The notes below the pieces were generated by a model. That model was not told the DNA's origin and did not search any database. It saw only the letters and a program-made list of their open reading frames with translations. Of a stretch of DNA of 61,061 bases, positions 1 through 61,061 are shown in pieces. Both the position numbers and the translations under genes were made by a program. Positions within the stretch are counted from its first letter, which is position 1, and every line of letters begins with the position of its first letter. This stretch comes from a virus: IMG/VR virus record IMGVR_UViG_3300008012_000030, positions 1 to 61,061 of that record, one strand, 5' to 3'.

Positions 1-1744
1 TATAGATCATATCTTCGTTTGTGCCAAACATTTTATAACCTGCTTTATATAAAGCATCCGCTAATTCTTCGTGATTAGTAACTTCTTCAGGCGGTGGTGG
101 AGCTTCATCCCCTTTTGGTGTTTCTTCAGGAGATTTGATTTCATCAGCTGTTTTGAAAATATCAGCATATTGTGAATAGGCTTGTGCAGTTTCAGGATCT
201 TCCAATTTAGCTCTATGCTTGTCTAATAATCCTCTTAGCTCTTTGAATTCATCTGCTGTAAGTGCTTCATTTAATTTAGAAAGTGTTTCTAGCATTGCTC
301 TCATGCTAAAGTCTACGCTTTGATTTTGTTGTGCAAGTTTTTCAGTTTCTCCGCCTTCATTTGCTTTTGCAATTAGTTCTTCAATTCTTGCAAAATCATC
401 TTTCATTGCATCGTCGATACCTTTTTGTGGATCTTTAGAATATGCTAGTAGCTCACGTGCAGTATCTGCACCCGGATCACCATCTACTTTAATACCTGCT
501 ATTTCTTGGGCACGTTTTACACCTGCAATACTTGCTGGGCCATAAAATCCATCTGCTTTTATTTTCTTTAATTCTTCATTGTTTGTAGCAGTACCAATTC
601 TCATCAGCACTGTTTGAATAGCAGCCGCAGAAGCAGATTTGATCTTACCTCTATTGGTTGCTTTTAACAAACCTTTGGCTTGTTTTGACTCAAGCTCTTT
701 AGGCATTTCATTAGCAATCCAAGATTCTACATCATCAATTGCCTTTTTAATTGCTTCATCACTGCTGTAGTCCATTGCAGGTTCTTTTTCATCATCACCT
801 TGATCTTTAAATTGTGCTTCGTAATCTCTTTTCCACATACCGTGCATGTTAAGTGCATCAGAAATTTGGTCGTCTAGATCATCACCAAACTCAGGCATAG
901 CGCCTAGTTCGTCTGCTAGCTGTTGTAGTCTATCTGCTTCTTCGTCTGTTAGAGCTTCTGTGAGATAGTATTGCTCCAATAGTTGATCTGCATATGATCT
1001 AGGTCTGTATGATTCTTTCTTAGATTTTAGATCTGCTTTTGCTTTGTTAAGCAATTCCATAAATTCTTTGTATTTTGCTTTAGCATCTTCTAGTTTTTGA
1101 TTAGTGCCAAGTTTTGGCTCTTCATCACCTTTAGCAGTTTCGCCTTCTGCTTTGTCAACTACCTTTTGGAAACGTTCAGACTTTTCTGGATCAGACTCTT
1201 TGTATTTTTCAGCAACTTTTTTTGCTTGATCAATTTTGCTTTGTGGTAATAAACCTGCTTCTGCAAGGTCTTCCATTTGCTGTCTGTTAGCGCCGCCTGC
1301 TGTTTTTACTTCTTTGCCTTCTAGGTAACAAAATGCTTTACCATTTGCTCTATACAATCCATCTAAACCAAGTGTACGAGCAGCATGTGCTAAAACATAA
1401 GCACTATTTGTTCTACTGCCTGCTTCTTGCTCCATTTTTGCTATATCGTCTACACTCATTCCGGGCTTTGCATATTTCGCTACTATAGCGTCAAGTTCTT
1501 CTTTGCCACCTTTAGATGCTTCGCCTTTGCCCTTTTCAAAAACTTCCCAACCATTTTTATTAGCAATATATTTTTTTAATACATCTTCGCTTTCACCATG
1601 AAGATCAAAAACTTCACCGTCTCTATTTGTAATTTGGATTTTTGGTTGGCTCCGATCAACATTAACATTGTTCATTTTACCGTCTGAGCTTAATTTGTAT
1701 GCTTTTCTTTCTAATAAATTTAAAATAGATCTAATATCGTTCAT
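1..1744 (-). CDS. Partial large protein with peptidoglycan-binding-like and annexin-like motifs (3' end outside window)
   Basis: Reading the minus strand from the ATG at 1744 gives 581 codons without a stop, so the gene runs off the left edge. It starts 2 bases after the stop of the 187-aa gene, which suggests one operon. The protein begins MNDIRSILNLLERKAYKL and is rich in Glu, Lys and Ala, so it is probably largely helical. Around residues 380-425 it has KADGFYGPASIAGVKRAQ followed by VDGDPGADTARELL, which matches the DG-x-x-GP...VKxxQ...xDGxPGxxT pattern of peptidoglycan-binding repeats (PF01471). After a Pro/Glu linker (ETPKGDEAPPPPEE) it ends with LADALYKAGYKMFGTNEDMI, which looks like the start of an annexin repeat. 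I infer a virion or cell-wall-contacting protein. The role is not recognised. Confidence 0.6.
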   Translation of the reverse strand, partial: MNDIRSILNLLERKAYKLSSDGKMNNVNVDRSQPKIQITNRDGEVFDLHGESEDVLKKYIANKNGWEVFEKGKGEASKGGKEELDAIVAKYAKPGMSVDDIAKMEQEAGSRTNSAYVLAHAARTLGLDGLYRANGKAFCYLEGKEVKTAGGANRQQMEDLAEAGLLPQSKIDQAKKVAEKYKESDPEKSERFQKVVDKAEGETAKGDEEPKLGTNQKLEDAKAKYKEFMELLNKAKADLKSKKESYRPRSYADQLLEQYYLTEALTDEEADRLQQLADELGAMPEFGDDLDDQISDALNMHGMWKRDYEAQFKDQGDDEKEPAMDYSSDEAIKKAIDDVESWIANEMPKELESKQAKGLLKATNRGKIKSASAAAIQTVLMRIGTATNNEELKKIKADGFYGPASIAGVKRAQEIAGIKVDGDPGADTARELLAYSKDPQKGIDDAMKDDFARIEELIAKANEGGETEKLAQQNQSVDFSMRAMLETLSKLNEALTADEFKELRGLLDKHRAKLEDPETAQAYSQYADIFKTADEIKSPEETPKGDEAPPPPEEVTNHEELADALYKAGYKMFGTNEDMIY

Positions 1745-1746
1745 GG

Positions 1747-2310
1747 TTAACTTCCTATCGGGCTTTTTACATATTCTTCAGGTGATATATCTTTGGAGTC
1801 ACCTGCTTTAACTCCATCAACAGGATCGATAGCTCTTTCTTTTCTTGCAACTTCAAGTTCTTTGAGCAAGTCCATTACACGGTTTTCACCTGCTTGTTCT
1901 TGAGCAGATTCTCCGCCCATGTCTTCTGTGTTTAGCAGTGATTCGTATGGTTTTTCTTCATCTGATTTTTCTTGATACTGTTCAATAGGATCACCTTCAC
2001 CTCTTACAATAATGTGACTGTGTCCTACTCCAGTTTCATTCACCAAATACTGTTCAAGCACAAATGCAGTTACAGGATAGTTTACTTCTACATCAAAATG
2101 CGTAACTTCACAGTTGCTTAACTGTGGAAAATCCAAAGGCTTTTCTGTAATTGGAGTTTTTTTACCAGAGCTAATACCAACAATGTCGTATTTGGTCATT
2201 GATCTTTCAAGTCTATCTTCAAAGCCTTCGGGTAAATCTCCTGCCACTCTTACTTTAAACTTGTAAGTTTTTTTTGATTCAGTTAAATATTCTGCAAATT
2301 TTTTCATCAT
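1747..2310 (-). CDS. Conserved phage protein of unknown function, 187 aa
   Basis: The protein starts MMKKFAEYLTESKKTYKF; two adjacent ATGs follow an AGGA ribosome site. The first ~110 residues look like a compact alpha/beta domain (TYKFKVRVAGDLPEGFEDR, then DVEVNYPVTAFVLEQYL). The C-terminal part is acidic and contains EDMGGESAQEQAGENRVMD and a charged helix LLKELEVARKERA. It lies between the small terminase-like gene and the partial gene at the left edge, all on the same strand, with a GATAAATAAC late-promoter-like motif just upstream at 2326-2335. Similar proteins occur in marine T4-like phages as far as I recall, but I know no function. The context suggests a head or packaging role. The frame is certain; the function is unknown. 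Confidence 0.85.
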   Translation of the reverse strand: MMKKFAEYLTESKKTYKFKVRVAGDLPEGFEDRLERSMTKYDIVGISSGKKTPITEKPLDFPQLSNCEVTHFDVEVNYPVTAFVLEQYLVNETGVGHSHIIVRGEGDPIEQYQEKSDEEKPYESLLNTEDMGGESAQEQAGENRVMDLLKELEVARKERAIDPVDGVKAGDSKDISPEEYVKSPIGS

Positions 2311-2325
2311 ACTATCCTAATATAT

Positions 2326-2335
2326 GTTATTTATC
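2326..2335 (-). promoter_or_regulatory. T4-type late promoter motif (GATAAATAAC)
   Basis: The minus strand reads GATAAATAAC, ending 16 bases before the 187-aa start codon. It is close to the T4 late consensus TATAAATA and matches the motif seen upstream of many genes here. It overlaps the 3' end of the preceding small-terminase gene. Confidence 0.55.
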
Positions 2336-2815
2336 CAAGTTTCTTAGTTTTTCTAATAAACTATTACGATCAGAGATTACATATCCTTCGCCCTGCACAA
2401 TATCTCCATCAGCTGATCCATCTTTGTCTTGTTTTTCTTTTTTGAGTTGTAATTCAACCATCTTAAGTTTTTTGTCTAGTTTTGCTACTTTTGCATCTAA
2501 ATTTGTTTTTAACATGTTGCCAGCAACTTCAAAAATACGTCCTGAATAACGGCTTTCCACATTCATGCCTAGATCCATTAAATCCTCATACGCCTGCATG
2601 GATTTTTGCGAAACTTCGTTAAGCTCATTGTCAGCCATTTCGCCTAAACCTTTTACTTGTGGTAATGCAGCAGTAATTTTGTCAAGCTCTTGTATACTGC
2701 GAGCAGTTTCTTCTTGCTCTACAACTGCTTGTTGTGCTTTATCTGCATTACGAGACTCTTCTATAATTTCTTTAGAGTCTGGCATGTTTAATAATTCTTC
2801 TAATTTTTTAGTCAT
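2327..2815 (-). CDS. 16: Terminase small subunit, T4 gp16-like
   Basis: This 162-aa protein is of the length of T4 gp16 (about 164 aa) and has the same plan. It has a short N-terminal anchor (KLEELLNMPDSKEI), an acidic/Gln-rich linker, then a central helical hairpin (residues ~85-135, with GRIFEVAGNMLKTNLDAK and KLDKKLKMVELQLKKEK) that matches the gp16 oligomerisation region, and a C-terminal tail GYVISDRNSLLEKL like the gp16 tail. The small terminase recognises DNA and stimulates the large subunit during head filling. The large terminase is not in this window. It sits downstream of the gp4-like gene on the same strand. The assignment rests on pattern similarity and would need a profile search to confirm. 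Confidence 0.7.
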   Translation of the reverse strand: MTKKLEELLNMPDSKEIIEESRNADKAQQAVVEQEETARSIQELDKITAALPQVKGLGEMADNELNEVSQKSMQAYEDLMDLGMNVESRYSGRIFEVAGNMLKTNLDAKVAKLDKKLKMVELQLKKEKQDKDGSADGDIVQGEGYVISDRNSLLEKLRNLDK

Positions 2816-2846
2816 AGGTACACCATTATCTACTAGTATATTTAGT

Positions 2847-3281
2847 TTATCGAGTACCTTGGTGGAAAATATCTGTCTCGTTTACAACACGGAAATATAT
2901 ACCTTGTTGCTTACACCAAGCTCTTGCTGCTTCCCATTTTGCTTGATTTAACACCCAATGAGCTTGATTGTGCCTACTACGACCAAGTTTTTCTTTTACA
3001 GTTTGATTTTGTGGTTTGACTTCTATTACTTCTACCCTGTTTTTACCGTTTCTATCTGCGTATGCAACAAAAAAATCTGGAACATATATTGTAGCTTTAC
3101 CCGTTAACGGATTTCTATATGGTATCCTTACAGCTTCACTAGCCCATTGTGCAACATTTGGGTGTTCATCACAAAATCTCATAAAAGCAAACTCCCAACT
3201 GCTTCTATAGGTGGGTGTTTTTCTTCCTACGTATTTTTGGGGATTTTTTAAAGTGTACTTACCTTGAGCAAATCTAGCCAT
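2847..3281 (-). CDS. 4: Head completion protein, T4 gp4-like
   Basis: This 144-aa protein has the signature of the T4 gp4/gp50 head-completion family: YRSSWEFAFMRFCDEHPNV near the N-terminus, then IPYRNPLTGKATIYVPDFFV and VEVIEVKPQNQ. The E...D...E-x-K arrangement is that of a restriction-endonuclease-like (TnsA-type) fold, with E30, a PDF Asp at about 69 and EVK at about 86-88. In T4 the protein finishes filled heads before tail joining. The gene follows the 120-aa structural gene after a single base and precedes the small terminase. The length is normal for the family. Confidence 0.85.
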   Translation of the reverse strand: MARFAQGKYTLKNPQKYVGRKTPTYRSSWEFAFMRFCDEHPNVAQWASEAVRIPYRNPLTGKATIYVPDFFVAYADRNGKNRVEVIEVKPQNQTVKEKLGRSRHNQAHWVLNQAKWEAARAWCKQQGIYFRVVNETDIFHQGTR

Positions 3282-3282
3282 A

Positions 3283-3645
3283 TCATATCACTATATTTCG
3301 CTTTTCAAGTTTTTCAACAGATTGTGTTCTTTTAAACCCTAGTGTACTTGTTGAATCTCTGTTATAGTTTAAAACTTCTGTAACAACAGCACTTAGTTGT
3401 ACTTCGCCAAACCCTTTAAGTGTATCAAGCAATGTAAAAACATTTACACCATCTATCTTAGCCTGTTGTAATAGTACAGTTGCCGTACTTACAGCAGCAG
3501 TTTGATCAAAGCCTCTTTTACTAAAGAATGCAATAACAGCATCTACTTCGTTGCTAGGGAAACTTAATTTTTTAGTAAAATATTTGTCAAAAAATTCTGT
3601 GGTTTGTTTTTCTGATGTTTTAGGTGCGTTTGGTAGACTACTCAT
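3283..3645 (-). CDS. Small virion structural protein, 120 aa
   Basis: The protein (MSSLPNAPKTSEKQTTEFF...) resembles small structural proteins found beside gp4 in marine T4-like phages. It has a short N-terminal tail, a conserved block TEFFDKYFTKKLSFPSNEVD and a helical domain (DAVIAFFSKRGFDQTAA, FTLLDTLKGFGEVQLSAVV), then LNYNRDSTSTLGF. The helical part looks like a small three-helix domain that could bind another virion protein. It overlaps the end of the tail-tube-like gene by 4 bases (ATGA), so translation is probably coupled. No enzymatic motif is visible. The exact role is unknown. Confidence 0.7.
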   Translation of the reverse strand: MSSLPNAPKTSEKQTTEFFDKYFTKKLSFPSNEVDAVIAFFSKRGFDQTAAVSTATVLLQQAKIDGVNVFTLLDTLKGFGEVQLSAVVTEVLNYNRDSTSTLGFKRTQSVEKLEKRNIVI

Positions 3646-4931
3646 GTTACATTACCTTTTAATCTTTGTTTTTCGCTTGCAGGTAAACTTGCGTAATTAG
3701 CAGTATTACCGTTAACTCCACCAGTTCCGCCGTTGCGCTGATATTCTTTATTGTTAGCAATTCTAGCTGCGCTTTCTGCCGCTGCCTCTGTATTATTTGC
3801 CGCTTTTGCAAGTGCTGATAAACCTACAATAGCTGCTGTTCCGGCTATTAGATCTTTGCTTCCACCAGTGCCTCCATTTTTTGGAAAAAATGCATTGCTA
3901 ATTCCACTTACATCTGTTCCAGACGCCGCTCCTATTGCTCCTTTTAGTAAACTAAATCCTTCTTCTCTAATACCTTCAGAACTTAATCCTCTTACGTTTG
4001 CAATAAGATTAGCTGCCGCTAGTCCTGCTTCTAGAGGACTTTTAAACCCTCCATCGCCTGTGATGTAATCGTATAATGAAATACCTGTACCAATTGCTCC
4101 TCCTAATCCAAGAGCACCGCCTCCGAGTAAACTTGCTGGACTTGGAGTTGTGTCATAGTGTGAAGGATCTCCAAATCCTTTAGGACTGTCTACTTCTACT
4201 CTGCCTCTGTCATACCAAACAGCTTCATATGCTACTGTCATAGTATTTTGCATAGTACCTGCGCCATCACTAGAATCTACACTGTCGTGTGCCCAGTTTG
4301 TAACCAATGGATTTACCAGCGTATAGGTAGTGTATGTTTTTCTTGAAAGTTGACTAATTTGAATACTTTTAAAAAAGTGTTCACTTACTCTATTGTCTAA
4401 TCCGTAACTATATTTGTTTAGTTCTGATCCTAAATATGTATTATCTCCAGGTATTCCTTCTTGTCCTGGTGCAGGTGGTGGTTTTATTTGTCTATTATAG
4501 GCTTCTGGTAGAGAACCGTAGTTACCATCTGCAAAGTAGTAACGATAATATGCTTCAAGCAAAGCAGATGTAATACCTAAATTATCATCATGAAATGTAA
4601 TATTTACAGGGTCATATGAAATACTAGTTTGGACATTTTTAATCCTGTTATATTTTTTCTTTGTATCAACTGTTGCTGTATACTTTGGTAGATCAGCAGC
4701 TTTTACAAGCAATCCAATCTCTCTTGTATGTCTTTGTTTTAACTCAGGCAAAATACTTGCAGGTAAATCATTTATTTCGAAAAATACATGATATAAAAAC
4801 TTTGCTTTAGGAGCAAGTCTAAAAGCGTCTGTTACAAAAGTTTTGCTGGCATGCCTAAAGTCGCCAAGATTACCTTTTGGACTTAGAGCACCACTTGCTA
4901 AATTATCTAAAAATCCTGTGAACTTTCCCAT
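3642..4931 (-). CDS. Tail-tube-like baseplate protein (gp54/gp48-like)
   Basis: This 429-aa protein has an N-terminal domain of about 270 residues in the style of myovirus tail-tube relatives: KFLYHVFFEIND, then GLLVKAADLPKYTATVDTKK, SISYDPVNITFHDDN and MTVAYEAVWYDRGRVE. These are the alternating strands of the tube beta-barrel. The C-terminal ~150 residues are Gly/Ala-rich (LLGGGALGLGGAIGTG) and may be flexible or membrane-interacting. In T4, gp54 and gp48 are tube-fold proteins that start the tube on the baseplate; I infer that role here because gp19 lies immediately upstream. A GATAAATAT promoter motif ends only five bases before the start codon and no Shine-Dalgarno sequence is visible. 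Confidence 0.6.
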   Translation of the reverse strand: MGKFTGFLDNLASGALSPKGNLGDFRHASKTFVTDAFRLAPKAKFLYHVFFEINDLPASILPELKQRHTREIGLLVKAADLPKYTATVDTKKKYNRIKNVQTSISYDPVNITFHDDNLGITSALLEAYYRYYFADGNYGSLPEAYNRQIKPPPAPGQEGIPGDNTYLGSELNKYSYGLDNRVSEHFFKSIQISQLSRKTYTTYTLVNPLVTNWAHDSVDSSDGAGTMQNTMTVAYEAVWYDRGRVEVDSPKGFGDPSHYDTTPSPASLLGGGALGLGGAIGTGISLYDYITGDGGFKSPLEAGLAAANLIANVRGLSSEGIREEGFSLLKGAIGAASGTDVSGISNAFFPKNGGTGGSKDLIAGTAAIVGLSALAKAANNTEAAAESAARIANNKEYQRNGGTGGVNGNTANYASLPASEKQRLKGNVT

Positions 4932-4935
4932 ACTA

Positions 4936-4944
4936 ATATTTATC
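4936..4944 (-). promoter_or_regulatory. Late-promoter-like motif abutting a start codon
   Basis: The minus strand reads GATAAATATTAGTATG, so the motif ends only 4 bases before the ATG of the gp54-like gene. A T4-type late promoter there would start transcription at or inside the start codon, giving a leaderless message. Either the motif has another role or the gene is read from upstream. Confidence 0.4.
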
Positions 4945-4971
4945 CAATGTAATTAACTGCGTATATAAAAG

Positions 4972-4999
4972 AAAAAAGGGGTACTAAAAAGTACCCCTT
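4972..4999 (-). terminator. Intrinsic terminator after tail tube gene
   Basis: A perfect 9-bp stem (AAGGGGTAC at 4976-4984 with GTACCCCTT at 4991-4999) encloses a 6-base loop. On the minus strand it runs into a T tract (4972-4977), as in a rho-independent terminator. It lies 24 bases after the stop of the tail tube gene and before the next minus-strand gene, so it probably limits read-through from the abundant gp18/gp19 messages. Confidence 0.85.
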
Positions 5000-5022
5000 G
5001 TAAGATTAGGAACTTTGTTATA

Positions 5023-5652
5023 TTAAGCGCCGCCGCCAGTAACGAGAGTGTTAACTGTACGACCAACTGCTGTACCAATTCCAGTACCTTGTGGTGATTG
5101 GATAGCATTGTCATAACGTATGCTTAATGTAACACTGACTGGATCTGTTGAATTTGAGTATGCTAACTGATTATAGTTTGCACTTTCAACATAACAGCCG
5201 TATAATTCAAAAGTTTCAAGCACATTTGGTGTGTTAGCACCGTTACCACCATCTAGGATTTCAATACGTGTTGTGAATTTGTAATCCTGACCTGATGCTG
5301 CACTTGACTGTTCATAGAAGTCAAATTGTTTCTGTAATTGCTCACCTACTAGTTTTTGTACGTTGTTGTTTACATCTTCACGTAGGTTTAAAGTAATTGC
5401 TTCCCAAGTATGTTTACCTGCTAGATAAACTCTTGAGTTATAAATGTCGATTGTCATTTGTTCAAAACTTACGTTTGGACGAGCTACATCTATAACTTGT
5501 TTTGTTAGTTCAGTTGTCGGAGTCGATGTTCCGAAATTTTCTAGTGATACCCTAAAACGATACTGTAATTTAGGCATCAACAGGCCTTGGTTGCTTGCAG
5601 AATCTCCGCTAGCCAAAGGCACTGTAATTTTTGATAGTGTTGATATTGCCAT
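5023..5652 (-). CDS. 19: Tail tube protein, T4 gp19-like
   Basis: This 209-aa protein forms the inner tail tube by analogy with T4 gp19 (163 aa). The N-terminus MAISTLSKITVPLASGD leads into LQYRFRVSLENFG, IDVARPNVSFEQMTIDIYN and VYLAGKHTWEAITLNLRED. These are the hallmark strands of the myovirus tube family, including the conserved VARPN and the H-x-W-E-x-I segment. The C-terminal part (FELYGCYVESANYNQLAYSN, VSVTLSIRYDNAI) is also typical. It lies directly downstream of the sheath gene, as in T4, with an AGGAGC ribosome site and its own GATAAATAC motif. An intrinsic terminator follows, which fits high independent expression. Confidence 0.9.
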   Translation of the reverse strand: MAISTLSKITVPLASGDSASNQGLLMPKLQYRFRVSLENFGTSTPTTELTKQVIDVARPNVSFEQMTIDIYNSRVYLAGKHTWEAITLNLREDVNNNVQKLVGEQLQKQFDFYEQSSAASGQDYKFTTRIEILDGGNGANTPNVLETFELYGCYVESANYNQLAYSNSTDPVSVTLSIRYDNAIQSPQGTGIGTAVGRTVNTLVTGGGA

Positions 5653-5674
5653 TTAATTTGCTCCTAATCTATAA

Positions 5675-5683
5675 GTATTTATC
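5675..5683 (-). promoter_or_regulatory. T4-type late promoter motif for tail tube gene
   Basis: The minus strand reads GATAAATAC 22 bases before the gp19 start codon, followed by an AGGAGC ribosome site. The spacing suits a T4-like late promoter with a short leader. It is one of the clearest copies of the motif in the window. Confidence 0.65.
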
Positions 5684-5687
5684 AATC

Positions 5688-8600
5688 TTACAGTCCTGCT
5701 ATTTCTCCAGTATTTTTAAGTCTTAGTGGAATGTATATAAACTCAACAGCCTTAACAGGTTCAATAGCAATGTCTAAGTGTAGTTCATTTCTATCAATTC
5801 TGCTAGGTGTATTGTTTGATTCATCACACACTACTAGATAATCATACAATGCTCTTTGTCCAACTAGTTCTAGTAATAAACTTTCTGCAGCTTGTTTAAT
5901 TTCATCTCTTGTAATCTTATCGTTTGGTTCAAACAAATAAGGCTTAGCAAGTGTGTTTAATTGGCTACGTAGGTAGATAACAAGTCTTGCAACATTGATT
6001 CTGTCTAAAGAACTTGCAGCAAGTTGTCTTGTCTTCTGACCAAAAGCAACTAGTCCTGCACCTGTAATAAATGTTATTGGGTTAACTGCATTTGCGTACA
6101 GTGTATCTCTTTGCCCTTCGTTTAGTGCAATACTTACAAATTCGCCTTCATTGCTTATATAACCTGTAGAACTTGCATTAGTAATACCACCACGTCTTGT
6201 ACCTGCTGGTGCAAACCATGGGAACGATACTTGATCACTTAGTGCAATGGTTCTCATCATCATATGACTTGGTGGAACAACAACATTGTTACCAAAATTA
6301 TCACTTGTAAATCCACTTGGATAGTAAACACCAATGTATGGATCAGTTGTTACCAATCCGTCATCGTTGTCTTCTACAGCTAGTGCTTGGTTTGTTGCCC
6401 AGTTATTTAATGCTGTTGCATTCGGTAACAAACGGAATGGTGAATCACCAAGTACAAATGCTGTTAAACCTCTGTCATAGTTTAGTGATTTCATTTCACC
6501 TATAAGTTCTGGATAACCAGGACATGCCATTAGGTTAAACAATCTTGCTTCATCATCTCTAATATCTTCATTAGAGTTAACTAGTGCTTGTAGTCCTTGT
6601 ACAACAACTTTACGTTGTGCTTTGCGTCCAAATGTGCCAGAACCATCTACTTGGTTAGCACTTTCAGTTACCCAACGATCTGCGAAGTAACTTGCCATAG
6701 TTTGTCCATTACCTGCACCGTAACGAGCATTGTTGCCTGCTGTATTAATGTAATTTCTCACATATTTCTTAACATTAAATCCGCTTCTACGCAAATTCCA
6801 AAGCAACATACCTTTTGGATATAGTGCTGGATCTGGTGAATCAGGATCAACATAATCGCTTTCCATTAATGCTGTTATATCTCCAGCTAAGTTGCTATTA
6901 GCACCTGCTGTGTTATAACGTACATCTGCAAATAGTATACCGTCTTCAGTAGTTTGATCGCCAGTATCAACTAGTACCCAGTTGTCTTCTGCATTTGCAT
7001 TTCCTAAATCTGGGTTATATCTGTAAATTTTTGGATAGTTTTCAATATCACTTGTGTCTATCCAGATATCTCCAGTTTTTAGAGTAGTTCCGTCACTTTG
7101 AAGTGTTGGAACTGTTGCTGAAACAATAGGTCCGTTTGGATCTGGTTGATCTGCTGCTACACCGCTTGCATAGTACGGACTTGCTGTTGAACTTTGACCG
7201 CTTGACCCGTTATACAATAATCCAACAAATTCACTACCATTGTGTACTAGGATATCTACTTCGTCAACAATTGAATTGTACCAAAGTCTACCGTCTGCTG
7301 TTTTTGCAGTAACTTCAGTATCACTTGCTGTGAAGAATCCTGTACCAGTATCAGTTGTTGGTGTCCAATGAGTTGCTTGTAACTGTTTTGGACTTGTAGA
7401 ACTTGTAGTACCAGGTACATAAACAAGATTTTGTATTCCAACACTTGCACTTACATATGGCACAAATCCTGCTGCTGTTAAAACACCATCTGTATCAACA
7501 AAACGTATTTCACCACCTAGTGCATGTTGTATAATAACTTTGTTTTGTGGATCAACTGTTGCTGTAACATTGGTAATGTTTGCATCATTAATTGCACCTG
7601 CTAATATACCTGCATCACTTGCTGCTCCTGTATACGCACCGGTAACTGTGACTGCTGTTTCAAAAGCAGCACTACCATTATCTGTGGTTTGCACAGTAAA
7701 AGATTGTGATCCTGAACTAAATGTTCCAGTTACAATTTTTACACCTGTTACTGTTGTTGCACCAATAGCTCTTCTACGCTGTGGTCTTAGTGTTGCCAAT
7801 GGACTGTCATCTCCAGCAACATTGCTTTCAACATACAAATCACCTTGAGATAAATTAGCACCACCGCCAACAATATCTAATTCATATAATGCTGTTTGAT
7901 TGTTTGCGTGTATTGGAGCACTTATTGTTTCCCAAAGCTCTGAGCTTGCATTCCATTTTTTAATTGATATGCTAGCGCCAAGATTTGGTGTTGTTGTTTT
8001 TAGCCAAATACTTCCTGTTGGTCTTGCACTAATACTTGTTGGTATTGGAAGTCCAGGAGCACCACTAATTGTGTCTCCAATTTTCCATTCCGGAATACCT
8101 GTGTGCTTAGAAATTTGTAGCGCAGGTGGAAAATGTGTTCCTGATAAAATTCCTAGTTCGGTTAATCTATCTGCATCGCCTTTGATTTCAATTTCACCGC
8201 CTGTGGATGAATCACCGCTTGCTGATGCTGTTCCGTCACTGTAAATTTCAAGTTTTAAATCTACTGCTGCCGCAGTTACACCTGGAATAGTTAATCCGTT
8301 AATTGTGCTTGCAACATCAGTAACAGTATCTGAACTGTTAATAGTAACGCTTGTTCCATTTATGATAATTGCTGCTGTTGCATTGAATGTTGGGTTACTT
8401 GCAGTACCTTTGATTGTAGGCCAGCTCTTTGTCCACGGTTCACTTCCTACTAATACCCAAGTTCCTGATGTATTTCTGTACCAAATTTTTAAAATAGTAG
8501 ATGTTGCAGTAATCGCATATGATCCAACAGAACCTATTGCGTTTGATGGACGTCCTGTTCCATCTGCCGCTGTACCGTCGATACCGTTAGTTGCTAAACT

Positions 8601-9134
8601 ACTGTCTGACATTTCGGTTGTATCAGTAACTACATATGGCACTTTGTTTGTAAAGTTCTGACCACCGTTTACAACACTCTTACCATTCCATTCTTGGATT
8701 CCCCATAATGAATTGGCAGTGTCTAACCAATAAGTTCCATCTGCTGGATCAGCCGCAGGTGCTGTTGCACTTGCTTCGAGTTGACCTAGATCTACGTCAG
8801 CTCTGACTACCCAAGCTCTATTGGCAACACCTAGATATGAATAAGCAGCTTGTAAGCCGTATTCATTTAATTCGCCGCCGTGTATTGGATTGTTGTTATT
8901 GTCTACCTGGAAGATTGGATCTCCGAAGGTATCTGCTAAATCTCGTTGTGAAGTTAACAGGTAAGGTGTACCTGCATTCGCTGCTAGTGTTCCTGGTGCT
9001 GTGCCAGTTGCTGCAGCATTACTTTTGTTACTTTTAGTTGCAACAAAAATCATTGGAGTTGTACCCGGTTCAGCTGGGGTATAGAAACTTTCGTCTATTA
9101 CGCTAACCTGTACGCCTGGTGATACTAGTGCCAT
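5688..9134 (-). CDS. 18: Contractile tail sheath protein, T4 gp18-like, with very large insertion
   Basis: At 1148 aa this is much longer than T4 gp18 (659 aa). Residues ~1-120 (MALVSPGVQVSVIDESFY, TSQRDLADTFGDP, YSYLGVANRAWVVRADV) and ~730-1148 (LMACPGYPEL, AGTRRGGITNASS, GLVAFGQKTRQLAASSLDRI, IYIPLRLKNTGEIAGL) are standard sheath segments. Between them lie about 600 residues of beta-rich, Thr/Ser/Asp-rich sequence with repeated short modules of the form GxxWxDTxxxxxxxxxWNG (DGTYWLDTANSLWGIQEWNG, TGSIWLKTTTPN, TGDIWIDTSDIEN). I infer outward-facing decoration domains. The start has an AGGAG site and CTAAATAATAG lies upstream. The frame is intact throughout. Confidence 0.92.
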   Translation of the reverse strand: MALVSPGVQVSVIDESFYTPAEPGTTPMIFVATKSNKSNAAATGTAPGTLAANAGTPYLLTSQRDLADTFGDPIFQVDNNNNPIHGGELNEYGLQAAYSYLGVANRAWVVRADVDLGQLEASATAPAADPADGTYWLDTANSLWGIQEWNGKSVVNGGQNFTNKVPYVVTDTTEMSDSSLATNGIDGTAADGTGRPSNAIGSVGSYAITATSTILKIWYRNTSGTWVLVGSEPWTKSWPTIKGTASNPTFNATAAIIINGTSVTINSSDTVTDVASTINGLTIPGVTAAAVDLKLEIYSDGTASASGDSSTGGEIEIKGDADRLTELGILSGTHFPPALQISKHTGIPEWKIGDTISGAPGLPIPTSISARPTGSIWLKTTTPNLGASISIKKWNASSELWETISAPIHANNQTALYELDIVGGGANLSQGDLYVESNVAGDDSPLATLRPQRRRAIGATTVTGVKIVTGTFSSGSQSFTVQTTDNGSAAFETAVTVTGAYTGAASDAGILAGAINDANITNVTATVDPQNKVIIQHALGGEIRFVDTDGVLTAAGFVPYVSASVGIQNLVYVPGTTSSTSPKQLQATHWTPTTDTGTGFFTASDTEVTAKTADGRLWYNSIVDEVDILVHNGSEFVGLLYNGSSGQSSTASPYYASGVAADQPDPNGPIVSATVPTLQSDGTTLKTGDIWIDTSDIENYPKIYRYNPDLGNANAEDNWVLVDTGDQTTEDGILFADVRYNTAGANSNLAGDITALMESDYVDPDSPDPALYPKGMLLWNLRRSGFNVKKYVRNYINTAGNNARYGAGNGQTMASYFADRWVTESANQVDGSGTFGRKAQRKVVVQGLQALVNSNEDIRDDEARLFNLMACPGYPELIGEMKSLNYDRGLTAFVLGDSPFRLLPNATALNNWATNQALAVEDNDDGLVTTDPYIGVYYPSGFTSDNFGNNVVVPPSHMMMRTIALSDQVSFPWFAPAGTRRGGITNASSTGYISNEGEFVSIALNEGQRDTLYANAVNPITFITGAGLVAFGQKTRQLAASSLDRINVARLVIYLRSQLNTLAKPYLFEPNDKITRDEIKQAAESLLLELVGQRALYDYLVVCDESNNTPSRIDRNELHLDIAIEPVKAVEFIYIPLRLKNTGEIAGL

Positions 9135-9170
9135 TTTTTTATTCTCCTATAGTGGACATTATATTCGTTA

Positions 9171-9181
9171 CTATTATTTAG
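9171..9181 (-). promoter_or_regulatory. Late promoter-like motif (CTAAATAATAG) for tail sheath gene
   Basis: The minus strand reads CTAAATAATAG, 37 bases before the gp18 start, followed by AGGAG. CTAAATA is a common variant of the late motif in T4-like marine phages. The match is weaker than at the tail tube gene. Confidence 0.4.
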
Positions 9182-9249
9182 CAAGAGATTTTAAAAAAGT
9201 ACGATAAAACACCAAAGAAAAGGGGTCAAAAAGGTGAGGTAAATACAAT

Positions 9250-9588
9250 ATGAGACCATTATGTGTATGCGGGTTTAGGCCAGCAGCAGTAAACTATAAA
9301 AAAGGTAACAAAGTTTACTACCGAAAAAAATGTGAAAAGTGTTTGAAACACAACACAATAGGATTCGGTATACCTAAATGGAAACTAGCAGGTTACGAAA
9401 AAAAAGAATACTGTGAAAAATGTGCATACAAAAGCAAACACAGTGAACAATTTAATGTGTATCATATAGACGGAGATTTAACAAATTGTAGACCAACTAA
9501 TCTAAAAACAGTTTGTGCTAACTGTCAGCGTATTCTTTATAAGGAAGGAGTTCGCTGGAAGCAAGGAGATCTTTTACCAGATTTTTAA
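9250..9588 (+). CDS. HNH endonuclease with zinc-binding cysteines
   Basis: This 112-aa protein starts MRPLCVCGFRPAAVNYKKG. It has paired cysteines (CVCG near the N-terminus, CEKC at ~33-36 and CEKC at ~56-59) that probably hold a zinc ion. A C-terminal HNH core (YHIDGDLTNCRPTNLKTVC followed by ANC) matches the H-x-DG-x-x-x-N-x-x-P-x-NL-x-x-x-C-x-x-C form. It is the only plus-strand gene between gp18 and the neck genes, and its last 71 bases overlap the end of the convergent dNMP kinase gene. GAGG lies about 10 bases before the ATG. It could be a small homing-type endonuclease or a packaging/recombination nuclease of the endonuclease VII type. Confidence 0.8.
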   Translation: MRPLCVCGFRPAAVNYKKGNKVYYRKKCEKCLKHNTIGFGIPKWKLAGYEKKEYCEKCAYKSKHSEQFNVYHIDGDLTNCRPTNLKTVCANCQRILYKEGVRWKQGDLLPDF

Positions 9589-10144
9589 GATCAAATAGGC
9601 TTCTGTCATTTGCTATAGTAGTGTCAATTTGAACATTTGCCCAAGCCCATTCAGATTTATGAACATCTTGGGGTTCCACGCCTAGATCTTGATACATTCT
9701 AAACCAAACAGGATCTGGGCCTCTACGTACACGCCAAACTTTACCGCCTATTTCTGAAATCATAGATGCTTCATTTTCAAATCTCACATCAGGAATAACA
9801 AAATTAGTATTTGGATTTTCTATAAGTTGTTTTTTGAGTAGACTTACCCATACACCATCGAAAAACCCGTTTCTCATGCAATCTGTTCCAAATTCCTGCA
9901 GAACTAATCTTGGTGTTATTTCGCGGCCTGTTTCTTTTGACCAAAATTCGTCTACTTGTTCGCGCCAGGCACGGCTTTCATCTGTGTCACCTTCTAGCAT
10001 CTGTCTATTCCATCCAAATACTTGTGCTACACCATCTTTTAGTTTGTCTGCAAAAGAAACTTTTGAATAACCGTAATCGTTTACCAGAATATCAGCAACA
10101 GTACCTTTGCCGCTACCTATTAATCCACAAATACCTATAATCAT
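9518..10144 (-). CDS. 1: Deoxynucleoside monophosphate kinase, T4 gp1-like
   Basis: This 208-aa protein phosphorylates dNMPs to dNDPs for phage DNA synthesis, by analogy with T4 gene 1. It begins MIIGICGLIGSGKGTVADIL, a P-loop (GLIGSGKGT) at residues 7-15. It then has VSFADKLKDGVAQVFGW, LVLQEFGTDCMR and FVIPDVRFENEA, the LQ-x-x-GTD-x-R and PDVRF-x-NEA blocks of the dNMP kinase family. The length is close to T4 gp1 (241 aa). An AAGGA ribosome site precedes the ATG. The 3' end overlaps the plus-strand HNH gene by 71 bases. It is the only nucleotide-metabolism gene of this type in the window and is set among neck and tail genes. Confidence 0.9.
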   Translation of the reverse strand: MIIGICGLIGSGKGTVADILVNDYGYSKVSFADKLKDGVAQVFGWNRQMLEGDTDESRAWREQVDEFWSKETGREITPRLVLQEFGTDCMRNGFFDGVWVSLLKKQLIENPNTNFVIPDVRFENEASMISEIGGKVWRVRRGPDPVWFRMYQDLGVEPQDVHKSEWAWANVQIDTTIANDRSLFDLKNLVKDLLASSELLPYKEYADS

Positions 10145-10179
10145 AAGAAATCCTTCAAATAATATATAGTATATACAGA

Positions 10180-10371
10180 TTAATTGCTGTTGTCAAGTAC
10201 TTTTTGGTAGGCTTCTTCAAATCCATCTTCATGCAGATATGCTTCGTTATTGTTCCACATGCGTTTGAAATATCCTGGTGCTGATTCTAGTATTGTTTGC
10301 TCGCTTGCGCCAAAGTGACCTTTAACCATCCAAAAAAGCCTATGGGCTTCTTTGTGGCTAAACTCTGCCAT
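10180..10371 (-). CDS. Small protein of unknown function, 63 aa
   Basis: The protein MAEFSHKEAHRLFWMVKG... has a helix-rich, aromatic composition (HFGASEQTILESAPGYFKRM, FEEAYQKVLDNSN). Its ATG overlaps the gp13 stop codon by one base (TAATG) with AGGA upstream, so it is coupled to gp13. No known motif is seen. The tight coupling argues that it is a real gene and might assist neck or tail assembly, but that is only context. Confidence 0.7.
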   Translation of the reverse strand: MAEFSHKEAHRLFWMVKGHFGASEQTILESAPGYFKRMWNNNEAYLHEDGFEEAYQKVLDNSN

Positions 10372-11129
10372 TATCCTATAGTAAATCCATAGCCGGTGCC
10401 GCCTGTAACAGCAGTGCTTACTTCTTGTTCTAGTTTTTCCATTTCACTTTGTGCTTCTGCTTTGAGAGCATCACCATTCAATTGACCGCCTCCTTGTGGA
10501 CCAGCAATAGTAGCAAATTTACTACGTGCTTCTCCAAGCATGTATTTGCAGGTAGCAACTGTGTAATCTTTGATCCATTGCTTTGCAAGATAATCATTAA
10601 GTAACTCTGAATCTGGTCTATAATTATAGCAATATAATAGTAAATCTTCTTCTGTTCTAGAACGCTGAAGAATAGTAAGTTTTTTTGTAGAAGTATTCCA
10701 TTTAAATTCAATAAATGATCCAAACATTCTACCTACTAACTCCTGATATTGAGAGAAAAAGTCATAGGTTGCTAGTCCGCCCATATTGGAACTTGCTAAC
10801 AAGTATGTGTTGGTATAGGCTAAGTTAAAAGGTTCAAACAGTGTACCTCCATCTCCACCACCTGTACGTGATCCAATGCTTCTACGAAATATTTTACGTA
10901 CTTCTATAATTTCATTGGGTAGCGTGTATTCGTTTTGATCTATTACCGTAGGCATAAAGAAATAGCTTTCTTCTACACTATTATCACTTCTTTGACGAAA
11001 TCTTGTAAGTGCTTTATTAAGTGCAGTTTCATAATGCCCAGGATCCAGTTCAACATCAATCATTCCACCACCTAGCATGTGATAGACATAGTCAAATATT
11101 TCCTGTTTTTGAGTTTTTAAAGTCGCCAT
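10371..11129 (-). CDS. 13: Neck protein, T4 gp13-like
   Basis: I place the start at the ATG at 11129 (MATLKTQKQEIFDYVYHM), preceded by GGAGAA, rather than the upstream in-frame ATG at 11180, which would overlap the divergent gp14 start. The 252-aa product matches gp13 of marine T4-like phages: GGGMIDVELDPGHYETALNK, RFRQRSDNSVEESYFFMP, YTLPNEIIEVRKIFRRSIG, GSFIEFKWNTSTKKLTILQ and LLLYCYNYRPDSELLNDY. In T4 gp13 joins gp14 on the head portal vertex to form the neck that receives the tail. Here gp13 and gp14 are divergent rather than co-directional. Confidence 0.88.
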   Translation of the reverse strand: MATLKTQKQEIFDYVYHMLGGGMIDVELDPGHYETALNKALTRFRQRSDNSVEESYFFMPTVIDQNEYTLPNEIIEVRKIFRRSIGSRTGGGDGGTLFEPFNLAYTNTYLLASSNMGGLATYDFFSQYQELVGRMFGSFIEFKWNTSTKKLTILQRSRTEEDLLLYCYNYRPDSELLNDYLAKQWIKDYTVATCKYMLGEARSKFATIAGPQGGGQLNGDALKAEAQSEMEKLEQEVSTAVTGGTGYGFTIG

Positions 11130-11148
11130 ATGAAAAGTTCTCCACAAG

Positions 11149-11168
11149 TATTTATCGTTCGATAAATA
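11149..11168. promoter_or_regulatory. Perfect palindrome made of two divergent late-promoter motifs
   Basis: TATTTATCG (11149-11157) and CGATAAATA (11160-11168) form a perfect 9-bp inverted repeat around TT. Each strand therefore reads CGATAAATA, the late-promoter-like core, pointing outward to gp13 (minus, start 20 bases on) and gp14 (plus). On the plus strand the motif runs into the ATG at 11168, so that start would be leaderless or would need another promoter. Confidence 0.55.
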
Positions 11169-12337
11169 TGTATATGCCAAGATTATCTTTATACAAACCA
11201 GAGAAAGGCAAAGACTACGAATTCATAGACAAACGTATCTATGAAATGTTCACTGTGGGTGGCACAGACGTTTTTGTTCACAAATATCTAGGACCAAAAA
11301 ATCCTGATAGCGATACTGCAACAGCAGATCAGCCCCGTTATGATGCTGTAAAAGAAACAAACATACAGGATATGCTGTTTATGGAAAACAGAGATCGCAA
11401 GTATGATCCTGATATCTACAGTATGCGTGGAATTTACAATGTTCAAGATATTGACTTCAATATGAGTCAATTTGGACTGTTTTTATCTAATGACACACTG
11501 TTTATGACAATACATATTACATCTAGTGTAAAAACTCTTGGAAGAAAAATTATGCCAGGTGATGTAATAGAATTGCCACATCTCAAAGACGAATATGCAC
11601 TTAATGATTATACGGTTGCCTTAAAAAGATTCTATGTGGTCGAAGAAGTAAACAGAGCTGCAGAAGGCTTTTCACCTACTTGGTATCCACATCTATACAG
11701 AGTAAAACTAAAACAAATAGTTGATAGCCAAGAATTCAAAGATATTCTTGATTTACCTGCAGAAGAAGATAATCCAGGTAGTGGCACATTAAGAGATTTA
11801 CTTTCTACATATGAACGTGAGATGCAGGTGAATAATGCTGTAATTGCTCAAGCTGAAGCTGATGCTGCTAAATCAGGATACGATACAAGTCATTTTTACA
11901 CAGTAGCTACTAAAGAAGATGGAACTGTAGATATTGTTACAACAGATATTAACACACTAGATGCTAGTACAGCAAATGAACTTGCGGATAGAGTTATGCA
12001 GACACCTAATAGGGAAGGTTATCAAGGATATTTACTAGGTGACGGAATACCCTCAAATGGTGAAGCATTCGGACACGGTATTAGTTTCCCCACAGGAAGT
12101 GCAGAAGGAGACTTTTTCCTAAGGACAGATTTTATGCCAAATAGATTATTTAGATACGACGGAAGTCGTTGGGTAAAACAAGAAGATTCAGTACGTATGA
12201 CACTTACAAATACAAATACAAGAAGCCATCAAAAAGGTACATTTGTCAATAACACTAGTACAGATACAATTGGCGGAGAAACTGTACAAGAAAGACAAAG
12301 TTTGTCGCAAGCACTTAGACCAAAGGCAGATAACTAA
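11168..12337 (+). CDS. 14: Neck protein, T4 gp14-like, with C-terminal extension
   Basis: The in-frame reading continues upstream, but the neck-protein similarity begins at MYMPRLSLYKPEKGKDYEF, so I choose the ATG at 11168 (or the one at 11174). The conserved gp14 core is FIDKRIYEMFTVGGTDVF, DMLFMENRDRKYDPDIYSM, IDFNMSQFGLFLSNDT, KIMPGDVIELPHLKDEYAL and RAAEGFSPTWYPHLYRVK, residues ~20-200. About 190 residues follow, ending in a module with GYLLGDGIPSNGEAFGHGIS and FRYDGSRWVKQEDSVRM; T4 gp14 (256 aa) lacks this tail. gp14 joins gp13 and gp15 at the head-tail junction. Its stop overlaps the gp15 start (TAATG). Confidence 0.85.
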   Translation: MYMPRLSLYKPEKGKDYEFIDKRIYEMFTVGGTDVFVHKYLGPKNPDSDTATADQPRYDAVKETNIQDMLFMENRDRKYDPDIYSMRGIYNVQDIDFNMSQFGLFLSNDTLFMTIHITSSVKTLGRKIMPGDVIELPHLKDEYALNDYTVALKRFYVVEEVNRAAEGFSPTWYPHLYRVKLKQIVDSQEFKDILDLPAEEDNPGSGTLRDLLSTYEREMQVNNAVIAQAEADAAKSGYDTSHFYTVATKEDGTVDIVTTDINTLDASTANELADRVMQTPNREGYQGYLLGDGIPSNGEAFGHGISFPTGSAEGDFFLRTDFMPNRLFRYDGSRWVKQEDSVRMTLTNTNTRSHQKGTFVNNTSTDTIGGETVQERQSLSQALRPKADN

Positions 12338-13800
12338 TGCAACATTTTTACGATGGTCAGATCAGAAGATACATAACACAAGTTATTAGATTGATGAGTA
12401 ATTTTTCCTACAAAGATGGTGACGGAAAACTTACAGAGGTTCCTGTTATGTATGGAGATATTACTCGTCAAGTAGGACATATTCTAAGAGATAATTCAGA
12501 AAATAAAATACCTAGTGCGCCAAGAATGGCTGTTTATGTTACAAGTTTAGAAATGGATACAGCAAGATTAGCTGATTCAAGTTATGTTAATAAACTAAAC
12601 ATTAGAGAACGTGCATACGACAGCGAAGGTAAAGAATATCTCAAAACAGAAGGTAAAAATTATACTGTTGAAAGACTAATGCCAACACCTTATACACTAG
12701 GACTAAATGTAGATATTTGGAGCAGTAACACAGATCAAAAGTTGCAAATAATTGAACAAATTCTTATGTTATTTAATCCAAGTCTAGAAATACAAACCAC
12801 AGATAACTATGTTGACTGGACTAGTTTGAGTGTTGTAAATTTAGCAAGCATAAGTTTTAGTTCAAGGAGTATTCCGATAGGTACAGAAAGTGAAATTGAT
12901 GTTGCCCAATTAGGCTTTACAACTCCGATTTATATTTCACCTCCAACAAAAGTAAAACGCTTAGGTGTTGTAACAAATATTATTACTAGTATCTATGACG
13001 AATCTAAAGGTACAATAGAACTATCTCAAAGTACTCCAGAGCTACAAGCATATGGCGATACTTCTGTACCAAGTGCAGATATTAGAACTAATGTAAGCAT
13101 AACACCAACAGGTGAGATAGCAAGACAAAATAATAATAGAGGAATATTTAAAGAAAATAGTACTAATGTAATTACTAACACATTTAAAAATTATGGATTG
13201 TTAGTAATGAATAATACTGCCAAATTAATTAACAAAGGTGTAGTTGGCAATACGTTATGGGACGCATATATCAAAGCATTTCCTGAAGTTTTTGAAGCTG
13301 GTATTACTGAACTACGTTTACAAAGAAAAGATCGCAGCAGTGAAATATCAGGTACAATAGCTATTAACAGCAATGATGGTACAGAACTTATTGTTAATTG
13401 GGACGAAGATACATTACCTGGCGATACAGTGATTACAGGTCCAACAGGTGATGCTAATAAAATTAGTTATATAATAGATCCTACTAAAACAAGTCCTGTG
13501 TCTATTCGGACAACAGGCACTCGTATACTTTTATTAGGAACAGGTATTGGTGATTTATCTAATACTGATGGTGCAGATGATTGGAAAAATGCTGACGGAA
13601 GTGATTTCATAGCCGGAGAAAATGATATTGTCGAATGGGATGGTTCGCGCTGGCATGTTGTATTTGATGCAAGCACTTATGTAGGCACAGCATACACAAC
13701 AAATCTTAACACAGGTGTACAATACAAATGGGATAGCGGAGAGTGGATACTTTCATTCGAAGGCGAATATCCAAATGGCACTTGGCGTTTAAAATTCTAA
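12337..13800 (+). CDS. 15: Tail completion/sheath stabiliser, T4 gp15-like, extended
   Basis: This 487-aa protein starts MQHFYDGQIRRYITQVIRLM, and its first ~220 residues match gp15: VPVMYGDITRQVGHILRDNS, PSAPRMAVYVTSLEMDTARL, LMPTPYTLGLNVDIWSSN, QILMLFNPSLEIQTTDNYVD and TSLSVVNLASISFSSR. In T4 gp15 (272 aa) caps the tail and binds the neck. The extra ~250 C-terminal residues include GDTVITGPTGDANKISYIID and end with Trp-containing strands (DIVEWDGSRWHVVFDASTY, YPNGTWRLKF) similar to the display-type modules in the gp18 insertion. It is translationally coupled to gp14 through TAATG. Confidence 0.85.
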   Translation: MQHFYDGQIRRYITQVIRLMSNFSYKDGDGKLTEVPVMYGDITRQVGHILRDNSENKIPSAPRMAVYVTSLEMDTARLADSSYVNKLNIRERAYDSEGKEYLKTEGKNYTVERLMPTPYTLGLNVDIWSSNTDQKLQIIEQILMLFNPSLEIQTTDNYVDWTSLSVVNLASISFSSRSIPIGTESEIDVAQLGFTTPIYISPPTKVKRLGVVTNIITSIYDESKGTIELSQSTPELQAYGDTSVPSADIRTNVSITPTGEIARQNNNRGIFKENSTNVITNTFKNYGLLVMNNTAKLINKGVVGNTLWDAYIKAFPEVFEAGITELRLQRKDRSSEISGTIAINSNDGTELIVNWDEDTLPGDTVITGPTGDANKISYIIDPTKTSPVSIRTTGTRILLLGTGIGDLSNTDGADDWKNADGSDFIAGENDIVEWDGSRWHVVFDASTYVGTAYTTNLNTGVQYKWDSGEWILSFEGEYPNGTWRLKF

Positions 13801-13813
13801 TATAATTAATAGT

Positions 13814-14245
13814 ATGAACAATATTATTTGCAGCGGAGCTCTATTTTATACTCTTGATACTAGCAGATTCCTCTTCTTACACAGAACACAAGGTAAGCAA
13901 AACAATCTTTGGGGATTAGTAGGTGGTACAAATGAAGGAACAGAAACTCCTTGGGAAAGTTTAAAAAGGGAAATAGCAGAAGAAATAGGCGATACATCTA
14001 TCAAAAAAACTATTCCTTTAGAAACTTTTATTTCAAATGATTCAAAATTCCATTTCCATACTTATTTGTGTGTTGTAGAAAAAGAATTTATACCAATACT
14101 TAACAAAGAACACGACGGATACGCTTGGGTAACATTTGGAAAATGGCCTAAACCTTTGCATCATGGTTTAAGAAACACACTAACTAACAAAGTTAATCAA
14201 ACAAAACTAGAAACTGTATTTAAATTAATAGACTTATTGGATTAA
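13814..14245 (+). CDS. Nudix hydrolase
   Basis: This 143-aa protein has a complete Nudix box at residues ~36-58: GTNEGTETPWESLKREIAEE followed by IGD, fitting G-x5-E-x7-RE-U-x-EE-x-G. Its length is typical of small Nudix enzymes, which hydrolyse nucleoside diphosphates linked to another group. The N-terminus NNIICSGALFYTLDTSRFLF and the FLHRTQGKQNNLWGLVGG segment are normal for the fold. The substrate cannot be read from sequence; oxidised nucleotides, sugar nucleotides, NAD-type molecules or RNA 5' ends are all possible. It follows gp15 after 13 bases on the same strand and is followed at once by the cupin-like gene. Confidence 0.9.
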   Translation: MNNIICSGALFYTLDTSRFLFLHRTQGKQNNLWGLVGGTNEGTETPWESLKREIAEEIGDTSIKKTIPLETFISNDSKFHFHTYLCVVEKEFIPILNKEHDGYAWVTFGKWPKPLHHGLRNTLTNKVNQTKLETVFKLIDLLD

Positions 14246-14247
14246 TT

Positions 14248-14610
14248 ATGGAAAATAAATCAGATCAAGTTGTTAAAACTAAATGGGGGTATGAATTAAC
14301 ATGGGCCGAGCAAGAATCTCATGGAGGGAAAATTATTGTTTTTGAGAAACCTTCAAAAACTGATTTTATATTTCACAAAGAAAAAGAAAAATCTTATTTT
14401 GTAAATTCAGGAAGTTTTTTGTTTAAGTGGATTGATACTTCAAACGGAAATATTTTCCAACAGCAAGGTTCTGAAGGTTACGTTTTTACTGTAAATAAAA
14501 TGGTACCTAGTTCAATCGAATGTCTTACACAAAATGGTAGTCTTACCGAAACAAATAATGGTGTAAAAGATGATACATATATTGTTATAAAAACGGAAAA
14601 TGTAGTATGA
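14248..14610 (+). CDS. Small cupin-like protein
   Basis: This 120-aa protein has the layout of a single cupin barrel: KTKWGYELTWAEQESHGGKI, FHKEKEKSYFVNSGSFLFKW, GSEGYVFTVNKMVPSSIECL and DDTYIVIKTENVV. The pattern resembles capsular-polysaccharide or mannose-6-phosphate-isomerase cupins (KxWGxE...H-x-x-K-x-E...G...P-x-x-x-H). One metal-ligand pair (HKEKEKSYF) is visible but the second conserved His is replaced, since the segment reads VPSSIEC. Metal binding and catalysis are therefore uncertain. It starts two bases after the Nudix stop and ends in a 4-base ATGA overlap with the next gene, so the three form a short operon. Confidence 0.65.
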   Translation: MENKSDQVVKTKWGYELTWAEQESHGGKIIVFEKPSKTDFIFHKEKEKSYFVNSGSFLFKWIDTSNGNIFQQQGSEGYVFTVNKMVPSSIECLTQNGSLTETNNGVKDDTYIVIKTENVV

Positions 14611-14858
14611 AGATATCTGATAATAGATTATTTAAAAAAGATAAAATTAAGTTTGAAAACGCTATAGAAAAAATTCAAGATAAAAAGAAACAAGTTTACT
14701 ATAAAAAAATTTATAATGAATTTTTAGCACTTACAAAAATGATAGATGAAAATCATAGTAGTTTTGCTAACGGCAAAATACAACCTAGAATGATTAGGGA
14801 TGATGTAAAAGAATTACAAAATCTAAGATATCAATTGCATCAACTTACTAAGTCTTAA
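14607..14858 (+). CDS. Small charged helical protein, 83 aa, unknown function
   Basis: The protein MKISDNRLFKKDKIKFENA... is Lys-rich and predicted mainly helical (EKIQDKKKQVYYKKIYNEF, DDVKELQNLRYQLHQLTKS). Its start overlaps the cupin gene stop by 4 bases (ATGA) and its end overlaps the convergent fibre gene by 4 bases. No family is recognised. The operon position with Nudix and cupin genes supports it being expressed. Confidence 0.65.
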   Translation: MKISDNRLFKKDKIKFENAIEKIQDKKKQVYYKKIYNEFLALTKMIDENHSSFANGKIQPRMIRDDVKELQNLRYQLHQLTKS

Positions 14859-15742
14859 ATATTTGCTAGTCTTTTAATTGTAATTGAACCGAACATACTT
14901 GCATGTGATTGGCACTGGTAAGTGTAATTTGTATTATTGGTAATACTTTCAGGTATACGCCAGTATAGCATGCCGCTATCTTTTCCTTGAGCACTGCTGT
15001 TTGTGCTAACTGTGCCGTCATTTGCTACATGAACTAGATTGGTTGTAAGAGCAGTAAGAGTATTATCCTGTAATTCAAAAGGGTGTCCACTTATTTCGTC
15101 TAAATCAAATGCAACTGTTGTACCAGATAGCACATAGATTGTTGGATTGTTTCCAGAGTAATGGCTATTAAAGGTGTATGCTGTAGTGCCTACATTGTCC
15201 ACTCTAAAGGTTGCTGATGCATGTTCATATATGTCGTGAATTTGTATTTGCGAAGTCTGTACATCTGTCAGACTGTTAAATGTACTTGATCCTCCACTTG
15301 CTGTACTGGTAATTGTTACACTATCATTATCTGCATTTGTTGTAAGAGTTATATTACTTCCTGCAACAAGTGTTAGTGTATCAGTAGTAGTATCAGCTGC
15401 AATCGTTGTCTGTCCTGAAACTGCAATATTGGAAAAAGCGTTTTGATTAGCCTCGCCACCACCTCCTCCACCGCCTGTTGCGGTTAATGTAATTTGATTT
15501 AATCCTGCATCAGTTGTTATTGTAGTATTTGCACCTGCAACTAAATTTAAACTATCAGATGCTGTTCCAGCGGTAATATTATCTTGTCCTGCTACTGTGA
15601 TTACACCAAATGAATTAGGCACAACAACTGCACCCGAGCCACCTATAATAGACCATACAGTGCCGTTCCATTGCCAGGTAGTTGTTCCGCTTGTAAATGT
15701 ATCACCGTTATTAGGATCTGCTGGAAAATTTATTGCTGCCAT
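14855..15742 (-). CDS. Tail-fibre-like protein with C-terminal cupredoxin-like domain
   Basis: Residues 1-35 (INFPADPNNGDTFTSGTTTW, QWNGTVW) are a common N-terminal module of marine phage fibres. Residues 36-160 are Thr/Ser-rich repeats, e.g. DNITAGTASDSLNLVAGANT and QTTIAADTTTDTLTLVAGSN, separated by a Gly run. The C-terminal ~120 residues look like a cupredoxin: PTIYVLSGTTVAFDLDEISG, then His220 in GHPFEL and a terminal TYQCQSHASMFG with Cys277, His280 and Met283. The C-x2-H-x2-M spacing equals the type-1 copper site of amicyanin. Copper binding is inference. A promoter motif (AATAAATAC) and GAGG precede the ATG. It is the last gene of a three-gene minus-strand run. Confidence 0.8.
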   Translation of the reverse strand: MAAINFPADPNNGDTFTSGTTTWQWNGTVWSIIGGSGAVVVPNSFGVITVAGQDNITAGTASDSLNLVAGANTTITTDAGLNQITLTATGGGGGGGEANQNAFSNIAVSGQTTIAADTTTDTLTLVAGSNITLTTNADNDSVTITSTASGGSSTFNSLTDVQTSQIQIHDIYEHASATFRVDNVGTTAYTFNSHYSGNNPTIYVLSGTTVAFDLDEISGHPFELQDNTLTALTTNLVHVANDGTVSTNSSAQGKDSGMLYWRIPESITNNTNYTYQCQSHASMFGSITIKRLANI

Positions 15743-15757
15743 TTTTTACCTCTTGCT

Positions 15758-15766
15758 GTATTTATT
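15758..15766 (-). promoter_or_regulatory. Late promoter-like motif (AATAAATAC)
   Basis: The minus strand reads AATAAATAC 15 bases before the ATG of the cupredoxin-containing fibre gene, followed by an AGAGG ribosome site. It lies at the very end of the protease gene. Confidence 0.5.
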
Positions 15767-18314
15767 AATCTGGTACATATCCTGATGGGCCTGCAACTGT
15801 TGGATCACCTACGTCTCCGTCTTGGAATATGTTTCTAATTGTTGCCAATGATGGTTTACTGATTACCGGAGCAATGTATGTGTTATGGAAAGCATAACCT
15901 AATGGGTTATTTGTTTGAATACCTGCTTGGGTACGCATATCGTCTGTCCATTCAGGCGCAAGACTTCCACCTTCCCATAGACTTGTATACTCAAACATAC
16001 AGAAGTTAAGTAGATACAAGTATTCTTTTGCGGCTACTTCAAATGCATCAGGATCGGTTTTGAAAGCATCTGCTGGACTGTTATACCCTGATGGATCCCA
16101 CTTGCCTGCGTCATATGCTTCTACCATTGCATTATATAAATCGCCAGTATTCCAATCAGCTGCTAAGAACTGATATAATTTTATGTCATCTGCAGGTAAT
16201 CCGTGCATATGTATTGTGTGGAATACATGTTCAATAACTTCTTGTGCATCTTGATCGCCATCGCCTGGTGCTCCACCTGTTGAGTTTAGATACCACACCA
16301 TATCGTTTTGTACAGTAGTATCAAACAAGTCTGTTAGATTCCAAAATATAATGCCAGCATCTGTTAAAAAGTTTGTGCTATAGTCTGAGCCAGCACCTCT
16401 TGCTACTCTTTGTATTGTTGGTAAGCCTGCGTGATAAGTTCCTGTGTCGCCACTTAGTGTTTTGATTAAGTTTCTTTGGTATTCTTCGTTAATACCTGCG
16501 CCATTTGGATCTGTAAACAATTCAAACATACGTGCTACTTTTTCTAACCACGCATCTGGAACTGCTGTTTGTCCGCCTACTGTGCCAGCACCCATTATCC
16601 TTACACCATTTACAGTAACTTCCCGTTTAAAGAAGTCACTACCATCGCCAACAACATTAATAATTGCACCATTGTTGTATTCTGGATCTGCTTCTACTAC
16701 TGGTACTGCTGGAACTTCTGCAGGAGTATAATTAGGGAAAATTCCCTGTAATTTAAGATTTGCTCCGTTCACTTCTACAGGCTGTCTTGCATATCTTGAA
16801 AATAAAATTTTATTAGATGCTCCCATTAGATTCGTACTAATCTGATTATAGTCTGTACCACCATCATACATCAACGGCTTTGCATCTGCCTCCATTTTTG
16901 TTTTAAGTTGTGCAGGTGTTGCTCCTGGTTGTGCTTCAAGATGTAATCCTGCTACTCCACAAACTTGAGGTGCAGCAAAACTTGTACCACTATTAATACC
17001 TATTCTAAAGTTTTCATTTAATGGATATTCTGCATCTGTTTTGTTATTGATTGTGCTAGTTGCCGCAACTATATTTGTACCTGGTGCCCAAATATTTACT
17101 CTAGGACCTCTACTACTAGAACTTGCTGTTCTATCTTTGTCTACGCCGTTATCGTTGTATGTATTCGTATTGATATTGCCTACAATAAACGCCTCATCTG
17201 AATGAGGACTAGAACCTCTATGATAAAAATACGTACTTGAACCGTATACTACTGTGTTATTATAATCAAGTCCGGTGCTAATATCACCTTTGAAATAATC
17301 ATTACCTGCAGCAATAAAAACGTGTATACCGCTATCTATTGCATCTTCAACATCTGCATCTATAGAAGAAACTCTTAGAGGAATAAACCTTGTGGATCCT
17401 GACAAAGGTACTACTAAACCAGTACCTAGCCATAGAGTACCATCATTTGAATAATCCACACCATAAACCCAACTAGTACCTCTATAATTACCACTTGTAG
17501 GATCACCAATTAGTTGACTGAAATACCCCCAACTTGCATTAATTATTGTTGGTCTTTTGTATCCGGTCGCAGGATCAATAGGTTTTGCTTCATGCCATAA
17601 TCTAATTGCATCAAAACAATTTGTAGGGCTAATTCCAGTGCCGGCATCTCCTGTGCCTTCTAATCCTGCTATTTTCATTGAATATATGTTTGCTTCTTTC
17701 GCAAAGCCATATGTTTTACCAGCAACTATACTTGCACACAATGTACCATGACCATCAAAATCTCTGTGGTAGTTTGGACTTTGAGAACCAGGCAAGCCCG
17801 AAGCTTCATACCAGTCGATGTATTGATATCTGTTAGTTCCGTCTGCTGACTGAAAGTCAGGATGTGTAGGTTCTAATCCGCTGTCCTGGACAACTAAATC
17901 TACACCTCTTCCTTGTAGGGCATATTCATATCTATTATTTGTTACTTTAGAATCTCCGTACAAATTTGTAGGCATAACAGTTCTTTTCATGCCCCAATTT
18001 ACATATTGATTACTATCTAGTGTTATAGGTTTTGTGAAGTTTGACAATTGAGTAGATTTCAAACCAATTTGAATATCAGTTCTTTGATCTGGCGGTATTT
18101 CTACATCAAGTATTCTCGGATCATTCTTCAATAACTGTGCTTCTTCGTCAGTCAGCATAAAATGTGTTTGGCGTCGGCTTCCAGGACGGGCATTAGCAAT
18201 ATCTACACTCCTTTTAGGAATAGGACCTTCACCCGTTGACGCTGTTAATTCAGCTTCAATTTCAGTTAAATCTATACCCTGTTTTACAATTACAGTATAT
18301 TCTTTTTCTATCAT
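15765..18314 (-). CDS. Subtilisin-like serine protease with C-terminal His-rich domain
   Basis: This 849-aa protein has an intact subtilase catalytic domain: Asp144 in VVQDSGLEPTHPDF, His189 in FDGHGTLCASIVAG, oxyanion Asn338 in VFIAAGNDY and Ser445 in GTSFAAPQVCGVAG. The first ~80 residues (MIEKEYTVIVKQGIDLTEIE) resemble an inhibitor-I9-like prodomain. No signal peptide is visible, so I expect a cytoplasmic or virion-bound enzyme. The C-terminal ~260 residues form a separate domain with a cluster EVIEHVFHTIHMHG (residues 692-705: E692, E695, H696, H699, H702, H704) that could bind metal. The gene sits between two cupredoxin-containing fibre genes and starts 1 base after the upstream stop. 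It is probably a tail-associated protease or a maturation enzyme. Confidence 0.9.
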   Translation of the reverse strand: MIEKEYTVIVKQGIDLTEIEAELTASTGEGPIPKRSVDIANARPGSRRQTHFMLTDEEAQLLKNDPRILDVEIPPDQRTDIQIGLKSTQLSNFTKPITLDSNQYVNWGMKRTVMPTNLYGDSKVTNNRYEYALQGRGVDLVVQDSGLEPTHPDFQSADGTNRYQYIDWYEASGLPGSQSPNYHRDFDGHGTLCASIVAGKTYGFAKEANIYSMKIAGLEGTGDAGTGISPTNCFDAIRLWHEAKPIDPATGYKRPTIINASWGYFSQLIGDPTSGNYRGTSWVYGVDYSNDGTLWLGTGLVVPLSGSTRFIPLRVSSIDADVEDAIDSGIHVFIAAGNDYFKGDISTGLDYNNTVVYGSSTYFYHRGSSPHSDEAFIVGNINTNTYNDNGVDKDRTASSSSRGPRVNIWAPGTNIVAATSTINNKTDAEYPLNENFRIGINSGTSFAAPQVCGVAGLHLEAQPGATPAQLKTKMEADAKPLMYDGGTDYNQISTNLMGASNKILFSRYARQPVEVNGANLKLQGIFPNYTPAEVPAVPVVEADPEYNNGAIINVVGDGSDFFKREVTVNGVRIMGAGTVGGQTAVPDAWLEKVARMFELFTDPNGAGINEEYQRNLIKTLSGDTGTYHAGLPTIQRVARGAGSDYSTNFLTDAGIIFWNLTDLFDTTVQNDMVWYLNSTGGAPGDGDQDAQEVIEHVFHTIHMHGLPADDIKLYQFLAADWNTGDLYNAMVEAYDAGKWDPSGYNSPADAFKTDPDAFEVAAKEYLYLLNFCMFEYTSLWEGGSLAPEWTDDMRTQAGIQTNNPLGYAFHNTYIAPVISKPSLATIRNIFQDGDVGDPTVAGPSGYVPD

Positions 18315-18315
18315 T

Positions 18316-19578
18316 TTAAATTAAATTTACCCAACTACCGTTTTCATAACCCTGAAATTTGTTGTCAGTTGTGTTGTAAATTATATCTCCGTTTTGTGGT
18401 ACTAGTGCATCTCTTGCAGTTGTTGTAAAACTTGCCATGCGCAATGCTGAATTTTGTAATATAACTCCGTCTGGAGCACTTATTGTTAAAGTGCTTGCGC
18501 TGTCAATTTTAGGAGTACCTGCAGAAGTCGTTACAAAGTTGTTTGCATATGCAGTATTTCGTACACTAAGATCATTTTCTACAGTTAGATCTGACGAAGT
18601 TGTTACTGGTGGCGTAAAAGTAATACCGCTACTATCATCTGTGTCTATTACACTATTAGATAGAGTAAAATTACCAATACCACCTCCACCGGCTGCATCT
18701 TCAAAAGTAAAATTGCCGGCACCGTCTGTTGTCAAAATTTGACCTACTGTGCCGTCAGTAATACCTAAATCTGTCAAGGTGTTAATGACTGGATAAACTG
18801 GCTGTACCCATTGGTTACTATCTTCATCTTCTACATATACAAAAAGTTTTGCAGTAGAACTATCAAACCAAATAGATCCATTTGTAGGACTTTCAGGAAC
18901 AGTTTCTGATACACTTATACTTGTATCGCCGGCACCTGATCCTGGAGCAGCTGTTGATATTTCATTACCCATTCCATTATGGCTTGTACACCAATAATAG
19001 AGTGTAGAAGGAGTTGCAGCTGTTACTGTTATCTGAACACTCCTCTGTGAAGCCGCTGCAAATTTATCAAAATATGTTTGTTTATTTACAGGATCATTAT
19101 TAATTTTATAAATTACTTTTGTTAAATAGGTTGTGCCTCCGGCTCTTTCTCCGTCTATATTGTCACTGCTAAAATTTAAAGGATGAATGTTAGCTGTAGA
19201 GCCTGTTGGATTTGGAAAAAATTCGTTTGTTGAGTCATTTTGGTTAAAAATGTAGGTAAATCCCTGCACAAAAGTAAGAGTAGGTTTGTATACTCCGTTA
19301 ATAAAGTATTTGTTGCCGGCTTCTAAACCATCAGGATCTACACCTACTGTTACTGTGTATTCTACTACACCAACTCCACTATCAATTAGATGTTCTGTGA
19401 TATTAGAGTTTGTAATTACACTAAATCCTCCAGCATCATTGCCAGAATATAGTCTAAGTGTATTAGACTGCTTATCAAAAAACACTTCACCACTGTTACC
19501 CACGTTACGATCTAGAAAATCATCTGGTCTGGGTATAATTCTAATTCTATCTACAATAGGTGCTTGATTGCTTGCCAT
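18316..19578 (-). CDS. Tail-fibre-like protein with internal cupredoxin-like domain
   Basis: This 420-aa protein starts MASNQAPIVDRIRIIPRPDD and has a fibre-type opening (GEVFFDKQSNTLRLYSG). Residues ~72-210 form a cupredoxin-like domain: YFINGVYKPTLTFVQGFTYI, His132 in NIHPLNFS, and LYYWCTSHNGMG with Cys197, His200 and Met203. Further on are fibre display modules (SPTNGSIWFDSSTAKLFVYV) and a C-terminus RDALVPQNGDIIYNTTDNKF leading to ENGSWVNLI, found at the ends of many marine phage fibres. It is the first gene of the minus-strand run with the protease and the other cupredoxin fibre. Related HPxxFS...YYxCxxHxGMG domains recur in marine phage virion proteins as far as I recall. Confidence 0.8.
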   Translation of the reverse strand: MASNQAPIVDRIRIIPRPDDFLDRNVGNSGEVFFDKQSNTLRLYSGNDAGGFSVITNSNITEHLIDSGVGVVEYTVTVGVDPDGLEAGNKYFINGVYKPTLTFVQGFTYIFNQNDSTNEFFPNPTGSTANIHPLNFSSDNIDGERAGGTTYLTKVIYKINNDPVNKQTYFDKFAAASQRSVQITVTAATPSTLYYWCTSHNGMGNEISTAAPGSGAGDTSISVSETVPESPTNGSIWFDSSTAKLFVYVEDEDSNQWVQPVYPVINTLTDLGITDGTVGQILTTDGAGNFTFEDAAGGGGIGNFTLSNSVIDTDDSSGITFTPPVTTSSDLTVENDLSVRNTAYANNFVTTSAGTPKIDSASTLTISAPDGVILQNSALRMASFTTTARDALVPQNGDIIYNTTDNKFQGYENGSWVNLI

Positions 19579-19599
19579 TTTTTATTCCTTAGCTTAGTA

Positions 19600-19607
19600 T
19601 ATTTATT
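19600..19607 (-). promoter_or_regulatory. Late promoter-like motif (AATAAATA) for fibre-protease run
   Basis: The minus strand reads GAATAAATATAC around this position, 21 bases before the ATG of the 420-aa fibre gene. A clear AGGA follows. It lies back to back with the groES promoter. Confidence 0.5.
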
Positions 19608-19636
19608 CAATAACAGATCACTAGGAAGTTCTTTTA

Positions 19637-19644
19637 TATAAATA
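19637..19644 (+). promoter_or_regulatory. Exact T4 late promoter consensus TATAAATA before groES
   Basis: The plus strand has the exact TATAAATA octamer, 33 bases before the groES start codon. AGGAG at 19668-19672 provides a strong ribosome site. This predicts late transcription of the chaperonin pair. Confidence 0.75.
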
Positions 19645-19677
19645 TCATAGTTAAACTATCAGTTTATAGGAGTTATA

Positions 19678-19980
19678 ATGACAATAGAAGTTTTACCAAC
19701 ATCGGATAATGTTTTTATCAAAAAAATTGAAGATGATCAAAAAACAAAATCTGGGTTAGTCTTACCAGATGACGTAGCAGAACGTCCAACAAAAGGCGAA
19801 ATCCTTGCTGTTGGAGAAGGAAAAATAAATGACGAGGGTAAATTATTACCTATGAAACTTTCAATTGGTGATATTGTACTCTTTCCAAAGTATTCTGGAC
19901 ATCCTATTAAAATTGAAGGTGAAGAAAGACTTATTTTAAGCCAAACAGAAATTTTAGCAATTTTAAAGGAGAATAATTAA
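19678..19980 (+). CDS. groES: GroES co-chaperonin
   Basis: This 100-aa protein is a full-length GroES: VLPTSDNVFIKKIEDDQKTK, the mobile loop with KSGLVLPDDVAERPTKGEIL (the LVL hydrophobic tripeptide docks on GroEL), VGEGKINDEGKLLPMKLSIG, DIVLFPKYSGHPIKIEGEER and the C-terminal YLILSQTEILAI-like strand LILSQTEILAIL. It caps the GroEL ring during folding. It is much closer to bacterial GroES than to the divergent T4 gp31. Its stop overlaps the groEL start (TAATG), giving a two-gene operon behind a late promoter. The gene is intact. Phage origin is supported by its position inside virion genes. Confidence 0.96.
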   Translation: MTIEVLPTSDNVFIKKIEDDQKTKSGLVLPDDVAERPTKGEILAVGEGKINDEGKLLPMKLSIGDIVLFPKYSGHPIKIEGEERLILSQTEILAILKENN

Positions 19981-21653
19981 TGGCTGGTATAAATCCAAGA
20001 AAAGTTATTTTAGGTTCTCAAGCAAGAGAACAACTTATAGAAGGTGCAAACATACTTGCAGATGCTGTAAAAACCACATTAGGACCTAAAGGAAAAAATG
20101 TTATAATTCAAAGAACCTACGGACCACCTCAGGTTACTAAAGATGGTGTAACTGTGGCAAGAGAAATATTTTTAGAAGACACACTTCAAGATACAGGTTC
20201 TAGGCTTGTTAAACAAGCAGCTAATCAAACAGCAGATGATATCGGTGATGGAACAACAACGGCCACTGTACTTGCTCAAGCTATGATAAAAGAAGGTATG
20301 AAGTTTGTAACTGCTGGTATTAGTCCAATAAATTTAAAAAGAGGAATAGATTTTGCACTTGCACAAGCAGTAGAAAAATTAGAATCAATTTCTAAAGAAT
20401 GCAAAGAACCTGAAACAATTAAGCAAGTTGCTACTATAAGTGCAAACGGTGATGAACACATGGGTGAACTTATATCAGAGGCATTAATCAAAGTAGGACA
20501 TATAGGTGCAGTTACAGTAGAAAACAGTACTCAATTAACTGACGAACTTGATTTTGTATCTGGTATGAGTTATGATCACGGGTTCTATTCTCCTTATTTT
20601 ATAAATTCAGACAAACAAAAATGTGTTCTAGAAAATCCTTACATTCTAATATTAGATAGACCTGTTTTAAATGTTAATGACCTAGTACCAATTTTAGAAA
20701 AATTAGCGGCATCTGGTAGATCATTTTTAATCATGGCTGAACAGATTAATAATGATGCTTTAGCAACACTAATTCTAAACAATGCACAAGGTCATGTTAA
20801 ATGCTGTGCTGTAAGATCACCGGATTGGAAGGGTGAAAAACGCAAGTACCTAATCGAAGATGTAGCAGCTTTAACAGGAGGTGTAGTACTGAGTGATGAA
20901 AATGGTATGAGACCAGAAAAAGCAGAACTAACAGATCTAGGACAAGCTAACAGAGTAGAAATTACTAAAGATATGACAACTATTATTGGCGGTCATGGTG
21001 ACAAGAACAAAATTGAAAGCCGTATAGAAGGCATCCAAATGGAAATAGACGAATACAAAATAGGTCCAAAAACATTTCCTAAATGGCAATTAGAAGAAAG
21101 AATTGCAAAACTACAAGGCGGTATTGCTGTTATTAGAGTAGGTGGTCCAACAACAGTTGAAATCAATGAAAAGAAGGACAGATACGATGACAGTATTCAC
21201 GCTACAAGGGCAGCTATTAAAGAAGGTGTAGTTGCTGGTGGCGGAGTAGGATATTTAAGATTAATTAAACATCTAGAAACTATCGAACCAAAAAATGAAG
21301 AGCAAAGAGCAGGTATTCAAGTTGTTATAAATTCATTGACAGAACCATTAAGAACTATTTCACATAATGCAGGTGATAAACCAGATGTAGTAATGAATGA
21401 AGTGTTAAACGGCAGTGATGAATACGGATTTGACGCAAGTAATGGAACGTATGGTAATATGTTTGAAACTGGTATTATTGATCCTACAACTGTAGTAAAA
21501 GCAGCTATGTTAAATGCAGGATCAGTAGCAGGATTGCTATTAACAACTGATTGTGCAATTTACGAGATACCCGATGAAGCAACAAAAAGCGGATTTGTAC
21601 CATCTCCGCCTGCAGGACATGAGTTACCAAGAGAATTTAATAATACAGACTAA
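19980..21653 (+). CDS. groEL: GroEL chaperonin
   Basis: This 557-aa protein is a complete GroEL: TTLGPKGKNVIIQ, Asp55 in TKDGVTVAREI, the ATP-site Asp90 in DIGDGTTTATVLAQAM and Asp404 in RYDDSIHATRAAIKEGVVAG (equivalent to E. coli D398, required for ATP hydrolysis). The apical domain (SGMSYDHGFYSPYFINSD, EQINNDALATLILNN) and equatorial domain are intact. The C-terminus ends GHELPREFNNTD and lacks the bacterial GGM-rich tail that normally fills the cavity floor. It is the second gene of the groES-groEL operon and its last codons overlap the convergent tail-chaperone gene by 4 bases. It probably folds phage proteins such as the giant fibres or sheath, but clients are unknown. Confidence 0.96.
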   Translation: MAGINPRKVILGSQAREQLIEGANILADAVKTTLGPKGKNVIIQRTYGPPQVTKDGVTVAREIFLEDTLQDTGSRLVKQAANQTADDIGDGTTTATVLAQAMIKEGMKFVTAGISPINLKRGIDFALAQAVEKLESISKECKEPETIKQVATISANGDEHMGELISEALIKVGHIGAVTVENSTQLTDELDFVSGMSYDHGFYSPYFINSDKQKCVLENPYILILDRPVLNVNDLVPILEKLAASGRSFLIMAEQINNDALATLILNNAQGHVKCCAVRSPDWKGEKRKYLIEDVAALTGGVVLSDENGMRPEKAELTDLGQANRVEITKDMTTIIGGHGDKNKIESRIEGIQMEIDEYKIGPKTFPKWQLEERIAKLQGGIAVIRVGGPTTVEINEKKDRYDDSIHATRAAIKEGVVAGGGVGYLRLIKHLETIEPKNEEQRAGIQVVINSLTEPLRTISHNAGDKPDVVMNEVLNGSDEYGFDASNGTYGNMFETGIIDPTTVVKAAMLNAGSVAGLLLTTDCAIYEIPDEATKSGFVPSPPAGHELPREFNNTD

Positions 21654-22069
21654 GGTTTAGAAGGCCAATTTATTTCAAATGGAAAACTAACTTGATTTGG
21701 TACATCACGTAGCGCAGTTCTATAAGTAGCCCACTGCGCTTTTTTTGAGTCGCTTAATTCTCCACTAATTTGAGTCCAATCACTTTTTAATAGTCGGTCG
21801 TCGCGTTCGGCTCTAATTTCTGCAGCTTTTTCTTGTTCTGTCATAGGATGTGAGCTATAATTAGTAGGAGGAAATGATACTTCGCCGTAGTCGCCGTTGT
21901 CTAATTTTATCCACATAGCACTACTAAATTCATCTGTAGAATCTTTTTTAGCCCAAAATGCTATTGGTTCTGAAATTTCAGCAAATTTTATATGGCAATA
22001 TATGTCATTTATCATATCAGTTCCTCGCTGTATTAAGGATACTGATTCAATAGTTAGATCTTTAAGCAT
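21650..22069 (-). CDS. Phage tail assembly chaperone-like protein
   Basis: This 139-aa protein ends in the typical block of the Phage_tail_APC family (PF16778): EIRAERDDRLLKSDWTQISG, KAQWATYRTALRDVPNQVSF and FEINWPSKP. The N-terminal half (DIYCHIKFAEISEPIAFWAK, MWIKLDNGDYGEVSFPPTN) is a beta-rich partner-binding region. Such proteins sit beside fibre or tape-measure genes and help fibres fold or assemble. Here it is the last gene after the minus-strand oxygenase/halogenase cassette, with its own GATAAATAC motif at 22095-22103. It overlaps groEL by 4 bases at the 3' end. Confidence 0.8.
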   Translation of the reverse strand: MLKDLTIESVSLIQRGTDMINDIYCHIKFAEISEPIAFWAKKDSTDEFSSAMWIKLDNGDYGEVSFPPTNYSSHPMTEQEKAAEIRAERDDRLLKSDWTQISGELSDSKKAQWATYRTALRDVPNQVSFPFEINWPSKP

Positions 22070-22094
22070 GTTTCTTTCCTACACTTTATATAAA

Positions 22095-22103
22095 GTATTT
22101 ATC
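22095..22103 (-). promoter_or_regulatory. T4-type late promoter motif (GATAAATAC)
   Basis: The minus strand reads GATAAATAC 25 bases before the tail-chaperone start, followed by AGGAAAG as ribosome site. It separates this gene transcriptionally from the oxygenase cassette upstream. Confidence 0.6.
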
Positions 22104-22105
22104 AT

Positions 22106-22759
22106 TTACTTGCTATTTGAATTGAAACCAACACCAGGTCTTTTATCGTAAGCAAATTCAGGGTAATATGGCCCATTTTTATTTATGTAATGAAAGAACC
22201 CTTGTACTTGATAACTGTTAGAGCCTGCTTCAAATGGATCTCTCCAATGTTCTATTTCGCATCCTCTATATATTATACAATCTCCCGGCTGTTGAGGGGT
22301 CATTATACCCTTATTACCTTTAGAAATAAAGTCTTGATCGTGCATATTGTGTCTATAGGTAGGATCAACATACATGCCCCAGTTATAACTAGAATCTACA
22401 TCTAAATAATTAAATCCAAAACATATTGTTGTAGAAATTTCGCAACTTGGACGATCTGTGTGACGCTCTAATTCCATTCCGGGTCTGTAAACTCTAAAAT
22501 AAGAATAAGTTGGGCAAAGTTCTAATCCGGTATACTTTTCCATATGCGGTTTCATAAAAACCATCAATGTTTCCATTAATGTATCAGCGTATATACTATG
22601 AGAGTAGGGAACTTGACCATTATCATCTTCTTTTTTTGGGTTTACGGTTTCTTGCAATAGACAATATTGTGTAGTAATATTGCAAATATCTTTTGGTATA
22701 ATCCCTTGTAGAGCAATATATCTGTTTTCTTGAAAATTTTTATGATTTACTATTTCCAT
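22106..22759 (-). CDS. 2OG-Fe(II) dioxygenase
   Basis: I choose the ATG at 22759 (MEIVNHKNFQENRYIAL), which follows TAGGA, over a TTG seven codons upstream. The 217-aa protein has a double-stranded beta-helix pattern: TYSYFRVYRPGMELERHTDR gives the HxD pair (HTD, residues ~99-101), and GDCIIYRGCEIEHWRDPF gives the distal His. The downstream QVQGFFHYINKNGP replaces the usual R-x-S, so the 2OG-binding residue is unclear. The family uses Fe(II), 2-oxoglutarate and O2 to hydroxylate or otherwise oxidise a substrate, not identifiable here. Its start overlaps the upstream oxygenase by 10 bases. It is the last enzyme of the minus-strand cassette. Confidence 0.82.
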   Translation of the reverse strand: MEIVNHKNFQENRYIALQGIIPKDICNITTQYCLLQETVNPKKEDDNGQVPYSHSIYADTLMETLMVFMKPHMEKYTGLELCPTYSYFRVYRPGMELERHTDRPSCEISTTICFGFNYLDVDSSYNWGMYVDPTYRHNMHDQDFISKGNKGIMTPQQPGDCIIYRGCEIEHWRDPFEAGSNSYQVQGFFHYINKNGPYYPEFAYDKRPGVGFNSNSK

Positions 22760-23544
22760 GGTTTTCCTAAACTCCAACAAACTAAACTATATCGTGTTCC
22801 AGATGTTACAGGTGTAACTTGATGATATATATGCGACGGAAAAACAACTATACTTCCTCTAGGACGGATCTCTTCACACTCGTGATATCTATCTGGTCTA
22901 TGTGGTCCTAAGTCAAATTTTAAGTTTCCGCCTGTATAATCATTAGGATCTGATAGACTAATTGTTACACTAAGTTTTCTAATTTTGTTCCACATCTGAG
23001 GATTGTCAGTAACATGACTTTCTAAGGGCAACGGATCACCAAAGGCATTCAGCATGTCGTTACCATCTTTATCTTTTTTGGTTGAATGGATTGCAGGATC
23101 ATATTTTTCATAAGGTAATACACCACAATCGGCATGCCAACCATAATATTGATTTAAACCATATTTTGTAAATTGTATGTCTTCGGTAAAATCCCAATCA
23201 AAATTCCAGCCTGCTTGCCTATTTGCCTCATGAATAAACGGCCAAATAGTTTTGTACAGCCAATCATCATTTAACCACGAAACTTCACTATCTCTTAGTG
23301 CAAAATTATTTACATCGTCACCGTCTTTGAGTGCTTCTTCTAGGGTAATGTCAGCGGCATCTTTAACTAAATTAGGATCTAAATCGGACTTTGCCTTCCA
23401 ATCGCCTGTAGTGCCTTCAACTGCATAATTTCCATAATTACGTTTTGCTTCCGACATTTTTTCTAACCCGGTTTCAATAATTTTATCGCATACCTCTTCA
23501 GGCAATGCAGAAACAAAATACCAGTAATTATAGTTTAAAATCAT
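22750..23544 (-). CDS. PKHD-type 2OG-Fe(II) hydroxylase
   Basis: This 264-aa protein has the order of PiuC/PKHD-type hydroxylases: YWYFVSALPEEVCDKIIETG at the N-terminus, FTKYGLNQYYGWHADC with the HxD pair (residues ~138-140), LSVTISLSDPNDYTGGNLKF, and GSIVVFPSHIYHQVTPVTSG with the distal His, then TRYSLVCWSLGKPW with the Arg that binds 2-oxoglutarate. All catalytic residues are present. Family members hydroxylate peptidyl residues or small molecules; the substrate is unknown. The start is coupled to the upstream gene by ATGA. It is clearly related to that upstream gene, which has lost key residues. Confidence 0.9.
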   Translation of the reverse strand: MILNYNYWYFVSALPEEVCDKIIETGLEKMSEAKRNYGNYAVEGTTGDWKAKSDLDPNLVKDAADITLEEALKDGDDVNNFALRDSEVSWLNDDWLYKTIWPFIHEANRQAGWNFDWDFTEDIQFTKYGLNQYYGWHADCGVLPYEKYDPAIHSTKKDKDGNDMLNAFGDPLPLESHVTDNPQMWNKIRKLSVTISLSDPNDYTGGNLKFDLGPHRPDRYHECEEIRPRGSIVVFPSHIYHQVTPVTSGTRYSLVCWSLGKPWK

Positions 23545-24161
23545 CTAAAAATTGCTCCATGAACATGTCCTAAGATAATATTTTTTTCGCCGCTGGTAAC
23601 AGAATTTATTTTCCAAGTTAAGAAACTAGGAAAAATAACAATTGATCCTTTAGTATTACAATCAATTTTTGAAGTGTCTGTATTTAAAAATTCTAATTCT
23701 CCGCCTTGATATTCACTTTTATCTGACAAATTTATAATAAATGACATTTTACGAGTAGTAGCCATTGGAGTAATATCTATGTGCCAATCATAATAGTCAT
23801 TTTCACTGTATTTAAAAATTTGCGGAAAATCTTGATCAATAATTCCTAATAATCTAAAATCGTAGATCTCGTCATTGGCTTGTTTTGTAATAGATCTAAT
23901 ATGTTGAAAGGGAAATCCTTCAACTTCTCCTCTAATTTTTTGACGTTTAGAAGAGTGCAATTCTTTCTCACCAACTACTCTTGATTTAATCCAAAGATCT
24001 TCTAAACATCCGTCTAGTATTGTTTTACAATCTTCATCATTAAAAAGTTCTGCTACGTTTACTGATAAAATATCTAAACTTGCAAGTTTAGTTGATGTAG
24101 TTTCTTGTACAGCAGCATCTGTAAATCCGCTGTTTTGTTCAAATGTCGATTCGTTATCCAT
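23541..24161 (-). CDS. Degenerate PKHD-type 2OG-Fe(II) oxygenase-like protein
   Basis: This 206-aa protein aligns by eye with the neighbouring PKHD hydroxylase: SENDYYDWHIDITPM retains the HxD pair, KMSFIINLSDKSEYQGGELE matches the central strands and GSIVIFPSFLTWKINSVTSG the C-terminal ones. Where the active enzyme has the distal iron-ligand His (PSHIYHQVTPVTSG), this one has Trp/Lys, and the 2OG-binding Arg after TSG is Lys (GEKNIIL). Two of the five key residues are therefore changed. I infer a non-catalytic paralogue, perhaps a partner subunit, or an enzyme with altered chemistry. It follows AAGGA and is coupled by ATGA to the active hydroxylase downstream. Confidence 0.75.
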   Translation of the reverse strand: MDNESTFEQNSGFTDAAVQETTSTKLASLDILSVNVAELFNDEDCKTILDGCLEDLWIKSRVVGEKELHSSKRQKIRGEVEGFPFQHIRSITKQANDEIYDFRLLGIIDQDFPQIFKYSENDYYDWHIDITPMATTRKMSFIINLSDKSEYQGGELEFLNTDTSKIDCNTKGSIVIFPSFLTWKINSVTSGEKNIILGHVHGAIFR

Positions 24162-24207
24162 AGTTAGTCCTTTTAGTTATATGTATACTTATTTCAATCT
24201 ATTTGTG

Positions 24208-25386
24208 TCAATCAAAATAATGATACTGCATGTCTTGATCTAGATTTTTCCAAACTCCTGCCGGAAATGGAAATACTAAAGTTTGGTTTGTATAATATGC
24301 TGGTTCTAATCCTTTCATAGTATTAACATGTTGTTGCCATTTAGGATTAGATTCTAACTTTTCTTTACATTTTTTTGATGTTATTTGCCAAAATGTGCTA
24401 TCAAAAGTAGAGCCGCCGTGATACATATAATTGATGAATAATTCATAGTCTTCGGCTAAGTTGTGTAAATGAATATTTGCGGTTTCTTCTGTGTGAACAT
24501 TCGCTAAAACTACATCAAAAAAAGTTCTTATTATAGAATCATACATCCAACCAGATAGAGCCTCTAACGGTTCAAAGAATATAGCTCTATTTCCATTTTT
24601 TATAATCCTTCCGTCTATAAACTTTTTTGCTTTATAATTCTTAAATGAGAATTCACGTAAATTAAGTTTGTTTTTATCTGTATTGAATATTTCAGCAATG
24701 TTATCTATTGCCTCATCTTTTGTTGTAATTTTATCATTGTACAAATAACCCCATCCTTGTCTTGACTGCAACGGAATACCAAACATCCAACCATTAGGAT
24801 GTGCATAATGATACGTATAATTCCAATCTCCCGGCTTTGGTATCATATTTACAATGGCATGATTAACAGGAATATCTACCATTTCGTATTCTGAATAATC
24901 TTTAGGATATCCCCTACAATCTATGACATAATCAAAATCATGACTGGTATTATCTACAAAATTAATTACAGCTTTTTGTTGTAAATTATCTAAAGATTTT
25001 ATTTCACCTTCTAATACTTGGAACTTATTGTTCCATTTTTCTTTAAATCTTTTAAATGCAAATTCTTTAAGTTTAAAGTTATTGAAATGCATAGCATAAA
25101 AAGGAGGAGGTATTTTAGTAAAAAAGTCTTTTTCCCTCCAATTTACATATTTTACTCCATGTTTAATTGTGCTATCAAGTTCAGACATATCTTGTAAAAA
25201 ATTTAGATCTGCACCATAAAATAATGTTGTTGGTATTTGAGTGCTCGTACTTTCTCCTATTCCTAACATAGGAATATTTGGATCATATACTGAAGTAATC
25301 TGCCATTCATTTGTAAAAAATGCTAAACAATGAGCTAATGAAACAACTCCTGCTGTCCCTGTACCTAATACTGCAATTTTTTTCAT
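24208..25386 (-). CDS. Short, divergent flavin-dependent tryptophan-halogenase-family protein
   Basis: This 392-aa protein is about 100-140 residues shorter than PrnA or RebH. It keeps the FAD-binding GTGTAGVVS, the LGIGESTSTQIP motif, the catalytic Lys75 in DSTIKHGVKYVNW, an FAD segment DYVIDCRGYP and the EPLE motif in AIFFEPLEALSGW, which includes the Glu needed for halogenation. The usual GWxWxIP motif reads GWMFGIP, so one of the two tryptophans is lost. The substrate-binding half is reduced. It is coupled by ATGA to the 2OG oxygenase upstream. It could be a halogenase of narrower substrate size or a related flavin oxidase. Confidence 0.8.
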   Translation of the reverse strand: MKKIAVLGTGTAGVVSLAHCLAFFTNEWQITSVYDPNIPMLGIGESTSTQIPTTLFYGADLNFLQDMSELDSTIKHGVKYVNWREKDFFTKIPPPFYAMHFNNFKLKEFAFKRFKEKWNNKFQVLEGEIKSLDNLQQKAVINFVDNTSHDFDYVIDCRGYPKDYSEYEMVDIPVNHAIVNMIPKPGDWNYTYHYAHPNGWMFGIPLQSRQGWGYLYNDKITTKDEAIDNIAEIFNTDKNKLNLREFSFKNYKAKKFIDGRIIKNGNRAIFFEPLEALSGWMYDSIIRTFFDVVLANVHTEETANIHLHNLAEDYELFINYMYHGGSTFDSTFWQITSKKCKEKLESNPKWQQHVNTMKGLEPAYYTNQTLVFPFPAGVWKNLDQDMQYHYFD

Positions 25387-25979
25387 GTTTCGTCCACGTA
25401 ATTAAACCAACCTGTAATGATATATTTTTCTTGTGTCGGAGAAGGGATTCCTCTATGTGTAAAAGTCCAATCAGCTGGCCAAATAACAGTTTTTCCAATT
25501 TCTGCATTTACAGTAAGTTTTTGATTTAGCCATTCTGTTCCTCCTCCATCCGTAACATTATTCAAATATGTCATAAAAACTAAATGCCTAGTAACTGTAA
25601 TAGGATTGCCACTACAGCGTTCAGTGTGCCATGCATGGTATGCTTGCCCAGGTTTATACCATTGTATATTTAATGGTCTAAGCAATCTCCATGGAGCATA
25701 CATATCACAAGATGGGTATTTTTCTATATATTTTTCGACACATTTTTGTAATTGTTCAACATATTCAGCAACAACAGGAAAATCTAAACTATCGTCTATT
25801 GTTAATGATAAATCAGTAGATTCTTTTACAGATGGAGATGCTGTTACCAGTTTGCCGCCTTCAAAATTCATAGGTTTTTGTTTAGGATCCATTCTTGGGT
25901 GTGCATGAAACGTTTTAATCAACCTCTCGCATATACTTTCATCCATATAATATGTTTCTAAGAACAAGTTTTTTTCCAT
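25383..25979 (-). CDS. 2OG-Fe(II) oxygenase with HxE metal motif
   Basis: This 198-aa protein has the beta-helix core of the 2OG-Fe(II) superfamily: LNIQWYKPGQAYHAWHTERC holds an HTE pair (HxE instead of HxD), HLVFMTYLNNVTDGGGTEWL the central strands, and GKTVIWPADWTFTHRGIPSP the distal His, followed by KYIITGWF, where the usual Arg is Lys. HxE variants are known to be active in the superfamily. It is the first gene of the minus-strand cassette, with GGAG before the ATG and GATAAATA at 26001-26008. The divergent halogenase begins 55 bases away. Confidence 0.82.
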   Translation of the reverse strand: MEKNLFLETYYMDESICERLIKTFHAHPRMDPKQKPMNFEGGKLVTASPSVKESTDLSLTIDDSLDFPVVAEYVEQLQKCVEKYIEKYPSCDMYAPWRLLRPLNIQWYKPGQAYHAWHTERCSGNPITVTRHLVFMTYLNNVTDGGGTEWLNQKLTVNAEIGKTVIWPADWTFTHRGIPSPTQEKYIITGWFNYVDET

Positions 25980-25995
25980 GGTGGCTCCAATTTCA

Positions 25996-26008
25996 CTAAA
26001 TATTTATC
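25996..26008. promoter_or_regulatory. Divergent late-promoter pair between oxygenase and halogenase cassettes
   Basis: The plus strand reads CTAAATA (25996-26002) and the minus strand GATAAATA (26008-26001), overlapping in a TAAATATTTA palindrome. They point to the plus-strand halogenase (start 26034, with AGGAAG) and the minus-strand oxygenase (start 25979). Late co-expression of both cassettes is inferred. Confidence 0.5.
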
Positions 26009-26033
26009 TTAGTAGTTAATAGGAAGAAATTAA

Positions 26034-27575
26034 ATGAAAATAGTTATTGTCGGTGGTGGTACAGCAGGTTGGATGGCTGCACTTATGTTATCTAGTAGAC
26101 ATCCTAATCATAAGATTGAAGTTGTAGAGTCTACTAAGATAGGAATCATAGGTGTAGGGGAAAGCACTACAGGATTACTCAGTGATTTACTTAATAACCA
26201 TTTGTGGGATTTTGGTTGTGATCACAATGAGTTTATTGCAGAAACGGGCGCCTCAATCAAATATGGTATTAAGTTTACAGGTTGGACTCCAGACACTAAT
26301 GACTATTATATAGGACCAATTGACGGCAGTCTTACCAAAGAACACACACCTGATATATTTTTTGCATACGGATGTGCTAATCTTGCAAAAAAAGATCTTG
26401 TAAAAGTTTCAGAAACTGGTAACTACATTAACAAAGGATATACAAATTTTGACTTATCTACTGGTCAGTTTGTAGATCTTACACATGCAATGCATGTTGA
26501 TGCCCATTTAGTTGGAAAATATTTTCAAAAAGTTACTTTACGAAAACCAAATACTTCGCACATAGACGCAAAGGTATTAGATTGTACATTAAATGAAAAA
26601 GGGTTTATTAATAATATTATATTAGAAGACGGTAGGAAAATAGAAGGAGATTTTTTCATTGATTGTTCGGGATTTTCAAGACTACTTATTAGTAAAATGC
26701 CAGGTAATGACTGGGTAAGTTATCAAAAACATCTACCGGTCAACACAGGCTTACCATTTTTACTAGACTATAAAGAAGATGAAATGCCAATGCCGCATAC
26801 ACATGCCTGGGCTCAAGATGCAGGATGGATGTGGCAGATACCTTTATTAGATAGAATAGGAAACGGATATGTTTTCTGTGACGATTTTACTACTCCAGAG
26901 AAAGCTCATCAAGAAATTGAACAACGATTAGGAAGAGAAATTGATGTGCAAAAAGTAATCAAATTTAACACAGGAAGACAAAAATCATCTTGGATTAATA
27001 ACTGTCTTGCTATTGGTTTATCAAGTGCATTTTTAGAACCTTTAGAAGCAACAAGTATTCATTCTACAATAGTCCAAATAAAAAACTTTACCTTTGATTA
27101 CTTACGAGACGATTTAGAATCTACAATCAATTCAGGAACAGTTAATATTTACAATAAACGTACTAGAACAATGTTTGACGACTTCAAAGATTTTTTGGTT
27201 ATGCATTATATGGGAGGACGAACCGATACAGAGTTTTGGAAACATATTAAATCTGGAGCGACTAGAACAGAGTTTGTAGAAAATTTAATAGAAACAGCAA
27301 AAGTAAGATATCCTAATGTTAATGATTTTCCAAAATATTATGGTGCAGCAGGATGGCCGCTATATAGTTACGTAATGGAAGGTATAGGAGTAATTGATAG
27401 AGATCTTGCATTTAAAGAAATCAATTTTGATGCACCCAGGTTAGGTAACATCTATAAATCAGTTGAAGAAAATTATCTGTACATGCAAAAACAATGGCAT
27501 GAGCAATATTCCAAAAATGCTACTTGGAATGAAATGATAAACTATTTTAGAAAACTAAGAGAAAAACATGTATAA
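26034..27575 (+). CDS. Flavin-dependent tryptophan halogenase
   Basis: This 513-aa protein has full family length and every hallmark: FAD-binding IVGGGTAGWMAA (residues 5-16), GVGESTTGLLSD, catalytic Lys76 in GASIKYGIKFTGW, FFIDCSGFSRLL, the diagnostic GWMWQIP at 264-270 and catalytic Glu335 in FLEPLEATSIHST. Such enzymes use FADH2, O2 and halide to make hypohalous acid that is guided by the Lys to an aromatic substrate. They need a separate flavin reductase, and none is visible in the window, so a host one is presumably used. The substrate is unknown. It leads a plus-strand operon and overlaps the next oxygenase gene by 8 bases. Confidence 0.92.
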   Translation: MKIVIVGGGTAGWMAALMLSSRHPNHKIEVVESTKIGIIGVGESTTGLLSDLLNNHLWDFGCDHNEFIAETGASIKYGIKFTGWTPDTNDYYIGPIDGSLTKEHTPDIFFAYGCANLAKKDLVKVSETGNYINKGYTNFDLSTGQFVDLTHAMHVDAHLVGKYFQKVTLRKPNTSHIDAKVLDCTLNEKGFINNIILEDGRKIEGDFFIDCSGFSRLLISKMPGNDWVSYQKHLPVNTGLPFLLDYKEDEMPMPHTHAWAQDAGWMWQIPLLDRIGNGYVFCDDFTTPEKAHQEIEQRLGREIDVQKVIKFNTGRQKSSWINNCLAIGLSSAFLEPLEATSIHSTIVQIKNFTFDYLRDDLESTINSGTVNIYNKRTRTMFDDFKDFLVMHYMGGRTDTEFWKHIKSGATRTEFVENLIETAKVRYPNVNDFPKYYGAAGWPLYSYVMEGIGVIDRDLAFKEINFDAPRLGNIYKSVEENYLYMQKQWHEQYSKNATWNEMINYFRKLREKHV

Positions 27576-28224
27576 TGTAAAAAATATACAAGATGATATC
27601 TTTGTAATCAAAAACATTATCCCACAAGAGTATCAAAAAAGTATTCTAGAAAAAATAAAAGGAGACAATAGCTTTCCTTGGTATACAATAGATAAAATTG
27701 GACATAACCAATATTCAACCGACAACAAAAGTCCTTATAAAGATAAAAATGTAAGTGACTTTGGCGGTTTATATCATATGTTATATGATGAAGGCATAAA
27801 AAGGTCGGAGGATTTAGATTTTTTTGCTCCTATATTAAAGAATTATTGTGATATATTTGATAAACATATACAAACAATTTTTAGAATAAGAATGCGGTAC
27901 ACTCATCCTATTCCTGGTCATAACAACACCAAATATGCGGCACCGCATGTTGATTTTAATGATGATATAGATTTTAAAACACTAATTTACTATGTAGATG
28001 ACAGCGACGGCGATACAATATTGTTTAGTAAATTTCATAAACCAGGAATTGATGAATATGATCCTTTTCTCGATGAAGAATTAACAGTGGTATATAAACA
28101 CACACCAAAAAAAGGAGAAGCAATAGTTTTTAACGGAAATAGATACCATGCAGGAAATTATCCAATTACATATGGTAAAAGGATTGTTATTAACTTTGAC
28201 TTTGTAGAAAAAAATGAATCATAG
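27568..28224 (+). CDS. 2OG-Fe(II) oxygenase (subfamily shared with the gene at 33159-33752)
   Basis: This 218-aa protein has KYAAPHVDFNDDIDFKTLIY (HxD at ~128-130), a signature strand DDSDGDTILFSKFH, GEAIVFNGNRYHAGNYPITY with the distal His and KRIVINFDF with the 2OG Arg. N-terminal SFPWYTIDKIGHNQYS and GGLYHMLYDEG recur in the 197-aa protein at 33159-33752, so the two belong to one subfamily. All predicted iron and 2OG ligands are present. The start lies inside the end of the halogenase gene, which indicates translational coupling and possibly a shared pathway. The substrate is unknown. Confidence 0.88.
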   Translation: MYNVKNIQDDIFVIKNIIPQEYQKSILEKIKGDNSFPWYTIDKIGHNQYSTDNKSPYKDKNVSDFGGLYHMLYDEGIKRSEDLDFFAPILKNYCDIFDKHIQTIFRIRMRYTHPIPGHNNTKYAAPHVDFNDDIDFKTLIYYVDDSDGDTILFSKFHKPGIDEYDPFLDEELTVVYKHTPKKGEAIVFNGNRYHAGNYPITYGKRIVINFDFVEKNES

Positions 28225-29263
28225 AAAAATAAAAGTAGACGAAACAAAATTTATTGACATTTATGACGATGTTTTTGATTTTTCACAGCATTGTTACTTG
28301 TACGAATTTGTAAAAAATTGTTCTTATAGATTAAATCGCACAGCTAGTAGTTCTGTGCCTCAAGATAAACAATTTAAGACTTTATTAAGTGAATTTAACA
28401 TACATGACTTATTAAAAATTAATTTTTTTACAGCACCTAATTTAAAATTCTTAAGAGATAAAATTAAAACACATAATTTTAGATTACATCGAGCTTATGT
28501 CAATTTAAGTACAGCTCAAGATGTGTATCATTATCATGTTGACAGCAATATTGATGATGATTTTACATTATTATATTACTGCAATACAGCATGGGAAGAA
28601 AATTGGGAAGGAGAAACACATTTTGGTGATACTTTAGGACAAGAAATTATACACAGTTGTTCTTTTAAACCAAACAGAGTTGTGTTATTTACAGGAACAA
28701 TTCCGCACAAATCTTCTCAACCTAGTTTTTTTGCAAAAGATTTTAGGTACGTACTTACATTAAAATTTACACACCCTAACCACAAAGATTATTATACTGA
28801 TTTTCCAATTTCTGATTTTTTTGATGAAAATGTAGTGCTTACTGAACGGGAAATAAATGCTTTAGAGTTTTTGCAAAAAATTTGTTCAAACATAAAGCAC
28901 AGTGAATCAACCTTATATGAACATTTAAAAAATACTTGGCGGATTTTGAAAATTCAAAAAAGATCTGAAGACACATGTTTAGCAGGTATGTTTCATTCGG
29001 TATATGGTACAGAATTTTTTGATCAGCTATTATTAGATCGTGAAAATATTAAAACTATCATTGGGGATAGTGCTGAAGATTTAGTTTTTAAATTTTGTTC
29101 TTTAACAAATAGAGATGAACAATTATTAAATGATAACTGTTTTGAAAAAGAATTAATAGAAATAGCATATGCAAATTTAATTGAAGAAAAGTTTAGAAAT
29201 ATGTCTCATGAATCAGAAATAATTGCTTACAAAAATAAATTAGAAAAAATTAAAACTAAATGA
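28214..29263 (+). CDS. Fusion of 2OG-Fe(II) oxygenase and HD-like DUF6817-type domain
   Basis: Residues ~1-205 are a 2OG-Fe(II) oxygenase: RAYVNLSTAQDVYHYHVDSN with the HxD pair, FTLLYYCNTAWEENWEGETH, then RVVLFTGTIPHKSSQPSF with the distal His and DFRYVLTLKF with the Arg. Residues ~215-349 are a helical domain with CSNIKHSESTLYEHLKNTW, CLAGMFHSVYGTEFFDQ and IGDSAEDLVFKFCSLTNRDE. This H...EHL...LAG-FHS-YGTEFF pattern is that of DUF6817-type HD-like proteins, whose function I do not know. The fusion suggests oxygenation and a second metal-dependent step on one substrate. It overlaps the upstream oxygenase by 11 bases and the convergent gene by 24. Confidence 0.8.
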   Translation: MNHRKIKVDETKFIDIYDDVFDFSQHCYLYEFVKNCSYRLNRTASSSVPQDKQFKTLLSEFNIHDLLKINFFTAPNLKFLRDKIKTHNFRLHRAYVNLSTAQDVYHYHVDSNIDDDFTLLYYCNTAWEENWEGETHFGDTLGQEIIHSCSFKPNRVVLFTGTIPHKSSQPSFFAKDFRYVLTLKFTHPNHKDYYTDFPISDFFDENVVLTEREINALEFLQKICSNIKHSESTLYEHLKNTWRILKIQKRSEDTCLAGMFHSVYGTEFFDQLLLDRENIKTIIGDSAEDLVFKFCSLTNRDEQLLNDNCFEKELIEIAYANLIEEKFRNMSHESEIIAYKNKLEKIKTK

Positions 29264-29851
29264 AATTCTATCAGAGTCCTCTTCATTAGTTAAATTTTGT
29301 TGTACATAGTGTGTTAAATGTCCAGGAAACATTATCAACATACCTTCTTTAGGCGTAAACCAGTGTTCTGTATTAATATTAGAATTGTCTATTTTTAATC
29401 CTTGCTGAATAATTACACTTGATTGATGACTCATTCTGTCTCTTTCAGATTCTGATCTATCAAATACAATATTACCTGACTTTTTCGGAACCTTAACATA
29501 ATATACTCCGCTAACATAACTTTCAGGGTGTGTATGGGGAGAGTTATATGTATATTTGTGGTTTATATTGTACCAGTAACAGTATTTCTCCATCTTAATA
29601 CTATGCAATCCCCAGCTATCCATTATTTCTTGTGCTGCTGGTTGAATGGTGTTAACAAAGAGCTTTTCTATTATAGGATTATCAAATTTTGGATTTTGAT
29701 AGGGATATGATTGATATCCGCCTTGATTACTTCTACTGTTACTTAATGTATTCATTGCTATACTGCGAATGTTTTCAATAAGCTGGTTATGATTATCGGG
29801 TTCAAGATAAGTAACATAACAAGATGTAACAAATATTTGGTGTTGTTGCAT
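29240..29851 (-). CDS. TIGR02466-type putative 2OG-Fe(II) oxygenase
   Basis: The start is either the ATG at 29851 (MQQHQIFVTSCYVTYLE) or one three codons upstream; I prefer 29851 because a promoter motif lies just ahead. The ~203-aa protein shows the family order: KMEKYCYWYNINHKYTYNSP, HTHPESYVSGVYYVKVPKKS, GNIVFDRSES, then GMLIMFPGHLTHYVQQNLTN and DRISFSFNFF. The first metal motif reads H-x-H (HTH) in place of HxD; the distal His and the Arg are present. It is a single-gene minus-strand unit wedged between two plus-strand halogenase operons and overlaps the fusion gene end by 24 bases. Confidence 0.82.
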   Translation of the reverse strand: MQQHQIFVTSCYVTYLEPDNHNQLIENIRSIAMNTLSNSRSNQGGYQSYPYQNPKFDNPIIEKLFVNTIQPAAQEIMDSWGLHSIKMEKYCYWYNINHKYTYNSPHTHPESYVSGVYYVKVPKKSGNIVFDRSESERDRMSHQSSVIIQQGLKIDNSNINTEHWFTPKEGMLIMFPGHLTHYVQQNLTNEEDSDRISFSFNFF

Positions 29852-29864
29852 TTTAATCATACAA

Positions 29865-29872
29865 TATTTATT
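29865..29872 (-). promoter_or_regulatory. Late promoter-like motif (AATAAATA)
   Basis: The minus strand reads CAATAAATATTG, 13 bases before the ATG at 29851, for the single-gene oxygenase unit. The sequence is itself a 12-bp palindrome with the plus strand. Confidence 0.4.
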
Positions 29873-29898
29873 GATATAGGTAACTGAGAAAAAAAGAA

Positions 29899-31383
29899 AT
29901 GAAAAATATTAAAACCTGTAATATTATAGGAGGCGGTACAGCTGGATTTGTATCTGCACTAATTCTTAAGACACGTTTCCCTCATGTTGACGTACAAGTA
30001 ATACGATCAACAAAGATAGGCATTATTGGTGTAGGAGAAGGAAGTACAGAACATTGGGCAGAATTTATGCATTATATAGGTAAAACATGGCAAGATATAA
30101 TAGTAGAATGTGATGCTACATTTAAATCAGGTATAATGTTTGAAGGATGGAGTGAAGAAAATTTTTTACACAGTACTTCAGGAGATTACGCAAAGTTAAA
30201 CGGCCAATATTATCACGTTTACGGAAAAATAATTGCAGAAAAAAGTCCTAAATGTGATATGAATCCAAAAAGAGTTTGGCGAAGTAAACTTCCTTCACAT
30301 TTCGCACAGGATAAAGATATACATTCGCCCTTCAATCAATTTCATTTTAATACACATAAGTTGAACGACTTTCTCACAAGAACTGCAATAGAGAAAGGTA
30401 TAAAAGTTATAGATGACGAAATTACAGATGTAAAAATAGATGAAAACGATGAAATCGATATTGTCTATGGTTTAAAAAATAATTATAAATCTGACTTTTT
30501 TATTGACTGCACAGGGTTTAGTAGATTATTAATTACAAAACTCGGAGCAAAGTGGCAAAGCTATAACAAATATCTTAAAATGAAATCTGCTATAGTATTT
30601 CCTATAGAAGAGCAGGATGAGATTCCAATTTGGACCTTAGCAAAGGCAATGGATTACGGATGGTTATTTAGAATTCCTGTATATGGAAGATTTGGCAACG
30701 GTTATATCTTTGATTCCGATTACATAAATGCTGATCAAGCTAAACAAGAAGTTGACAGTTTATTTAATAAAGACATTGAAATTAAGAAACAAATTAATTT
30801 TGATCCAGGTGCTTTAAACAAAGTGTGGATAAACAACTGTTGTGCAGTGGGCCTTTGTGCTAACTTTGTTGAACCTTTAGAAGCAACAAGTATAGGCACA
30901 ACAATTCAACAAATGTTTCTTTTAATGCATAGATTACCTAATTACACACAAAAAACTATTGAAATTTACAATCGTGATATAACAGATATAATGGAAAACA
31001 TAAGAGATTTTATAATTTTACATTACATAACTAAAAAAGACAACACTCAATTCTGGAAAGATGTTTCAAAATTACAAATACCAACTAGTTTGCAAGATAA
31101 ATTAGAATCTTTTAAAACTAATTTGCCTATCGAGGAAGATTTTAGAGATATTTCTAAATATGCTCTTTTTGGTGCGCCTCATTATATACAAATTTTATAT
31201 GGTTTAGATCTATTTAATATAGAAGCAATAAAAAATGAATATAATTCTATGCATCCTTTTATTAAAGACCATGCAGAAGAAGTGTTGGAAACTGTTAGAG
31301 AATTCGATTTGCAACAGCCTTCATTGAAGCATAAATTATTTCTAGATATAATTAGAGAAAATCACATCAAAAAAATTGCTTGA
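29899..31383 (+). CDS. Flavin-dependent tryptophan-halogenase-family protein
   Basis: This 494-aa protein has NIIGGGTAGFVSAL (FAD-binding), GVGEGSTEHWAEF, catalytic Lys76 in DATFKSGIMFEGW, FFIDCTGFSRLL and the catalytic Glu in NFVEPLEATSIGTT. The GWxWxIP motif is altered to GWLFRIP (residues ~254-260), as in the short homologue at 24208-25386, although the rest is full length. The sequence closely parallels the 513-aa halogenase (both have STKIGIIGVGE and EPLEATSI), so these are likely duplicates. It is a single-gene plus-strand unit whose 3' end overlaps the convergent oxygenase by 22 bases. Confidence 0.87.
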   Translation: MKNIKTCNIIGGGTAGFVSALILKTRFPHVDVQVIRSTKIGIIGVGEGSTEHWAEFMHYIGKTWQDIIVECDATFKSGIMFEGWSEENFLHSTSGDYAKLNGQYYHVYGKIIAEKSPKCDMNPKRVWRSKLPSHFAQDKDIHSPFNQFHFNTHKLNDFLTRTAIEKGIKVIDDEITDVKIDENDEIDIVYGLKNNYKSDFFIDCTGFSRLLITKLGAKWQSYNKYLKMKSAIVFPIEEQDEIPIWTLAKAMDYGWLFRIPVYGRFGNGYIFDSDYINADQAKQEVDSLFNKDIEIKKQINFDPGALNKVWINNCCAVGLCANFVEPLEATSIGTTIQQMFLLMHRLPNYTQKTIEIYNRDITDIMENIRDFIILHYITKKDNTQFWKDVSKLQIPTSLQDKLESFKTNLPIEEDFRDISKYALFGAPHYIQILYGLDLFNIEAIKNEYNSMHPFIKDHAEEVLETVREFDLQQPSLKHKLFLDIIRENHIKKIA

Positions 31384-31982
31384 TTAATTCTTGTATTATG
31401 GAAAAACATATCACTGTCTACAGCCATGCCATGACATAATGCTTTCCCATCAAATAAAACTAATCTATTAAATTTTGCCGGTACTGAATATATTAATTCG
31501 TAACGATTTTTTTGCCGCCAAGGTTCAAAATGTTCAGGAGTATTCCAAGAATCTTCACAAATTTGTTTGTAAAAATTAGTGCCTTCACTTTCAAAATTAT
31601 TTAAATAAATCAATCCTGTAAATCCTAAGTCACTGTGAGGTGCCCAATAATATTTTGTGTAATCATTAAATGTTTTGTCATAAAAACGCATACAATTTGT
31701 TACTATTCTTCCAGGTTGAGCTATTTTTTGTTCTGTAAGAGTTTCAAAAAAGTTATTGTACACACACGACCTTTCATCTACAAAATCATGTCTATGATCT
31801 AAAAAATATTTTCCATTAAAAGACGGGTTATCCCAACTTTTCCACTTATTCCACGGATGGCTTTCAATTATATCTAAGACGCTCTGCGGTTTTTTATAAA
31901 AATTGTCTATTATATAGATATTAGTGTTTAAAACACTAATTTTTTTTGTGTTATGGGTTGTAAAATCAAACAAACTAGACAT
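31362..31982 (-). CDS. DUF6445-type 2OG-Fe(II)-like protein
   Basis: This 206-aa protein has an N-terminal segment IYIIDNFYKKPQSVLDIIES typical of DUF6445-like proteins, then KYYWAPHSDLGFTGLIYLNN with an HxD pair, and RLVLFDGKALCHGMAVDSDM with the distal His, followed by NTRINQAIFLM with the Arg. The complete HxD...H...R set predicts an active Fe/2OG enzyme. DUF6445 members are often found near tryptophan halogenases in bacteria as far as I recall. It is the last of four minus-strand oxygenase genes and begins 3 bases after the previous stop. Confidence 0.8.
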   Translation of the reverse strand: MSSLFDFTTHNTKKISVLNTNIYIIDNFYKKPQSVLDIIESHPWNKWKSWDNPSFNGKYFLDHRHDFVDERSCVYNNFFETLTEQKIAQPGRIVTNCMRFYDKTFNDYTKYYWAPHSDLGFTGLIYLNNFESEGTNFYKQICEDSWNTPEHFEPWRQKNRYELIYSVPAKFNRLVLFDGKALCHGMAVDSDMFFHNTRINQAIFLM

Positions 31983-31985
31983 AAT

Positions 31986-32567
31986 TTATCCATAATTTAA
32001 TGCTAAACTTATTCTAGGTTCTACATTAGTGCCTGTTTGCACACAATGTCTTACGTAAGATCTAAAAATAACTAGGGTACCTACTTCGGGTGTATATCCT
32101 ACTTTTACATAAGATAACTCGTTTCTATCTTTTATTTCTTTTAACGGTAACATATCAGGAGCTCTAGGATCTTCAAAAATTATATTTCCACTACCTTTAG
32201 GCACTGTTACATAATACACAGCACTAAAAATACTGCCGTCATGTGTATGAAATTCTTGGAAATTACCAGGTCGTGAAATATTAGCCCAACTGTGTTCCAT
32301 TTTATATTCATACATACTATTATGTGCCTTAGCAAAATCATTAACATGCTCAGTAACACATTCTATAACAGGTTCTAGTAATTTACTTTCAGATAAATCG
32401 TGTGTAATATGAGTTGTATATGTTCCTCCTTCCCAATCTGTACCACCACTAGGTATTGTATTAGGCCATTTTAATATTTCATTTTCTATTTCTTTGTTGA
32501 AACTTGTTGGAAATAGATTTTTTTGAATATAAATCGGCGTGGGAAACCAAAGTTCTATATTAGCCAT
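31986..32567 (-). CDS. TIGR02466-type putative 2OG-Fe(II) oxygenase
   Basis: This 193-aa protein starts NIELWFPTPIYIQKNLFP, the family's usual opening (FPTPIY). It continues with SWANISRPGNFQEFHTHDGS, FSAVYYVTVPKGSGNIIFED, the DPR segment PRAPDMLP, then GTLVIFRSYVRHCVQTG and EPRISLALNY. The metal motif is HTH(D), the distal His lies in VRHCVQ and the Arg in PRIS. It is one of three TIGR02466-type proteins in the island. Its first 8 bases overlap the preceding gene, another member of the same family, so the two are probably duplicated neighbours. Confidence 0.85.
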   Translation of the reverse strand: MANIELWFPTPIYIQKNLFPTSFNKEIENEILKWPNTIPSGGTDWEGGTYTTHITHDLSESKLLEPVIECVTEHVNDFAKAHNSMYEYKMEHSWANISRPGNFQEFHTHDGSIFSAVYYVTVPKGSGNIIFEDPRAPDMLPLKEIKDRNELSYVKVGYTPEVGTLVIFRSYVRHCVQTGTNVEPRISLALNYG

Positions 32568-33168
32568 CTTTTATCATCCATGCATTAAAGGCAACACTAT
32601 ATCTATCCTGATTAGATTTATTTGGCTGTACTTGATGAGGCATCCAAGACGGAAAAATTATTCCGTTACCTGATTTAGGATTTAAACTATACAAAGGATA
32701 ATTGTACATATTTTCTTCTTTTTTAGCAAACAAGTATTGAGTAAAATTTTGTGCTTTTACACCAAGCGGTTCGTGAAATACAAAATTTCCGCTATCTTTA
32801 CTTGTCTTTAGCCACACTACTGCACTTACAAAACTACCATAATGTTCGTGTACGCTGTGGTGTGTGGCTGGTTTATTTAAATTCAACCAACTTTCTAATC
32901 TTATGCTAGAATTTGGGTCAAAACCTATTCCGTGTAAATATTTTCTAATCATCTCTATAACATGCTCTGATAAATCGCTGTCATTATTACCGCAATAGTT
33001 TCTCTCTATGTCTTCGTGATACGTTGTAATTGTACTTCCTAAATGATTCTTTTCATACCATTTATTTTTTCCAACAAATTTCTCTGCTAAATCTAAACTT
33101 TTTTCTATTAACGATCCAGGTAGATCAAATTTTAAAATTGGTGTTGGAAAGATATTTTCTACTTGCAT
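32560..33168 (-). CDS. TIGR02466-type putative 2OG-Fe(II) oxygenase
   Basis: This 202-aa protein opens with VENIFPTPILKFDLPGSLIE. The core is SWLNLNKPATHHSVHEHYGS, then FVSAVVWLKTSKDSGNFVFH, EPLG and GNGIIFPSWMPHQVQPNKSN, followed by DRYSVAFNAWM. The first metal motif is HEH, the distal His is in PHQV and the 2OG Arg in DRYS. The HxH pattern is shared by all three TIGR02466-like proteins here. It overlaps the upstream 197-aa oxygenase by 10 bases and the downstream paralogue by 8, so all four minus-strand genes are read as one message. Confidence 0.85.
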   Translation of the reverse strand: MQVENIFPTPILKFDLPGSLIEKSLDLAEKFVGKNKWYEKNHLGSTITTYHEDIERNYCGNNDSDLSEHVIEMIRKYLHGIGFDPNSSIRLESWLNLNKPATHHSVHEHYGSFVSAVVWLKTSKDSGNFVFHEPLGVKAQNFTQYLFAKKEENMYNYPLYSLNPKSGNGIIFPSWMPHQVQPNKSNQDRYSVAFNAWMIKDG

Positions 33169-33752
33169 TTTAAATTCACATTCAGTACTATACGTCTATT
33201 TACATGTATAGGATTACTAGCTGTATGATACTGAAATCCGTCAATTAGTAATAATCGATTAGCTTTTGGTTGAACAGTATCTTTAACAGTAAATTTTGTG
33301 GGCTCTTTATCATTATAATCCCTATAATTTTCCTCAAAAATTCTAGTATCTCCGTCACTGTCATTTAAATAATAAATGATTGTGTCGTGCGAAGATCTTA
33401 CATCAATGTGGGGCAAATTATAATTTTCTTTATTGTATCCTAATTTAGGAACTTTTAACCCAAGTCTTGCTCTTAACAAATCGTCTTGCGTGTATCCAAA
33501 AGTCTGAGAAAGTTTTTCAAAAAAATCTAAAAATGCATCAAAGAACATGCCGCCATTTTTGTAATCTTCGTCATCTGAGTACAGCATATGGTACCAACCA
33601 TCTGTTTCTAATGCGTACGGATCGTTAATATTATGTTCCTCCGGTGGCAAAGATACTTGATCGGCATAAAACCATGGAAATTTGTTCGACATTACAAAAT
33701 TTGCAAGGTTATTGAACTTGACTTTTGGTAAAAACTCATCTATAATATGCAT
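33159..33752 (-). CDS. 2OG-Fe(II) oxygenase (paralogue of the gene at 27568-28224)
   Basis: This 197-aa protein opens IIDEFLPKVKFNNLANFVMS and has SNKFPWFYADQV, GWYHMLYSDDE, then NYNLPHIDVRSSHDTIIYYL with the HxD pair, NDSDGDTRIFEENY, and RLLLIDGFQYHTASNPIHVN with the distal His followed by RRIVLNVNL with the Arg. The FPW-Y-D, YHMLY, DSDGDT and YHxxxNP blocks match the 218-aa enzyme on the other strand. It is the first gene of the four-gene minus-strand cassette. A CTAAATA motif lies only 8 bases ahead of the ATG (33760-33766). Confidence 0.87.
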   Translation of the reverse strand: MHIIDEFLPKVKFNNLANFVMSNKFPWFYADQVSLPPEEHNINDPYALETDGWYHMLYSDDEDYKNGGMFFDAFLDFFEKLSQTFGYTQDDLLRARLGLKVPKLGYNKENYNLPHIDVRSSHDTIIYYLNDSDGDTRIFEENYRDYNDKEPTKFTVKDTVQPKANRLLLIDGFQYHTASNPIHVNRRIVLNVNLKCK

Positions 33753-33759
33753 TGTAAGA

Positions 33760-33766
33760 TATTTAG
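33760..33766 (-). promoter_or_regulatory. Late promoter-like motif (CTAAATA) close to start codon
   Basis: The minus strand reads CTAAATATC, with 7 bases between the motif and the ATG at 33752. As at 4936, the spacing would leave almost no leader. It is a tentative promoter for the four-oxygenase cassette. Confidence 0.3.
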
Positions 33767-33822
33767 TAGAAAATTTTTATGGCCACTTCATATCAGATAA
33801 GTAAATTACATAGAGGTAAAAA

Positions 33823-34551
33823 ATGTTCACAATATTTAAAAAGAGAAAAACAATAACAATAGATTGCTTTACAAATCATGCGTATTCACATGATTTATTT
33901 CCTATAAAAAAAGCAACTCATTTTTTACCCGAATGGTGGAAAAAATTACCAAATAATTTTGAAACAGAAACTGCTCAGGGACTAGTCATTCCTCAAAGAA
34001 CAATGAAAGGCTGCGCCGGACTAACAAATTTATATAGAAACGGAATTGTTTTACCTTTATGGAGCGACCTACTCATTGAAACTAGAGGTGCTGACTTTGC
34101 CTATCAATTTGCAGACAATATGAGTACTGTGGGATTTCATCCTTTGGATCAACTAGGTGAAGAATTTTCTCAATATACACATACAAAAATTATAAGCCCT
34201 TGGAGAATTAAAGAAAAAACAGGAGTAAATTTTTTATATATGGATTTACCTTGGAATCATCCAAGAGACTTAATGAATCAATGCACTCCTCCCGGATTAG
34301 TTGAATACAAGTATCAACACACTACTAATATTAATATGTTTTTACGTAAAGGTGCAAAATATTTTTTCAAAGCTGGAAGACCGATGGCGCATCTAATACC
34401 TATGACAGATGATAATATTGAATTAAAATGTCATCTTGTAGGAGATGATGAAATTCAAAGAGTAATGAATAATTTAAGTTTTCCGTTTTTTGTTGACGGA
34501 TATGCAAGAGCAAAAAGTATTTTATCAAAAAAGAACAAAGGTAAAAAATGA
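33823..34551 (+). CDS. Halogenase-island protein of unknown function, 242 aa
   Basis: The protein has recognisable conserved-looking blocks: CFTNHAYSHDLFPIKKATHF, LPEWWKKLPNNF, MKGCAGLTNLYRNGIVLPLW, SPWRIKEKTGVNFLYMDLPW and LRKGAKYFFKAGRPMAHLIP. No catalytic signature is evident. The pattern P-x-WWK-x-LP...C-x-x...G-x-x-x-PLW resembles DUF6065-like proteins that accompany tryptophan halogenases, as far as I recall. It shares its overall plan with the 240-aa protein two genes downstream (C-x-x-x-T-N/D...F-x-x-x-D-L-x-IE). A GAGG site precedes it. It overlaps the next halogenase gene by 4 bases (ATGA). I infer a substrate-binding or halogenase-partner role. Confidence 0.7.
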   Translation: MFTIFKKRKTITIDCFTNHAYSHDLFPIKKATHFLPEWWKKLPNNFETETAQGLVIPQRTMKGCAGLTNLYRNGIVLPLWSDLLIETRGADFAYQFADNMSTVGFHPLDQLGEEFSQYTHTKIISPWRIKEKTGVNFLYMDLPWNHPRDLMNQCTPPGLVEYKYQHTTNINMFLRKGAKYFFKAGRPMAHLIPMTDDNIELKCHLVGDDEIQRVMNNLSFPFFVDGYARAKSILSKKNKGKK

Positions 34552-36020
34552 AAATTAATAGTATAGCTATTATAGGCGGTGGAACTGCTGGATGGTTAAC
34601 TGCTGCTTATTTAAAGAATCAAATTCCACATTTAGATATTACGTTAATAGATAAAAAAATTTCTCAAACCGTGGGAGTGGGCGAGGGAACACTTTTAAAC
34701 ATTGGTGATTTTTTAGAAGAATGTGGTTTTCCTTTTTTTGAATGGTTTACAGAGACAGATGCATCATACAAAAGCAGTATTCTTTTTAAAAATTGGCAGG
34801 AAAAAAACAAGGATATTTGGCACCCATTTTTTAAAAGGCCAACGAAAATAAATGAAAAGTTTAGGCTACAAGATTTGTGGTCACAAAATCAAGATTTAGA
34901 CTTTAAGAAATATGCCAGTGCATTATACCAAGCCAGTATTGAAAATAAAGTTAATAATAATTCATTAAAAAGCTATGCATTTCATATCGATTGCGGTAAA
35001 TTAGTAAAATACATTCAAAATAAAATTAAAATTAATTACATAGACAGCGAAGTTGTTGTTGTCAACAAAGATAATGATATCATCACATCTATAGAATTAG
35101 AAAATGGAAAAAATATTACAAGTAATTTATTTGTAGATTGTACTGGTTGGAAAAATATTTTAGGTGCACCTAAGTATAAGATCGATTTGCAGGATCGATT
35201 GTTTTGCAATACCGCAATAGCAGGACATGTACCATATAAAGACAAACAAAAGGAACTTCACCCTTATGTAATTAGCGAAGCAGTAGATCATGGTTGGATT
35301 TGGAATATACCAGTATATTCAAGAATTGGTAGCGGACTTGTTTTTAATCGTAAAATTACTGATATCGAAGAAGCAAAGAAATATTTTGTTAATTATTGGG
35401 ACAACAGAATTACTGTTAATGATGTCAAAGTATTAGACTGGACTCCTTACTATTACAAGGATATGTGGGAAGGAAATAGAGTATGCATAGGTTTAAGTGC
35501 AGGATTTATTGAACCTTTAGAAAGCACAGGTGTTGCTATGATAACAAGTGGTATAACACAACTGGCTAATGCTATTAGAGAACAATTTATAACAGAACTT
35601 GATATAAAATATTTTAATACACAAATGCAAATACTTTTTGAAGATTGCGTAGATTTTGTAAGTATGCACTATTACGACAACAAACGTAAAACTAATTTTT
35701 GGAATTGGGTAAATGAAACATTTGTTAAAACTGACAGAATGAAATTTTATATAGAAATGCTAAAAAACAATAATCATCCTTTGCCCTATGATGGTCATTT
35801 TAACAGTATATTTATTGGGTGTAATTGGACAACTTGGTTATGTCAAATGAATTTTGATGTAGCTAAGAGACATACTGGATTTTCAGAAGAAGAGTCAAGA
35901 GAAAAATTATTAGCAGAATATATTTTACAAGAAAAATATATTGCGGAAAATAGTATAGACCATTTAAGTACTCTAAACAGAATACACGAACAATACCGAG
36001 TAGCAAATGAAAACAGTTAA
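34548..36020 (+). CDS. Flavin-dependent tryptophan halogenase
   Basis: This 490-aa protein has IIGGGTAGWLTAAYL, GVGEGTLLNIGDFL, catalytic Lys75 in TDASYKSSILFKNW, LFVDCTGWKNILG, the intact GWIWNIP motif and the catalytic Glu in GFIEPLESTGVAM. It carries all diagnostic residues of the PrnA/RebH superfamily, with EPLESTG rather than the EPLEATS of the first two full-length halogenases, so it belongs to the other sub-branch together with the 518-aa enzyme at 36713-38269. It is coupled on both sides to the two related unknown proteins (4- and 14-base overlaps). Confidence 0.92.
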   Translation: MKINSIAIIGGGTAGWLTAAYLKNQIPHLDITLIDKKISQTVGVGEGTLLNIGDFLEECGFPFFEWFTETDASYKSSILFKNWQEKNKDIWHPFFKRPTKINEKFRLQDLWSQNQDLDFKKYASALYQASIENKVNNNSLKSYAFHIDCGKLVKYIQNKIKINYIDSEVVVVNKDNDIITSIELENGKNITSNLFVDCTGWKNILGAPKYKIDLQDRLFCNTAIAGHVPYKDKQKELHPYVISEAVDHGWIWNIPVYSRIGSGLVFNRKITDIEEAKKYFVNYWDNRITVNDVKVLDWTPYYYKDMWEGNRVCIGLSAGFIEPLESTGVAMITSGITQLANAIREQFITELDIKYFNTQMQILFEDCVDFVSMHYYDNKRKTNFWNWVNETFVKTDRMKFYIEMLKNNNHPLPYDGHFNSIFIGCNWTTWLCQMNFDVAKRHTGFSEEESREKLLAEYILQEKYIAENSIDHLSTLNRIHEQYRVANENS

Positions 36021-36729
36021 TTGGTCTTTTCACACAGGACATGAATACAATTTAGATAATCCTAGTTCAGCAAAAAGATTTATTACTGAAGACTATAATG
36101 GATATCAACCATTATTTAAAGACTTAATGAAAAACAGAAAAGGCGTAACATATGCCAAATGTCCAGCGGTCACAGATTTTTTTAAAAATACATTTGTGTT
36201 TTGTAGTCCAATGGATTTAAATATAGAAATTAAAGTTGATAAAAATGATGCAAGCGTATGGTGTAATAATGTAGATCAAGAATTTTTTGACCAAATGATA
36301 GATATACGTTTTTTTGACAAAAAAGAAAAAGGTATAAGTCCTTTTCCTTTATTAGGAATAGACTTTCTTAATACATTTACTTGCAAACATTCTATTATTT
36401 TGCAAACACTTCCAGCCTTCTTACACTATAACGATTTTACAAAAAAGACAAAGGTTATTCCTGGTGAATACGATATTAGCAAATGGGTGAGGCCTTTAGA
36501 GTTAGTATTTGAAATCGAAAATACTATAGAAAAAATATCAATAAAAAAAGGCGATGCTTTGGCTTATTTTAAATTTTTAGATGAGAATATTGTTAAATTG
36601 AAAAAAAATCCAGTACCATGGATTGAAATTATTGCTTGTAACGAGATAAGAAATAAAAACAAATATAGGCCATTAAAAGAAAGATACGATAGTTATACAA
36701 TTTGGAAAAACAATGGCAACACCAATTAA
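36007..36729 (+). CDS. Halogenase-island protein of unknown function, 240 aa
   Basis: The protein starts MKTVNWSFHTGHEYNLDNPS and contains YAKCPAVTDFFKNTFVFCSP, MDLNIEIKVDKNDASVWCNN, LLGIDFLNTFTCKHSIILQT and IEKISIKKGDALAYFKFLDE. No enzyme motif is recognised. The block order (Cys-containing turn, hydrophobic strand, D-L-x-IE, then a long strand before LP and a KxGxxxAxx near the end) parallels the 242-aa protein at 33823, so both probably share a fold. It lies between two halogenases, overlapping both (14 and 17 bases), which suggests a stoichiometric partner. Confidence in the gene is high; the function is unknown. Confidence 0.7.
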   Translation: MKTVNWSFHTGHEYNLDNPSSAKRFITEDYNGYQPLFKDLMKNRKGVTYAKCPAVTDFFKNTFVFCSPMDLNIEIKVDKNDASVWCNNVDQEFFDQMIDIRFFDKKEKGISPFPLLGIDFLNTFTCKHSIILQTLPAFLHYNDFTKKTKVIPGEYDISKWVRPLELVFEIENTIEKISIKKGDALAYFKFLDENIVKLKKNPVPWIEIIACNEIRNKNKYRPLKERYDSYTIWKNNGNTN

Positions 36730-38269
36730 AAAAATAATAATCGTAGGAGGAGGAAGTGCAGGATGGATGACTGCTTCTACGATTGTAAAACAAATAAAAA
36801 ATGTAGAATTAACATTAGTTGAAAGCAGTGATATTCCAACTGTGGGAGTAGGAGAAAGCACTGTAGGCGGTATCCGCAGGTGGATGCGCATGATAGGAAT
36901 AAAAGACGAAGAATTTGTAAAAGAGACAGATGCTAGTTATAAGTTAGCAATTAAATTTAATAACTTTTATGAGAAAGGTAATACATGGTATTATCCATTT
37001 GGTGGACCACATCTAAAAGAAAATATTTACAATCGTAATGATTGGTTTGTTAAAAAATCTCTACATCCAGATACACCAGAATATGATATGACAGATTGTT
37101 ATTACCCTCAAATGAGTTTAGTAAAACAAAATAAAATTTCTGTTGACCCAAACATTCCAGATTTTAAATTTTATGAAGATACGGCATTTCATTTTGATGC
37201 AAGTAAGTTTGGTGTTTGGTTGAAAAATCATATCTGTTTACCAAACGGTGTAAAACATATAGTTGCAGATGTATCTCCTGTTGTAGAAAATAGACAAATA
37301 AAATATCTACAATTATCAAATGGAGAGAAATTGTCAGCTGATCTATACGTGGACTGTACAGGATTTAAAAGTTTGTTGTTAGGAGAATCATTACAAGAAC
37401 CTTTTATTTCATATGAAAACTTATTACCAAATAATCGCGCTTGGGCTACTAGAGTTCCTTATATTGATAAAGATAAAGAATTGCAATCAGTTACAGAGTG
37501 TACAGCTATAGATTATGGCTGGGTTTGGAATATACCTTTATGGAGTAGAGTTGGAACAGGCTATGTGTATAGCGACAAACACATTTCCTCTGAAAATGCT
37601 TTAAAGGAATTTAAACAATATCTCAATAACAAAGGACATCAAACTGATTCTTTAGAGTTTCGTGATATAAAGATGCGTGTAGGAAGGCACAAAAAACTTT
37701 GGGTTAACAACGTGGTTGCTGTAGGTTTAAGTGCAGCATTTATTGAACCTTTAGAAAGCACAGGACTTGTAACAGTATACGAATTTGCCATAAATTTATG
37801 CAGAGCTCTTAGAAGAAAAAACATAAGCCAATGGGATATTGACGAATATAATTCTACTAGTATAGACCAGTTTGATTACTTTGCGCAGTTTGTTTGTATG
37901 CACTACGCTCTGTCTCATAGAAATGATACTTCATATTGGCAAGATGTGACGTCAAGATCTTATCTATCAGAACTTGCAAATTTAGGCGAATTACAAACAC
38001 AACGCCTATTACATCATACCATCTGGAAAAAATTTAACGATTGGCAATTGCCTTTAGATAATGGTTTATTATGCCTTGCTGCAGGTATGAATTGGTATCC
38101 TATGGATGAAATCATAATCAATGGATTCAACCAAGAAATTGAAGATAATAAAGTTTGGTATAGAAAGGCTATTGTGGGTCTAGATATGCGCAAGGCTGAA
38201 TGGAATAATGCTGTTAAAGAGTTGCCGTCATTAAAAGATTTTCTTTATACAAATTATTACAAAGATTAA
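36713..38269 (+). CDS. Flavin-dependent tryptophan halogenase
   Basis: This 518-aa protein has IIIVGGGSAGWMTAST, GVGESTVGGIRRWM, catalytic Lys77 in TDASYKLAIKFNNF, LYVDCTGFKSLLLG, the intact GWVWNIP motif and the catalytic Glu in AFIEPLESTGLVT. All family hallmarks are present at usual length. It is the last gene of the plus-strand operon 33823-38269 (unknown, halogenase, unknown, halogenase), with its start inside the preceding gene. Its 3' end overlaps the first Gly-rich fibre gene by 4 bases. The GESTVGGIRRWM motif is very close to bacterial tryptophan halogenases. Confidence 0.93.
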   Translation: MATPIKKIIIVGGGSAGWMTASTIVKQIKNVELTLVESSDIPTVGVGESTVGGIRRWMRMIGIKDEEFVKETDASYKLAIKFNNFYEKGNTWYYPFGGPHLKENIYNRNDWFVKKSLHPDTPEYDMTDCYYPQMSLVKQNKISVDPNIPDFKFYEDTAFHFDASKFGVWLKNHICLPNGVKHIVADVSPVVENRQIKYLQLSNGEKLSADLYVDCTGFKSLLLGESLQEPFISYENLLPNNRAWATRVPYIDKDKELQSVTECTAIDYGWVWNIPLWSRVGTGYVYSDKHISSENALKEFKQYLNNKGHQTDSLEFRDIKMRVGRHKKLWVNNVVAVGLSAAFIEPLESTGLVTVYEFAINLCRALRRKNISQWDIDEYNSTSIDQFDYFAQFVCMHYALSHRNDTSYWQDVTSRSYLSELANLGELQTQRLLHHTIWKKFNDWQLPLDNGLLCLAAGMNWYPMDEIIINGFNQEIEDNKVWYRKAIVGLDMRKAEWNNAVKELPSLKDFLYTNYYKD

Positions 38270-39387
38270 TATCTTACAATAACAACACCAGAGCCACCTT
38301 TTTGACCCCATTGTCCTCCGCCAGCACCGCCGCCAGTATTAGTACCACCGTTGCCACCGTCTGCTCTATTTCTATGTGCACCTGACGGCTGACCGTGGTT
38401 AAGACTTTGGCCGCCACCTGCTCCTTGTCTGTCGGTGCCAGGACGATATGGAGAGCCATGGTAGATTCCACCACCGCCACCACCGCCAATACCGCCGTTA
38501 CAAAATCCATGTCCGTGATGTGCGCCACCAGCGCCACCACCACCAAAATAAAGTGTAGGACCTAAAATATCTGTAGCTGATCCTGGACCACCCATTGGAT
38601 CATCCATTGCATTTTGTCTCTCGTCAGCAGCATCGCGACCTCTACCGCCAGCACCGCCACCGCCGCCGCCCCAGTGACAATTATCACCAGACGTGTTAAA
38701 TCTTACTCCTGATCCTCCAGGAAATCCTTGGCCCGCAGTTCCGTCACCTTCTCTTACTCTTCTACGACTATCTGTTCCATCTCCGGTGTTACCTCCACCG
38801 CCTCCAGAACCTCCTGGACGGCCACTCCAACTAGGTTCACCTCTACCACTCGGTGGATGTCCCCAACAACCTGATCCGCCGCCACCGTTAGCTGTAATAG
38901 TTCCAAATACTGAATTTTGTCCTGGTGTAGATCCTTGACTCCATCCTGGACCGTAATGACTTCCTGTGCCGTCACCTACTGTAATCGAGATACCAGATCC
39001 TGCTGTAACAGGGTACGAACGGTTGTATACAACTCCGCCTCCACCGCCTCCAGCAGCCCAGTCATATCCAGAACCACCACCACCTCCAACTACTAGTACT
39101 TGTATAGTTCCTGTAAATGTAGGTGTGAACGTATGTGAACCTGTGCTTGTAAATAGATGTGAAATTCCGTTATTTCCGTAAACAATAGAGTTACCACCTG
39201 TACCTACTGTTCCTTTACTGAATCCTGTTACAGGACGCCACTGACTACCGTCATAAAATTCTAATGTGTTAGTGTCAGTACTATATCTAACCATTCCTTG
39301 TGATGCAGCTGATCTTTGTCCTGCAGCACCGACCGGTAGTGTCAAAAATCCTGTGTCATTAATATTTGTATCTAGTAAATTTGCCAT
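38266..39387 (-). CDS. Glycine-rich adhesin-like tail fibre protein 1
   Basis: This 373-aa protein has an N-terminal fibre module (TLEFYDGSQWRPVTGF, residues ~45-60), a jelly-roll-like strand block (HLFTSTGSHTFTPTFTG, TIQVLVVGGGG), then about 260 residues of Gly-rich sequence (GGGGGGVVYNRSYPVTAGSG and similar) and ends GSGVVIVRY. Polyglycine-II-type Gly-rich sandwiches are used by T-even gp38 adhesins to present host-binding loops; the variable insertions here (e.g. CWGHPPSGRGEPSW) are rich in Trp, His, Arg and Pro. It overlaps the second copy by one base (TAATG) and lies directly against the halogenase operon. Confidence 0.82.
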   Translation of the reverse strand: MANLLDTNINDTGFLTLPVGAAGQRSAASQGMVRYSTDTNTLEFYDGSQWRPVTGFSKGTVGTGGNSIVYGNNGISHLFTSTGSHTFTPTFTGTIQVLVVGGGGGSGYDWAAGGGGGGVVYNRSYPVTAGSGISITVGDGTGSHYGPGWSQGSTPGQNSVFGTITANGGGGSGCWGHPPSGRGEPSWSGRPGGSGGGGGNTGDGTDSRRRVREGDGTAGQGFPGGSGVRFNTSGDNCHWGGGGGGAGGRGRDAADERQNAMDDPMGGPGSATDILGPTLYFGGGGAGGAHHGHGFCNGGIGGGGGGGIYHGSPYRPGTDRQGAGGGQSLNHGQPSGAHRNRADGGNGGTNTGGGAGGGQWGQKGGSGVVIVRY

Positions 39388-40496
39388 TAGTACCTCACTA
39401 TAACTATTCCGCTTCCGCCATTTTGGTGAGCTGATCCTGAATTTCCGTTGTTTCCACCACCGCCACCACCGCCGGTGTTTGCGCCACCATTACCGCCTGT
39501 GGTTTGGCTTACTCCAGGTTGTCCATTATTTATTGCTTGTCTGCCGCCTCTACCTAATAGTCTAGGAAAATTAGGTGGCATTTGAGGAGCACCATGATGG
39601 GCACCACCGCCTCCACCGCCACCAATGCCGCCATTGCCTGCACCGCCTGGTGATAGATGTGGTCCTGCTCCACCGCCTCCAGCAAAGTATAAAATTTCTC
39701 CAAGAATGTCACTACCTGCACCTGCACCGCCATTAGCTGCTATTCCATCTTCACGCATGTCACTTCCACCTAAACCAGGGCCGCCTGCTCCTCCGCCGCC
39801 ACCTGATAAGTGTCCGTTGTCGCTTTGCCTATTAAATCTTGTTCCAGAACCTCCTGGAAATCCTTGTCCTTGAGTTCCAGGACCACCGCTTAATCGATAT
39901 CTACTACCGTTATCTCCTGACGATCCTGCTCCGCCGCCCGATCCTCCCGAACGACTTTCAGTACCAGAACTTTGGTTCCAATAGCCGCCTCCACCGCCAC
40001 CGGTAGCTGTTGTACCTCCAAATACAGAGTTTCCGCCATTGCTGCCAAAGTTACCGTACGGTTGAGAACCTCCGCCACCGCCAACTGTAACGGTGATTGG
40101 TGATCCAGCACTCACAGGATAAGTTGCATTATATACAATGCCACCTCCGCCTCCACCACCACCGTGGCTTCCGCCTCCTGCTCCTCCACCGGCAACAATT
40201 AATACTTGTACATTTCCGCTGAAAGCAGGTGTAAATGTTGAATTTCCTACACTTGTAAATGAATGAACTATTCCGCCATGTAAATATGAAATTGTTCCAC
40301 CACTACCTAAACTACCTTGACTGTAACCTGTAACTGGACGCCAATTAGACCCATCATAAAATTCTAAAACCGCAGGATTATATGAAGTATTCATTCTAAT
40401 ATGACCATTATTTGCGGATGGTCTATTTCCTGTAGTATTTGACTCTATATCAATATGGCCAGTATCATTTATTGTTGTATTTTTTAAAATTGCCAT
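39387..40496 (-). CDS. Glycine-rich adhesin-like tail fibre protein 2
   Basis: This 369-aa protein is a paralogue of its two neighbours: VLEFYDGSNWRPVTGYSQGS, SFTSVGNSTFTPAFSG, VQVLIVAGGGAGGGS, a long Gly-rich body and a final GGSGIVIVRY. Compared with copy 1 it has fewer Trp residues and more Asn/Gln/Ser in the loops (e.g. GYWNQSSGTESRSG), so binding specificity may differ. The start overlaps the stop of the downstream gene in the same strand order (TAATG at 39387). The location between fibre genes fits a receptor-binding role; this is inference. Confidence 0.82.
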   Translation of the reverse strand: MAILKNTTINDTGHIDIESNTTGNRPSANNGHIRMNTSYNPAVLEFYDGSNWRPVTGYSQGSLGSGGTISYLHGGIVHSFTSVGNSTFTPAFSGNVQVLIVAGGGAGGGSHGGGGGGGGIVYNATYPVSAGSPITVTVGGGGGSQPYGNFGSNGGNSVFGGTTATGGGGGGYWNQSSGTESRSGGSGGGAGSSGDNGSRYRLSGGPGTQGQGFPGGSGTRFNRQSDNGHLSGGGGGAGGPGLGGSDMREDGIAANGGAGAGSDILGEILYFAGGGGAGPHLSPGGAGNGGIGGGGGGGAHHGAPQMPPNFPRLLGRGGRQAINNGQPGVSQTTGGNGGANTGGGGGGGNNGNSGSAHQNGGSGIVIVRY

Positions 40497-40498
40497 AA

Positions 40499-41617
40499 TT
40501 AATACCTCACTACAACTATACCAGTACCAGCAGTTGTACCATTAAATCCACTCCAGCCGTTTCTGCCTCCAGCGCCACCGCCTGTATTTACTCCGCCTGG
40601 TCCTGATTGCTCGTGATTTACAGCAGCACCGCCTGCATTTAATGCTCGGCCGCCGCCTACACCATTTCTGCCACTGCCTGGATGTCTTGGCCCGCCGTGG
40701 TATATACGGCCACCACCACCGCCACCAATGCCACCTGCTGGGCCACGTCTACCGTTGCCTAGGTGATTGCAGCCACCGCCGCCACCTGCCCAATATAGTG
40801 TTTCACCAAGGATATCGTTTGCTGCTCCTGGGCCACCATCACTTACAATACCATCGTGTGCATTTTCTGTACCCGAAATTCCTGGGCCACCAGCTCCTCC
40901 GCCAGCTCCTGATGAATGTCCATTATCACCTTGTTGATTAAATCTTATACCTGTACCGCCTGGATATCCTTGTCCAGAATAATTTCCTCTACCACCTTCA
41001 AATCTAAATCTGGATCCTTGAGATGAGCCTGTTGCTCCTCCTCCTCCAGAACCGCCAGCGCCGTTTCCGGTAGGATCATTATTACCGTCCCATGATCCTC
41101 CGCCACCGCCGCCAATAGCAGATACACCGTTAAATACTGAACTGCCGCCTCGGTTTCCTCTATTTGGATATCCTGCAATGCCACCGCCACCACCTACTGT
41201 AATAGGATAGCCTGTACCAGCACTTACTGGATATGCACGATTGTATATCATGGCGCCACCGCCACCACCACCGCCCCAGTGTGTTCCAGAGCTTCCACCA
41301 CCTCCTATTATAAGAACTTCTACAGTTCCTGTAAATGTTGGTGTGAAGGTGTGACCTCCTACAGAAGTAAACATGTGTATTATGCCACCGTTTGCTCTAC
41401 TTCCTGATGCTCCTGTATAACGTATTTCGTTACCGCCAGTACCAATTGTTCCTTTTGCAACTCCAGTTACTGGTCTCCATCCACCATCGTAAAACTCTAA
41501 CAATCCTTGATCTGTGTTGTACCTAAGCATTCCATTTGTTGGTGAGCCTGGTCTCTGTGCTGAAGTCCCGTCTGGTAGGATTACGTTTCCAAATGATGTA
41601 TTTTTTAGAGTTGCCAT
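40499..41617 (-). CDS. Glycine-rich adhesin-like tail fibre protein 3
   Basis: This 372-aa protein is the third paralogue: LLEFYDGGWRPVTGVAKGTI, HMFTSVGGHTFTPTFTG, VEVLIIGGGGSSGTHWGGGG, Gly-rich body with GGSWDGNNDPTGNGAG and GRNGWSGFNGTTAGTG, ending GIVVVRY. The Trp, His and Asn content of the loops is distinct from the other copies. It is the first gene of the tandem trio in transcription order and begins 6 bases after the S74-chaperone fibre gene. Confidence 0.82.
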   Translation of the reverse strand: MATLKNTSFGNVILPDGTSAQRPGSPTNGMLRYNTDQGLLEFYDGGWRPVTGVAKGTIGTGGNEIRYTGASGSRANGGIIHMFTSVGGHTFTPTFTGTVEVLIIGGGGSSGTHWGGGGGGGAMIYNRAYPVSAGTGYPITVGGGGGIAGYPNRGNRGGSSVFNGVSAIGGGGGGSWDGNNDPTGNGAGGSGGGGATGSSQGSRFRFEGGRGNYSGQGYPGGTGIRFNQQGDNGHSSGAGGGAGGPGISGTENAHDGIVSDGGPGAANDILGETLYWAGGGGGCNHLGNGRRGPAGGIGGGGGGRIYHGGPRHPGSGRNGVGGGRALNAGGAAVNHEQSGPGGVNTGGGAGGRNGWSGFNGTTAGTGIVVVRY

Positions 41618-41623
41618 TAACGC

Positions 41624-42427
41624 TTACCCTTTTATCTTATCAATTTCAACTTTAAGTGTTTTAATTGCTTCAATCAAATACGCACTTAATTTTGTGTAGT
41701 AAATACTTTCTGGATTTCCTTCACTATCTTTTTTAACTAAATTTGGAAGTATTTTGTTAACTTCTTCAGCAATCAAACCTGCTTCGTTTTTTGTACTTCC
41801 GTCTTTCCTGTCATATATTTTTCCAGCTAATTCCATAACACTATCAAGAGCATTTTCGATAGGAGATATATTTTCTTTAAGTGTTATACTAGAAGTTTCA
41901 GTAATAGTAGCTGCACTCATGTTTCCAGAAAAACTTGCACTTGCGCCACCAAGTTGACCGGTAATTGTTAAATTTCCTGTGCTTGGTTGAAAACTAAATT
42001 TTGTGTTACTTACTGTTTCACCTGTGATACCACCACTAGTTGCTGTCGTCATAGTTGGATAGTATGTTGCAGCATCAGTAGTATTGTTTGATATTTGAAT
42101 ATCTGCTGCCACCCAACTTAATTGTCCGCCTGCGTCAGTTTGTAAAAATTTTCCTGCGTCTGGTCCTGCTGCAGGAAATGTATAAGTAGCATCCGAAGTA
42201 ACATCTGCAGGAACTGCAAGTGTTACTGATTGACTATTGTCATTGTCTAGTAAAACAAGATTGCTACCGCTACGTAAATTCATATGGGAGTTAACTTGGA
42301 TTTCACCGTTTCCGTTAGGAGTAAGTGTTATATCATTATCAGTAAGAACGCTACTGATTGTTTGTCCTACTGCTGTAAGCGTTCCTAATATTGGTCCACC
42401 TGTAACTCCGTTTGTAATTTTCCTCAT
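41624..42427 (-). CDS. Tail fibre protein with S74 intramolecular chaperone domain
   Basis: This 267-aa protein has beta-rich repeats (GNGEIQVNSHMNLRSGSNLV, VPADVTSDATYTFPAAGPDA) and a C-terminal peptidase S74 domain from residue ~178: ETSSITLKENISPIENALDS, then AGLIAEEVNKILPNLV and YTKLSAYLIEAIKTL. In endosialidase the Ser-x4-Lys dyad cleaves the chaperone off after trimerisation; SSITLK provides that spacing. I expect trimerisation of this fibre and self-release of the last ~90 residues. It sits between the Gly-rich fibres and the small structural gene. Confidence 0.87.
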   Translation of the reverse strand: MRKITNGVTGGPILGTLTAVGQTISSVLTDNDITLTPNGNGEIQVNSHMNLRSGSNLVLLDNDNSQSVTLAVPADVTSDATYTFPAAGPDAGKFLQTDAGGQLSWVAADIQISNNTTDAATYYPTMTTATSGGITGETVSNTKFSFQPSTGNLTITGQLGGASASFSGNMSAATITETSSITLKENISPIENALDSVMELAGKIYDRKDGSTKNEAGLIAEEVNKILPNLVKKDSEGNPESIYYTKLSAYLIEAIKTLKVEIDKIKG

Positions 42428-42437
42428 TGTAACTTCC

Positions 42438-42761
42438 TTATGTCGTTGCTGTTTCTATGCCATAAACCATTGCAGTTACATCTGTACTGTTTGCATATAT
42501 TACAACATTTTTACCTGCATCTAAAACTACTCCGCCTCTTTCAAGTGTACCGTTTGCTACTAATTCTGTATCAAATTCTATATATTCAGAATTACCAGGT
42601 GTGCCGGACGCTGCTAAAGCAACTCTAACATCTCTAGTAGATGTTGCTCTGTTACAAACACTGATTGTAACTATAGCAAATGTATCAGCAGGTACAGTAT
42701 ATATTGTAGTATTGGTAGTTGGGCTTAAATCTGCTGGTGTACCTAATATTCCTGTTGCCAT
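42438..42761 (-). CDS. Small beta-rich virion protein, 107 aa
   Basis: The protein MATGILGTPADLSPTTNTTI... has the order TIYTVPADTFAIVTISVCNR, VRVALAASGTPGNSEYIEFD, LERGGVVLDAGKNVVIYANS. It resembles the 109-aa protein at 56951-57280 (strand order and G-x-x-L-x-x-G-x-x-x turns), so the two are likely paralogous beta-sandwich virion proteins. It is preceded by AGGAGAG and lies 11 bases upstream of the S74 fibre start in reading direction. The exact position in the virion is unknown. Confidence 0.7.
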   Translation of the reverse strand: MATGILGTPADLSPTTNTTIYTVPADTFAIVTISVCNRATSTRDVRVALAASGTPGNSEYIEFDTELVANGTLERGGVVLDAGKNVVIYANSTDVTAMVYGIETATT

Positions 42762-42771
42762 TTTTTCTCTC

Positions 42772-45700
42772 CTATCTTAAAAAATAATTGTATGCTAACG
42801 GTAAACCTAATACACTTTTCGTAAAGTTTACGTTTGCTTTTATATTTATCAACGCTCCAGTGACTGTTGTAATTTGTGTGCTGTTAATGAAAATGTCACC
42901 AGCTGTAACACTGTTAACAACCAGTGATGCACCACCACCACCAATTTGAGCTTCAATATAACTCTTAATTGCCCGTTGAGTAGGAACAATACTATCACTA
43001 TTAGCAGTAAAGAATGGATCAGTACTGAATTCAGTAACACTTGCAGAGTTACCACCAAGTGTAACTTCACCAAGTGTTAGTTCTTGTAGACCTGCAATGT
43101 TAAATGCTTCTGCATTTAATGTTGCAACACCAGTTGCTTGTTCAATACTAAACAAGTCACCAACTCTAAAGTTACCATCTTGGTCAGTTGCTGTAAAGAA
43201 CACACGCCCACCGTTAAAATCTTCTGTTTCGTTATCTTGCACAGGGTCATTAACCGGGTCGCCGTATACGTTATTTGGATAATTTGTATCGTCAAAGTTA
43301 CCTGTACCAATATCTAAGAAATCGTGTCCTGTTAGACGTACCTGACTAAATCTAATACGCATAGTAACGTTGTCGCCATTAGGTACAGCATCTTCAATTT
43401 CCATATTAGGTGATAATTGTAAGAATGCAGTGTAAGCTCCGTCTTTAGTTCCAACTCTACTAACAACATTAACAAGTTTAAACACTTGATTAGGAAGATT
43501 GTCAAACACTACGTTTGATCCGTTTACTGGTACTGCTGAAAGCTGTCTAACTGCAACAAATTGTCCGTCTTGTAAGAAATTTGCAAAGCCATTACTTTCA
43601 TCTGTGTTTACTTCTGCACTTGCACTTATGAATCCGCTACCTCTAGCAACAAATGTTGGTTGACCTAGTATACCACTATTTAATCTTACTGTAAATAATG
43701 CTTCATTAATATTGTTAGGATCAGTAATTGTCATAGTCGGCGCTGTCACACCATATCCCGAACCAGGTTCTGTAATTCTTAATTCAAATAATTTTTCACT
43801 TGCAACACCAGCTCTTGCTTTTGTAGTACAGCCTATTTTAAAGTTTCCGAGAGCAGTAGTTGTGCCTGTTTGTATAGCAACAAACTTAGGATCTCTATTA
43901 GGATTACCAAATCCTACCGCTTTTAATCCACCTGTATATGTGGTTGCTGTAATTGCATAAGGTGTAGGCCAGTAAACACCATCTTCAGAATATGGTAATT
44001 CGTTGGTATCGTTTGTTGTTACAACAAATACACCCTGTCCGTAAGAGATACGCACTGGTAGAGCTGTTCCTCCACCGCCAGTAGTTATAGTATTAGCAGT
44101 CCAATTAGCACCTGCATCTAATGAATATGCTCCTGTAGTGCTGTCGCTTGCAATAGCATAAAATTTACCTTTACCGTATGCTAGATCTGTCCAGGCGTTA
44201 GTATTAGGCATTCCTGCAGCAACTTGTACCCAGGTTACACCATCTGTTGAATAAGAAGTTTCTTGGCTTCCTGATTTAATTGCTACAAATTTTCCTTGTC
44301 CGTATGCAACTGCGGTATATCCTGTTGAAGGCAAAGCATTAGCAGTTGTTGTCCAGCTTGCACCACCATCATCTGAATATGCTACGTCTCTGTCTCCGTC
44401 ACCTATTAGTATAAATCTTGCTGTTGCTGAAGCAACTTGTCCAAATGCTACATCACATCTTGTGCTTGCTGTCAATGCAGGCTGAGATGCTGGCGCACTC
44501 CAGGTGCCTGATGCTCCAGTAGTTGAATAATTTACTGCCGTTGCACCTCCTGTAATACCAGCCGCAATAACATAACTTTGTTTGAAAGTAGTCGAACCGT
44601 CGTCTGCTAATCCGCTAGATAATCTTTGCCATGTTAGACTTGTTGCTAGTGTGCTATTAGTCCAGGTACTACCATCATTTGAAATTATTGCTGTAGTACC
44701 ACTATCAGGTAATGCAATAAATCTACCTTTTAATCCAACACCAGAAATATCAAATTCTTCAATAGCGCCAGTACTTGCATTTACTACTGTAGCTGTTATT
44801 GTAATGTCGTTAGTTGTAGATGTACCACCTAAATTTGTTCCTAATATTGTTAAAGTTTCTAATCTAGTATAACCACTTCCTCCACTATTAAGAGTTACAT
44901 AATATTTACTACCATTTCTTGTTACATTAAATGTTGCACTAATACCATCGCCGTCAGTAGCACTAGCTACATTGTTATACTGTGCAGATGTTTCAAAATA
45001 GTGTACATCATTCCATACATCGCTTGTAATTGAATGTGTTGTATCACTTCTTGTAGGTGCAGTAAATGAAATTGCAGGTTCTATCAAATATGTTGATGAA
45101 CTGTTAGGCGATACAAATGCTGTTCCTGAAACTACGTGATCCCATCCTGCTGTGCCGTCTGACTCTTTAACAACAGTAGCAACTTTAGATCCTGCATTAT
45201 AAGTATCAACGATAGCATAATGTCCTGTTCCAGCACCACCTGTAATTAAAACTTTCATACCAATGTATGCTGTACTACTGTTACCATCTGTTGCAGCAAG
45301 TGTAATACTTGTGCTACTACCTGTTTGAGCTGTGTTTGTAACAACAAGGTATCCATTTCCTCCTGCTGTTGCATCTGGGTTTCCGGTAGAATCATCAACT
45401 TCTATAATTCTTACTTGATTTACACCTTGATCACGGAATTCATCAAAAACAGTAGATTCGTTATCGCCTACACCAAAGAAATTTAAATTTGCTTCTGTAT
45501 AATCGTTACCTGCATGTGAATATTCTACACTTAAAATTTCATCTGCACCGTCAGTAAATACATTGGCAACTACTGCATTATATTGTTTTTCATTATCAAC
45601 AATAGCTGTAACTGGTGTTTCATCTGGATCAACACCTTCTGCTACAGAACCAAATTTACCATATGAGTTATTACCGTTAGTAGCTCTCATTCTACCGCCT

Positions 45701-48700
45701 GATTCACATAAGTATCCAATGTGTGAATAATATGTAAACACTGACACAAGCTCTCCACGACCGTTGTTTAGAATCCAGGCACCTATACCATCTGATATAA
45801 CCTGTGTAAAGTCGTTTGAAACAATCGAATCGTTACCGCCGTTATGTAGTGCACCGTCAATTTTCTGACCAACTGCACCATAACCAAATGTTGTACAGTT
45901 CTGTACGTATGGAGAACGTGCTGTAATCCATACACGTTTATCATCTGGACCCCAACCCGGATCTAGTGAAGCATAAGCGCCTGCTGTAGGTCTTTGTGTT
46001 CCGTTAGAGTTTGCAGGACCTAAATCTCCTTGTAGGCCTTCCATAGTTTGTAGTCTCAAGCCTGTTCCGTTACGTAAGTAATAAAAATCTTCTTCTTGTG
46101 ATCCTAATACACTATTAACATAATAACGAGCTGCTAGTCTAGATTTGTAAATTGCAGGTAGATACAATGTAACATCAAACCCAAACTTGTTATACGTTCT
46201 AAATTGTTCTTGTGGCCAAGTTACATCCCATTTAATTGCATCTATATATTCTCTAACGTCTCTTGCACATAATGTTCTATTATAATCATAAGCCATGTAA
46301 ACTTCAAAACCTTCTCCGTAATTTAATATGTTTACTACAGGTCCAAATTTTGACTCTGAAAGTGTAAAGTTTGTGTCACTTAAAATGCTTCTTACATAAT
46401 AGGTAGTATTTTCATCAAATTGTGAATTTTCTACAGATTGTGCAGAATCATCACCATCTCTAAATTTTACAGGCATTCCCTCAAATAGATAACTTGTATC
46501 ATCTATAATAACTTGTCCATCAGCTAGACCTGTAGTTATGGTTAATCCATTTACTGTTGCCTTAAAAGTTTCATCTACATGAGCTAATACTTCATCTACA
46601 AAAAATTCTTTGTTTAGTTCTAACATTCTTGTAGAGTTATATGCTTCAATATCAGCAGTTTGAGAATTGCTTGCTTCTGGAGATCCACTCCAAATAATAT
46701 CTTCAACCCATTCCCAAGTTTCATTTACACCTGCTATTGCTGCCGCGTTACCACTTAATGCAGATACTAGAACCGTTCTAGCGTATTCGTTAGCAGCTAA
46801 AGTTGCAGTTTTTTGATTGCCGACAATTTTTGCTGATGGTTGTCTAAGGTAACTATAAGCCGCTTGTATACTTGCAAAATTTGAACCAAGCATAAAATCA
46901 TATCTTGCAGCATCAATAATTAAACCAAGATCTCTTGAACACTTTGCCTGATTGTAGTTAAAGTTACTGTATGTTGTGTTTATATACTGTACAGTGCTTG
47001 TAATTACATCGTTTTTATCACTAAAAATATTACTATGAGCGGTTTGATATTCTGCATCGGCCCATGTAATACTTGGATAAACAGGAGCAGGCAAACTATT
47101 TAAGTTACCGGCTGTAATTGCTGCTGTAATGATATCAATCTTAGCATCTAATTCTGTTTCTTCAGTTGCAGTGGCAGGCGTGCCAGGTTTTGTTTGAAGT
47201 TCAGTATGTCCGCTTTGTGCTGTAACAGTTCCTTCTTGAATGATTGTACCTACAATGCTCTTTAAATGGTTGTACGCTGCCACAGTTTCAACTTCGTTAC
47301 CATAAAGTTGAGAAGTACCATCATCAAAATAACTTTCAGCAATCCTTGTTGTTGCTTGTGTTCCGCCATACAATATGTCATAACATAATGCATCAATTAT
47401 AAATCCTACATCTCTACGACATTTTCCTTCGTTATAAGATAATGCACCATATGTATTATTAACATAAGCTACTACATCTTCTTGCATAAATGTTTTGTTA
47501 GCAATTAAATTATCCTTAGCATCTACCCTGTTTTGATCGACTCCTACAGGACTTGGAAAACTTAATGCATTTTCAGCACTAAGACCGTTAGTAATCATAT
47601 CAACAATTTCATTATATGCTGTAGTTATTCTAGCACTTGCATTTGACGATCCACCTGCAGATGATCCGTCATCTGTAACTGTTTCTTTTAATTGATCTCT
47701 AGCATATCTTATAGAACCTACTGTTTCTGTTCTTTGTGCTTGTAAGTTATAAGCGTTGTTAGGTCTATTATAAGCACGACCGTTGAATATAGCATTGTAA
47801 TTTGTCCCCAAAGCCACATCATACGCAGTATCTGTAATTATATTATTAAGATCTCTTCTGCATTTTGCACTGTTATATTGAAAACTTCCGAAATGTCCGT
47901 TAATAAAATCTATAGTATTTTCTTGTACTGTAGATTTTAATAAACGTATAGTTTCGCTACCGTTAATTAATGTTTGACTTACTCCGCTGGTATCAGGATA
48001 TGTAATAGATACAGAACCACTACCATTAGTAATTATATCAATAATATTATCCATTAATGAAGCAACTTTTGCTGTCGTTGTAGGAGTACCTGCGAATCCT
48101 AAATCTTCAATTTGCGTTTCAACACTTTGTAATGGCGATGCTATGTTTGTATTTTGCGACACAGATTGCATTATATTTTTTAAATAACCGTAAGCTGCAA
48201 GTGTTGCTGTTTTTTCACTTGATGCTATTTGTAAATTTGTACCTTCGTAATATGCTTCTCCTGCTTTAACGCTCTGCCAATTTCCGTTATAAGTTAAATC
48301 ATATCCAACGCTATCAATTATAAATCCAACATCTTGTTTACATTTTGTTCTACTGTATGCAAGATTAGGATAATTTACTCTAATATATTCTATAACTTCT
48401 GCTTGTAAAAACTTTTTATTCAGTTTTAGTAAATCTCTTGCATAACCAAATGCAGGTGTAGACATATCATATGCCTTTGTAAGTCTAGCTTCTTTTTTGT
48501 TACCAAGTCCTACATCTATCCTTCTGCGAATACTTCTTGCAAGTTTTTTAACTGCGTTTTTAGGTCCATCTGTTTCAGCATATGGCCAACTTTGTATTTG
48601 TGTTTCTGTATTTCCGGTTGTCGGAGTAACTGTTGTTCCTGCTACCACATCACTAATAACAGATTCTAATCTTTTTAAACCTTCATAACTATAATTAAAA

Positions 48701-48948
48701 TCGTCTGCAGGTGTTAGAGTGGCGTTAGTTGCCTTTCTTGGCTGTACATTAGTTGATCGTAATTCATCACCAATTATACAGCATTCAGCTGGTACAATAA
48801 TAGGTAAAACTTCATAATACTTACCAGTGCTAACTTTTATAAGTGTATTTCTAATTAATCTTTGAGGGATATTAGTATCGTTTCCTGCTGTTATAGCATC
48901 GGTTACTATTCCGCTTAGTTGTGTAATTGTTTGAAATATTGTTGCCAT
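42772..48948 (-). CDS. Giant fibre/baseplate-associated structural protein, 2058 aa
   Basis: The N-terminus (FQTITQLSGIVTDAITAGND, VPAECCIIGDELRSTNVQPR) corresponds to a middle segment of the 1861-aa protein, so the gene begins mid-module. Five copies of a ~140-aa helical module follow (YSRTKCKQDVGFIIDSVGYD, YNSAKCRRDLNNIITDTAYD, YNEGKCRRDVGFIIDALCYD, YNQAKCSRDLGLIIDAARYD, YNRTLCARDVREYIDAIKWD). Then come ATNGNNSYGKFGSVAEG, BNR-type repeats (YSDDGGASWTTT, YSTDGVTWVQ, YSLDAGANW) and the shared end GRVFFTATDQDGNFRVGDLF, FSTDPFFTANSDSIVPTQRA. I infer a tail fibre or spike with a beta-helix and propeller. It is coupled to the 647-aa gene by TAATG. Confidence 0.88.
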   Translation of the reverse strand: MATIFQTITQLSGIVTDAITAGNDTNIPQRLIRNTLIKVSTGKYYEVLPIIVPAECCIIGDELRSTNVQPRKATNATLTPADDFNYSYEGLKRLESVISDVVAGTTVTPTTGNTETQIQSWPYAETDGPKNAVKKLARSIRRRIDVGLGNKKEARLTKAYDMSTPAFGYARDLLKLNKKFLQAEVIEYIRVNYPNLAYSRTKCKQDVGFIIDSVGYDLTYNGNWQSVKAGEAYYEGTNLQIASSEKTATLAAYGYLKNIMQSVSQNTNIASPLQSVETQIEDLGFAGTPTTTAKVASLMDNIIDIITNGSGSVSITYPDTSGVSQTLINGSETIRLLKSTVQENTIDFINGHFGSFQYNSAKCRRDLNNIITDTAYDVALGTNYNAIFNGRAYNRPNNAYNLQAQRTETVGSIRYARDQLKETVTDDGSSAGGSSNASARITTAYNEIVDMITNGLSAENALSFPSPVGVDQNRVDAKDNLIANKTFMQEDVVAYVNNTYGALSYNEGKCRRDVGFIIDALCYDILYGGTQATTRIAESYFDDGTSQLYGNEVETVAAYNHLKSIVGTIIQEGTVTAQSGHTELQTKPGTPATATEETELDAKIDIITAAITAGNLNSLPAPVYPSITWADAEYQTAHSNIFSDKNDVITSTVQYINTTYSNFNYNQAKCSRDLGLIIDAARYDFMLGSNFASIQAAYSYLRQPSAKIVGNQKTATLAANEYARTVLVSALSGNAAAIAGVNETWEWVEDIIWSGSPEASNSQTADIEAYNSTRMLELNKEFFVDEVLAHVDETFKATVNGLTITTGLADGQVIIDDTSYLFEGMPVKFRDGDDSAQSVENSQFDENTTYYVRSILSDTNFTLSESKFGPVVNILNYGEGFEVYMAYDYNRTLCARDVREYIDAIKWDVTWPQEQFRTYNKFGFDVTLYLPAIYKSRLAARYYVNSVLGSQEEDFYYLRNGTGLRLQTMEGLQGDLGPANSNGTQRPTAGAYASLDPGWGPDDKRVWITARSPYVQNCTTFGYGAVGQKIDGALHNGGNDSIVSNDFTQVISDGIGAWILNNGRGELVSVFTYYSHIGYLCESGGRMRATNGNNSYGKFGSVAEGVDPDETPVTAIVDNEKQYNAVVANVFTDGADEILSVEYSHAGNDYTEANLNFFGVGDNESTVFDEFRDQGVNQVRIIEVDDSTGNPDATAGGNGYLVVTNTAQTGSSTSITLAATDGNSSTAYIGMKVLITGGAGTGHYAIVDTYNAGSKVATVVKESDGTAGWDHVVSGTAFVSPNSSSTYLIEPAISFTAPTRSDTTHSITSDVWNDVHYFETSAQYNNVASATDGDGISATFNVTRNGSKYYVTLNSGGSGYTRLETLTILGTNLGGTSTTNDITITATVVNASTGAIEEFDISGVGLKGRFIALPDSGTTAIISNDGSTWTNSTLATSLTWQRLSSGLADDGSTTFKQSYVIAAGITGGATAVNYSTTGASGTWSAPASQPALTASTRCDVAFGQVASATARFILIGDGDRDVAYSDDGGASWTTTANALPSTGYTAVAYGQGKFVAIKSGSQETSYSTDGVTWVQVAAGMPNTNAWTDLAYGKGKFYAIASDSTTGAYSLDAGANWTANTITTGGGGTALPVRISYGQGVFVVTTNDTNELPYSEDGVYWPTPYAITATTYTGGLKAVGFGNPNRDPKFVAIQTGTTTALGNFKIGCTTKARAGVASEKLFELRITEPGSGYGVTAPTMTITDPNNINEALFTVRLNSGILGQPTFVARGSGFISASAEVNTDESNGFANFLQDGQFVAVRQLSAVPVNGSNVVFDNLPNQVFKLVNVVSRVGTKDGAYTAFLQLSPNMEIEDAVPNGDNVTMRIRFSQVRLTGHDFLDIGTGNFDDTNYPNNVYGDPVNDPVQDNETEDFNGGRVFFTATDQDGNFRVGDLFSIEQATGVATLNAEAFNIAGLQELTLGEVTLGGNSASVTEFSTDPFFTANSDSIVPTQRAIKSYIEAQIGGGGASLVVNSVTAGDIFINSTQITTVTGALINIKANVNFTKSVLGLPLAYNYFLR

Positions 48949-50891
48949 TAGTATCCTCCGCCTACTGCTACGGCGCTTCCCCCTGTTACTACACTTTCGT
49001 AATCAACAATAGATTGATCGCCAAGTGCAGCTTCAAAATATTGTGCAACTACCGCTGTAGAGTTATCACCATTTGTTGTTTGGTAATTTACTGCAGGTGC
49101 TTGTTGTTTTAAAACCTTTTCTATAACAGTTAATCCGTATGCAATGCTTGCTTTCGTTTCATTCTTCTGTGATAGATATGGAGATCCTGCTGTCTCATTT
49201 ACGTATGATAATGCTGCTTCACGAGAACGTACATTGCCTCCGTGTTTCAAATCCCATATAAATGCATCAACTAATAATCCCATATCTCTTTCACACTTTG
49301 CACTATTGTAAGAGAACGCACTTGTGAACGGTGAAATATTATTTGTTATTTGATAGTCTGTCCATTCTACAATTTCTCGCTGAATAAATCTTCTGTTTCT
49401 TTCTAGTAATTTTACAGCACTAGCAGCTTTAGTACCCATCTCAACTTGTTGAGCAGCATATCTAATGCTTCTCCAAGGTCTATCTATAGATTTACCATAA
49501 GCTGGTGCAGGACTGTCTACACCATGTTCTGCAACATAGTAAACATCATCAGCACTTGCATAAGTAACCCATTCAGGTATTCCTGCTGTGCTTACTTGTA
49601 AAATTTGTCCATCTGTTCCAATTGGTAAACGAGTTGGTCCTGCAGCTCCATAGTATACTAAATCGCCTGTAGTAGTCAAAACACTTTGTTCACTACCAAT
49701 TGTTATTACGTTCCAGTAAGTACCAGTTGCATCTAAGTCTGGACGAGAATTTTGTGCGCCACCGCCTGGATCTACTTTTGTTTCTGTAGAATAATCATCA
49801 CCTTCGGAAACATGTCCTAAAATACAAATATATGAATTATCACCATATCTTACAACATCGCCTTCATAGTATTCTTGGTCATCTAACCATTCTCCGCGCC
49901 AGTCAATACCGGTATTAAATCTATCCCAGTATGTGCTATTTGGTGGTTGCTGACCTGTATGATCAATTTTAGCTCTATATGTATATCCGCCTAAACGTAC
50001 AAGATCGCCAACTTCGTATTCAAAGTTTGAACTATCGTCGCCCCAATCTCCTATAAATCTTAAACCTTCTGAAAATAAATCCCAATCACTTGTTGATGCA
50101 GGAGGTCGAGCACCTGTGTTTTCAGTTTTTGCAATATATTGGTTACCACCATATGCAACAATATCTCCTGGTTGATAATTTGCAGGACCGCTCCATCTAG
50201 ATTCGTATTGGAAGCCATCTACAAATTTTGACCATTTTGCACTGTCTGCCGCAAAAGTTCCTGCTGCTGTATGATACTGTGTAGCTATCCATAAGTTAGC
50301 GCCTAGTCTAACTACATCGTTAACTTTATATCTAGTGCCGGTTGCCCAATCATTTTTGTAATCAAATCCTTGATTAAAAATATCCCATTTAGAAAGATCT
50401 GCTTCTAATCCTAAGCTGTCAGTCGCTGCGCTAATATGATTCTGGTTACATACATATGTTGTTCCACCGTACTTTACTTGATCATTTTGTTTATAATCGA
50501 AATTAGTTTGCCAATCACCCTTCCATTCAATACCTTCTGCATAAATCACCCAGTTTGCAATGTCAGCTTCTAATCCTGTAGTAGAATCCGCTGCAGATGT
50601 ATGAGGATTCTGACAAATATATAGTCGTCCACCATATCTTACAATATCACTGTACACATAATAAACTTGTGGTTGCCAGTCACCTTTCCAAGTTTGTCCA
50701 TCACTTACCAGATTCCATTTTGGAGGACTAATATCAAAGTCACTAAAGAATGAAGCAGAACTAATATGACCCGTTATACAAATGTATACTTTTCCACCAA
50801 AAGCAACAACATCATCTTGATAATATTGTTGTCCGGTAGCCCAGTCATTTTTCCATACAAATCTAATTCTACCAAGTTTAAATTCTGCCAT
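48948..50891 (-). CDS. Carbohydrate-binding-repeat structural protein, 647 aa
   Basis: Residues ~1-330 hold seven repeats of W-x-x-DW...Y-x-x-x-D-x-V-x-x-G-x-x-Y-x-C-x-x-H (FVWKNDWATGQQYYQDDVVA, TWKGDWQPQVYYVYSDIVRY, EWKGDWQTNFDYKQNDQVKY and others), like CBM5/12-type chitin-binding modules. A bridging part follows (LPIGTDGQILQVSTAGIPEW, VYYVAEHGVDSPAPAYGKSI), then one copy of the KCxRD helical module (YNSAKCERDMGLLVDAFIWD). The protein stops there, and its natural continuation is the 2058-aa protein that begins at the overlapping TAATG. GAGC precedes the ATG and a GATAAATAA motif lies at 50909-50917. It probably binds surface glycans. Confidence 0.86.
   Translation of the reverse strand: MAEFKLGRIRFVWKNDWATGQQYYQDDVVAFGGKVYICITGHISSASFFSDFDISPPKWNLVSDGQTWKGDWQPQVYYVYSDIVRYGGRLYICQNPHTSAADSTTGLEADIANWVIYAEGIEWKGDWQTNFDYKQNDQVKYGGTTYVCNQNHISAATDSLGLEADLSKWDIFNQGFDYKNDWATGTRYKVNDVVRLGANLWIATQYHTAAGTFAADSAKWSKFVDGFQYESRWSGPANYQPGDIVAYGGNQYIAKTENTGARPPASTSDWDLFSEGLRFIGDWGDDSSNFEYEVGDLVRLGGYTYRAKIDHTGQQPPNSTYWDRFNTGIDWRGEWLDDQEYYEGDVVRYGDNSYICILGHVSEGDDYSTETKVDPGGGAQNSRPDLDATGTYWNVITIGSEQSVLTTTGDLVYYGAAGPTRLPIGTDGQILQVSTAGIPEWVTYASADDVYYVAEHGVDSPAPAYGKSIDRPWRSIRYAAQQVEMGTKAASAVKLLERNRRFIQREIVEWTDYQITNNISPFTSAFSYNSAKCERDMGLLVDAFIWDLKHGGNVRSREAALSYVNETAGSPYLSQKNETKASIAYGLTVIEKVLKQQAPAVNYQTTNGDNSTAVVAQYFEAALGDQSIVDYESVVTGGSAVAVGGGY
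48948..50891 (-). repeat. Sevenfold W-DW/Y-C-H protein repeat
   Basis: About seven units of roughly 45 codons occupy the first half of this gene; seven more occupy the first ~410 codons of the 1861-aa gene (54,900-56,500). The units differ in sequence but keep W, DW, D-x-V and G-x-x-Y, so they are old duplications rather than recent copies. Confidence 0.75.
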
Positions 50892-50908
50892 TTATTTGCT
50901 CCGCTATG

Positions 50909-50917
50909 TTATTTATC
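50909..50917 (-). promoter_or_regulatory. Late promoter motif (GATAAATAA)
   Basis: The minus strand reads GATAAATAAC 18 bases before the 647-aa start, with GGAGC between. It lies in the last codons of the 1861-aa gene. Confidence 0.55.
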
Positions 50918-53900
50918 TTATTGCATTGACTCATTGAAATTCCTTGCAAACAGCATTTGACTAACTATTGTACCCTGTATTGCTGTTGGGTTGTTTAAAT
51001 CATCTTTACCGTCAAAAACTACAACTCTCGGTATTGTTAGATAGTTGCCTCCTGTGGTTAAAATTATATTTTCACTAGTGCCAACCTGAACTTGACCTGC
51101 TGTAATACTATTAGTTTCAAGATCAGAACCACCAACTGACAATCTATCTGCTAAGAACGTAGCAATAGCTTTTTGTGTTGGTATAATACTATTGCTATCT
51201 GCACTAAATGTGGGGTCGGTACTAAATTCATTTACTACTGCACCGGAACCACCTAGCCTTACTCCGCCAAGTGATAGTTCACTTAAACCGTCTAAATCAA
51301 AAAATTCTGCACTAATTGTAACCACACCAGTTGCTTGGTTTACACCAAATAATTCGCCTGCTCTAAAGTTACCGTCTTGGTCTGTACTGGTATAGAAAAC
51401 TCTACCACCATCAACTTCTAATACTTCATTTTCTGGCGCACTAACAAAATATGCGCCGCCAGCATAAATTTCTGGGTAATTTGTTTGTTGGAAGTTACCT
51501 GTACCAATGTCTAGGAAATCATGTCCTGATATTCTACACTGTGCATATCCTACCCTTAATGTAGTTGCAGTATTCGTTGCTAGATTGTATTCGTTTTTCA
51601 TTGAAGGACTTATTTGGAAACGTACAATTCTAGTTCCATTTCCGCTTCCGTCGTCGCCTAAATCAGTTGCACCAACTCCTGTAAATAATTTGTATACATC
51701 AGGATCATCAGAAACTTCGTCGTCAATTGTTGCAAATCTAATTTGCACTCCCGGTCCAGGTATACTTGCATTTACTCCTTTTAGTGTTACAAATGATCCT
51801 TCAGGGATAATATCTGCAAATCCATTTCCAGATATTGTTATAGAACTTGTAGTAACTCTATAACCTGCACCTCTGTTTATAAAGTCGGGTTGGGCTAATA
51901 CGCCGTTTCCTAATCGATTATCTACTTCAATTTCACTTACATATTGAGTGTCAACTACTGTTAATTCAACAGGATTTGAAACAGAATAACCGCTACCAGG
52001 ATCCCAAATTTTAATTTCTGTAAATGATCCAGCAGTTACGTTTGCTCTAACTTTAGCTAGTGCCCCTGTATTAATTGTACATACACTATTTAGAATTTGA
52101 TTGTCTCTGAATGTTACCCAACGAGGTTCTTGTCCTATGTCTGTAAAACAAATTGTTTTATATTCTCCTGCATTATCAAGATTATATTCTCTCCAATAAA
52201 TTCCATCTTCTGTAGTTGCTACCCAAGTTGTCGGACCAGATTCAAAACCTAAAGGTTGACCATAATCTACGGCTGTTTGTGTTTGACAAACTGCCACAAA
52301 TACACCTTGTCCATATTTGATGTCATTCCATATCATAGCAGTTGATCCGTCTGGTGACGGAGCAGTAGTACCTAATGACCAAGTTTGTCCTCTATCTAAA
52401 CTATATGCTATAGTACCGTCTTCGGCTAGTGCTAAAAATCTATTGTTTCCGTATTCAAGATTGATCCAATTATACTCTCCTGGAAGAACATTATTAAATC
52501 TTGACCAAGTTATTCCATCTGCACTATATGCTACATCTCTTGTTTGGGAGCCAGATATTGCTACAAATCTTTGTTGTCCAAATGCTACTTTTAACCATTG
52601 ATCTCCTGTACTGTCGTCTCCCGTAGGTAATGTTGCTGATCCCCAATTTAATCCGTCTGTGCTATAAGCCGCTACATTAGTATTTTCTGCAATAACAACA
52701 AACCTATGTGTTCCACCTTTCAGTAATCCGTACGCACCGTCTACCCAGTTTTGTGATGTTGGTAGGCTCCTTGTAGTCCAAGAAACACCGTCATAACTAA
52801 AACTATAATTTGCTGTACCTCTTGCTAAAGCTAAAAATCTATTTCTGCCTGTTAAAAGTTTAAAATAATTTGCATTTACACTTAGATTTGTTTCTGTCCA
52901 AGATGTTCCGTTGTCACTGTAAACAACAAAGTTAGGACTTGCTAGTGCTACAAATCTTCCATCTCTTGCCACTCCAGAAGTAGAAATACTTACTATTGTA
53001 TTTGAACTGTCTTGGGTTGTTTCTGTAACTGTTACTGTTAAGTCATTTGCTGGTGTAGCTCCGCCTAGTGATGTTCCAGGAACTACTAGTTGATCTCCTG
53101 TAGCATATCCAGCTCCAGGATTAACAAGAGTAACAATATAATTATTTCCTGATCGTTGTACATTTATTGTTGCGGGCACTGCTACAGTATCTTGTACACC
53201 AGCACTTCCGTCTGCAAGTTCAATATTAAAGTAAAAAGCAGTTAATCCGCCAAACTGGCTATCTATAAATGATCGAGCTTGTGGTAAATTTGTTGCTGAT
53301 GAACTAAATCCTGGATGATTTGCATAAACTCTCGGTTCGATTCTATAAGTTGTTGTGCTATCTAAATCTGTTTCAATTGGAAATCCTGGTAATACATGAT
53401 CCCAGCCTAATTCGTTAGTACTCTCTTTACGTACTGTACATTCTTTTGATACTGTGTTATAAGCGGCAACGTATCCGTATTGTCCTACTCCTGTTCCTTG
53501 AATGATTAACAATCTCATACCTAGAATTTCTGTATCAAATTGTGTTTCTTCATTAGTGTTAAGAATAAGTCTACTGCCTGCACCAATTGTTACTTGTGCA
53601 GAATTTTGTCTTACAAGATAATTAGATCCGCCTTCTGATCCTGATCCACTAGTGTTAATTAATCTTGATTCAAATAATGCACCATGTCTAAAGTCAGTAT
53701 ATTCAACTTCAGCATCAAATCCTGCACCAATAATCTCTGCACTTGCTTGTGAATAATTTTCTCCTGCATGGCTGTATTCAAAAACAAATAATTGATCTGT
53801 AGTGCCTCCTGCAAAAGCAGCACTAACTTGAGCTTCGTTTTGCGTATTATCTACTAAAACATCTTGAGGCACTTCGTCAGGATCATTACCTTCTGCGATT

Positions 53901-56503
53901 GCGCCATAAGTACCGTAAGAATTATTTCCATTAGTAGCACGTATAATTCCACCATTTTCCGCCAAGTATCCTACTTGACAGTAGTACGTAAACACAGACA
54001 CAAGTTCTGCTCTTGCATTTCCTGTAATCCAAGCTCCTATTCCGTCACTTAACACTTGTGTAAAGTCATTTGAAACCATAGATCGATTTCCGCCATTATG
54101 TAGAGTTCCATCTACTTTTTTACCTACACATGCAGTACCTATATTTGTAACTCCTTGTAGATAAGGTGATCTATTTACAATCCAAGTTCTATTATCAGCT
54201 GGTCCCCAACCTGGATCAAGTGCAACACACGCACCACCTGTTGGTCTTTGGTATTGTGCAAAAACTCCTGGCGGGTTAAGAGTTCCCTGTAACCCATCAG
54301 TGGTACAATTTCTTAAACCGGTAGTATCTCTTACCCAAAACAAATCATCTAATTTTGATCCGTTTACACTATTTGCGTAATATCTGCCGGCAACAAGTGT
54401 TAGATAATTTCCAGAGTATTTTACATCACGTTTTATTCCTCTAAAAAATACACGTAAATCATTAGTTTCTTTAGTTTTATCTAATGTTATATCAGGATAT
54501 TGATTTTTTACATAATTATACGCTTCTTCTACAAGAAAATCCTCAGTCAAAGATAATATAGTTGATAAATTTATTCTATTGGTATCAGCATTTAAAGAAT
54601 TTGATCCAGATAAAGTTGGATCTGTATCTCCGCTTTGTATTCTAAATTCTACAAAATTTTTATAGTCTGCAAATATAGCTGCTAAAGCGTTAATAGCATC
54701 TGGAGTAGTAGGTGGAAGATTACCTGGTTGGTCTACAGTATTTCCAGATGATTTTACTATAGGTACACCGTTTGCAACATCACTTACAATACTTTCTATA
54801 TGATTTATAGCTGTTGTATGATAAATCCAAGTGTTTGCATATTCAGTTTTCCGACCAGTAGCAACTATCGTTGTTGATCTCAATTCGTCGCCCATTACAA
54901 CACATCCTGCAGGAATAGTTATTGGTCCTACTTCTTCAAATCTACCTGTCGCCACAGCAACTTTTGAAGGAGTTAATGGTGTTAAGGTATCTTCTATAAA
55001 ATTACATGCATATCTTACAGTTCTAAACGGTCTATTTGCAGATTTACCATAGCCAGGTTGATCGACACCGTGTTTTGCAACATATACTATGTCGGTATCA
55101 GCACCAACACTTCTCCAATATGCCTCAAGTTCGTCACTTACACTTAACACTTGTCGTTCTGTTCCTATAGGAACACGAGCAGATCCAAAACTAGATCCAT
55201 CTCCAATTTGTCCTATTCCTAAATCTCTCGACAATCCAAATGTAAGCATATCACCTGGATACAACATACCTGCAGGTTGTCCTGCTTGTATTAAAATATC
55301 CCAATACACGTATCCGCTGCCATTATCTCCTGGGAAATTATTAACAGCCGATTCATGTTCTTGGTTACAAACATAAGTAGAACCTAAATATGTAACTACA
55401 TCGCCTAAAGAATAAACGGTATCTGTTTGCCATACATTTAAAAATATTTTTCCTGGTACTACTTGTTCCCAAACCTCTTCATCTAAATAATCTAAAGTGC
55501 TTCCATCTCCGTCTGCAATACTTACATCTCTTACTGCTCTATATAGGTATCCTCCTCTTTGTACAATATCTCCAGTTTTAAAAGGTGTTGAATAAATTTT
55601 ATTCCATAATCCTCTAAAATTATAATTTTTTGATAATATTCTCCAATCAATTGTACTATCAACGGTGTCAGAAACTTCACTGCGAGAAGGTTGGCTGTCT
55701 ATATTATTATTGATTGCATAGTATAGATGTCCTCCATATCTTACAATATCTCCTTCGTTATAAACAGTAGTACTATCCCAGACATTATCAAATTGACTTC
55801 CTGGAATTTCTAATTCAAATTTTTCATCATCTATTTCTAAACTTCCTGAAGTATGTGTTTCTATACATTTAAAAATTCCTCCACCATATCTAACTAAATC
55901 GTTTAATTTGTAATTAGTGGTAACTTCCCACACACCTTTGTAGTCATATCCTTCATAATGTACTACCCAATTTCCTGTTTCGTTTTCAAAAACTCCACTT
56001 AGATGAGGTAATACACATTTATAAATTATGCCACCATATCTCACTGTTGATCCTAAGCCATAACTTGTACCTGGTGACCAATCTGTTTGATATCCTTGTC
56101 CTAAACCATACAAAACCCATTTATTTGAGCTAGTATTAATACTTTCATTAACACCTTGAGAATCTGTGTGAAAATCTGTTGAAGCATGTGCGACTTGACA
56201 AACATACAAAGATCCTTGATATTGAATAATATCACCTACATTGTAATCAGTAGCAGTTTCCCATTCGCCTGCAAAAAATTTACTGCTAGTCATTACTATC
56301 CAACGAGGTTGTGGAATAGGAGGACTAGATCCTGGAACAGTAGCTTCTTGATCTGTTCTAAATGATGCGCTTGCTGTATGTCCAACTACACAGACATAAC
56401 TTTTACCATTAATTCTTACAATATCGTCTCTAATATAATCAGTGCCTGCTGTCCAATCACCTTTCCAGTTGTACTTAAATCTGTCTAATGAAAATTCTGC
56501 CAT
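50918..56503 (-). CDS. Giant fibre/baseplate-associated structural protein, 1861 aa
   Basis: The first ~410 residues hold seven CBM5/12-like repeats (YNWKGDWTAGTDYIRDDIVR, FFAGEWETATDYNVGDIIQY, YDYKGVWEVTTNYKLNDLVR and others). It continues with VYVAKHGVDQPGYGKSANRP, VPIGTERQVLSV, IPAGCVVMGDELRSTTIVAT and one degenerate KCxRD-type module. Then come GGACVALDPGWGPADNRTW, ATNGNNSYGTYGAIAEGND, BNR-type repeats (YSDNGTSW, YDGVSWTT, YSTDGLNW, YSADGITW, YSLDRGQTW) and GRVFYTSTDQDGNFRAGELF near the end. It is a fused version of the 647-aa plus 2058-aa pair. The role is inferred: virion adsorption apparatus with glycan-binding and propeller domains. Confidence 0.88.
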   Translation of the reverse strand: MAEFSLDRFKYNWKGDWTAGTDYIRDDIVRINGKSYVCVVGHTASASFRTDQEATVPGSSPPIPQPRWIVMTSSKFFAGEWETATDYNVGDIIQYQGSLYVCQVAHASTDFHTDSQGVNESINTSSNKWVLYGLGQGYQTDWSPGTSYGLGSTVRYGGIIYKCVLPHLSGVFENETGNWVVHYEGYDYKGVWEVTTNYKLNDLVRYGGGIFKCIETHTSGSLEIDDEKFELEIPGSQFDNVWDSTTVYNEGDIVRYGGHLYYAINNNIDSQPSRSEVSDTVDSTIDWRILSKNYNFRGLWNKIYSTPFKTGDIVQRGGYLYRAVRDVSIADGDGSTLDYLDEEVWEQVVPGKIFLNVWQTDTVYSLGDVVTYLGSTYVCNQEHESAVNNFPGDNGSGYVYWDILIQAGQPAGMLYPGDMLTFGLSRDLGIGQIGDGSSFGSARVPIGTERQVLSVSDELEAYWRSVGADTDIVYVAKHGVDQPGYGKSANRPFRTVRYACNFIEDTLTPLTPSKVAVATGRFEEVGPITIPAGCVVMGDELRSTTIVATGRKTEYANTWIYHTTAINHIESIVSDVANGVPIVKSSGNTVDQPGNLPPTTPDAINALAAIFADYKNFVEFRIQSGDTDPTLSGSNSLNADTNRINLSTILSLTEDFLVEEAYNYVKNQYPDITLDKTKETNDLRVFFRGIKRDVKYSGNYLTLVAGRYYANSVNGSKLDDLFWVRDTTGLRNCTTDGLQGTLNPPGVFAQYQRPTGGACVALDPGWGPADNRTWIVNRSPYLQGVTNIGTACVGKKVDGTLHNGGNRSMVSNDFTQVLSDGIGAWITGNARAELVSVFTYYCQVGYLAENGGIIRATNGNNSYGTYGAIAEGNDPDEVPQDVLVDNTQNEAQVSAAFAGGTTDQLFVFEYSHAGENYSQASAEIIGAGFDAEVEYTDFRHGALFESRLINTSGSGSEGGSNYLVRQNSAQVTIGAGSRLILNTNEETQFDTEILGMRLLIIQGTGVGQYGYVAAYNTVSKECTVRKESTNELGWDHVLPGFPIETDLDSTTTYRIEPRVYANHPGFSSSATNLPQARSFIDSQFGGLTAFYFNIELADGSAGVQDTVAVPATINVQRSGNNYIVTLVNPGAGYATGDQLVVPGTSLGGATPANDLTVTVTETTQDSSNTIVSISTSGVARDGRFVALASPNFVVYSDNGTSWTETNLSVNANYFKLLTGRNRFLALARGTANYSFSYDGVSWTTRSLPTSQNWVDGAYGLLKGGTHRFVVIAENTNVAAYSTDGLNWGSATLPTGDDSTGDQWLKVAFGQQRFVAISGSQTRDVAYSADGITWSRFNNVLPGEYNWINLEYGNNRFLALAEDGTIAYSLDRGQTWSLGTTAPSPDGSTAMIWNDIKYGQGVFVAVCQTQTAVDYGQPLGFESGPTTWVATTEDGIYWREYNLDNAGEYKTICFTDIGQEPRWVTFRDNQILNSVCTINTGALAKVRANVTAGSFTEIKIWDPGSGYSVSNPVELTVVDTQYVSEIEVDNRLGNGVLAQPDFINRGAGYRVTTSSITISGNGFADIIPEGSFVTLKGVNASIPGPGVQIRFATIDDEVSDDPDVYKLFTGVGATDLGDDGSGNGTRIVRFQISPSMKNEYNLATNTATTLRVGYAQCRISGHDFLDIGTGNFQQTNYPEIYAGGAYFVSAPENEVLEVDGGRVFYTSTDQDGNFRAGELFGVNQATGVVTISAEFFDLDGLSELSLGGVRLGGSGAVVNEFSTDPTFSADSNSIIPTQKAIATFLADRLSVGGSDLETNSITAGQVQVGTSENIILTTGGNYLTIPRVVVFDGKDDLNNPTAIQGTIVSQMLFARNFNESMQ

Positions 56504-56504
56504 T

Positions 56505-56951
56505 TTAGTATCCTTGTCCGTTCGGTGTATATGGTGTTGGGTCTTTTAGTACTGCATCTTCATTTCCGTCGCTATATGAAGGACTTGAAATTGCATCTGG
56601 ATAAACATATGCTTGTGATAACCGTTGAATGAATTGACCATCTGTAGGATCAATAAAATATGTTAACGATCTACTGTCCCATTTGAATTGCGGATATCTA
56701 ACATTGTTATATAGTTTGTCATGATTTTCGTCTATGCCGCTAAGAAAATCAATACCTTCTTCAAAGTCAAGATAGTTTTCTTCAGCAATACCAATGTCAT
56801 TTACTACAACAACATTCTCATCTCCGCCTGCTAATTGATCAGATTTCATTAAAAATAATTCACCGTCTTCGTTTCTACGTAGTCCATAAAAATAACGTTT
56901 GATAAAACTATCAATGACGTCGGTTGGACTTGTTCCTATATAATATGTCAT
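56505..56951 (-). CDS. Small virion structural protein, 148 aa
   Basis: The protein MTYYIGTSPTDVIDSFIKRY... has an N-terminal helix and several strands (GLRRNEDGELFLMKSDQLAG, VVVVNDIGIAEENYLDFEEG, YPQFKWDSRSLTYFIDPTDG). Such proteins accompany the giant fibre genes in marine T4-like phages. The end SSPSYSDGNEDAVLKDPTPY is flexible. It overlaps the upstream 109-aa gene by one base and starts the giant 1861-aa gene after 1 base, so the three are one transcription unit. No catalytic motif is seen. Confidence 0.75.
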   Translation of the reverse strand: MTYYIGTSPTDVIDSFIKRYFYGLRRNEDGELFLMKSDQLAGGDENVVVVNDIGIAEENYLDFEEGIDFLSGIDENHDKLYNNVRYPQFKWDSRSLTYFIDPTDGQFIQRLSQAYVYPDAISSPSYSDGNEDAVLKDPTPYTPNGQGY

Positions 56952-57280
56952 TATGTTATCTCCACGTAGCTGACTATCACATCAACTGAATCGTCAACAC
57001 TTGATCTAACAAGTAATTGATTGCTAGGTGCTAGTACTAATTTTTCGCCTGTACTAACAGCACGTAAACTTGTTCCAGCTGGCAAAATACTGTCTTTTAA
57101 ATAGTAGCCTGTAACACTGGTATTATCTTTAATTAAAACATCGCAATATATAAATTGGTCTGTAAGATTTGTAAAACTCAATCCAAGAATAGTTACCCTT
57201 GTTGTTGGCAGTGTTTCATAAATCAACACAGGTACTGTGCCGCAATTTTTTATTACTGTATTTTTTAATATAGTTGCCAT
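56951..57280 (-). CDS. Small beta-rich virion protein, 109 aa
   Basis: The protein starts MATILKNTVIKNCGTVPVLI and continues TTRVTILGLSFTNLTDQFIY, CDVLIKDNTSVTGYYLKDSI and LPAGTSLRAVSTGEKLVLAP, a beta-sandwich pattern shared with the 107-aa protein at 42438-42761. The opening ILKNTVIKNCG resembles the MA-x-LKNT starts of the Gly-rich fibres at 39387-41617, so they may share an attachment motif. Its stop overlaps the next ATG (TAATG-type, 1 base). The function in the virion is unknown. Confidence 0.72.
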   Translation of the reverse strand: MATILKNTVIKNCGTVPVLIYETLPTTRVTILGLSFTNLTDQFIYCDVLIKDNTSVTGYYLKDSILPAGTSLRAVSTGEKLVLAPSNQLLVRSSVDDSVDVIVSYVEIT

Positions 57281-57284
57281 TTAT

Positions 57285-60200
57285 CTATCCAAAAATTAAA
57301 ACCTTTTCTATTGCTATTTCTTCAGCTTGAGCAAAAGAAATACCACCACTAGCACCTGCTACTGATACCCAACTTGTTCCATCATATAATTCAACCCTTG
57401 AATCATCGGTGTTAAAACGGATCATTCCCTGAACACCTGTTGGTCTAGTTGCGTTTCCGCCTACAGGTAATACAACACCTTGTGTACCATCAAACTTGAC
57501 ATACCCGTCTCCGGTATTTTCAAAAACTGTAACAGCATCATTTACTGTATTTTTGATAGTACTATCTGTAAAACCCAAATTTTCAAATTTTACAAAACCA
57601 GTACCATTTGCTTTGAATTCAAGATCTGTATTAGTTGTAATACTACTTATCACATTACCGTCTATTTCAATGTCATCTACGGTTACACGATTTGTATTAA
57701 ATCTACTAGCATTCATATCTGCTACAACAGCACCGTCAATGTAATATCTTATTGTGTTGTCGTTAGCACCTGGTGTAAGTTCTGCTGTAATACGAGTATT
57801 GCCGTCTAAATCTTGCAAACCGTCTAGTTTAATCCAATTACTTCCATTATAGCCTTCAAATCTTGATTGTTCACTATTAAATCTTATTTGTCCTGCAACA
57901 GGACTTGGTCTGGCTGCGTCATTGCCGATAGGTAATGTAAGAGCGCCAGTTCCGTCTATTTCTACAACTCCACTACCTGGTGTTAATATCATATCTGCTG
58001 TGCTAGAAATGATGTTAGTATCTATGCTTATATCATCTATTACTACACTGCCTGTACCTGCAGCACGTAATTGCAGATCACTATTGCTATTAGTAGTTGT
58101 GATAAAGTTTTCTCTAATTACAATGTCACCTGTGCTAAATTCGCTAGATGTTATCGTACCTGAGCTTATTAAATCTACAAAATTTGTTGTACCTTGTACT
58201 GTTAAATCATTTGATATAACAACATCATTGTTTGGTATAACAACATTGCCTGTACCATTGGCTCTTAGTTCAAGATCTGCATTTGAACTAGTTGTTGTAA
58301 TAATATTGTCGTCTATAAGAATTTCTTCAAACTGTGCCGCTGCGCCTACTGTTAGATCCTGTGTTACATCAACGTTGCCTGATATATCTGCATTACCAGT
58401 TTGGGTGTGTAATCCTACAAGGGTTACTGTTCCTGTAATATTTGTGTTACCTAGCGTACTAGTTCCATCAACTGTTAGATTATTATCAATTTGCACATCA
58501 TTAGAAGGAAAGTAAACTTTACCAGTACCATTTGCACGTAGTTCTATATCAGCATTACTTACTGTGCTTTTTATATAATTTGTATTGATTTCTAAATCAT
58601 CAATAAACATTGTATCTGCAAATAAATTACTCCAAGTAGCATTTGATGCTCCTAAACTAAATGTACTAGTTACGTTTGGACGTAGATCAGATGTTATACC
58701 TGCAACAATTTGTAAGTTGTCATTTCCACTATCACCTAGTGTTATATTTCCTCCAATTGTTACATCTCCAGTTACATCTATGTTACCATCAACTGTAACA
58801 TTATTTTCAAGATTGATTTGATCTGTTGCAGATTCAAATATCAAATCTCCTGCTGTACTTTCAATGGTGTTTCCACTTATACGAATATTGCCAGTGTCAA
58901 TTCTTTCGCCGTTTATAAATGTAGTATTACTTCCATCAGTAAATGTTGCTCCTGTGGTTAGCGTTATGTTTAAAGAAGAAGTGTTAAATTCTACAGTACC
59001 AGTTTCTTGATTAACATAAAATAGTTCACCAACTCTAAAATCACCTTTATGATCAACTGAACTGTATCTTACCTTAGCTCCGTTAAGTTCTACTACTTCG
59101 TTTGGTTGATTAACACTTTCAGGATCGTTTGTAACTTCTTTTCCGTTGCCAATGTATGCTAAATTTTGTCCTATTGCATAAACAATAACACCTTCACCGT
59201 CGCCGTATAAACCATAGTTACCATAAACATTAGCACTACCGATCATACGCACTTCTGCACCAAAATCTCTTACATCAACATTTTCTATAGTAGTAGCACT
59301 ACCTCCTCCACTAAAACTAATAGTTTGAGGAGTGGTATCAAAATCTAAAAGATCGGTGTTTTTACCATCAATAATTAATATGTCGCCGCCGCTAACACTT
59401 TCAATGTTAAGAGGGCCAACCACAGTTGAAGCATCTGTTGATGTAAATGTAACAGTTTGTCCACCAGCAGGAGCAGAGCCTGCAAGTCCGCTTAATCTAA
59501 TTCTTGTTTTACCGTCACCCGCTAAACCGTCATTGCTATCAAAAGCATACAAACCTCTATTTGCAAAATATGTAAAACAGTTTAACCATTCAATTCTTGC
59601 ACCATTTGTTGCTACAAGTCCGTCAACTCCCGGTGTAATAAATGTTACACTATGGAACAGCATAGATGCTTCTCTGGAAGCAGCGGTTGCATATGCTCCG
59701 TCAACATAAGCACCTTTACCAGCATCACCTGATAAAAATCCTCTAGGGTCATCTGCTGTAATTGTGGTGCCTTTGGTTATTACTGTGACGTTTCTAATGT
59801 ATGGCGAACGAGTTGTTACTTCAAAGTCTGTAGCAAAACGGAAAGCCCAACCGTTGTCTGGAAATACTCTTGTGTCGCTGTTACAGCTAAATGTTAGGTC
59901 TGAAATGAATACACTGTGTCCAACATAACTGTCATGTGGCGCCCCTAGGTCAAGTGTTAATTCTCCTGTTGTATGATCATATACAGCATTAGTTACACCG
60001 ACTGGTGCTGTGCTGTCACTAAAATCTACAGTACCTCCGCTTACATATGTGTGAGCAAAAGGCGCAGTACCAACATTTACTTTTATAGTGTTAGCATCAA
60101 CAATATCTGTAATTGCAAAATAGTTACCGCCTGAATAAAAATCTTTTATGGTTAGGTCTTCAACAGTGCTTTCACCGTTGACTAAAAATGCATCATTGTA

Positions 60201-61061
60201 GCGTGTTTCAGTAGTAGGAGAAATATTTACACTTCTTATGCTGTGTCCTTTTACTGTAACACCAACTGGCACTGTCATTGGAAACGTTTCTGTATAGTTT
60301 CCAGGATAAATGTGAATAGTGTCACCCCCTGTTGCTACGCTTAGAGCTTTTTGTATAGAAGCAAATGGTGCTTGAGGATGATCGCCGTCACTTGTGTCGT
60401 CACCGTTTTCAGCAACGTAGTATATATTGCCTTGTTTTAGAGTTAGGTCAATACCATTTACAGTAAGTGCTGTAGTTGTTATAGAAGTTGCATTAAAATT
60501 GTTTACATAAACATCAGACCATTGTTTTCCAACTTCACCAAGTTGATAGATGTTGTCTACATCTGGAACAATATCACTTGCAACTTCTGCATTAAAAACA
60601 ATATTGTCAGTATCTGCATCACCTAGTGTAATATCTCCGTCAGAGGTAATACTACCAGTAGCGTGAATATTACCAGTAACATTCATATTAGATAGTATTT
60701 CTACACTACCTGTTCCGTTTGGTCTAAACTCTATGTTAGCATTACTAGAATTAGTACTGATAGTGTTACCTTCAATATCAATACTGTCAACACGTAATTT
60801 ATTTTGATATACTACATTGTCAAAAGTACCTAGGTTTAGATAATTTTTTTGTGTTGAAATTGTGCTACCTTCAATGGTAACATCTGCTAGATCTGATCTA
60901 GTTAATACTGTAAGATTGTTTGTTCTAGTAGTACCTGAAACATCTAACTCGTGTTGAGGAGAACTTGTTTTGATACCAACCTTCTGGTTGTTAACATCTA
61001 AGTACAATAAGTCCGTCTCAAAAGCCAGATCAATCCCGTTTCGAACGAGATTCGACTTTAA
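57285..61061 (-). CDS. Large tail fibre/beta-helix structural protein, 5' end outside window
   Basis: The reading frame is open to the right edge; the last codons give LKSNLVRNGIDLAFETDLLY before YLDVNNQKVGI, so a TTG at 61007 is not the real start. At least 1258 residues are visible. It has repeated strands NNLTV...EGxTIS...NADIELRANGTG (about eight copies), a beta-helix opening YYVAENGDDTSDGDHPQAPF, ALSVATGGDTIHIYPGNYTE and a shared module KVRYSSVDHKGDFRVGELFY, VNQETGTVEFNTSS. Display modules (PSPVAGQIRFNSEQSRFEGY, PTGVQGMIRFNTDDSRVELY) precede the C-terminus SFAQAEEIAIEKVLIF. It is probably a fibre or spike. Confidence 0.88.
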   Translation of the reverse strand, partial: LKSNLVRNGIDLAFETDLLYLDVNNQKVGIKTSSPQHELDVSGTTRTNNLTVLTRSDLADVTIEGSTISTQKNYLNLGTFDNVVYQNKLRVDSIDIEGNTISTNSSNANIEFRPNGTGSVEILSNMNVTGNIHATGSITSDGDITLGDADTDNIVFNAEVASDIVPDVDNIYQLGEVGKQWSDVYVNNFNATSITTTALTVNGIDLTLKQGNIYYVAENGDDTSDGDHPQAPFASIQKALSVATGGDTIHIYPGNYTETFPMTVPVGVTVKGHSIRSVNISPTTETRYNDAFLVNGESTVEDLTIKDFYSGGNYFAITDIVDANTIKVNVGTAPFAHTYVSGGTVDFSDSTAPVGVTNAVYDHTTGELTLDLGAPHDSYVGHSVFISDLTFSCNSDTRVFPDNGWAFRFATDFEVTTRSPYIRNVTVITKGTTITADDPRGFLSGDAGKGAYVDGAYATAASREASMLFHSVTFITPGVDGLVATNGARIEWLNCFTYFANRGLYAFDSNDGLAGDGKTRIRLSGLAGSAPAGGQTVTFTSTDASTVVGPLNIESVSGGDILIIDGKNTDLLDFDTTPQTISFSGGGSATTIENVDVRDFGAEVRMIGSANVYGNYGLYGDGEGVIVYAIGQNLAYIGNGKEVTNDPESVNQPNEVVELNGAKVRYSSVDHKGDFRVGELFYVNQETGTVEFNTSSLNITLTTGATFTDGSNTTFINGERIDTGNIRISGNTIESTAGDLIFESATDQINLENNVTVDGNIDVTGDVTIGGNITLGDSGNDNLQIVAGITSDLRPNVTSTFSLGASNATWSNLFADTMFIDDLEINTNYIKSTVSNADIELRANGTGKVYFPSNDVQIDNNLTVDGTSTLGNTNITGTVTLVGLHTQTGNADISGNVDVTQDLTVGAAAQFEEILIDDNIITTTSSNADLELRANGTGNVVIPNNDVVISNDLTVQGTTNFVDLISSGTITSSEFSTGDIVIRENFITTTNSNSDLQLRAAGTGSVVIDDISIDTNIISSTADMILTPGSGVVEIDGTGALTLPIGNDAARPSPVAGQIRFNSEQSRFEGYNGSNWIKLDGLQDLDGNTRITAELTPGANDNTIRYYIDGAVVADMNASRFNTNRVTVDDIEIDGNVISSITTNTDLEFKANGTGFVKFENLGFTDSTIKNTVNDAVTVFENTGDGYVKFDGTQGVVLPVGGNATRPTGVQGMIRFNTDDSRVELYDGTSWVSVAGASGGISFAQAEEIAIEKVLIFG

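Follow-up and report, generated by a model that had tools for sequence, protein, structure and literature searches.

RESULTS

An enzyme island between tail genes. The window analyzed here is the 61,061-nucleotide IMG/VR virus record IMGVR_UViG_3300008012_000030, from a large uncultured tailed phage. Positions 22106 to 38269, the boundaries given in the original prediction, encode five halogenases, eleven proteins of the 2-oxoglutarate (2OG) oxygenase type, and two proteins of neither kind (33823-34551 and 36007-36729, here called PA and PB). A tail assembly chaperone gene lies within 40 bases of the left edge, and the right edge overlaps genes for Gly-rich fiber-tip proteins. The genes are as follows.

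21650-22069, minus: tail assembly chaperone (PF16778); late motif 33 bp upstream
22106-22780, minus: 2OG-oxygenase-like, phrog_2954 (misnamed ferrochelatase); H107-x-D109 and a later His
22750-23544, minus: 2OG-Fe(II) oxygenase (PF13640), PKHD/PiuC-like; HAD...H...R
23541-24161, minus: 2OG-Fe(II) oxygenase (PF13640); Trp in place of the distal His
24208-25386, minus: short flavin-dependent halogenase, 392 aa (PF04820, 1.1e-31); own clade with G028/G029
25383-25979, minus: 2OG-Fe(II) oxygenase (PF13640); opens a minus-strand operon, ATAAATA 28 bp upstream
26034-27575, plus: flavin-dependent halogenase (PF04820, 2e-99); [AC]TAAATA 38 bp upstream
27568-28224, plus: 2OG oxygenase-like, phrog_274; HVD...H...R
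28214-29263, plus: 2OG oxygenase-like domain fused to DUF6817 (PF20680), by Pfam
29240-29860, minus: 2OG-FeII_Oxy_5 (PF13759), by Pfam; late motif 11 bp upstream
29899-31383, plus: flavin-dependent halogenase (PF04820, 5.9e-92)
31362-31982, minus: DUF6445 oxygenase-like (PF20043, phrog_1644); HSD...H...R
31986-32567, minus: 2OG-FeII_Oxy_5 (PF13759), by Pfam
32560-33168, minus: 2OG-FeII_Oxy_5 (PF13759), by Pfam
33159-33752, minus: 2OG oxygenase-like, phrog_274; first of a four-gene minus-strand operon, [AC]TAAATA 14 bp upstream
33823-34551, plus: PA, dUTPase-like-fold protein; 4-base overlap with the next halogenase
34548-36020, plus: flavin-dependent halogenase (PF04820, 2e-83)
36007-36729, plus: PB, remote homolog of PA; between two halogenases
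36713-38269, plus: flavin-dependent halogenase, VirX1 clade by tree (PF04820, 2.8e-110)
38266-39387, minus: Gly-rich fiber-tip protein 1, proposed substrate (PF21722, 9.9e-9)
39387-40496, minus: Gly-rich fiber-tip protein 2, proposed substrate (PF21722, 3.5e-10); model matches the Pam3 fiber
40499-41617, minus: Gly-rich fiber-tip protein 3, proposed substrate (PF21722, 2.7e-6)
41624-42427, minus: fiber protein with a Peptidase_S74 chaperone domain

The island could have been a chimera with a bacterial biosynthetic cluster, a possibility raised in the original prediction. Independent contigs from three other assemblies match the window at positions 4484-38293 (99.98% identity), 20027-40027 (99.92%), and 36429-55753 (98.3%), and together they cross both island junctions, which rules out a chimera. 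The density of enzymes and their placement among tail-fiber genes, as originally described, were borne out, although the Gly-rich tip genes at 38266-41617 had not been singled out. The description of the carrier as T4-like was incomplete; the tail sheath of the window is closest to jumbo-phage sheaths, for example that of Agrobacterium phage Atu_ph07.

Halogenases, oxygenases, PA, and PB. All five halogenases pass the PF04820 gathering cutoff and contain a GxGxxG flavin site, and the catalytic Lys and the Glu of EPLE are invariant among them, as had been predicted. The W-x-[WF]-x-IP motif reads WxWxIP in three and WxFxIP in two. From the profile matches, flavin site, Lys, and Glu, we assign the five proteins by sequence to the PF04820 flavin-dependent halogenases with intact catalytic motifs. 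VirX1 is the best solved match of the 36713-38269 product (9.5e-104). The tree ruled out recent tandem duplication of one halogenase, and 1:1 orthologs of four of the five are kept in the divergent islands G001, G002, and G048 at 49 to 59% identity, indicating long-term retention of these four.

Profile searches placed all eleven of the remaining enzymes in oxygenase-type families, nine by Pfam (PF13640, PF13759, and PF20043; two below threshold) and two by PHROG only (22106-22780 and 33159-33752), both of which have HxD and a distal His by eye. Inspection of the metal triad by eye identified HxD/E with a distal His in seven proteins and HxH with a distal His in the three PF13759 proteins. The predicted count of eleven holds at the level of family, but the 23541-24161 product has lost the distal His and may be inactive because Trp replaces it. 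The phrog_2954 protein is a recurrent member of the module.

The model of PA (pLDDT, 88.5) weakly resembles dUTPase folds (E about 1e-3) instead of a flavin reductase or a degenerate oxygenase, two identities that we considered for PA and PB. Single-sequence scans with PA and PB recovered few relatives, and PA/PB homologs occur outside such cassettes too. No flavin reductase was recognized among the island genes, and no scaffold-building enzyme (NRPS or PKS) was found when all 18 were profiled. Only 211 of the island's 16,164 bases are noncoding, leaving hardly any space for a precursor-peptide gene, and none was identified among the 18 profiled genes.

Late-promoter motifs and predicted fiber tips. 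The window has 16 ATAAATA sites, 12 of them 5 to 60 bp upstream of genes, compared to 0.37 expected. Motifs of this type, which mark late promoters of virion genes in T4-type phages, precede tail genes and island operons alike: ATAAATA itself is found before the genes at 25383 and 29240, and the related [AC]TAAATA before those at 26034 and 33159. The motif scan of the window found none before the genes at 29899 or 33823. Judged by motif, island operons share a predicted late-promoter element with the tail genes.

The model of Gly-rich protein 2 (pLDDT, 84) has the fiber of cyanophage Pam3 as its best solved match (E = 2.5e-5), and the Gly-rich domain of that fiber is the proposed receptor-recognizing tip (PMC9608196). 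We assign the three tandem PF21722 proteins as fiber tips from their profile matches and the fiber-like fold; analogy with Pam3 and gp38 suggests that they bind receptors. The combined His, Tyr, and Trp content of tips is 9.5% in Kyanoviridae cassettes and 8.2% in jumbo-like cassettes, but the remaining halogenase-linked tips reach only 4.4%, and four tips whose phages lack a halogenase have 4.7%; this aromatic enrichment is not diagnostic as a fingerprint of halogenation.

Linkage of tips, halogenases, and oxygenases across genomes. The survey of phages envisaged in the original prediction recovered the same co-occurrence, in Kyanoviridae cassettes and in divergent islands. Of 53 viral halogenase loci 9 kb or longer, taken from records chosen by halogenase similarity, 38 have a Gly-rich tip gene nearby (35 within 5 kb), and Pfam's own PF21722 model has matches in 31 of 52 records. 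The numbers to set against the 38 of 53 are 1 of 74 for bacterial halogenase loci (P = 6e-19 versus viral), the one being L234, which carries the phage module itself, and 0 of 40 for phoH control loci (P = 4e-14 versus viral), whose genome position is fixed. In complete genomes, a PF21722 gene lies no more than 10 kb from 17 of 24 halogenases, compared to 3.1 expected by rotation (P ≤ 5e-5), and from 44 of 125 oxygenases, compared to 15.1 expected (P ≤ 5e-5). Kinship among the genomes means that these linkage P values exaggerate independence. Exceptions include the halogenases of S-B64, which adjoins recombination genes; S-SSM7, which is in a sugar/carbamoyltransferase cluster; and P-SSM2, which is far from any PF21722 gene.

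Oxygenases remain linked to tips in six genomes lacking a long, VirX1-length halogenase (17 of 41, compared to 4.6 expected; P = 1.5e-4), and cyanophages without such a halogenase retain the tip and oxygenase array. From this distribution, the tip and oxygenase array looks like the core, with the halogenase as an addition. The arrangement is common to the Kyanoviridae and the jumbo-like lineage of the window. Kyanoviridae cassettes also contain JmjC_2 enzymes; the one in P-TIM40 is nearest to three protein hydroxylases (NO66, MINA, and the L16 arginine hydroxylase), in keeping with chemistry on proteins. The experimental evolution of S-TIM4 (PMC6224464) gives the linkage no support, as some 17 kb separate the mutated 2OG gene, ORF23, from ORF41, the probable tip gene.

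DISCUSSION

A cassette that recurs across phages but not bacteria suggests that these viruses chemically modify their own receptor-binding proteins. We infer, with about an even chance of being right, that the island is a module expressed late, whose enzymes hydroxylate and halogenate the adhesins at the tips of the phage's own fibers. The three tandem Gly-rich proteins would form receptor-binding tips built like the Pam3 fiber. Before or during fiber assembly, the 2OG-Fe(II) oxygenases would hydroxylate tip side chains, with Pro, Asn, Asp, His, and Lys as candidates, and the halogenases would add Cl, Br, or I to the aromatic rings of Tyr, Trp, or His. Reduced flavin would presumably come from the host, since the island has no recognized flavin reductase. 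Tips modified in this way would have altered adhesion and receptor choice. The functional case as a whole rests on association, and the tips as substrate, the residues modified, the halide used, and the effect on adsorption are our proposals from it; the substrate could instead be another fiber protein or a host protein. Slightly short of an even chance, in our estimate, is the broader claim that such virus-specific posttranslational modification of receptor-binding tips is widespread, provides the native substrate of VirX1-type halogenases, and adds nonstandard residues to host recognition.

The fiber region of a large phage is a hot spot of recombination that gathers auxiliary genes, and the enzymes might serve host metabolism or several unrelated substrates, their linkage to tips being incidental. 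Cyanophage 2OG enzymes are indeed found elsewhere in genomes too, and halogenases occur in other contexts. Cargo of this kind should be more mixed, however, than 16 kb holding solely these enzymes plus PA and PB. Distant lineages carry enzymes of the same subfamilies next to this one tip family, the oxygenase arrays stay near tips even without a long halogenase, and bacterial relatives lack the tip linkage, so we regard incidental cargo as unlikely.

Two further readings seem less probable still. The original prediction had suggested a whole tailoring pathway, with either proteins and peptides or a small molecule as products. Classical PF04820 enzymes act on free tryptophan or natural products, and the S-SSM7 halogenase keeps company with sugar and carbamoyltransferase genes. 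A self-contained small-molecule or peptide pathway is nevertheless poorly supported, because no scaffold-building enzyme was identified and so little DNA is noncoding; the late-type promoters also argue against it, and we consider it improbable. Halogenated and hydroxylated proteins, the other product proposed, are supported by our results as a possible product. The enzymes might instead act on the host, changing a receptor, outer-membrane protein, or polysaccharide at a late stage of infection, for instance to prevent readsorption. Fiber-linked genes often concern the receptor, and bacterial halogenase relatives adjoin long ORFs of about 900 to 1000 aa, which may be TonB-type receptors. Modification before lysis would require delivery to the surface, though, and we noticed no export signal in an unsystematic look. 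We consider modification of the host surface about as improbable as a metabolite pathway.

To explain the 2OG oxygenases of cyanophages and the halogenases of viruses, earlier work has invoked DNA repair, nitrogen sensing, antibiotic making, and host reprogramming, and recent work states that the functions of the cyanophage 2OG enzymes have not been specifically investigated (PMC9602691). If tips are tailored, the location of the oxygenase arrays is explained, VirX1 gains a testable native substrate, gene sequence alone is not enough to tell the receptor-binding specificity of many marine phages, and there is a source of enzymes that halogenate whole proteins.

Comparison with known systems. 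PF04820 relatives in bacterial loci (Colwellia, Sphingomonas, and others) are about 31 to 37% identical and are sometimes accompanied by DUF6445-like genes, but unlike the window, these loci lack Gly-rich tips and oxygenase arrays, except for L234. VirX1 (PDB 6qgm) is CPUG_00131 of cyanophage Syn10. It iodinates diverse aromatics in vitro, with no native substrate given; according to a review, its active site is large and accessible, and no biosynthetic cluster is listed for it (PMC8407142). The Syn10 cassette runs from fiber genes through two Gly-rich tips, a small gene, a halogenase, VirX1, and PA to about ten oxygenases. The window resembles it in having a member of the VirX1 clade (36713-38269) and differs in that its halogenases number five and belong to separate subfamilies, in having PB genes and operons in convergent as well as divergent orientation, and in its jumbo-phage-like lineage. 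In the Kyanoviridae S-RIM44, P-RSM6, P-TIM40, S-WAM1, S-CREM1, and Sf-FP1, tandem Gly-rich tips are followed by one or two halogenases and 2OG arrays, with fewer halogenases than in the window and a single-strand order. JmjC_2 genes are present in the Syn10 and P-TIM40 cassettes and absent from the window. Viral halogenases had been described in the original prediction as known singly, as for VirX1, yet S-RIM44 and P-TIM40 have three, Syn9/Syn10 and P-RSM6 have two, several of them beside oxygenase arrays, and other uncultured contigs with five exist too.

Cassettes of one to three halogenases with oxygenases are thus already in databases. The linkage to tips appears new relative to the literature searched, and no prior idea of tail-fiber modification was found there, subscription papers and preprints being outside its scope. 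The tips of S16/PP01 gp38 and Pam3 gp24 combine a poly-glycine lattice with receptor-recognizing loops (PMC12892980, PMC9608196), a plan predicted for those of the window as well; modification enzymes are not described for gp38 and gp24 in that literature, whereas in the window candidate modification enzymes adjoin the tip genes.

Enzymes of the island

The original prediction of five flavin halogenases and eleven 2OG-Fe(II)-oxygenase-like proteins was borne out by profile searches. All five halogenases match PF04820 (Pfam) within 24208-38269, with the catalytic Lys and the EPLE Glu unchanged in each. Nine of the oxygenase-like proteins were identified through Pfam (PF13640, PF13759, and PF20043; two with sub-threshold scores) and two through PHROG only. 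A motif check, completed by eye, revealed HxD/E plus a distal His in 7 of 11, the HxH form in all three PF13759 members, and loss of the distal His in 23541-24161. The titles of PHROG families 2954, 274, and 1644 (ferrochelatase, DNA endonuclease V, and minor coat protein), now spread through phage annotations, look like misannotations, as these families appear 2OG-oxygenase-like. The protein at 28214-29263 fuses DUF6817 (PF20680) to a 2OG-like domain. A short halogenase type (about 370-410 aa; window 24208-25386) recurs in S-ShM2, S-SSM5, S-RIM4, S-SSM7, and P-TIM40, and lies about 8-9 kb upstream of a tip gene in S-ShM2 and S-RIM4. Further genes in or beside the island are as follows.

33823-34551, PA, overlaps a halogenase gene
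36007-36729, PB, overlaps a halogenase gene
38266-41617, three tandem Gly-rich proteins (PF21722)

PA and PB are remote homologs of one another, and the predicted PA structure weakly resembles dUTPases.

Authenticity and age

The window is one entire IMG/VR virus record (61,061 bases), and the nearest relatives of its tail sheath are jumbo phages, e.g., Agrobacterium phage Atu_ph07. A chimera with a bacterial cluster, the proposed failing of the prediction, was not found: independent contigs matching at 99.98% (4484-38293), 99.92% (20027-40027), and 98.3% (36429-55753) span both island junctions, which rules out an assembly artifact. Three divergent islands (G001, G002, and G048) carry 1:1 orthologs of four window halogenases at 49-59% identity with full support in the tree; for the 36713 halogenase, the orthologs come from G001 and G002 only, the G048 copy being cut by the contig end. 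The halogenase set is therefore old and retained, and a duplication burst is ruled out as its source.

Immediately to the left of the island and its flanking tail-assembly chaperone is a phage-encoded GroES (PF00166)-GroEL (PF00118) pair at 19678-21653, and DNA resembling this region (64-65%) adjoins the islands in G002 and G048.

Linkage to fiber tips

The first Gly-rich gene shares four bases with the end of the last halogenase gene. For one of the three Gly-rich proteins, a predicted structure (pLDDT 84, pTM 0.84) had the fiber of cyanophage Pam3 as the top hit among solved structures (E=2.5e-5). The Gly-rich domain of Pam3 is a proposed receptor-recognizing tip resembling gp38 of phage S16 (PMC9608196); in phage PP01, poly-glycine lattice loops, Tyr230 among them, touch the receptor OmpC (PMC12892980). 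Other fiber-associated genes include a subtilase (S8) protease gene amid fiber genes (15765-18314) and a fiber protein with several CBM_5_12 carbohydrate-binding repeats (48948-50891).

Of the 53 viral halogenase loci that are 9 kb or longer, 49 contain a 2OG gene (40 contain three or more) and 38 a Gly-rich tip, which is within 5 kb in 35. Counts of loci with a 2OG gene and with a tip were 3/40 and 0/40 for phoH controls and 16/74 and 1/74 for bacterial halogenases. The single bacterial case, a 14.7-kb contig of a 'Maricaulis' MAG, carries the entire tip-oxygenase-halogenase module and is probably viral, i.e., mis-binned or integrated phage. Tip linkage gave Fisher p values of 6e-19 against bacterial loci and 4e-14 against phoH loci, in records that are related, were chosen by halogenase similarity, and were compared with a phoH control of fixed genome position. 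In rotation tests on complete phage genomes, 17/24 halogenases (3.1 expected) and 44/125 PF13640 oxygenases (15.1 expected) lay within 10 kb of a tip (p<=5e-5 each). Oxygenases remained tip-clustered (17/41 versus 4.6, p=1.5e-4) in six genomes lacking a long halogenase (three with none, three with the short type only). Many Kyanoviridae maps share the order giant fiber, tips, small gene, halogenase(s), PA, oxygenases. In S-CREM1, one tip copy (L097 around 5826-6620; record 54758-55282) is interrupted by in-frame stops and adjoins an unbroken one, a pattern that would fit turnover of tip copies.

Late-promoter motifs and proposed function

Of 16 ATAAATA sites in the window, 12 stand 5-60 bp before the start of a gene, where 0.37 would be expected; the next best permuted word reaches 5/42. 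The ATAAATA sites precede tail genes, the tail-assembly chaperone, and island genes 25383 and 29240; the related [AC]TAAATA precedes 26034 and 33159. Similar sites also stand ahead of the arrays in Syn10, S-RIM44, S-CREM1, P-TIM40, and Sf-FP1. Taken together, these motifs suggest that island genes are expressed late, together with virion genes.

The best-supported reading, from families, motifs, linkage, and promoter motifs, is a late module whose enzymes would alter the phage's own fiber tips; we infer the tip substrate, modified residues, halide, and resulting effect. JmjC_2 genes occur in the Syn10 and P-TIM40 cassettes, and the nearest relatives of the P-TIM40 protein are NO66, MINA, and the ribosomal L16 arginine hydroxylase, enzymes with protein substrates. 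The island enzymes could instead be incidental cargo at a hot spot, form a small-molecule pathway, or modify the host surface. Against tip modification, the aromatic content of the tips is not diagnostic, and viral halogenases exist in other contexts. The S-SSM7 halogenase (L131) lies inside a carbamoyltransferase and nucleotide-sugar cluster and may target a glycan or metabolite.

Comparison with known systems

Cassettes with 1-3 halogenases and oxygenases are already in databases. Roles proposed previously are DNA repair and nitrogen sensing, antibiotic protection, capsule decoration or a secondary metabolite, and reprogramming of the host (PMC9146016, PMC3037559, PMC2984593, PMC7824862, PMC9602691). 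We found no earlier statement of the fiber-tip linkage in the literature searched, and tip modification would, if demonstrated, be a new kind of function. For VirX1, a viral halogenase of solved structure, a review stresses the open active site and lists no biosynthetic cluster (PMC8407142). VirX1 (6qgm) is a full-length match to Syn10 CPUG_00131, which is located within a tip-halogenase-PA-oxygenase cassette, and the window halogenase at 36713-38269 groups in the VirX1 clade of the tree.
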